From Sacculina carcini (taxonomy: Eukaryota; Arthropoda; Thecostraca; Sacculinidae): a stretch of 64,000 nt of DNA. The number at the start of each line of letters is the position of its first letter. Positions within the stretch are counted from its first letter, which is position 1. The stretch lies in the NCBI GenBank assembly GCA_916048095.2, contig OU696573.1, forward strand, positions 186,001 to 250,000, in the 5' to 3' direction. This document shows positions 1 to 64,000 of the stretch, one piece after another. Both the position numbers and the translations under genes were made by a program. The notes under the pieces were generated by a model. That model saw only the letters and a program-made list of their open reading frames with translations, was not told the DNA's origin and ran no database searches.

Positions 1-961
1 CGCAACGCAGCGCTTTTCTCGGCTTGCACGCGAGATAACTCCTGTCGCACCTTCACGACGGCGCAATCAAATGGACACACAAGGGCAATATAGAGGAAAT
101 TCATGCTGGACACAAGCATGCACACAATATGCAGCCATACAGCGTCTAGCTCATTATAATTGATTGCTATGCCGATTTATGCCATGTCATACATTTTATG
201 CCAATTTACTCTATGAACCAAACTGAACCGGGCGGTGTGTGTGTGTTGAGAAAGTGACCACAAATAACCCGTCCAATTACTGTACAATTATGTTCTGTTG
301 AGGTTCAAATAGTATATTTTCAATCGTCTTCCATTATATGTTTTTTTATATTTGATTGCTGACTTGTGTGTGTGTATTACTGGTGTTTGACGTGATATTG
401 TGGGACAGTGCATGCATAGCTGGTAATATGCCTAGTAACTGATCGTGTCAGCGAAGAGAGGTGAGAAAAGAAAGATACATTTTTCAGCTCCTGGTCGAGG
501 TTGAGAATCTGTGAGTTGAGCGAGGTTTCGCGCGCCTGAGACTCAGACAAAATGCTCTCCTCCTGCTCGATGCCCGTGCGTGTTGACAGCTCGTGCGTGC
601 TATGAAACTTGGTCAGAGCCTGTTTTCGTCACAAACACACACACACATACACACACAAATATGCACACGGAAGAAATCAATACATACACACACTTTGCCA
701 AACACCTACACAAATACACTCGCTCTCTCACAAACACACACGCACGGTCGTCTGTAGTGGTGGTACCTGGCGAGTAATGTTGAGTTCCTGCTGAGACAAC
801 TCGTAGGCGGCCTCTAGTTGACTGCATCTGGTCGCCAGCGACTCTTTCTCCTCGAGCAACGCCAGTCCTAGCTGGGCAGACTGCACCTTATCGCTGCTCG
901 TCTGGTCAAGCTCGCGCTTCAGCTGCTCGATGCGCGCCTGCAACTGCGTCGCATCGGCCAT
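1..961 (-). CDS. BICD: Bicaudal-D dynein adaptor, N-terminal part (partial)
   Basis: Bicaudal-D is a coiled-coil adaptor that links cargo to dynein-dynactin. Three exons are visible on the minus strand: 767-961 (start codon 959-961, 65 codons), 479-619 (47 codons) and 1-50, running off the window edge. All junctions are phase 0. The protein begins MADATQLQARIEQLKREL, continues with a GLALLEEKESL segment, and exon 2 reads ALTKFHSTHELSTRTGIEQE. These match the start of fly BicD and human BICD2 (LARELD..GL.LLEEK and TGIEQE) closely. The third exon (VRQELSRVQAEK) uses an AAG acceptor; a CAG 9 nt further in is an alternative. The first intron ends in a GT-rich tract before its acceptor. The start codon faces PRMT1 head-to-head. 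The identification is firm; the third exon boundary is less certain. Confidence 0.88.
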
Positions 962-1814
962 GACGCCGCCGTCAGTCGCTCACACAACACCGCTCACAAC
1001 AATCGCATCATCCTGTCAAGTCAACACGATGTTGCAGACAGACCATGACACCGAGCCACGCCACACCAACTGAAAAACTTGCATTCCACAGCCAGAAATA
1101 ACGGAGAATGCACTGAAGTTTGGCTTTCAAAACGAAACAGCCCCATTATCATTAATTATTGTTCTAATCTGATGTCAGACACTATCGGCTAGCTCACAAA
1201 CATGACTTTCTGTCGACATAAATTTAATACATGTTAAATAAGTTCAATACAACTTGAATATTCATGGATGTTTGGCTCCTGCAAGAAGGTCAACATATGA
1301 TAGAAGTGTTGTCTCATCTTTACAATTGAATTGTTGAAACAAAAAGGTAAAAACGCCGATCTACACAGACCAAGCAAGACCACTCACACAGTAAATGTGA
1401 GCACGCAAGTACTTAAATTACAAAGTCACTCACACTCATGCTGAGGAACACAAATATTTATTGAAAGACATCCCTTTAAATACATCCATAGAAACAGCAA
1501 CCACAACTACCACAGCCTCTCTCGAAACCAGCCGAGGTGCGATTTAACAATGATGCCAAACGTATAATAGACTCACAAATTCAGAAATGTGAGATTCCGA
1601 AAAGAATGAATCAAACATTTTTCATGAGGACTCGAGTGTGATAATAAGCGCTCCGTGTACCATTTTTACATTGATTTTGTAAAATATTTGATTAGGGTAA
1701 ACTTGGATAAATTTGCGACAATTTTGATTCGATTCAATTTGCGCCTGTGATAGTTTGCCACGCTGCACGTTTTCGTTTTAGTCGTGTGTTTCACAGGTTT
1801 TTAGGCTGTCTAAA
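962..1814. promoter_or_regulatory. Divergent promoter interval between BICD and PRMT1
   Basis: This 853-bp stretch separates two start codons that point away from each other (BICD at 961, PRMT1 at 1815), so it must hold both 5' UTRs and both promoters. No other gene is visible. I see no clear TATA box at a defined distance. That it acts as a promoter is inferred from position only. Confidence 0.4.
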
Positions 1815-4169
<2,355 letters not shown>

Positions 4170-5553
4170 TGTTCGCCACGCCGCCGACATTCACACGACA
4201 GTCTGCGATGTCGCCTGTGAATCGTCCAGGTGGTGCGTGTGTTCATAATTCGTTCTGCTAACTCATTATATGCCACTTTCCCGACCTCACAATGTATTAT
4301 TTCATATGATTTCCATATTTCACAATGCTGAGCTTCTCGTCAATGTGTTCTGTAATTTTTTTCTGTAATTTTTAATTTTAATTATCCATTAATATTCTTT
4401 TTTTCTGTTCTTTCATTGGCGTGATTTTTGCTATGTCTTGTGTGCCTCATTTGTACTTGGTGTTACAAGTGTGTTTGATAATTGGAGGTCGTGTTGTTTG
4501 TTTGATTCCAGGTATCACTCAGCTGAGATTTTCCAACACACTCGTCACAAACACACACACACACAATGAGTTTGGTAGGTACATATTTTGCGTTTCATCT
4601 GGCAGTTTTGAATGAGTCTTCATGTTTTCACTGTGTCGCGTGCGATCTCGCGTTATTGTATCGCTACTCTTAATTGGTCGTTGTGTCAGTGTATGTGCAT
4701 TACGAGGTATTTGTGCCGTCTGATCTTGTCAATACACACTGCTTTCTATGTTGTCTCCTTTGCTAATTAGGAGTTGGGATTGAGAGCTAATTGGGAGTTG
4801 TAATTTCTAATTCCTTTGCTAATGAACTAACAGTTTGAATATGCCTTTCACTAGGGTATTGTGTATATTAATTATAGACATGCACTTTGAAACAATTAGC
4901 TATTAGTTTTTGGTTTAGTTTAAATCAGTATTTTAATTTCATTTTATTTTGGTTTCTGTGCTTTAAAACTGGAATTCTTGATGGGTTAAGTGACAAATGA
5001 GCCGCTGATGTGGTTCAATGTGGTGGAGTGGAGTTTCGTCGTGCGAAATGTTGGAGTTTATTTGCTCTTTATGCTTTTCCTAAATATATAATACTTTTGA
5101 AGTAGTTTGAGCGGTGCGAGTTCCTCTAACGCATCCAATCGATTTAATGAGAATCGTGGAAGTAAGCGTACCATGCATATTGCGCACTCTATAGGACTTG
5201 CAGATAGAGGTAATGTCAGCTTAAATTAACAGTTATTTGGTACTGAAGTGTGATTTTTGAGCCGTGTGTATTTGTGAGTAGGGTCTTAGGCAATAATATT
5301 GTTCAAATGTTCGATTGCGATTGCTTGGAATGGTCGTGTGTATTGACATTTAACAATGTGCTGAATTGTTTGCCGGCACCAGTTTGTGGCATATTTAGTT
5401 ATTGAAAGAGAATATACGATTGTCGTGCGTTTTATTCAAGTGTCAGATTTATTGACACATGGCCACCGGCCTCGAACCGGCGATGTAATTATAAATGCAA
5501 TGTTTGTCGCGCCAGTGTGCTGTTGGTTGAGTCTGTGTTGAGGTTCAGGCGTG
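4170..5553. other. AT-rich intergenic interval, no gene seen
   Basis: This interval holds the PRMT1 3' UTR and the OXCT1 5' UTR. It has no long open frame and no clear repeat array. A tRNA-like B-box lies on the minus strand near 5467-5490 without a matching A-box. I see nothing else. Confidence 0.6.
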
Positions 5554-7146
5554 ATGAGTTGGGCGGGCCGTTTTCTTGGCTGGCGAGTGGTGGGGCGTCC
5601 TCGACTGCTGCATCCCTCGACAGCGGCGGCACGTCACCACTATCGTCACGTGAGCGTGTCATGTCCGCGACACGTACAGGTGGTGGCGAGTGTCGACGAG
5701 GCGGTGCGCGATATTGCCAGCGGCTCGCGAATTCTGGTGGGCGGTTTCGGACTGTGCGGCATTCCCGAGAATCTGATAGCTGCCGTGGTCCGCGCCGCAC
5801 CCACCGACCTCACCGTGGTCAGCAACAACGCGGGAGTGGAAAACTTCGGCCTGGGACTGTGGCTGCAGCGACGACTGGTGCGTCGCATGATCAGCTCGTA
5901 CGTCGGCGAGAACGGCGAGTTCGAGCGGCAGTACTTGAGTGGCGAGTTGGAGGTCGAGTTGACGCCGCAGGGCACGCTGGCCGAGCGATTGCGTGCCGGT
6001 GGCGCCGGAGTACCGGCTTTCTTCACGGCGACCGGCTGCGGCACGCTGGTGCAGCACGGTGGCGCGCCCATCAAGTACACGGCCGGTGACGAGCGACAAG
6101 TCGAGCTGCACAGCGGCGCCAAGGAGTCCCGCGACTTCGACGGTCGCGAGTACGTACTGGAGCACGCGATCACCGGTGATTTCGCGCTGGTGAAGGCGTG
6201 GCGGGCAGATCGCGCCGGCAACCTGCAGTTCCGTCACACGGCGCGCAACTTCAACCCGGTCATGTGTCGCGCCGCTCGCACAGCCATCGTCGAGGTGGAG
6301 GAACTGCTGCCGCCCGGCAATTACCTGCCGCCAGACCACGTGCACATGCCGGGCATCTTCGTGCAGCGACTAGTGCAGGGCAGTGGCTACGAGAAGCGCA
6401 TTGAGAAGCGGACGGTGCGGCGGACGACAGCAGGCGGGGCGGCCGGCACTCCTGCTGCGCTTCTGCGCGAGCGTATCGTGCGCCGTGCCGCCGCCGAGTT
6501 CACCGACGGCATGTACGCCAACCTGGGCATCGGCCTGCCCATGCTCGCCTCCAACTACATTGCACCGCACGTGCGAGTCACACTGCAGTCGGAGAACGGC
6601 GTGCTGGGTCTCGGGCCGTTCCCCGAGCCAGGCGCCGAGGACGCCGACCTCATCAACGCCGGCAAGGAGACGGTCAGCGTGGTGGACGGCGCGAGCTTTT
6701 TCGCCAGCGACGAGTCGTTCGCCATGATCCGCGGCGGGCACGTGCACTTGACAATGCTGGGGGGCATGCAGGTGTCTGCCGCCGGCGACCTCGCTAACTG
6801 GATGGTGCCTGGTCGTCTTGTGAAGGGCATGGGCGGTGCCATGGACCTGGTGGCCAGTGCCGGCACCAAGGTGGTCGTGTGTATGGAGCACCGTGCACGT
6901 GACGGCTCGTCCAAGGTGGTGACCGAGTGTTCGCTGCCACTGACAGGTCGCCGCTGCGTCAACACGCTCATCACCGAGCTGTGCGTGTTTGAGGTGCGAC
7001 ACGACGAGCCCGTCGGTCTCACACTGACTGAGCTTGCCGACGGCGTGACAGTGCAGCAAGTGGTCGAGGCGACCGACTGCGAGTTTCAGCTGGCAGACAA
7101 CATCAAGCCCATGTTGCAAGTGCCGCTGCCCTCCCATCAACACTGA
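5554..7146 (+). CDS. OXCT1: Succinyl-CoA:3-ketoacid CoA-transferase, mitochondrial, single exon
   Basis: SCOT moves CoA from succinyl-CoA to acetoacetate, the key step of ketone-body use in the mitochondrial matrix. The 530-aa frame starts at ATG 5554; a GTG one codon earlier is in frame but was not chosen. Residues 1 to about 38 are Arg-rich and basic with few acidic residues, as expected for a mitochondrial presequence. The subunit-A half carries [10 protein letters not shown] at residues 63-72; the subunit-B half carries ANLGIGLP and [10 protein letters not shown], whose Glu347 is the expected catalytic nucleophile. Length matches the family (about 520 aa). The gene has no intron and is much more GC-rich than its flanks, unlike PRMT1 just upstream, so an old retrocopy is possible, but the frame is intact. 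Confidence 0.96.
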
Positions 7147-7568
7147 ACGCCGGCGTGCGCTCAGGTTGCACTGTCATTGCTGGCGATTTGGCGACACTGC
7201 TGTTATTGTGATGTTGCCAGACAAGTGGAGAGTTAGTGGGTGTTGCATGTTTTCGTTATTGACACGATGAGCGGTGGTGGTGTTTTTGTACCGACATATT
7301 CACCTCGGCGTGTCAGCGTCTCATATGGTGCTATTTATTTTATCACAGAAGCACAGAATGATTGAGCTCGCTAATTATGCGCCACCACGGTTCCATGTCA
7401 TTGTGTTCGTGTGTGTTTGTGTGCATATGTACTTGCAAGGTGAACTGGTAGCTATCAAGGGAGTATAAAACATACATGGATGTACGATTTGATATACATA
7501 ATTTATTTTCATGCTGTTTGTTAATGCGTTAATGTTCGCCAAACTTGCCAACCACCGTGGTTTTCTGC

Positions 7569-7574
7569 AATAAA
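7569..7574 (+). terminator. Poly(A) signal AATAAA, likely OXCT1
   Basis: A canonical hexamer 423 nt after the OXCT1 stop, in the sense orientation. There is no other gene between 7147 and 8671; use of the site is inferred. Confidence 0.45.
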
Positions 7575-8671
7575 GGTGTTTTTCATGTAACTGTCCCCTG
7601 TAGTAAGGCACGTTGAAACACGAGGGATTGGTGCCTGTTGTGTGGGGGTCAGATCGACCGCTCATATTAGCGGCTTTGTGCACTAAGTGGTTTCTATGCA
7701 TGTCTCCGTGTTGAACCAGTTCTACCGGTCTCACTCATTTACTGTCCACGTGTTTGAGTGTCTCGTGGGCGAGTCAGCCACGCGTCCTTGCGCAACTTGT
7801 ACGACACATAAATCTACACACATACCGGCTAATAAACGTCTGGGCGGAAATGTGTCGTGTTTTAATATCACGCGACAAGACACGCTGAAAAACGAGACGC
7901 TAATTTCGAGATGAGAACTATTTACGTGTGCACAAACAGCTAACAATGCCCCGTGCAACAGTTACACCTGTATCTGCACGTCACGTGACCCAGAGGTTGT
8001 GCATATCTTTTGTGTGTGCAACATTGGAACTGAACTGACTGTCTGAATAACGTGTACTTGATGTAGGGATCGAATGATTCACTGTTGCCAGAATGAAAAG
8101 AACAGACACCCAGGTAGCTCGTGCGCAGTCGAACAGGTGCTTATGTCTACACGATTTCAAACCGCCCTCCTCACTGTGTAACGATTTGGTGACCGACTGG
8201 TCTATATGCCAGGGCAGAGCTGACTAGACACTGAGAAGCGAAGGAGTTATAACAGACAGTCTTGACAAGTTATTCAACAATCGCCTCATCAATGACTTCA
8301 GCATTGAACTCACGAACATGGCTCATGGATGTTATATTGTACGCGTGTGTTCCTGTTTTTAAACTGGTTTGAACAGCAGTGAAGTACGAGTGTTTGTATT
8401 ATCCCTTAATCAATGGCTCAATCATTGTGAATTTCGGATTGAATTGTTGAGAGTCGTGATGACAAGATCAATCATAACATTTCATATTCACCCCACCATC
8501 TGTCAACACCACCAATTGCCCAGACAGCAGTCACATTTGTACCCGCTACCTACATAACTAACCTTCACACACACACGCTCGCCCGCCCGCCGCCAGTGAA
8601 AGCCGAACTGCGCGCCACACTGAGCTGACACGACAGTGTTGGTGCGAGTGTCGAGGCGGTCGGCTGCGGTC

Positions 8672-9106
8672 ATGTGGGCGTGTTGGAGCACGGCGCTGCT
8701 GCTCGCGTCGTGGTGGTGCGGTGTGTGTCACGGTCTACTGTGCTACACATGCAAGCCAGACTACCAAGCAGCAGCGACGCATGGCGACTACGACGTCGAG
8801 CTGTTTCCCGTGTGCAGCGAGCTGCGGCACGCGCTGCGTTGGCGCTGGGACCTGCGCAGCTACATCCAGTACTGTCCGCCAGGCCGCGATGCCAGCTGCC
8901 AGCTCGAGCAACGGTACCCATTCTACGAGAAACGCACGTGCTCGTCCCGACGCCACTCGGGCTGCGACGGGGACTCGGAAGGTCACATGGCGTGTTATTG
9001 CACGGACGAGTTGTGTAATGCCGGGGTAATATCCGCGGTCCCACCCTCCACTCTCCTCGTGCTCGCGAGCCTGTTCTCCGTCGCAACTATTCTCTCGTGC
9101 AGCTGA
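8672..9106 (+). CDS. Ly6/three-finger, GPI-anchored cell-surface protein
   Basis: A small secreted-then-anchored protein of 144 aa starting at ATG 8672. It has a signal peptide (STALLLASWWCGVCHG), then a cysteine-rich domain opening with LLCYTC and closing with ACYCTDELCN, the CN motif that ends Ly6/uPAR domains. I count ten cysteines in the mature domain, as in invertebrate Ly6 proteins with the fifth disulfide. The C-terminus (residues about 122-144) is hydrophobic after a small-residue stretch, which suggests a GPI-anchor signal. Members of the family modulate nicotinic receptors and ion channels or act in cell junctions; this one's role is unknown. The whole frame is in one exon, whereas Ly6 genes usually have introns. 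Confidence 0.82.
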   Translation: MWACWSTALLLASWWCGVCHGLLCYTCKPDYQAAATHGDYDVELFPVCSELRHALRWRWDLRSYIQYCPPGRDASCQLEQRYPFYEKRTCSSRRHSGCDGDSEGHMACYCTDELCNAGVISAVPPSTLLVLASLFSVATILSCS

Positions 9107-11541
9107 CAGTTGCAGGACGCACCTCCCACGTGTGACACGTAAGCCCGCTACAAATCAGCTCCGCACGAGATAGCGCGCGCCTGACAAATTATAACGCCGC
9201 AACACGCAGGTATCTCCACAGTGTCGCCTCGATGACAGCTATATTAAAGCAGGCTTGTTTAGAAACTGCAGCATTTTGCTGGTTGGAGCGCCACATGGGA
9301 AAAATCACCCGTCAAGTACAACAGAAATCTCGCGCATTATAACTAGATGAACTTCTTGCATCGTCCCTTTACAGTTCATATCGCACAGTCCGTTCACAAA
9401 CGATTTTCATGTGTATCGTTTCACGCATTGATGAGTGGCATCCACCCTCGTAGTTGATCAACCTGAGTAGTTGGTTTTGGGCATTGGCGATGATGGCAGT
9501 GCCTTGTGGCATTTGGATAAGAACGACGTCGTTGAACACCGAGCCAAAAATCACTAGACTAATGCAGGTCAAATATACCACTAACAAGCAGGTGTGAATT
9601 GAACATGCGCAGATAGGATGAAAGGTGTGCGTGCAATTAACAACATTGATGAGTACGTTTGAAACACTTGCAAATATTTACACTTATTGCACTGTGCTTG
9701 ATACAATACACATATTCACTCATAGCCGCTCAGAGTTCGGTGCTAATCAACTTTCTGATATGAACGAATTAGGAATTTCTAGACATTGAGTCGGTAATTG
9801 CATGTGCAGCCCTTGCAAGGTTCGGGTAGCAAACAAGACAAATATCGTCTTATGAAACGGCAACATTCACAGTTACAATGATGTGCAAAGTCAGGGAACA
9901 TATCACAATCTCGCAGTTCGCATATCAGCACGAACTCACTGTATATTGTCACACACGCGACAAACAACGCGCTTCAAGCACCTCATAGATGCGTTCTGAC
10001 AGAACCGTAACAACCCCCCCCCAGGACATCGAGGAGCTGCTCGTAACTGCGTGTTCCCGAAGCCGGACCTCTATTATAATGGTGTATATTTGTAATGGGG
10101 GCCATTATTGTTCTCGGGGGCACGGGACCTTGCAACAGCTCTGCCTCCTAGTTATCAACTGAGATTCAAGCTGGACAAAATCTTCCACACTACGGTTGGA
10201 ACAAATTGATCCATCAAGTATTCAATGATTGAACGAGAAGATCAGCTGGTCAAACACGATCATTAGTGTTGCAGATAATCAATTCAACCCTCAAATGAAT
10301 CTTGGCATCATGTATCTTATAATCCGTAAACACCGGCCGTCCTCATATGAGAACAGGTAAAATAAATCAATGTAGTGCAATTACTAGGAGTGTCAATCGA
10401 ATTGTTTCTCTATCTGATTGATTGCACTGATATGTAATACTTAGTTCGTAGTCAAAATTAACACTCAGGGTTTGCAATTCATCGCTAAAACAAATAGTGG
10501 AAATTGTGTAATCTCGTGAAATTCAGGCGATTTGGTGCTGTGGAAATTGATGCCGGCATTAACAGGGTTAAGCAGTCTACCAGATGATATAACCTGCTTG
10601 ATATTCTCTCTCATGCTCGCCTCTAATCACTTATAATCGGTTTGCAATGGTTGCGCGGCCAGTGAAATATATATGAAGCAAACGTCTAACTGCAGTGCGA
10701 GGCATGCATTCGCAATGAGGTCAGATCTCTATCCGCCAATCTGCTGCATACATCGCTTTGAACTCAGCATCACCCACTACAAAACACATTTGGTGAGTGA
10801 GTGAAATGGGTTGTGGGGGCGGAGCAATGCCTCCACCGCAACATACTGCTGCACGTATCAACCGCTAACAAGGTCACTAACACAAACACACGCACGCATA
10901 CACTCAATACACACACGCCCATACAGGCAAATGTGCAATAGTGTTTTGCAATCGGAAGCAGGTGACAACGCTCGTGAATTGAGACTGCTAAATGCTGTGG
11001 CACGCGCCAACTGCCGGGCCGGATGAAGGCAGGCTTTTTTGCGTGCCCCTGCGTCAGCAAGCGTCACGAGCGAGCGCCAGTCTGCGCCGCTCTCTCAGTA
11101 ACCGGCTCGTGACCAAACACAAACAGCACCGACACCAATATATGCACGTGCTACGTGAAAAACGTGTATCTCGCTGTATTATGTATTGAATGTGGAGGGC
11201 AGATGGTGTAACACGTCGTCACCCCATCCCTCACTAACACGCACTAATCTCCAGCGAGTCTCTCACCACGCGCGCCTTAGCTCTCACGCCATTAGTGTAT
11301 TTATTGCAGCAGAGACCAGAGTGAGAGGCGGCGAAACAAGCAGATGAATCAGCGAACCAACGCAATTCCACAGAAACGACGGATAATTCAACCAGTTCAG
11401 CACGAAATAATGAAGATAAACAAATTGAAGATCAAGTATATTTGTTAATAGCACACGACACGAACGACAGCACGCATGACTAGACTGTGATTGAATGGAC
11501 GACTAGCTCGGCATAATTTCACCAACATCTTCTACATAAGC

Positions 11542-11577
<36 letters not shown>

Positions 11578-12007
11578 AGCTAGCACATAGAAATATGACA
11601 AATCGTTCACGATGTTGTCTGCACTTACTGGAGACATGAAGCCAATCACACAATCATTTTGCACAGAACTGAACAAAACGCAGGCGCTAACACACAGAAA
11701 ACCGCTAAAACACTGAGCAATTGTGGCAATATAGAATTGCTTGACATCTAAAATGTGACGATGAAAACAATACGCGACTTATAATTAGCCGGGAAACTGG
11801 TTGAAGACCGAAATGACAGATTAAAACGGAAATGACAGGTTATCAGTGCTTTAGCAACCAATCCAAACATCCTGCAATGAACCTAGAAGAAGTAAAACTA
11901 GAATGGGACAAGCATGGTATTATTTAAGACACAATATAACAGACACTGCACGACGACACTGGTATTGTAAAAATCTCTCACTAGATGGTAGCACAGTGGT
12001 GATAATC
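9107..12007. other. Intergenic interval, no gene seen
   Basis: No convincing coding frame on either strand. It contains a (CA)n tract at about 11547-11577 and an unremarkable C-run near 10013. It must hold the 3' UTRs of the converging Ly6 gene and RIC3. Confidence 0.55.
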
Positions 12008-15000
12008 TCACTGATCTGCCGCCATACTGAGCTTATCATCGGCGCTATTACCGTCGCTTGCTCTGTTCTGCAATAACACATAATAGACGACAACACGTGC
12101 CCTAGTCACCACGGCACCACCACCACTCATATTCATATTCAACAGTCCACTGACAATGTGAACACATGTGTTACACAGTATTGGCATGTTGTGAACTGAC
12201 CTTATGTGCTGCTTGAGACGGTTGATTGTGTTCCTCCTGATCGCGTGCTACAAGTGACTGAGAGGTGTCCACTCCATCACCACTGATACCTCCATCACAT
12301 TTGTTGTCTGGGACCGTGACACACACACACACACACATGCACATAATATACCAGCCAGACAGAGAGACCAGAAAGGCACTCATTCACGCTGGACACAATG
12401 AGGTGAGAGAGAGTTAGTGACAATTCAACTTGCACACAAACACAGACAACAACGCGTCCACCAACCAACCTGCTCCTCCAACAACAGGATCTTCACTGCA
12501 CGCGCACTCCGGTGCAGAGTTGCCAGATTGTAGTTGCTTGCTGTTGTTGACACGTTCACGGTGTTTGTCAGTGATGCCAGTTGGTTTATTACCAGTGTCC
12601 TCATTCATTAAATCAGCCCGGTTCTGCAGACAAAGTGATCGTCTGTATCAGTGAATATTAAACTAAAACGAGCCGAGATCATGGCTACTCGACATATCAA
12701 TCATCGGACGGTAAATGATTGGATGATTGGATGATTGGGTGACGTGCACGTGCATATATGTTGTCACGCTGACACATGAAGATTGTCAAGTTAGGTGGAA
12801 AAATAGCACTTGTCATAAAATAAGCATTATTACGTCCACAGCACATAAAAAACACACATATAGACATAATAAAACACGACACCACTGACACTGTTAAACC
12901 AGCTCGTCGGCGTGTTAGCCAGGTGGACAGCGAGCGAGGCAGGTAAAAGCAGAGGAATACGTGACCGGACAGAACACACAATCAACATGCTGACACCGAC
13001 CAACGGCGCAGATGATTCTTTCAGCCGCCGTCTAGGAGGCGCCACCGCACCGACCGCCGGCGATACTTGCACCTCGATGCGTGCCTGTATGTGCGCGTGC
13101 TGGCGTGACCCGGTCGACTGCATGTAGTGCAGAGTAAGGGAGCGAGAAGGTGGACGCTGCTCTGTCCCGGCGACACAGGGCACAAACTGACTGTCCACCC
13201 GTCTATTACTGACTGCTGTGTCTCGTGCACTATCACATGAAGCACCACTGCCATACGTCCAGCCAACACCGTACTGCTCACCAGACTCACGAGCATTGTG
13301 TTGCTCACCAGACTCACGAGCACCGTGCTGCTCACCAGACTCACGAGCATTGTGCTGCTCACCAGACTCACGAGCACCGTGTTGCTCACCAGACTCACGA
13401 GCACCGTGTTGCTCACCAGACTCACGAGCATTGTGTTGCTCACCAGACTCACGAGCAGCGGTCACTTGTTCAACACCTTCATGTTGATGTTTGTCGCGAG
13501 TATGACAATATTGTGAGTCCGACTGGCATTTTGACAGCTGATGTTCGACTGGAAGACTCTGTTCGTGTGGCTGATAATGATACTGTTGTTGTTGTTGACT
13601 GGGGTGTTGCAGTGCAGCATGTTGATCATGTTGTCGGTCATGTTGATGATGCAGTTCTTGCTGCTCTGATGCGTGAGGATCGTCTGGTGATACGCCTGTT
13701 TCTCCGTCACTCACACTCAACGCAACATGACCAACACCAGTCGGCCCATCATCCACCACATCATGATGTGCCTGATCCGTGGGCAAGTGGTCCACATCAA
13801 CAATCTCGGACACCTCAGCACCAGTCTCTGACGGCAAGGACTCTGCTCCTTCATCATCATCATCACCATCATCCTTGTTAGCAGCGGTCGTCACCAGGCC
13901 AGCACGAGGCGTGTCATCCAGGCAGGTGCAGAGTGGCTGAGACACGCTGTTGGCAGACTGGTCGTTTAATTGAGCCGCGGTCGTCGAGATGGCGCCACCA
14001 TCCAGCACACACTGTCGTCGTGACAACAGATGTACGACAGACAACACCAGCGATACAGTGACAGTACAAACACGCCAGCATATCAACACGAAATACAGAC
14101 TCATAATATAAAACTGTGCTGCACTGAAACTACACACGGACAATACAAGTGGAGTGTTGTGCTGAACTAGTGCACCTCGCTGGCGCACACAAACAGTACC
14201 TGATCAGCATCAGTATCAGCAGCAGCAGCATCATTCGCAGGAGGAGGAGGAGGCGAGCAGGACAACTGAGCAGATACTGAGCCCAGCTGCTTCATTATCA
14301 TCTCCATGGCCATCTCTGTCTCGGCCAGACGCTGCTTCAAATCCTCTATCTCCACATCATCTGACACACACATACACACACACATACACACACACAGATA
14401 TACGACCGTGATTCAACACGCTACCGTCAAGACAACACACACACACGAACACATACATACAGTCATATAATGACTAACCATTGTCTGGTGCTTGTGTAGT
14501 AGTACGGACTTCAACAGAGCGCTTGGAAACTGTACACACACATATATACACCCACGGGTTTGAGGATGACAGTGTTAGTGAGGCGTGCAATTATTGTTAG
14601 TCGAGGCAGAGAATAGCAGCAGCGAAAGTCCAGCAACTAGACTGGTGGAGATCAAACAACTACAATCATTCAGCCAATTACATGTCGCAACAGATATATT
14701 AAGTCAACACGAACAGTACAGACTGTTCTGGACTAAAACTCACAGATAAGCCGCGCAAGAACGAGACAGTGTGAGAACGAAACACTAAGAAGATATAGAT
14801 AAAATAAGATAGACTGAAGAGCAGAGAATATGAGAGAGAGAGAGAGCAGATAATTGAGGCGATTGCTGTGTCAGCGCTGATAGAAAACGTTCCCTCATAA
14901 TCATGTGTTAATCTACTAGATCAGATGACAGTGAGAAGCAGTGCTACTCCACATCGACTGATACGTCTGTGTTATACGGGAGATTACCAGTGGGCTGAGC

Positions 15001-18000
15001 CGAGGTTGTGTCGGTCGGTGGTGGATTATCTGCAGCTTGTGTGGTCGACTCAGTGCCAGCACGTGCCTCATCACTGACAATACTGCCAGCGTCGCTGTTG
15101 TTACAGTAGGAGACGCGTTTGTGAGAGCCGGCGACACTGCCACGCTCCACACCACCAGTATCAGTGCATGATTGGCGGTGCATGACACGTGACCCGTGAC
15201 CCAGGTCACCGGGGTCACGACAGCGTTGATCCCCACTCACTGGGCCGCTGCGACGAGTCACCACCTGCCATCACAATGCCAGCCAGTATAAACATTCACA
15301 GTCGTACGATACATGACAATAACACACATACACGAGCCAGCCTAACACTAGCCTATGTGCTGCACACATTGGTGACGTCACGAGCGCCCCACATAACAAG
15401 CAAGTGGCACGAGGTGTCACAGTGGGACATCACCTTGGCTACTGTGTAGAAGAAGAACACGACGATGGCCACGCTATAGATGGGCATGATGATGGACAGC
15501 GGGCCCGAGCTCTTGGACTGCGGCTGCACCATGGCTCCCGGACCTCCCGGAGAAGGCCGCGAACTTGGCATTGGACCAGGCTGCACACAAACACACACAC
15601 ACAGACATACACACAGACGTTGAGATAATGGCGAGAGAGATGAGGACAGTAACACGAGACTGATGGTGATGATGAGAGAGATGATGAGAGAGATGATGAC
15701 AGTAACACGAGACTGATGGTGATGATGAGAGAGATGAGGACAGTAACACGAGACTGATGGTGATGATGAGAGAGATGATGACAGTAACACGAGACTGATG
15801 ATGATGATGAAAGAGGTGATGACAGTAACACGATACTGATGGTGATGATGAGAGAGATGATGACAGTAACACGAGACTGATGATGAGAGAGATGAGGACA
15901 GTAATACGATACTGATGGTGATGATGAGAGAGATGAGGACAGTAACACGTGACTGATGGTGATGATGAGAGAGATGAGGACAGTAACACGTGACTGATGG
16001 TGATGATGAGAGAGATGACAGTAATACGATACTGATGGTGATGATGAGAGAGATGACAGTAATACGATACTGATGGTGATGATGAGAGAGGTGATGACAG
16101 TAACACGTGACTGATGAGAGAGATGATGACAGTAACACGAGAATGATGGTGATGATGAGAGAGATGATGACAGTAACACGAGACTCATGATGAGAGAGAT
16201 GAGGACAGTAATACGATACTGATGGTGATGATGAAAGAGGTGATGACAGTAACACGATACTGATGGTGATGATGAGAGAGGTGATGACAGCAGAAGGATG
16301 ACTGATGGTGATGATGAGAGAGATGATGACAGTAACACGAGACTCATGATGAGAGAGATGAGGACAGTAATACGATACTGATGGTGATGATGAGAGAGAT
16401 GACAGTAATACGATACTGATGGTGATGATGAGAGAGGTGATGACAGTAACACGTGACTGATGAGAGAGATGATGACAGTAACACGAGAATGATGGTGATG
16501 ATGAGAGAGATGATGACAGTAACACGAGACTCATGATGAGAGAGATGAGGACAGTAATACGATACTGATGGTGATGATGAGAGAGATGAGGACAGTAACA
16601 CGTGACTGATGGTGATGATGAGAGAGATGAGGACAGTAACACGTGACTGATGGTGATGATGAGAGAGATGACAGTAATACGATACTGATGGTGATGATGA
16701 GAGAGATGACAGTAATACGATACTGATGGTGATGATGAGAGAGGTGATGACAGTAACACGTGACTGATGAGAGAGATGATGACAGTAACACGAGAATGAT
16801 GGTGATGATGAGAGAGATGATGACAGTAACACGAGACTCATGATGAGAGAGATGAGGACAGTAATACGATACTGATGGTGATGATGAAAGAGGTGATGAC
16901 AGTAACACGATACTGATGGTGATGATGAGAGAGGTGATGACAGCAGAAGGATGACTGATGGTGATGATGAGAGAGATGATGACAGTAACACGAGACTCAT
17001 GATGAGAGAGATGAGGACAGTAATACGATACTGATGGTGATGATGAGAGAGATGACAGTAATACGATACTGATGGTGATGATGAGAGAGGTGATGACAGT
17101 AACACGTGACTGATGAGAGAGATGATGACAGTAACACGAGAATGATGGTGATGATGAGAGAGATGATGACAGTAACACGAGACTCATGATGAGAGAGATG
17201 AGGACAGTAATACGATACTGATGGTGATGATGAGAGAGATGACAGTAATACGATACTGATGGTGATGATGAGAGAGGTGATGACAGTAACACGTGACTGA
17301 TGAGAGAGATGATGACAGTAACACGAGAATGATGGTGATGATGAGAGAGATGATGACAGTAACACGAGACTCATGATGAGAGAGATGATGACAGTAACAC
17401 GAGACTGATGATGAGAGAGATGAGGACAGTAACACGATACTGATGGTGATGATGAGAGAGATGAGGACAGTAACACGAGACTGATGGTGATGATGAGAGA
17501 GATGACAGTAATACGATACTGATGGTGATGATGAGAGAGATGACAGTAATACGATACTGATGGTGATGATGAGAGAGGTGATGACAGTAACACGTGACTG
17601 ATGAGAGAGATGATGACAGTAACACGAGAATGATGGTGATGATGAGAGAGATGATGACAGTAACACGAGACTGATGGTGATGATGAGAGAGATGATGACA
17701 GTAACACGAGACTGATGATGATGATGAAAGAGGTGATGACAGTAACACGATACTGATGGTGATGATGAGAGAGGTGATGACAGCAGAAGGATGACTGATG
17801 GTGATGATGAGAGAGGTGATGACAGTAACACGTGACTGATGGTGATGTTGAGAGAGATGAGGACAGTAACACGAGACTGATGATGAGAGAGATGAGGACA
17901 ACAATAGGATGACTGACCCGGGCAATACGGTCGAGGGTGCGCATGCCTTGTTGTGGTGGCGAGGGGCGGGCCGACTGATGTGCCTGTTGAGCTGCATGAG

Positions 18001-21000
18001 ACGATGTGTCGGTGACGACAGGCGCCGTGTCCTTCAAGCGACCGTGATCAACAGTGCGTGACAACCATTCTGACACGACATCAATATTGACACAATACAT
18101 TGTCCGCATGGCCAAATACACACTGACACAACGTAACACATATCACACTGCTACCAATAAACACCGGAGCCGTATAACGTGACACTGAACATCACAAAAC
18201 ATCACAGGCGCTTGAATTTTCATATGTGTGTGTAATGAAGAGTCGGTTTTTTCCGGCTGCGGATGTCGAATGTCCGGAAGACAGATGTGCTGAACACTCG
18301 GGCATTCGGGCGTTGAACATTCCAGACAATATTTCGACAATATTGTGTGCACACTTTATTGCATTCGTGTGCATATTTGAATTAATCTAATTACTGTCGT
18401 ATTTTCATACGACAGTATGAAAATACGACAGTTAATTAAATACATTAATTAATAACATAATAAATATATTAAATTGTAATTGTAATCAAATTGTAGAAAA
18501 GACCAGCAACAAGAATTGCTGATATGATATAAATATATAAATAAACACATGAGGACAACAAATAATGTAAAAAACACTTGCTGAGGTGAACAGTAAGAAC
18601 AGTAAGCAACTACAATAATCTACGCCACAACAAGCATCATCCAGTGGTATTTGTTAGTGCTGGACAGTAATAACAGTATGAAGCATACACGCTGAGCGGT
18701 TTCATGAGTCCAGCTCATTGGCATTTGGGTACAATACTTGTGACAGCGGAATAAACTGCAGTGTCACGGTTAGTTGGACTGCAAGGTTTGAAAACCACTG
18801 GAGTCAACAGTAAAAGCGCATCAATATGGCTAGCTGCCAACATGATATGACATGCCGACTCATTCATACACACACACATACACGCGGGCACGTGCACAAT
18901 GCGGTCAAGGTTGAGTGTAGATGCGTGGACAGGTGCCAAATTAGTACAGTTGCTGTTAGTCGACGAGCAGTTAGAACACGCGGAATTGCGTCGGTTCACT
19001 GGGTCACACACTGGACGCGTCACGAACCATGTGTTTGTGTCGTGTGTGGCAGTGGTGACACGCGCGACGGACGCACATCACCACGACGCGTGTTGAAACG
19101 CAGCTCGAGACATCGGTCCAAATGTGCCCCGTCACCGCTCACCGCCGCGTCCACTGATGATGCGTTGCGGCGGAACGAGGCTCCGCGACGGTGCCACTCC
19201 ACGGCAGCCTCGTGCAAGCGCACCCCGCACTGCGAGCGCAGCTGCTCGACACACCAGCTGGCCAGCTGCCGGCTCCACCAGCTGCCCGCCGCGTCATCGG
19301 CTGCTGTGGATGAGGGCGGTGATATCTGGGGCCCGCGCAAGTGAGCGCACAAGCTCATGAAGTAGACGGCGTTGAGTTCGGTGGAGAACGACACGGCACC
19401 GCAGCATGGCAGCAGGGAAACTGCACGCGCATAATCACGACATCATCGCACCTCTCACACTATCACTATCACTCACAACAGCACATAATCACGACATCAT
19501 CGCACCTCTCACACTATCACTATCACTCACACCAGCACATAATCACGACATCATCGCACCTCTCACACTCTCACTATCACTCACACCAGCACATAATCAC
19601 GACATCATCGCACCTCTCACACTCTCACTATCACTCACACCAGCACATAATCACGACATCATCGCACCTCTCACACTATTACTATCACTCACACCAGCAC
19701 ATAATCACGACATCATCGCACCTCTCACACTCTCACTATCACTCACACCAGCACATAATCACGACATCATCGCACCTCTCACACTATCACTATCACTCAC
19801 ACCAGCAAATAATCACGACATCATCGCACCTCTCACACTCTCACTATCACTCACACCAGCACATAATCACGACATCATCGCACCTCTCACACTCTCACTA
19901 TCACTCACACCAGCACATAATCACGACATCATCGCACCTCTCTCACTATCACTATCACTCACACCAGCAAATAATCACGACATCATCGCACCTCTCACAC
20001 TCTCACTATCACTCACACCAGCACATAATCACGACATCATCGCACCTCTCACACTCTCACTATCACTCCCACCAGCACATAAACACCACTGCCTAGTACG
20101 CAGCAACATGGCAGGACCATAATTCGCTACTTCATCACAACCGGATATCGCGTCGTGTCGTTCTGCAAGTCGTGTGTGTGTGTGTGTGTGTGCTAGGCAA
20201 GAAACACACCGCATATGAATACTCACAATCACTACAGTTAATATTCCAGCAAGTAACGCCAATACCAACAAAACGTTGTAGTAAATAGATACAAGCAAAC
20301 CATCCACCATGTTCCATCAATTTGTTCACATTGTTCATATAATGTTGACATTTGTTCTCGCTGCCGATCAATTGATACAAGCCAATCATAATAACTATTA
20401 TATATTCATCAATGCTAGTACAAGCATGCAGCAGAACCGGACATCACACAATCGCTCTAGCATATCTAGATGAAACGTGAACACAGGACCATTATCATGT
20501 GAATCACGATGAGATCACGAACACACTGCCGACACTGGTGACCTTCAAGATGAGCTTTAACAGAAGTGCCCACTGAATTACACACTTGCTTATCTAACCA
20601 GTGTGATGTGCGAGATGTGACCAACTCCCCCAGTCCTCCACCCTATCTGAACAATCTGATCATGCCAGTTTCATATAATCTTAACACTCGCTCATCTAAT
20701 GTCATTCTTGAACCCCGAACAGTTACCGAATCACCATGGTCTTCCAAATCCTTTCAATACATTGCCCCCGTCTGTACAATAAGCTTCCCCGTTCAATTAC
20801 ATCTTCTAGCTCCTATACATCTTTCAGCAGCAAACTATAACACATCTTTGGGATATGTACATGGATTATTGAGCCCACACCGATCTTAATCGTTATTCTG
20901 TCGTATCCTAGTATTTGTGTGACTCTCGTGTGTCTTATTCCGCTGTGAGGCTACGTTTTTCATGGTTTATTTTCATTTGTGTTAACATTGTGTGTAATTT

Positions 21001-21920
21001 GTATGTTTTAATCTATGTCAACACTTTGTTGTATGAAAGTGACAATACATTTATAATTGCTATTACTATACAGAACTAAGAAACTAGCAGCATATGATTA
21101 TTACTAAGCAGTCTTTCCAAGCCGCCAAGTGGCCTAGGTGCTGGATTTTCGTGTTAGAGGTTCGCGGTTCAAATTCTGGCCCGGGCTCGTTCATCATCTA
21201 CGCTAGTTTGCCGGGAATAATACCGCCGTAGATGGGATTGTAGCCGGGCGTGCGATACAATCTAAGCAGGCTGATGTACGCTTAAAAAGTCAGTAACAAA
21301 TAAATGTCGATTAAAACACGATTCATTACAAAACCAAACAGATTGCAGTGAAACGTTTTATACAAAAAATACATGTTGATAGCATTCCGGCAGTGTAGTC
21401 TTCTTTCTAATTCTCAAATACACCACTGAAACTGGACTGAAACAACACACTGAATTACTTTGACACAGAGAAAATAGTTAAGTTAATCAGTTATTAATAT
21501 ATTCAATACGAATATGAAACCCTTGCCGTGTCACCACATATTTGAGTATATTTGAAGTTCTCGACATATATGAAGAGAGAGAAGAAAACACAAATGGCTG
21601 CCACTTTAGTCAAACGTTTTGGTCTTGAGACCTCCGTCAGTGACTATACACAGATCAGTTTTTTGAGTTCAGTTGATTTGAGTATATGTTCACTTTCGTT
21701 GAATTGTAGTCACTATTTTCACGTGCGCAATATTAAAAACATTATTCTGCTGGATGAAATTAACATACGCGAGTATATAAAACAGTGAGTGTGCATGACG
21801 GATACCTGAGGCGTTGGATAATGCAGAACTTTTCCATTGAACGTAAAACACTGCAAGTGATGCCACAACGAGAGCTGAAATAACCAGAGCTTTCTTTGAG
21901 AACAGACTTTCTTGTTCCAT
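12008..21920 (-). CDS. RIC3: RIC3 nicotinic acetylcholine receptor chaperone
   Basis: RIC3 is an ER membrane protein that promotes folding and assembly of nicotinic receptors. Exons (minus strand): 21806-21920, 17918-18069, 15434-15580, 14988-15264, 14200-14360, 13001-14011, 12470-12623, 12201-12307 and 12008-12067 (727 aa). All phases agree and the last exon ends in TGA. A first hydrophobic segment (ALVISALVVASLAVFYVQW) is in exon 1. The family signature is exon 3, where GPLSIIMPIYSVAIVVFFFY matches the conserved second membrane segment. A coiled coil (EIEDLKQRLAETEMAMEMIM) follows in exon 5. The C-terminal half is long, low-complexity and includes a 9-residue tandem repeat. It is longer than usual RIC3 proteins. 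Exon 1 and the donors at 14988 and 13001 are the least certain parts. Confidence 0.82.
13265..13460 (-). repeat. Coding 27-bp minisatellite in RIC3 exon 6
   Basis: About seven copies of a 27-bp unit, read on the minus strand as the 9-residue repeat ARESGEQHN/G. The unit is a multiple of three, so copy-number change keeps the frame. The plus strand is open too, but that is a by-product of the repeat. Confidence 0.9.
15615..17910. repeat. 2.3-kb minisatellite filling RIC3 intron 2
   Basis: Tandem units of about 35-44 bp based on GATGGTGATGATGAGAGAG followed by ATGAGGACAGTAACACGAGACT variants. There is higher-order structure: blocks recur at about 187 bp, and a variant containing CAGCAGAAGGATGACTG recurs at 16288, 16941 and 17781 (653 and 840 bp apart). 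The array fills the intron from a few bases after the donor to near the acceptor. The minus strand is open in several frames as a serine/leucine/histidine-rich repeat, but it is intronic. Confidence 0.95.
18715..19420 (-). other. Coding-like GC-rich island in RIC3 intron 1, unresolved
   Basis: In RIC3's first intron there is a GC-rich open frame (minus, about 19020-19430) with a possible acceptor CAG near 19430. The peptide includes FSTELNAVYFMSLCAHLRG and WWSRQLASWCVEQLRSQCG and is not low-complexity. About 600 bp upstream on the same strand (near 20310) a separate short frame has a membrane-like stretch (MVDGLLVSIYYNVLLVLALL). The two pieces do not join in phase at the donors I tried. A membrane-anchored lipid-transfer-type protein (C2CD2-like) is one guess. 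I do not recognise it with confidence. Confidence 0.25.
19430..20085. repeat. 54-bp tandem array in RIC3 intron 1
   Basis: About twelve copies of a 54-bp unit beginning CACATAATCACGACATCATC. The length is divisible by three, so two plus-strand frames stay open through the array (one reads HNHDIIAPLTLSLSLTPA); this is not evidence of a gene. Confidence 0.95.
20600..20900 (+). mobile_element. LINE reverse-transcriptase C-terminal tail, degenerate
   Basis: The plus strand reads YNLNTRSSNVILEPRT then SFQYIAP, and after a one-base frame change PRLYNKLPRSITSSSS. This is the characteristic tail of LINE polyproteins (PRT...F..AP.LWN.LP..I). The frameshift and in-frame stops show it is dead. Which LINE clade it belongs to is not determined. 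Confidence 0.6.
21112..21305 (+). mobile_element. tRNA-derived SINE
   Basis: A tRNA-like head beginning GCCGCCAAGTGGCCTAGGTG has a polymerase III A-box (TGGCCTAGGTG) and, about 40 bp on, a B-box (GGTTCAAATTC). A non-tRNA body follows and ends in an A-rich region after ACGCTTAAAAAG. The spacing fits a tRNA gene, but the head does not fold as a complete tRNA and the body continues, so a SINE fits better than a tRNA gene. Confidence 0.6.
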
Positions 21921-22227
21921 GATTAAAAACCTACATCACTACAGCGAACAACAACAAGCAACTGGCAACCAAGAACTGCCAAGCTGAATTGGAAAAAGCC
22001 AATTCGTCTCGCGAGAAAAGCCAAATAAAATAAAACTCAGCCGTATAAGCTAAAAATGAATTTAACTATGTTTTGCGGTTTATTCCTTGCTAATTATCCA
22101 GTGTCGCTGTAAAAGTATTAAAAACAATCGCAATATTCGCAACAAAAGATGTTCTCACCAAACTTGCGGCTTTTTAGCGTAGCGTAGTATCAGTATCTTA
22201 CCAGTAAGGCGCCGTGTTCGGCGATGA

Positions 22228-23267
22228 ACGAGCGAGCGCGAAGTTGTCATATGTAATCAAACTTTGTCGTAAATGTATTTGTCTGCGTGCATGGGCAAAG
22301 TTTTCTGCTAAATTATAAGAGGGCATATGGCACGTGTCACGTGCCATGCTGGGCATTGACATAATTCGGCATAGTCTCATTCGCGGCAGGAAGGATTGGG
22401 CTACCCAACAAACAAAAACGCATGTTAATCGGACCTATGGTTCCAGAGATATAAGCCTCTGAAAAACGGGTAAATTTTTTTTTCGAAAAAGTAGGAGGGC
22501 ATTCGGGACGTGCCACGTGCCACAGTGAGCACTGACATAATTCGGCATAGTCTCATTCGCGGCAGAAAGCATGAGGCTACCCAACAAAAAAAACGCATGT
22601 TAATCAAACTTATGGTTCCAGAGATATAAGCCTCTGAAAAACGGGTAAAAAGTGTTTTTAGAAAAAGTAGGAGGGTATTTGGGACGTGCCACGTGCCACA
22701 CTGGGCACTGACATAATTCGGCATAATCTCATTCGCGGCAGGAAGGATGAGGCTACCCAACAAAAAAAACGCATGTTAATCAAACTTATGGTTCCAGAGA
22801 TATAAGCCTCTGAAAAACGGGTAAAAAGTGTTTTTCGAAAAAGTAGGAGGGCATTTGGGACGTGCCACGTGCCACATGGGGCACTGTCATGATTCGGCTT
22901 GGTTTCATCCGCGGCAAAAAGGATGAGGCTACCTAACAACAAAAAAAGCATGTTAATCAGACTTATGGTTCCAGAGATATAAGCCTCTGAAAAATGGGTA
23001 AAAAGTGTTTTTCGAAAAAGTAGGAGGGCATTTGGGACGTGCCACGTGCCACAGTGGGCAATGACATGATTCGGCTTGGTCTCATCCGCGGCAGGAAGGA
23101 TGAGGCTACCCAACAAAAAAAAATGCATGTTAATCGGACTTATGGTTCCAGAGATATAAGCCTCTGAAAAGCGTGACCACGGCCGGCCGGCGGGCCGGCC
23201 GGCGAGCCGCTCATACTCATTTTTCTAGTAACACCAAGTATGAACTCGCTCGCTATCGCTCGCTCGT
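22228..23267. mobile_element. Dispersed element with 176-bp internal tandem units, copy 1
   Basis: Five units of about 176 bp; the anchor GTTCCAGAGATATAAGCCTC recurs at 22440, 22615, 22791, 22968 and 23145. The block ends in a GGCCGGCC-rich hairpin (about 23181-23207) and then CGCTCGCTCGT at 23257-23267, which is the inverted complement of ACGAGCGAGCG at 22228. The 11-bp terminal inverted repeats suggest a transposable unit carrying a satellite-like core. The same succession of units recurs at 32215-33090. Minus-strand open frames in the units are not conserved as protein. Confidence 0.7.
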
Positions 23268-23705
23268 AATTACAGGCGTGCTGTTCGGACCAAAACTTGC
23301 GTTCAACAAAACACATTTTGTGATGAAAACTTTTATGCGGTCATAAAAATTTAACTGTTTCATGTGATCATGGATATACTTATAAATTTATGAGCCCTGA
23401 GATAAAATACACCATTTAAGCAGTTGAAAACACACTGGCAAGAAGAATCAGCATAAAACAGTGAAAGTCAGCCTTAATTACAAAATGTCACACGATGTAC
23501 AAGACACACTGTGGTGTCATTAAGACATATGGACAACACCACACATCAGCTTGGCAGTCAGACCTGCTGAAACAGTACAACTCAGTTGAACAAGCTGAGC
23601 CAGTCAATGTTCGCGCATAAAATCAAATAAATCAAGCCAGATAAGAACAGCGTAACATGCAGGTGTTGATACACGCATGTCTGTCTGTCTGTCTGTGTGT
23701 GCAGG

Positions 23706-25447
23706 TCAGTTATCATCATCGGAAAGGTCAAAGACGAGCTTGCTAGCGACGGCGGCCAGTCGAGGAGACCGGCGCACAACACGCCGCCTACTGCCCGCCA
23801 CGTCATCACATGACGTCATCAGAGCCGACCGCTCATCACCGCAGTGTGACGTCATCGGACTGTGTTGTCGCTGCGGACTAGCGACCGAATCAGAGTGGAA
23901 AATGGCCGACAAATTCCTGCCATAACAACCAGCACACACACACACTGATATATACAATACAGGATCCAGTCTGCACAAGTCATACAATCGTCGTCACAAC
24001 TGAAAAAACCAAACACTGATGCTAAATAATCGCACACACGGCATGCAGAGCGGATGTTCATGACTGAAAACACCGCGCAGTGACCCAGGTGCGTGCGACA
24101 GTGCCAGGTACCTGGGAGTACACTTGTTGGCGAGTGAGGAGGGGGGTCGACGGCCGCCAGTAACGCTAGATGAAGGAGTGTTGCAATATTCCTGCTCATC
24201 GCCGCTGCTCAGCGAGTCCAGGCACCGATCCACGCTAGGCAACACACTGTCGTCTGCAGCACTTGTGTTGCACGAGCGCGAGCGGCGACCACGTGCAGAA
24301 CTAGAGGTCACATTGCGCAGAAACAACATGCTGGGCGTGGAAGGAGCCTGTTCTCTCGCCTCCTCGCCAGAACACGTCACATCAGCACAAGATACGTCCT
24401 CATCTGACACACACACACACATTATCACAAACACTGACAAACATGCACAAACAAGATCGAGGAATGTTCGGCACGTGCAATGTTCCCGTGCCACTCACCT
24501 GTGTCACTGCAGTTAAATGAGACTGCTGCAGAGGTCAGAGGTCGTCGTGACGTCGGCGTGTCGTTGACCTGCAGGTCACGTGACTCGTGACCCCAGCTCG
24601 CCTTGTACGGCGTGCTTTCAGCCACCGGGGACATGGCGGCTTCATCGACCGCCACGCACGACATCGCCGAGGAAGAGGGGCCCGACGGAGCGCACGACAC
24701 AGACGATGAGAGCGTGTTCAGCGACCAACTGAGCACGTTCAACACGGGCAGAACAACCCGCAGTAGCACGTGAAACACAGCCTCGAGCCAGTCCCGAGCC
24801 CGCCAACACTGCAACACCAGCCAGCAATAACACACCACCTCACTATATATGTGTGTGATAACTGCTAGTGCGAGATGTTCGCCGCTCACACGCACTTATA
24901 ACTCAACCAGCAGACAAAGCCATACTTGAGTCGACCGACAAACTGTTATAGATGAGCATAAAGCCAAGCATAGAGGATATGCCAAAACAGTAGAAATATT
25001 AATAAACAACTGTGAGTGCCGCCCGCCATTCTACCACAAATCACAGTTTATCACTGATATCCCTGGCAGTTACAGACCGAGGCTCGCAGCAATACGTCGA
25101 GTCTCCGCCGCAACAGGCGTCGTCTCAGAGCCGGCACTTGCAACAGTTGAGCAGCGCTGGCACGCAGTGTGGGAGCAGGCTGCAACATCAGTCTCAACAC
25201 GTGACACAGTTCAGCTGACAGTTGACCGGTCAGCGCCGCCGGCAACTCGTGACCCGAGCGCAGCACGTGCCAGCCGTCGGCGCCGGGGGGCACATCGAGG
25301 TCGGTGGACAGCTCGAGCAGACTGACACCCAGCGAGAAAAGGTCGGCGGCCGGCGAGAAAGTGCCAGTCATTAGTTCTGGAGCCAGGTAGCGAGGATCTC
25401 CCTCCACCAAGTCAGCAGCCCAACTGGCGCTGCATGACTGATACACA

Positions 25448-25484
<37 letters not shown>

Positions 25485-28400
25485 CAATGAAGACATACCG
25501 CTCACTAATACATCAGATGCAGTGAGAAATTCTCGAGTAATCGTAATTGTCGCGACAGTGAATGACACATGACAAATGACACATGACAAATGACACATGT
25601 ACGATGGACAGCATGACAACTGTGTCAGACAGCAGGCAGATGGGAGATGGAGCGACGTGGCACATGTGACTGCTCACATTATCCTGAACATCAGCGACCA
25701 GGCCAAAATCTCCCAGCTTGCAGAAACCCTCGCGAGAGATGAAGATGTTCTCCGGCTTGATGTCGAGATGCATGAGTCTGTTGGAGTGAAGATGTTGCAC
25801 CGCCTGAGATCAACATCAGCAACAGAAGTCGTTCATCACAAACAGAACATCACAAAACGTTCTCTTAACACAACACAACCGGCAAATTAGGTCTCACTAC
25901 ACCACAAACTAGGTCTCAGTACACCACAAACTAGGTCTCAGTACACCACAAACTAGGTCTCAGTACACCACAAACTAGGTCTCACTACACCACAAACTAG
26001 GTCTCAGTACACCACGAACTAGGTCTCACTACACCACAAACTAAGTCTCACTACACCACAAACTAGGTCTCAGTACACCACAAACTAGGTCTCACTACAC
26101 CACAAACTAGGTCTCACTACACCACAAACTAGGTCTCAGTACACCACAAACTAGGTCTCACTACACCACAAACTAGGTCTCAGTACACCACAAACTAGGT
26201 CTCACTACACCACAAACTAGGTCTCAGTACACCACAAACTAGGACTCAGTACACCACAAACTAGGTCTCACTACACCACAAACTAGGTCTCAGTACACCA
26301 CAAACTAGGTCTCAGTACACCCACAAACTAGGTCTCAGTACACCACAAACTAGGTCTCAGTACACCACAAACTAGGTCTCACTACACCACAAACTAGGTC
26401 TCAGTACACCACAAACTAGGTCTCAGTACACCACAAACTAGGTCTCACTACACCACAAACTAGGTCTCAATACACCACAAACTAGGTCTCACTACACCCC
26501 AAACTAGGTCTCAATACACCACAAACTAAGTCTCAGTACACCACAAACTAGGTCTCACTACACCACAAACTAGGTCTCAGTACACCACAAACTAGGTCTC
26601 AGTACACCACAAACTAGGTCTCACTACACCACAAACTAGGTCTCACTACACCACAAACTAGGTTTCAGTACACCCCAAACTAGGTCTCAATACACCACAA
26701 ACTAAGTCTCAGTACACCACAAACTAGGTCTCAGTACACCACAAACTAGGACTCAGTACACCACAAACTAGGACTCACTACACCCCAAACTAGGTCTCAC
26801 TACACCACAAACTAGGTCTCAGTACACCACAAACTAGGTCTCAGTACACCACAAACTAGGTCTCACTACACCACAAACTAGGTCTCAATACACCACAAAC
26901 TAGGTCTCACTACACCCCAAACTAGGTCTCAATACACCACAAACTAAGTCTCAGTACACCACAAACTAGGTCTCAGTACACCCCAAACTAGGTCTCAATA
27001 CACCACAAACTAGGTCTCAATACACCACAAACTAAGTCTCAGTACACCACAAACTAGGTCTCAGTACATCCCACTTTTCCACTACAATTTCATGTTCTAG
27101 TGCAACAACTTGAACGATACATGACAGCGCAAACACTTGATCACATTAAACTAATACCAACTAGATATCATTGACACTTGCAATCATTCAACAACAGCCG
27201 TTCATAACACTGCCAATTACTAAGCCGAATCTCATAAAATCCATACTGCTTCATACTAAAACACCAAGTTTATACGTGCAAACTCACCCACCTCAGAACT
27301 ACAGACAAACAACACATTACCAACACACACACAGACAGACAGACACCACATTACCAACAGACACAGACAGACAGACAGACACCACATTACTAGCACAGAC
27401 AGACAGACACCACAGTACCAGCACACACAGACAGACAGACAGAGATACGCCACAGTACCAGCAGCAGGTCGACCATGTAGTTCCACACCAGGGCCTCGCT
27501 GAGACAGTGAGATCTCTCACAAACGTCGGCCAGCGAGCGACGACACAGCTCGGTCAACATGTACAAGTGCCCCGCCTCCTCCCAGGCCGTGTAGAAGCGC
27601 ACACAATGCCGGTGTGATGGCAGTCGCTCCTGCCGACGAACCTCCTCCAGTCTCCGTCTCCTGCATGTGCACACACACACACGCATGTGAGTGAGACGCG
27701 ATAGCCGACCTGTCAGTGTACGTGTGAGTTATTTTTACACAAGTGTGATACTAACGAAGCGAGAAAGACAAAAAGTTGAACAGCCTGGATAAACCATAGA
27801 GAAAACAACGACGGAACAAGAATGAACAGAAGAAAGACAGACCTGTCTGCGTCAGATTTGAACGGTTGTCGCGACTGTTTGACGGCGTACATCCTGCCGT
27901 CCAGCTTACTGCGCACGCTGAAAACGTTGCCGAAACAACCCGAGCCAATGAGCTGCTTGTGCTCGAAACACTGGTCGAGAAACGAGTGTTGCTTGGCGCT
28001 GTCATAATGACTGTTCGACAAAAACGACACTGTCAACACACACACACACATACACAAGCACGCAATCAGCTGATTAACTCGACAGATTGACTGCCGAAAT
28101 TGAGCCAAGATGACCAGCAGACATACACGTGCGTGTAGGCGCGTGTTGGTGAGATGAGTGGAGTGAGTGAAGACGCAGCACGTGACCAGCACGTGACATA
28201 TTATCCTGACTACCTGACATATTATCCTGACTACCTGACATGTTGTCCTGACTAAATGACATATTGTCCTGACTACCTGACATGTTATCCTGACTACCTG
28301 ACATGTTATCCTGACTACCTGACATGTTATCCTGACTACCTGACATGTTATCCTGACTACCTGACATGTTATCCTGACTAACTGACATGTTATCCTGACT

Positions 28401-29069
28401 ACCTGACATGTTGTCCTGACTACCTGATATGTTGTCCTGACTACCTGATATATTGTCCTGACTACCTGACATGTTGTACTGACTACCTGACATATTGTCC
28501 TGACTACCTGACATATTATCCTGACTACCTGACATTGTCCTGACTACCTGACATGTTGTCCTGACTACCTGATATGTTGTCCTGACTACCTGATATATTG
28601 TCCTGACTACCTGACATGTTGTCCTGACTACCTGACATGTTGTCGGCGTCGTTCTTGAACGACACGGCCATCGGCTTGGCGAGCAGTCGCGACCGCACCT
28701 TGCTCGTCAACATCGTGCTCCTCGTGCGAGCCACGTGCGGCGACGGTGGCGGACGCAACTTGCGCTCAGTCTGCGCGCGCTCCTGCACACAAACACACAT
28801 AAACGCACAATGGGACAACAATGGGCAACACAGATTAGCAAGAGTTGTCACTTCCCTGTAACAGGAAGCGAATAAGTATTAAGTAAGAAACAGCATGAAT
28901 CTGATGTATTGAAGCACTTCCCCTTTCAATAAAACAAAATAATATAGCCTAAGGAATAAGGTGAAAAATTGGTAACGTTTCAAGTCCCTAGCGTTACCTT
29001 TTTGGTGGAGAGCACATTGACACGATGGTCAAAAGTTGGCAGCGGTCGCGCGGGCTTGCTGGGTTCCAT
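23706..29069 (-). CDS. PKMYT1: Membrane-associated Cdc2-inhibitory kinase Myt1
   Basis: Myt1 is an ER/Golgi-bound kinase of the Wee family that phosphorylates Cdk1 on Thr14/Tyr15 and holds cells in G2. Exons (minus strand): 28998-29069, 28632-28782, 27843-28029, 27459-27660, 25678-25803, 25078-25437, 24499-24808, 24112-24403 and 23706-23916 (636 aa; all phases agree). The kinase domain has the G-loop IGSGCFGNV (102-110), Lys125 in YAVKQS, catalytic Asp218 in [11 protein letters not shown] at Asp236 and [10 protein letters not shown]. After it come a membrane-type segment ([20 protein letters not shown]), a Ser/Thr-rich tail and PRNLSAIF, matching the C-terminal PRNLLSLF of vertebrate Myt1. 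The donor of exon 2 could lie in any of several copies of a 21-bp array. Confidence 0.93.
25885..27070. repeat. 22-bp tandem array in PKMYT1 intron 4
   Basis: More than fifty copies of a 22-bp unit (ACTAGGTCTCAGTACACCAC on the plus strand, plus two more bases), with G/C and A/G variants at a few fixed positions. It lies in the intron between 25804 and 27458. There are no unique spacers, so it is not CRISPR-like. Confidence 0.97.
27315..27462 (-). repeat. Tandemly repeated 5' splice site, PKMYT1 intron 4
   Basis: On the minus strand the donor CTG|GTACTGTGG (GT at 27458) is followed by four further copies of the same motif plus a (CTGT)n spacer, with GT at 27418, 27390, 27354 and 27320. The later copies read GTAATGTGG. 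The copies are 28-40 bp apart. Confidence 0.85.
28195..28640 (-). repeat. 21-bp array of donor-like units, PKMYT1 exon 2/intron 2
   Basis: About twenty-one copies of a 21-bp unit; on the minus strand each contains TCAG|GTAGTCAGGA. The exon 2 donor (28632) is the first copy. Reading through adds the seven residues GSQDNMS per unit in frame. One unit near 28531-28549 lacks two bases and shifts the frame to a stop. Confidence 0.93.
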
Positions 29070-29723
29070 GGCGACTGCAAGTGTGCCGTAGCAAGCGTGT
29101 TCACTGGTGCCGTCAGGTGATGCAGGACAACAGACAGCAGCTGTGATATCGGAAATTGCAAAAGAAAGTCGTCAACTGCGATCGACAAACAGGAGCGCGA
29201 AATTGTTCTTAGCTAAAAACTCTCACAATTTCGCTCTCACTCAAAATGTACACCCGACGCAGAACCCTATACAGCAGCATTAATCAATAGTATTGAAATA
29301 ATTTGAATAATTCACTCAAAATTAATTGCAAATTGAAAAATACGAACATTAAACACAAAACAAAAACGACGTCAGAGACGTGCAGATGTAAATAAACGAA
29401 TTTTGGCGCTATAAATTTTATGGTGCTGCCAAGCAATGAAATATTTACCTAGGCGGCCTGCAAAAAATGAACGTATTTCATATTATATTTTTGTTGTCTA
29501 AATTCGTCAGGGTTCGGTTGATATAAATCGATATTGTTCGTCTTGTTGAATATTTCAAACAAAAGTTTTAAAGATATCTATATATTATCAAAAATATAAA
29601 ATTTGTTGTTTGTAAGCCATGTTGTCGTTTCTGGCATCTTCGTTTTTGTTTTCGCAGTAATTTCTCGTGCAGTTGGTCGTTGGTTTGTTGTTGTGTTAGG
29701 TTGTTTCGCTATCTGTTGTAAAT
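29070..29723. promoter_or_regulatory. Divergent promoter interval between PKMYT1 and MDH2
   Basis: The two start codons (29069 minus, 29724 plus) face away from each other across 654 bp of AT-rich DNA without repeats. Both promoters must lie here or in 5' UTRs. There is no other gene. Function is inferred from position. Confidence 0.4.
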
Positions 29724-30746
29724 ATGTTTTCCAAGCTCTTGGCGACGCGTTGTGCATCACCTCTGTTTGGTGCGTGCAGGAGTTTCTCTTCTACTGCTTC
29801 GCGGAATCACAGGGTTGCTGTACTGGGCGCTAGTGGTGGAATAGGACAACCTTTGTCGCTTCTTCTCAAACAATCTCCGCTCATTTCTCAACTGTCCCTG
29901 TATGATATTGTCAATACTCCTGGTGTGGCTGCCGATCTCAGTCATATCGAATCAGCTTCGAAAGTGGTAGGATATGTGGGGTCCGACCAGCTGAAATCCT
30001 CGCTGGAGGGATGTGATGTTGTCGTCATTCCCGCTGGTGTTCCCAGGAAACCTGGTATGACTCGTGATGACTTGTTCAACACGAACGCTTCAATTGTCAG
30101 AGATTTGTGTAAGGCGGCGGCGCAAGTTTGTCCCAAGGCCTGTGTTTGTATCATCGCCAATCCGGTCAATAGCACTGTGCCAATTGCCTCCGAGGTGTAC
30201 AAGAAGGCTGGCGTCTACGACCCGAAGCGGATCTTCGGTGTGACCACTCTGGACGTGGTGAGAGCCAACACTTTCATAGCCGAACTGAAGCAGCTGAATC
30301 CTGCCGACGTCAACTGTCCTGTGATTGGCGGTCATGCTGGCATCACTATAATCCCACTGATTTCGCAGTGCACTCCCGCCGTGCAGTTTCCCGACGACCA
30401 GCTGGCCAAACTGACGGAGCGCATCCAGGACGCAGGCACTGAGGTAGTGAAGGCCAAGGCAGGTGCCGGGTCAGCCACCTTGTCGATGGCGTACGCGGGC
30501 GCCAAGTTCACGTTCTCGCTGCTGCGCGCCATGAACGGCGAGCGAGTGGTCGAGTGCACCTACGTCAAGTCTGACGTCACAGACAGTCCCTACTTCTCAA
30601 CCCCGTGTGTGCTCGGCAAGAACGGAGTCGAGGAGAATCTCGGTCTGGGGAAACTGTCCGCGTATGAGACAGAGCTGGTCGCGAAGGCCCTCCCCGAACT
30701 GAACGCCTCGATCAAGAAGGGAGAAGCGTTTGTCGCCAATAACTGA
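29724..30746 (+). CDS. MDH2: Malate dehydrogenase, mitochondrial, single exon
   Basis: NAD-dependent malate dehydrogenase of the TCA cycle and malate-aspartate shuttle, 340 aa. Residues 1 to about 28 ([10 protein letters not shown] and on, rich in Arg and Ser, no acidic residue) form a mitochondrial presequence. The Rossmann motif GASGGIGQP is at 35-43. The substrate loop VPRKPGMTR holds Arg108 and Arg114, and the catalytic His204 is in IGGHAG. Length and sequence agree with animal MDH2 throughout (human is 338 aa). No intron is present, unlike the neighbouring PKMYT1 and CELSR genes. ATG 29724 is preceded by an in-frame stop (TAA at 29718-29720). Confidence 0.97.
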
Positions 30747-30885
30747 GCATTGTTACAATGGTGTTTGTTTTCGTTTGAATGTTTTATCTGCGCGATCTTG
30801 TCTTGTTGAACTGGGTTGAATTAATCCGGCTTTCAGTGCGGGTTAATAGCAGTGCCAGCGCTCAAGAACGCATGTAGACTGGCGA

Positions 30886-30891
30886 AATAAA
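30886..30891 (+). terminator. Poly(A) signal AATAAA, likely MDH2
   Basis: A canonical hexamer 140 nt after the MDH2 stop codon in the sense orientation. Confidence 0.55.
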
Positions 30892-32214
30892 CTAACCGGT
30901 GATATATCAAGTTTCTTTTTAGTTGCAGTCGAGAAGAGCGTTGTGCACCAATCCACGTGATTATCGCGCCATATCTCATCAAATTCAAATGTATATTGTT
31001 ATAGAACTAGGTACATTTTTCAGTCTGATAATGATAATTGTTCACTGTTTAAAAACTGCACGTGGTGATATGGAATGGTTTATTATTGCGAATGTTTCAC
31101 GTACACACAAGCACACACGCACGCAGACGCAGGGTTGAAAACAAAAACGCACTAAAAATGACAAACATGACACGATAAGACGGCGAGAAAACACTGAGAT
31201 ACACTGAGATCAGTAAATGATGGACGAACTGCGGCCTCGAACTGGTGAAGTCACCAGACACAACAGCCATCTCTGCATAACAACAACATATATATTAGCT
31301 ATAGCGCATTTCAATGACAAACGCGCGAGATGATACAGATTAAGTGGGTAGAATAATAGCAAGTAGAAAAGCTCGCACACAGAACCAGGTATAAAAGTGC
31401 ACGAGTGTGAACATTAAGAAACTATTCCAAGACACAAAATAACATGGACACAAACAAGACTAATATACAATTGAACAAATAAATGAGCTATGAGCAGGTA
31501 TCATATAAGAAACAGTGACACATGGAGTGGAGAAACCAAGAGTACAGTGATAGTGATAATCTCAAGATTATACACAAGTGGGATCAGAGAGAGGACTGAA
31601 AAATAAAAATAAAATATCGCAGAGGTTTGGCGTGAGAGATTATATAGAAGCATATATAGGAGTCAGTGAATGTGTTAACGGATCAAAAGAAAGAAAAAAG
31701 ATATTTTAATAGCTAATAGGAGAATGATCGATACGACGTAGATGAAATGATATAAGGAGGAAGAGTTGAATAATCTTGGGCCAAAGAAAGAGGACTTCGC
31801 AGACCAGGTTGATTCGTTGGTGACTCGAGGTCAGATAAGAGGAAGTGAAATACGGGAAGAAGAATTGTCAGAGAGAGAGATAGGAGGTGAGAGAGATATA
31901 TAAGTCGATCTGGACCATGAATTAATTAGTAGATGATGCAACAAAGACGGTGGTGGATTCGTGGAATGATAAGTAGCCAGTGAAGCTGATAAAGATGAGA
32001 AGAGGTATGACCACATGGAGAAGGATGAAGTATAAAGCGACAGGACTGGTTTAAACACACACACACACATGCATACACACACGTGCATACACGTATGTAC
32101 GATCACACATTAACTTATTCTCCCCTCATAAACAACGCCAGAAATACAAAATATAATAATACAACATAACAAACATAAAGAAGAAGAAGAAGCAAGAAGC
32201 AAACATAAAGCAAA
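30892..32214. other. Intergenic interval, no gene seen
   Basis: AT-rich and purine-rich DNA without a supported coding frame. A short (CA)n tract is at about 32055-32070. Confidence 0.5.
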
Positions 32215-33090
32215 AAGGATTGGGCTACCCAACAAACAAAAACGCATGTTAATCGGACCTATGGTTCCAGAGATATAAGCCTCTGAAAAACGGGTAAATT
32301 TTTTTTTAGAAAAAGTAGGAGGGCATTCGGGACGTGCCACGTGCCACAGTTAGCACTGACATGATTGGGTTTAGTCCCATCCCCGGCAGAAAGCATGAGG
32401 CTACCCAACACAAAAAACGCATGTTAATCGGACTTATGGTTCCAGAGATATAAGCCTCTGGAAAACGGGTAAAAAGTGCTTTTCGAAAAAGTAGGAGGGT
32501 ACTTGGGACGTGCCACGTGCCACACTGGGCACCGACATAATTCGGCATAGTCTCATTCGCGGCAGGAAGGATGAGGCTACCCAACAAAAAAACGCATGTT
32601 AATCAAACTTACGGTTCCAGAGATATAAGCCTCTGAAAAACGGGTAAAAAGTGTTTTTCGAAAAAGTAGGAGGGCATTTGGGATGTGCCACGTGCCACAT
32701 GGGGCACTGTCATGATTCGGCCTGGTTTCATCCGCGGCAAAAAGATGAGGCTACCTAACAACAAAAAAGCATGTTAATCAGACTTATGGTTCCAGAGATA
32801 TAAGCCTCTGAAAAATGGGTAAAAAGTGTTTTTCGAAAAAGTAGGAGGGTATTTGGGACGTGCCACGTGCCACAGTGGGCACTGACATAATTCGGCTTGG
32901 TCTCATCCGCGGCAGGAAAGATGAGACTACCCAACAAAAAAAAATGCATGTTAATCGGACTTATGGTTCCAGAGATATAAGCCTCTGAAAAGCGTGACCA
33001 CGGCCGGCCGGCGGGCCGGCCGGCGGGCCGCTCATACTCATTTTTCTAGTAACACCAAGTATGAACTCGCTCGCTATCGCTCGCTCGTAA
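32215..33090. mobile_element. Dispersed element with 176-bp internal tandem units, copy 2
   Basis: Same five-unit block as 22391-23269: anchor GTTCCAGAGATATAAGCCTC at 32264, 32439, 32614, 32789 and 32965, then the GGCCGGCC hairpin and CGCTCGCTCGT terminus. Order and unit-specific variants match copy 1 unit by unit. The left part with the other inverted repeat is missing, so this copy looks 5'-truncated. Confidence 0.7.
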
Positions 33091-33203
33091 CAACATAATA
33101 AACATAATATTGATATTTAATATTATTCACTCACCGGCTAGTGCAAGTGACGTCACATATGACGTCATACATAGCTGGGCGCCAGATGTGTGGTTCTGTC
33201 AGC

Positions 33204-33228
33204 AAACACACACAAACACACAAACACA

Positions 33229-33272
<44 letters not shown>
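33204..33272. repeat. (CA)n microsatellite downstream of CELSR
   Basis: A CA tract with a few CAAA interruptions on the plus strand, in the intergenic gap between repeat copy 2 and the CELSR stop. Confidence 0.9.
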
Positions 33273-33275
<3 letters not shown>

Positions 33276-33535
33276 TATACATGGTGAATAAGATGCATTT
33301 TGCACGCGACATACACTGTGAAGGAAATTAACTACCCCTCAATACAAATCAGCTGATAAATGGTATATGATGGTAGGTTAGGCTAGGTTAGTTAGATCAG
33401 GCAGCATATAATTACTGCCTCTTTTACGGTTGATATACGAGCCGGAACAATGAGTGAGTGACAAAATACTGGAATATCACCAGCTCAACTCAATCGTTCA
33501 CCATAATAACAACACAGTGAGACATTTAGTGAAAC

Positions 33536-59496
<25,961 letters not shown>

Positions 59497-59520
59497 CTGT
59501 ACACACACACACACACGCAC

Positions 59521-59835
59521 AATGAAAGACTGAGAAAATTGAACCTATCTACACTAGAAGAAAGAAAAGTCAGGAGATGTAATAGCTATATATAGATATA
59601 TGACAGGCAAATAAAATATTCAAAATACCAGTCTGTTCCAGCCGACCAGTTCCACACGTTTACATGCTCTAAGTCTTCAAAAAAGTAGAGCCAAAAAAGA
59701 TATAAATAAATACAGTTTCCCTCAACGTAGTATATACTTTTGGAATCGAATACCGCAAAATATATAGGACATCAAACAAGTAAATTCAAAGAAAATTATG
59801 ATCTCTGGAAGGCAGGAGACACGAGTTTCTGACTC
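59521..59835 (+). mobile_element. LINE reverse-transcriptase C-terminal remnant
   Basis: The plus strand reads ERLRKLNLSTLEERKVRR, the conserved ERL..L.L..L..RR segment, and about 60 codons on (other frame) YSFPQRSIYFWNRIPQNI and VNSKK, the end of the same region. Frameshifts and stops separate them. The order and spacing fit a decayed LINE in the CELSR intron upstream of exon 59294-59496. Confidence 0.6.
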
Positions 59836-60276
59836 ATTCCTGCGCGAAAAACTCGGTAAGAACAACTCGGTAAGAACACACACACACACAGTATATTGTA
59901 TGATCACCACATGTGTTAACGGCATGTTTTGAGACAAAAATCACGTCAAAATTATCAATAAAATCCAGCTTGCTCAGGCTATATACACACGCATTATAGG
60001 ATGTGTCTGGAACAATGAAAAATACACACACAACATTGTCATCATAAGGCAGTGATGCGTGAACGATTTTCTCTGATTCCCCACACTTCTTCTCAATAAG
60101 CCAACTCTTCATTGACGACACAACAACGCTGAGAAATACGATATAAATTAAAACACACATTTGTCCTTCTATCCGACCTTCAATTCCTCACAGGACACGC
60201 ACCACTGTCATGAACGAAAGAAACGACTCGAACGCCAAAATTCACTTACAATCAAATATTGATAGACAAGTTGCAA

Positions 60277-60278
<2 letters not shown>

Positions 60279-60366
<88 letters not shown>
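60279..60366. repeat. (GT)44 microsatellite
   Basis: Pure GT run, plus strand, in the presumed CELSR intron. Confidence 0.97.
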
Positions 60367-60367
<1 letters not shown>

Positions 60368-60621
60368 ATTTTGCACAAGACCAAGTGAATCCGTACGACC
60401 CATTTCTACTCCCGTATCTCCAAGCACATACACACAAACAAACATACACACACAAGCATTCATGTAATCAGGGTGGAACAGCTAGTGTGGAAATTGAATT
60501 GTTTACAGCTGTGATACTTATTGTTTCTCTGTGCAAATTTCCCTCTACTTGTGTGCTTGTGTGTGTGTGTGTGTGTGTGTGAGTATAATCGCAGTTGGCG
60601 ACGCCTGAGGCCATGTTTGTG

Positions 60622-60780
60622 TCAGCGTATTTTCTCAAGAGCACTTGCCAGCACCACGGCCCGCTGTGTAATTACAGGTGCACAGGTGTGATGGCGCTGT
60701 GAGAACGGCGTCGCCATGAGGCAGAGCAGCGCCCAACACAGAGCATGGGAGCTGCTCCAAGATACATAGCCCGAGGCCAT
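60622..60780 (-). other. Small ORF with signal-peptide-like start
   Basis: A 52-aa minus-strand frame (MASGYVSWSSSHALCWALLC and on) in a GC-richer patch of otherwise AT-rich, repeat-filled DNA. The start resembles a signal peptide. It could be a 5' exon of an unknown gene or chance. No homologue recognised. Confidence 0.18.
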
Positions 60781-61343
60781 GTCCGAGACGCCGACCGTGT
60801 ATGCGCGTGTGTACTTGTGTACATGTTCATGTGTGTGTGTGTGTAGTGCGGGCTGCGAAACTAGAAGACAGACCAGGAATTAATGGCTGGTGGGTTCGAG
60901 AGATAATATCACACAACTGTCGCACACGCAAGCACACAAGGGCACACACATACACACAGTTGTTATCAAATTAAGCCGTATACTTGCGTGTAGAAGGCGA
61001 GATGGAGGCGTTCTGATAGCAGATTGCAAATGGAAAATGGCGGCTGCATCAAAGTCTACTTGCAGAATAATATTCAACAAGATGGTGGTATTATAACAAT
61101 AACAACGATTAAGTTAACACATTGCTTCACACTGGCCATAATTGTATTGTTGGCGATAATTTATAAATAAAAATAAAGCAAAGTTTCCTATACGTTAAAA
61201 ATTGCCTAAAAAGGAGCACGAGGGTAAATTTGAGCGTGTCTGCTATATTAAGAATAGTGGCAGTTTACAAGAAAGTGCATGTTCGAATTATCACTGTTTT
61301 TGCGGTCGGTAACAATTCTAACTGTACTGTCAGCAACACAAAA

Positions 61344-61344
<1 letters not shown>

Positions 61345-61432
<88 letters not shown>
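61345..61432. repeat. (CA)n microsatellite
   Basis: CA run with one CAGA interruption, plus strand. Confidence 0.96.
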
Positions 61433-61436
<4 letters not shown>

Positions 61437-61702
61437 GAAAGAGTTGGTGGAAAATAGAACGAGAGAAAGACGGAGAGATAGATGAAAATGCTAATCAGAC
61501 GCGAGAGATAACACTTGTATGCTAATCAGACAACACAGCACCGCCGACCAGTGATCTATTCCTTATGTGTTTGTATGTGTGTGTGTGTGTGTGTATGTGT
61601 GTTTTTCAGAGATGCTCGGACAAAGACCACCGGAGATGTACGACTATTGTGATGTGTTGTATAAGAGCGTTGTGTATACAAACACTGCTTGATGCAGCCA
61701 TA

Positions 61703-61705
<3 letters not shown>

Positions 61706-61763
<58 letters not shown>
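61706..61763. repeat. (GT)n microsatellite
   Basis: Pure GT run, followed by GT-rich DNA up to 62333. Confidence 0.95.
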
Positions 61764-61764
<1 letters not shown>

Positions 61765-62333
61765 ACTTATCACTAAGTCTTATTACTGTCTTAATAATAT
61801 TGTATATATTAGTACTGAATATAAGGTCTGATTGTTTCCTAATTCTGTCTTCTATGTGTATGTGCTTCATGCGTGTGTTTTCCGTTCTTGTGTATGTATG
61901 TTTCTCCATTGTATGCTGTCTATGTGTTGTTGTGTTGAGCTCTGTTATCTGTGTTTGTGTGTCTGTTGAGTTGTGTTCTCTGTCTATGTGTTTCAGTGTA
62001 TGTCATTGTATGTCTGTTATGTTGTGTTTTCTGGTCTGTATTTGTGTGTCTATTGTGTTGTGATTTGTCAATCTGAGTGTATGTCGTTGTATGCCTGCTG
62101 TGTTGTCTTAATGTGTTGTATTTTGTGTTGTATTCTGTGCTGTATGTCTGCTGTGCTATCTTATTCAATATGTATGTGCGTGTGTATTTTTGCGTTTTTG
62201 AGTATGTAAACGTGAGTGTGTCTGTGTTTGTGCGTATATGTACTTGTCTGTTTTGTGTGTGTGTATGTAGGTGAGTGTGTGTGTTCGTGATTGTGTATGT
62301 GTATGGCTCTTGCGCTTGAGTGTGTGTGTGTGT

Positions 62334-62497
<164 letters not shown>

Positions 62498-62823
62498 TGT
62501 GTGTGTGTTTGTGTATGTGTATGTGTGTGTGTTCAATGCTGCTTGATTCCACTACACATCCTTTTTTTAGACTATTCCAGTTGTCGATACACCTATTTGG
62601 GAAACTATATTTCTTTATATCCCTGTAACCACTCTGGTCTGACTAAGACATTTATTGTGTCTCATTCGATCTCTCTCACTAACCAAACTACCCAACCTTT
62701 TCAATCCAGTTTGTCTTTGCCAATTTTATGCTTAAAACGTTTATTAAATCACCTCTTAACCTTCTCATCGCTAATGTGGATGGATCATCGATAATGTGGA
62801 TACCCAACTCTCTCTCTAGCCTG

Positions 62824-62824
<1 letters not shown>

Positions 62825-62881
<57 letters not shown>
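62825..62881. repeat. (GT)n microsatellite
   Basis: Pure GT run, plus strand. Confidence 0.95.
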
Positions 62882-62882
<1 letters not shown>

Positions 62883-63367
62883 AGTGTATTATGTACAACA
62901 TTTGATGGATACAAATCGGCATTGGTCTCGATAAAGACAACACCATCTGTTCTGGCCAAATTAATTATTTTCACTCAACACATACCCACACGTGTGTGTA
63001 TATATGTGTGTGTGTGTAGAAGCGAGGCACATTGAGAAAGGGTGCATGTTGTGGTTACATTCAATCAATGCCGGAACGACTCCGCGGTTTCCGGCGTCAA
63101 TATCACTTTTTATACATACATACACACACTCATACACACAAACATACACACGGCAGCGCCTTCACAGCCACATACATAACTCACGCACAACAGATATTGA
63201 TGAAGGCAATTTGGAATCTGTGAAGGCAGAATACCTCAGACAGAAAACCGCACTCACACACACACACACACACACTGACACACAGACATACATACACACT
63301 GGTGTCTGTACAGACGGCATGCAACATACACACGCTACTTATCGCATATGTACATTGAAAATATGCC

Positions 63368-63398
<31 letters not shown>

Positions 63399-63886
63399 AC
63401 ACACACACACCAACACGCTCACATACACTTCCATACCTTATCTCAGCTGCTAGGGCAGGGCTGTCGAGGTGAAAAATGAATCCAACTCTGAGCTGTGTGT
63501 GTGTGTGTCGGTGTGTGTGTGTGTGTGCGAGTAAGAAGGGTGTTTTTGCGGTGGCTCCAAGTTGATGCTGCGTGCAAGTCTACGAGAGAATGAAGTGTGA
63601 AACGAATTTCCGTACAATCAACACCACATTGCAATCATACACACACACACACACACTCACACTCAGACATACATGTATATGCATGGTCAAATACTCCATA
63701 AGCACAAAAACACACACACATACACATATATAACAAGTAATTTTCATGACAAACAATGCTCAAATAGGAAAGATGCAAATTGAACTGAATGTTTGGTTAG
63801 AAGTGTTACTCGTATTGGTCGTTTGGTAGAAGTGTTACTAGAAGAAGTTACTCGTAGTGTAGTATTGACATCATGAGTCACTTTTC

Positions 63887-63987
<101 letters not shown>

Positions 63988-64000
63988 GCGGTTGTTTGAA

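Follow-up and report, generated by a model that had tools for sequence, protein, structure and literature searches.

In a canonical metazoan intron, the polypyrimidine tract is read by U2AF2 and the AG by U2AF1. In the window, i.e., the whole 64,000-nt stretch of DNA analysed here (bases 186001-250000 of contig C6, from a genome of 264 Mb in 43 contigs), many introns carry a GT repeat directly upstream of the AG, which raises the question of whether this lineage merely tolerates such repeats or uses UG as a routine element of the 3' splice site. A sequence-only reading of the window had counted GT tracts by hand at about 32 of 54 acceptors, i.e., at most of them, and had left room for both answers, the former through microsatellite growth at intron ends and the latter perhaps through a TDP-43- or CELF-type reader. 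Species differ in how long and how strong the tract is, all organisms examined have a pyrimidine bias near the intron 3' end, and the variation described so far in the accessible text of that source concerns length and strength, not kind (PMC3033335). Routine use of UG tracts as acceptors in an animal was the subject of no paper among the titles and abstract openings searched, which covered few subscription papers.

Gene models and acceptors with a TG run

We modelled 49 acceptors in five window genes (BICD, PRMT1, RIC3, PKMYT1 and CELSR) with a small purpose-written gene finder, whose acceptor score consists of the base before the AG and the first exon base only and is blind to all sequence upstream of NAG. 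Its donor score follows MAG|GTRAGT, and its coding content was trained on three long ORFs of the window, its own predicted exons and both U2AF2 copies. The PRMT1 model received three corrections by hand, at the ends of exons 3 and 4 and at the last acceptor; by homology the last exon starts at 4086 behind a TG-rich acceptor, and the position 4122 given by the gene finder was wrong. The corrected protein aligns with the solved PRMT1 structure over residues 25-355 with zero gaps. The PKMYT1 model shows three small gaps against its solved kinase domain, one of them of five residues, and large parts of it also align to P0121 and to two barnacle proteins; it has about ten residues more than its relatives between exons 1 and 2, where the first donor is probably misplaced. 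The closest named relatives of PKMYT1 in the protein search were Pollicipes (63% over 51% of the query) and two proteins at 54 and 60% whose name, cut off as '[Am', we read as Amphibalanus. P0001 and P0121 scored higher than the named relatives across the U2AF2 and PKMYT1 searches, and the closest named relatives in both point to a barnacle-like crustacean as the source animal.

The Pfam check of CELSR covered the first 1116 residues of its C-terminal model and gave the domain order LamG, EGF, laminin EGF, HRM, GAIN, GPS and 7TM, with the GAIN match under its cut-off, and the RIC3 domain was found in the first 380 residues of the RIC3 model, the part checked. A Pfam search of the BICD model gave no family, and it is provisionally called BICD after the sequence-only reading. 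The last exons of RIC3, the CELSR tail and the N-terminal exons of CELSR are supported by coding content. Within the CELSR span, on the same strand and between exons 49630-49837 and 54887-55146, sits an intronless 1294-aa ORF (50683-54564, -) with four TSP1 and two LamG stretches.

We defined a TG run as an uninterrupted TG/GT stretch of at least 6 nt within -30..-4 of the acceptor. Such a run stands before 30 of the 49 window acceptors (29 before the PRMT1 acceptor was corrected), in line with the hand count, and measured at least 12 nt at 18/49 before that correction. It occurs at 1/1 acceptors in BICD, 5/7 in PRMT1, 2/7 in RIC3, 7/8 in PKMYT1 and 15/26 in CELSR. In PRMT1 (+), where the model fits the solved structure, the runs are 7 nt (last 30 nt of the intron at 2002..2031), 19 nt (2667..2696) and 11 nt long (2963..2992), and at 3262..3291 the whole of -30..-4 is TG repeat (array 3235-3288); the homology-corrected last acceptor (4056..4085) has a run of 14 nt. 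BICD (-) has 13 nt at 620..649, and RIC3 (-) has 13 nt at 15581..15610, in the Pfam-checked part, and 11 nt at 14361..14390. In PKMYT1 (-), the acceptors at 28783..28812 (7 nt) and 28030..28059 (15 nt) are backed by relatives and those at 27661..27690 (13 nt) and 25438..25467 (17 nt) by both the solved structure and relatives, and further runs lie at 24809..24838 (6 nt), 24404..24433 (15 nt) and 23917..23946 (13 nt). The CELSR series (-) starts in the N part with an intron ending in AAG (57476..57505, 11 nt), an EGF-like exon (55820..55849, 17 nt) and 55147..55176 (16 nt). It continues with a LamG exon placed by Pfam (49838..49867, 13 nt), a run of 24 nt at 48293..48322 (array 48295-48417), a Pfam-supported EGF exon where -30..-4 is wholly TG repeat (47357..47386), and 46749..46778 (20 nt), 44343..44372 (12 nt), 43912..43941 (7 nt) and 42235..42264, where 6 nt lie at the far end of the 30 nt. 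The remaining ones are 41862..41891, again wholly TG repeat in -30..-4, 40822..40851 (6 nt), two 7TM exons supported by Pfam (39738..39767, 19 nt; 37560..37589, 7 nt) and the last exon (33694..33723, 7 nt).

The enrichment of TG runs is specific to acceptors, confined to the sense strand and above the intron background. No CA run of at least 6 nt was found in -30..-4 of the 49 window acceptors, and GT/TG exceeded CA/AC dinucleotides at 45 of them, with the reverse at 3 and a tie at 1 (sign test p 1e-10), so the orientation of the repeat follows the gene, as had been proposed from the letters. The comparison with donors and intron centres came out the same way, since donor flanks of the same introns (+7..+33) held a TG run in 5/45 and a CA run in 5/45 cases and intron middles in 4/36 and 1/36. 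Internal YAG pseudo-acceptors of the same introns had a TG run at 41/532 and a CA run at 25/532 sites, which gives an odds ratio of 18.9 for TG runs at the window acceptors (p 3e-18). The base composition of -30..-4 in the window was A.13, C.11, G.35 and T.40. Per 27-nt site, GT/TG, CA/AC and YY dinucleotides numbered 13.6, 1.8 and 3.5 at window acceptors, 5.9, 4.3 and 5.6 in intron middles, and 5.8, 4.1 and 6.0 at the 532 pseudo-acceptors; there is thus no pyrimidine enrichment before the AG in the window, YY lying below its value in intron middles. In the 44 modelled introns, TG4+ runs numbered 28 in the 2508 nt of intron ends (-60..-4; 11.2/kb), 38 in the 19353 nt of the interior (2.0/kb) and 7 in the 2640 nt of intron starts, and CA4+ runs 1, 26 and 4, respectively. 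An almost sixfold density at intron ends over the interior, in one orientation, means that tolerance alone is insufficient and argues for use.

A count over the whole genome was not relied on. The pattern (GT)7-N0-3-YAG gave 21280+13038 starts against 4680+6437 for its reversed control, and long runs are counted repeatedly in it and GTGTGTCAG-type minisatellites add in. At face value, (AC)7-N0-3-YAG exceeds the GT count (24110+15599; own reversed control 16880+27250), and it is unfair as an orientation control because a single substitution within an AC run creates CAG.

Acceptors outside the window and acceptors without a repeat

An independent set of acceptors was taken from myosin genes. The genome search with the Pfam myosin head gave 82 exon-wise matches, of which 74 were listed, 60 exon starts examined and 48 counted, spread over 10 loci on 7 contigs; the acceptor was taken as the YAG nearest to the profile match, and coding content was not used. 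Slices with an unclear boundary were left uncounted, eight of them short (L061, L064, L066, L067, L071, L073, L074, L083) and four long (L037, L042, L047, L049), and several of these twelve hold GT repeats. Among the counted sites, at least L038 may have been assigned to the wrong AG. All 20 long slices were kept for the donor control.

TG runs were present at 23/48 myosin acceptors and CA runs at 0/48, and GT outnumbered CA at 40 sites and was outnumbered at 4 (p 2e-8). The excess of GT over YY was weak (above at 32 sites, below at 15; p.02), since YY reached 5.35 per site, which is near the intron background and not under it. Against pseudo-sites, which were those of the window and not of the myosin introns, the odds ratio for TG runs was 11 (p 8e-12). 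The acceptor enrichment therefore extends beyond the window, unevenly between genes: TG-run sites made up 11/14 on contig C4, 4/8 on C19, 4/12 on C36, 1/6 on C23, 0/4 on C35, 1/2 on C20 and 2/2 on C21, so that the C23 and C35 loci together had a TG tract at 1/10. Paralogues also differed at the same intron position (152|153, 2/6; 378|379, 2/7; near 325, 4/6 with a TG tract), which shows that tracts come and go. One myosin exon (profile about 378-436) occurs in tandem copies at C23:545260 and 547195 and at C36:4878646 and 4879577; this suggests mutually exclusive exons, which we take to resemble those of arthropod muscle myosin.

When both sets were pooled, a TG run of at least 6 nt was present at 53/97 acceptors and a CA run at 0/97. 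With -60..-4 considered, 59/97 had a TG run, which at 39 of these 59 ended fewer than 10 nt before the YAG. Introns ended in YAG at 96/97 and in AAG at 1/97 acceptors, where the window's 48/49 are the only test of YAG since the 48 myosin sites were picked as YAG; C stood at -3 in 83/97.

We compared the 44 acceptors that lack a TG run with 466 repeat-free pseudo-sites. These acceptors had more GT/TG (6.7 vs 5.1, p.001), G (7.0 vs 5.9, p.04) and T (9.9 vs 8.8, p.02) and less CA/AC (2.4 vs 4.0, p 2e-4) and A (5.2 vs 7.0, p 6e-6), so perfect microsatellites are not the sole basis of the shift towards U and G. There was no gain in YY at these 44 sites (6.4 vs 6.4 at the pseudo-sites, p.87). TT was raised (3.05 vs 1.97 per site, p.009), which is a remnant of an ordinary U-rich tract. 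The branch-point motifs YTNAY, CTRAY, TGAY and TAAY showed no clear positional peak in -63..-3; in introns with a long TG run, the branch A must precede the run. The intron starts are C-rich (C.31 and YY 7.7 per site in +7..+33).

U2AF2 and the competing explanations

U2AF2 is duplicated in this genome. Its two full-length intronless copies, A and B, stand head to head on contig C26 (421 and 412 bits; cut-off 310), and both match the solved human U2AF65 RRM1-2 and C-terminal domain, with RRM1, RRM2 and UHM encoded. Among the 120 relatives listed of 2098 matches, the closest named one is Amphibalanus amphitrite at 73%, followed by insects at up to 69%, and both copies differ from these 120 at near-invariant columns. 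A287S is found in both copies and in 1/120 of the listed relatives (P0041). N289H in RRM2 is likewise common to both; N289 is kept in 119/120 relatives listed, and the sole H289 among them belongs to P0004, whose grouping with copy A has 100% support. The RRM1-2 tree, built from 38 of the 120 listed relatives plus human, gives B a branch length of 0.88 and A one of 0.36 (shared with P0004) plus 0.22, compared with 0.07 for Amphibalanus, i.e., both copies are accelerated; the position of B has supports near 50. RRM1 and the aromatic RNP contacts are largely conserved in both copies. N289H could be common to both through convergence or through exchange between the copies. Asn289 in RRM2 of U2AF65 presumably contacts uracil. 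This contact is not named in the accessible text of the U2AF65 structure paper searched, and the term was absent from the literature search results. U2AF65 recognises the 5' part of the tract in a U-specific manner and tolerates C in the 3' part, and an AA interruption lowers its affinity about five-fold (PMC4786784, in part). U2AF1 seems to be single, with one close match on C21 that is split into three pieces and a relative at 36% on C18.

Between the U2AF2 copies (L035, L036), only 40-78 columns per 100-column block are identical upstream of their near-identical last ~290 nt, where the last full blocks share 99 and 100 and the shorter final one 93, a pattern indicative of gene conversion in the UHM part.

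We tentatively favour the reading that a UG-rich tract serves as the routine 3' splice-site tract and would be read by the lineage's own duplicated, fast-changed U2AF2 (N289H), a proposal for which nearly as much can be said as against it. The tract between the branch region and the AG would then be UG-rich instead of pyrimidine-rich in this barnacle-like lineage, A-poor, with U at roughly every second position, and would mostly end in CAG. The two U2AF2 copies with their fast-changed RRM1-RRM2 would bind it, and the loss of Asn289 in the U-selective RRM2 of both could let purine-interrupted UG tracts be accepted or preferred, while ready-made (GT)n microsatellites would supply or lengthen the tracts. 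We infer from the sequences that the tract would be needed for splicing and that U2AF2 would be its reader; the clearest protein change found lies in this tract reader itself, which was absent from the candidates named before. The data thus suggest that part of the splicing code may have shifted. The wider idea, that the lineage rewrote its 3' splice-site code, with the UG tract becoming routine, a duplicated U2AF2 changing its reading and (GT)n microsatellites being co-opted in step, is possible and is put forward with more reserve. If true, such a tract with G in place of C, combined with a changed U2AF2, would offer a direct test of the co-evolution of signal and reader, and it would show how microsatellites turn into functional sequence. 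Gene finders trained on pyrimidine tracts would probably misplace acceptors in such genomes. The 44/97 acceptors without a TG run and the raised TT there, the near-background YY of the myosin sites, the unevenness between genes, the largely conserved RNA contacts and the apparently single U2AF1, unlike Fritillaria, weigh against the favoured reading.

The described sites share with the canonical metazoan U2-type 3' splice site the GT-AG introns, the YAG end, intact U2AF2 genes, a U2AF1 match and a tract directly upstream of the AG, and differ in that G instead of C partners U in the tract and that YY lies under the intron background in the window and near it in myosin. Zebrafish AC...GT repeat introns, reportedly described by Lin et al. 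in Genome Res in 2016, are said to be spliced without the need of U2AF2. They likewise have GT repeats at the intron 3' end, but form a minority class, whereas about half of the acceptors read here carry a TG run. A close precedent for a changed U2AF2 is found in Fritillaria borealis, where duplicated U2AF paralogues accompany a new intron class and an altered RNA preference (PMC13326754, in part). Common to both animals are a duplicated and diverged U2AF2 and shifted 3' splice sites, and purine-interrupted tracts are mentioned for the 3'AC introns of Fritillaria; however, the terminal dinucleotides change there whereas the AG stays here, and U2AF1 is also duplicated there and apparently single here (same partial source, PMC13326754). 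The UG tract of CFTR exon 9 and the TDP-43-repressed cryptic exons also have (UG)n close to a splice site, but according to the accessible part of PMC13343711 they are repressed special cases, whereas here such tracts are frequent at conserved exons of ordinary genes.

A serious though rather doubtful competitor is that the tract requirement is relaxed under microsatellite pressure, acceptors being marked mainly by CAG, U2AF1 and exon definition; GT repeats would grow at little-constrained intron ends, and CA repeats would be purged since they bring A. GT/AC repeats are indeed very frequent (85 perfect tracts of at least 12 nt in 64 kb), and the prevalence of C at -3, the missing YY gain of the repeat-free acceptors as a group and the unlike tracts of paralogues at 152|153 and 378|379 all agree with it. 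However, tolerance would give background density at most, which the density at intron ends exceeds, and the repeat-free acceptors are also GT-shifted and A-poor. Of the two answers given by the sequence-only reading, routine use is supported by the sense- and acceptor-specific excess over background, found also on other contigs, whereas mere tolerance or growth of microsatellites at intron ends does not readily explain this excess and the absence of CA. We consider it unlikely that U2 snRNP is recruited by another UG-binding activator bound to the tract, be it TDP-43, CELF/Bruno, an RBM24/SUP-12 type protein or SF3B4. The UG repeats near more than half of the acceptors would suit such a protein, and the TDP-43 N-domain exceeds its Pfam cut-off at three loci (C29:895365-895583, C26:5886003-5886227 and C26:5886773-5886991), of which the two on C26 are head to head, as are both U2AF2 genes on the same contig; these candidate TDP-43 copies are known here by their N-domain match. 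TDP-43 binds UG repeats, but when bound close to splice sites it represses them (PMC13343711, in part); SF3B4 is a further candidate (PMC7408900, in part).

Two other explanations are much weaker. Bridging of a CA-rich intron start with a GT-rich end in place of U2AF2, as in zebrafish, is very improbable. The intron starts are C-rich, a CA run of at least 6 nt occurs at 4/20 myosin donors besides the 5/45 of the window, and the mean predicted 5'-3' duplex is stronger than the middle-3' one (-27.8 vs -24.3 kcal/mol); yet swapped 5' ends give -26.6 +/- 1.0, own vs middle reaches only p.09, and the U2AF2 genes are intact. An AC...GT class was tried and set aside because, among 35 introns, a 5' CA run occurred in 2/16 with a 3' GT run and in 2/19 without one (Fisher p 1), i.e., unlike in zebrafish, 3' GT repeats are not paired with CA repeats at the start of the intron. 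Hardly credible is an artefact of the gene finder, whose noncoding model penalises GT repeats within exons and could thus pull towards an AG that follows a non-coding GT repeat. An equal pull would be expected at donors, where TG and CA runs are equally few, the myosin acceptors were placed without coding content, and the PRMT1 acceptors agree with the solved structure and the PKMYT1 ones with relatives.

Repeats, intronless genes and donors

Besides the GT/AC tracts, perfect dinucleotide repeats of at least 12 nt in the window comprise one AG and no CT or AT. The density of GT/AC repeats relative to the window was about a tenth in a 200-kb stretch of C1 and about four tenths in a 60-kb stretch of C2 (L009-L034), which were used for repeat density only, with no acceptors taken; judged from translations, both hold many long ORFs reading like transposon genes. 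The arrays at 22319-23170 and 32210-32991, with units of 176 and 175 bp, look alike and are each followed by a GGCCGGCCGGCG short repeat, and other large arrays of the window lie at 15680-17886, 25883-27068 and 48540-49618.

Several conserved genes are intronless, i.e., a CoA-transferase, a lactate/malate dehydrogenase family gene, the two U2AF2 copies and one myosin head (5554-7146 (+) and 29724-30746 (+) in the window, C26:1032223-1036658 and C7:1241414-1243426), as if retrocopies had replaced spliced genes. C stands at +3 of the donor in 31% of the 45 window introns and 15% of the 20 myosin donors, and GTCAGT is as common as GTGAGT among window donors (5 each). In intron 4 of PRMT1, a GC donor at 3113 (+) (CAG|GCACTC) fits by length-exact homology.
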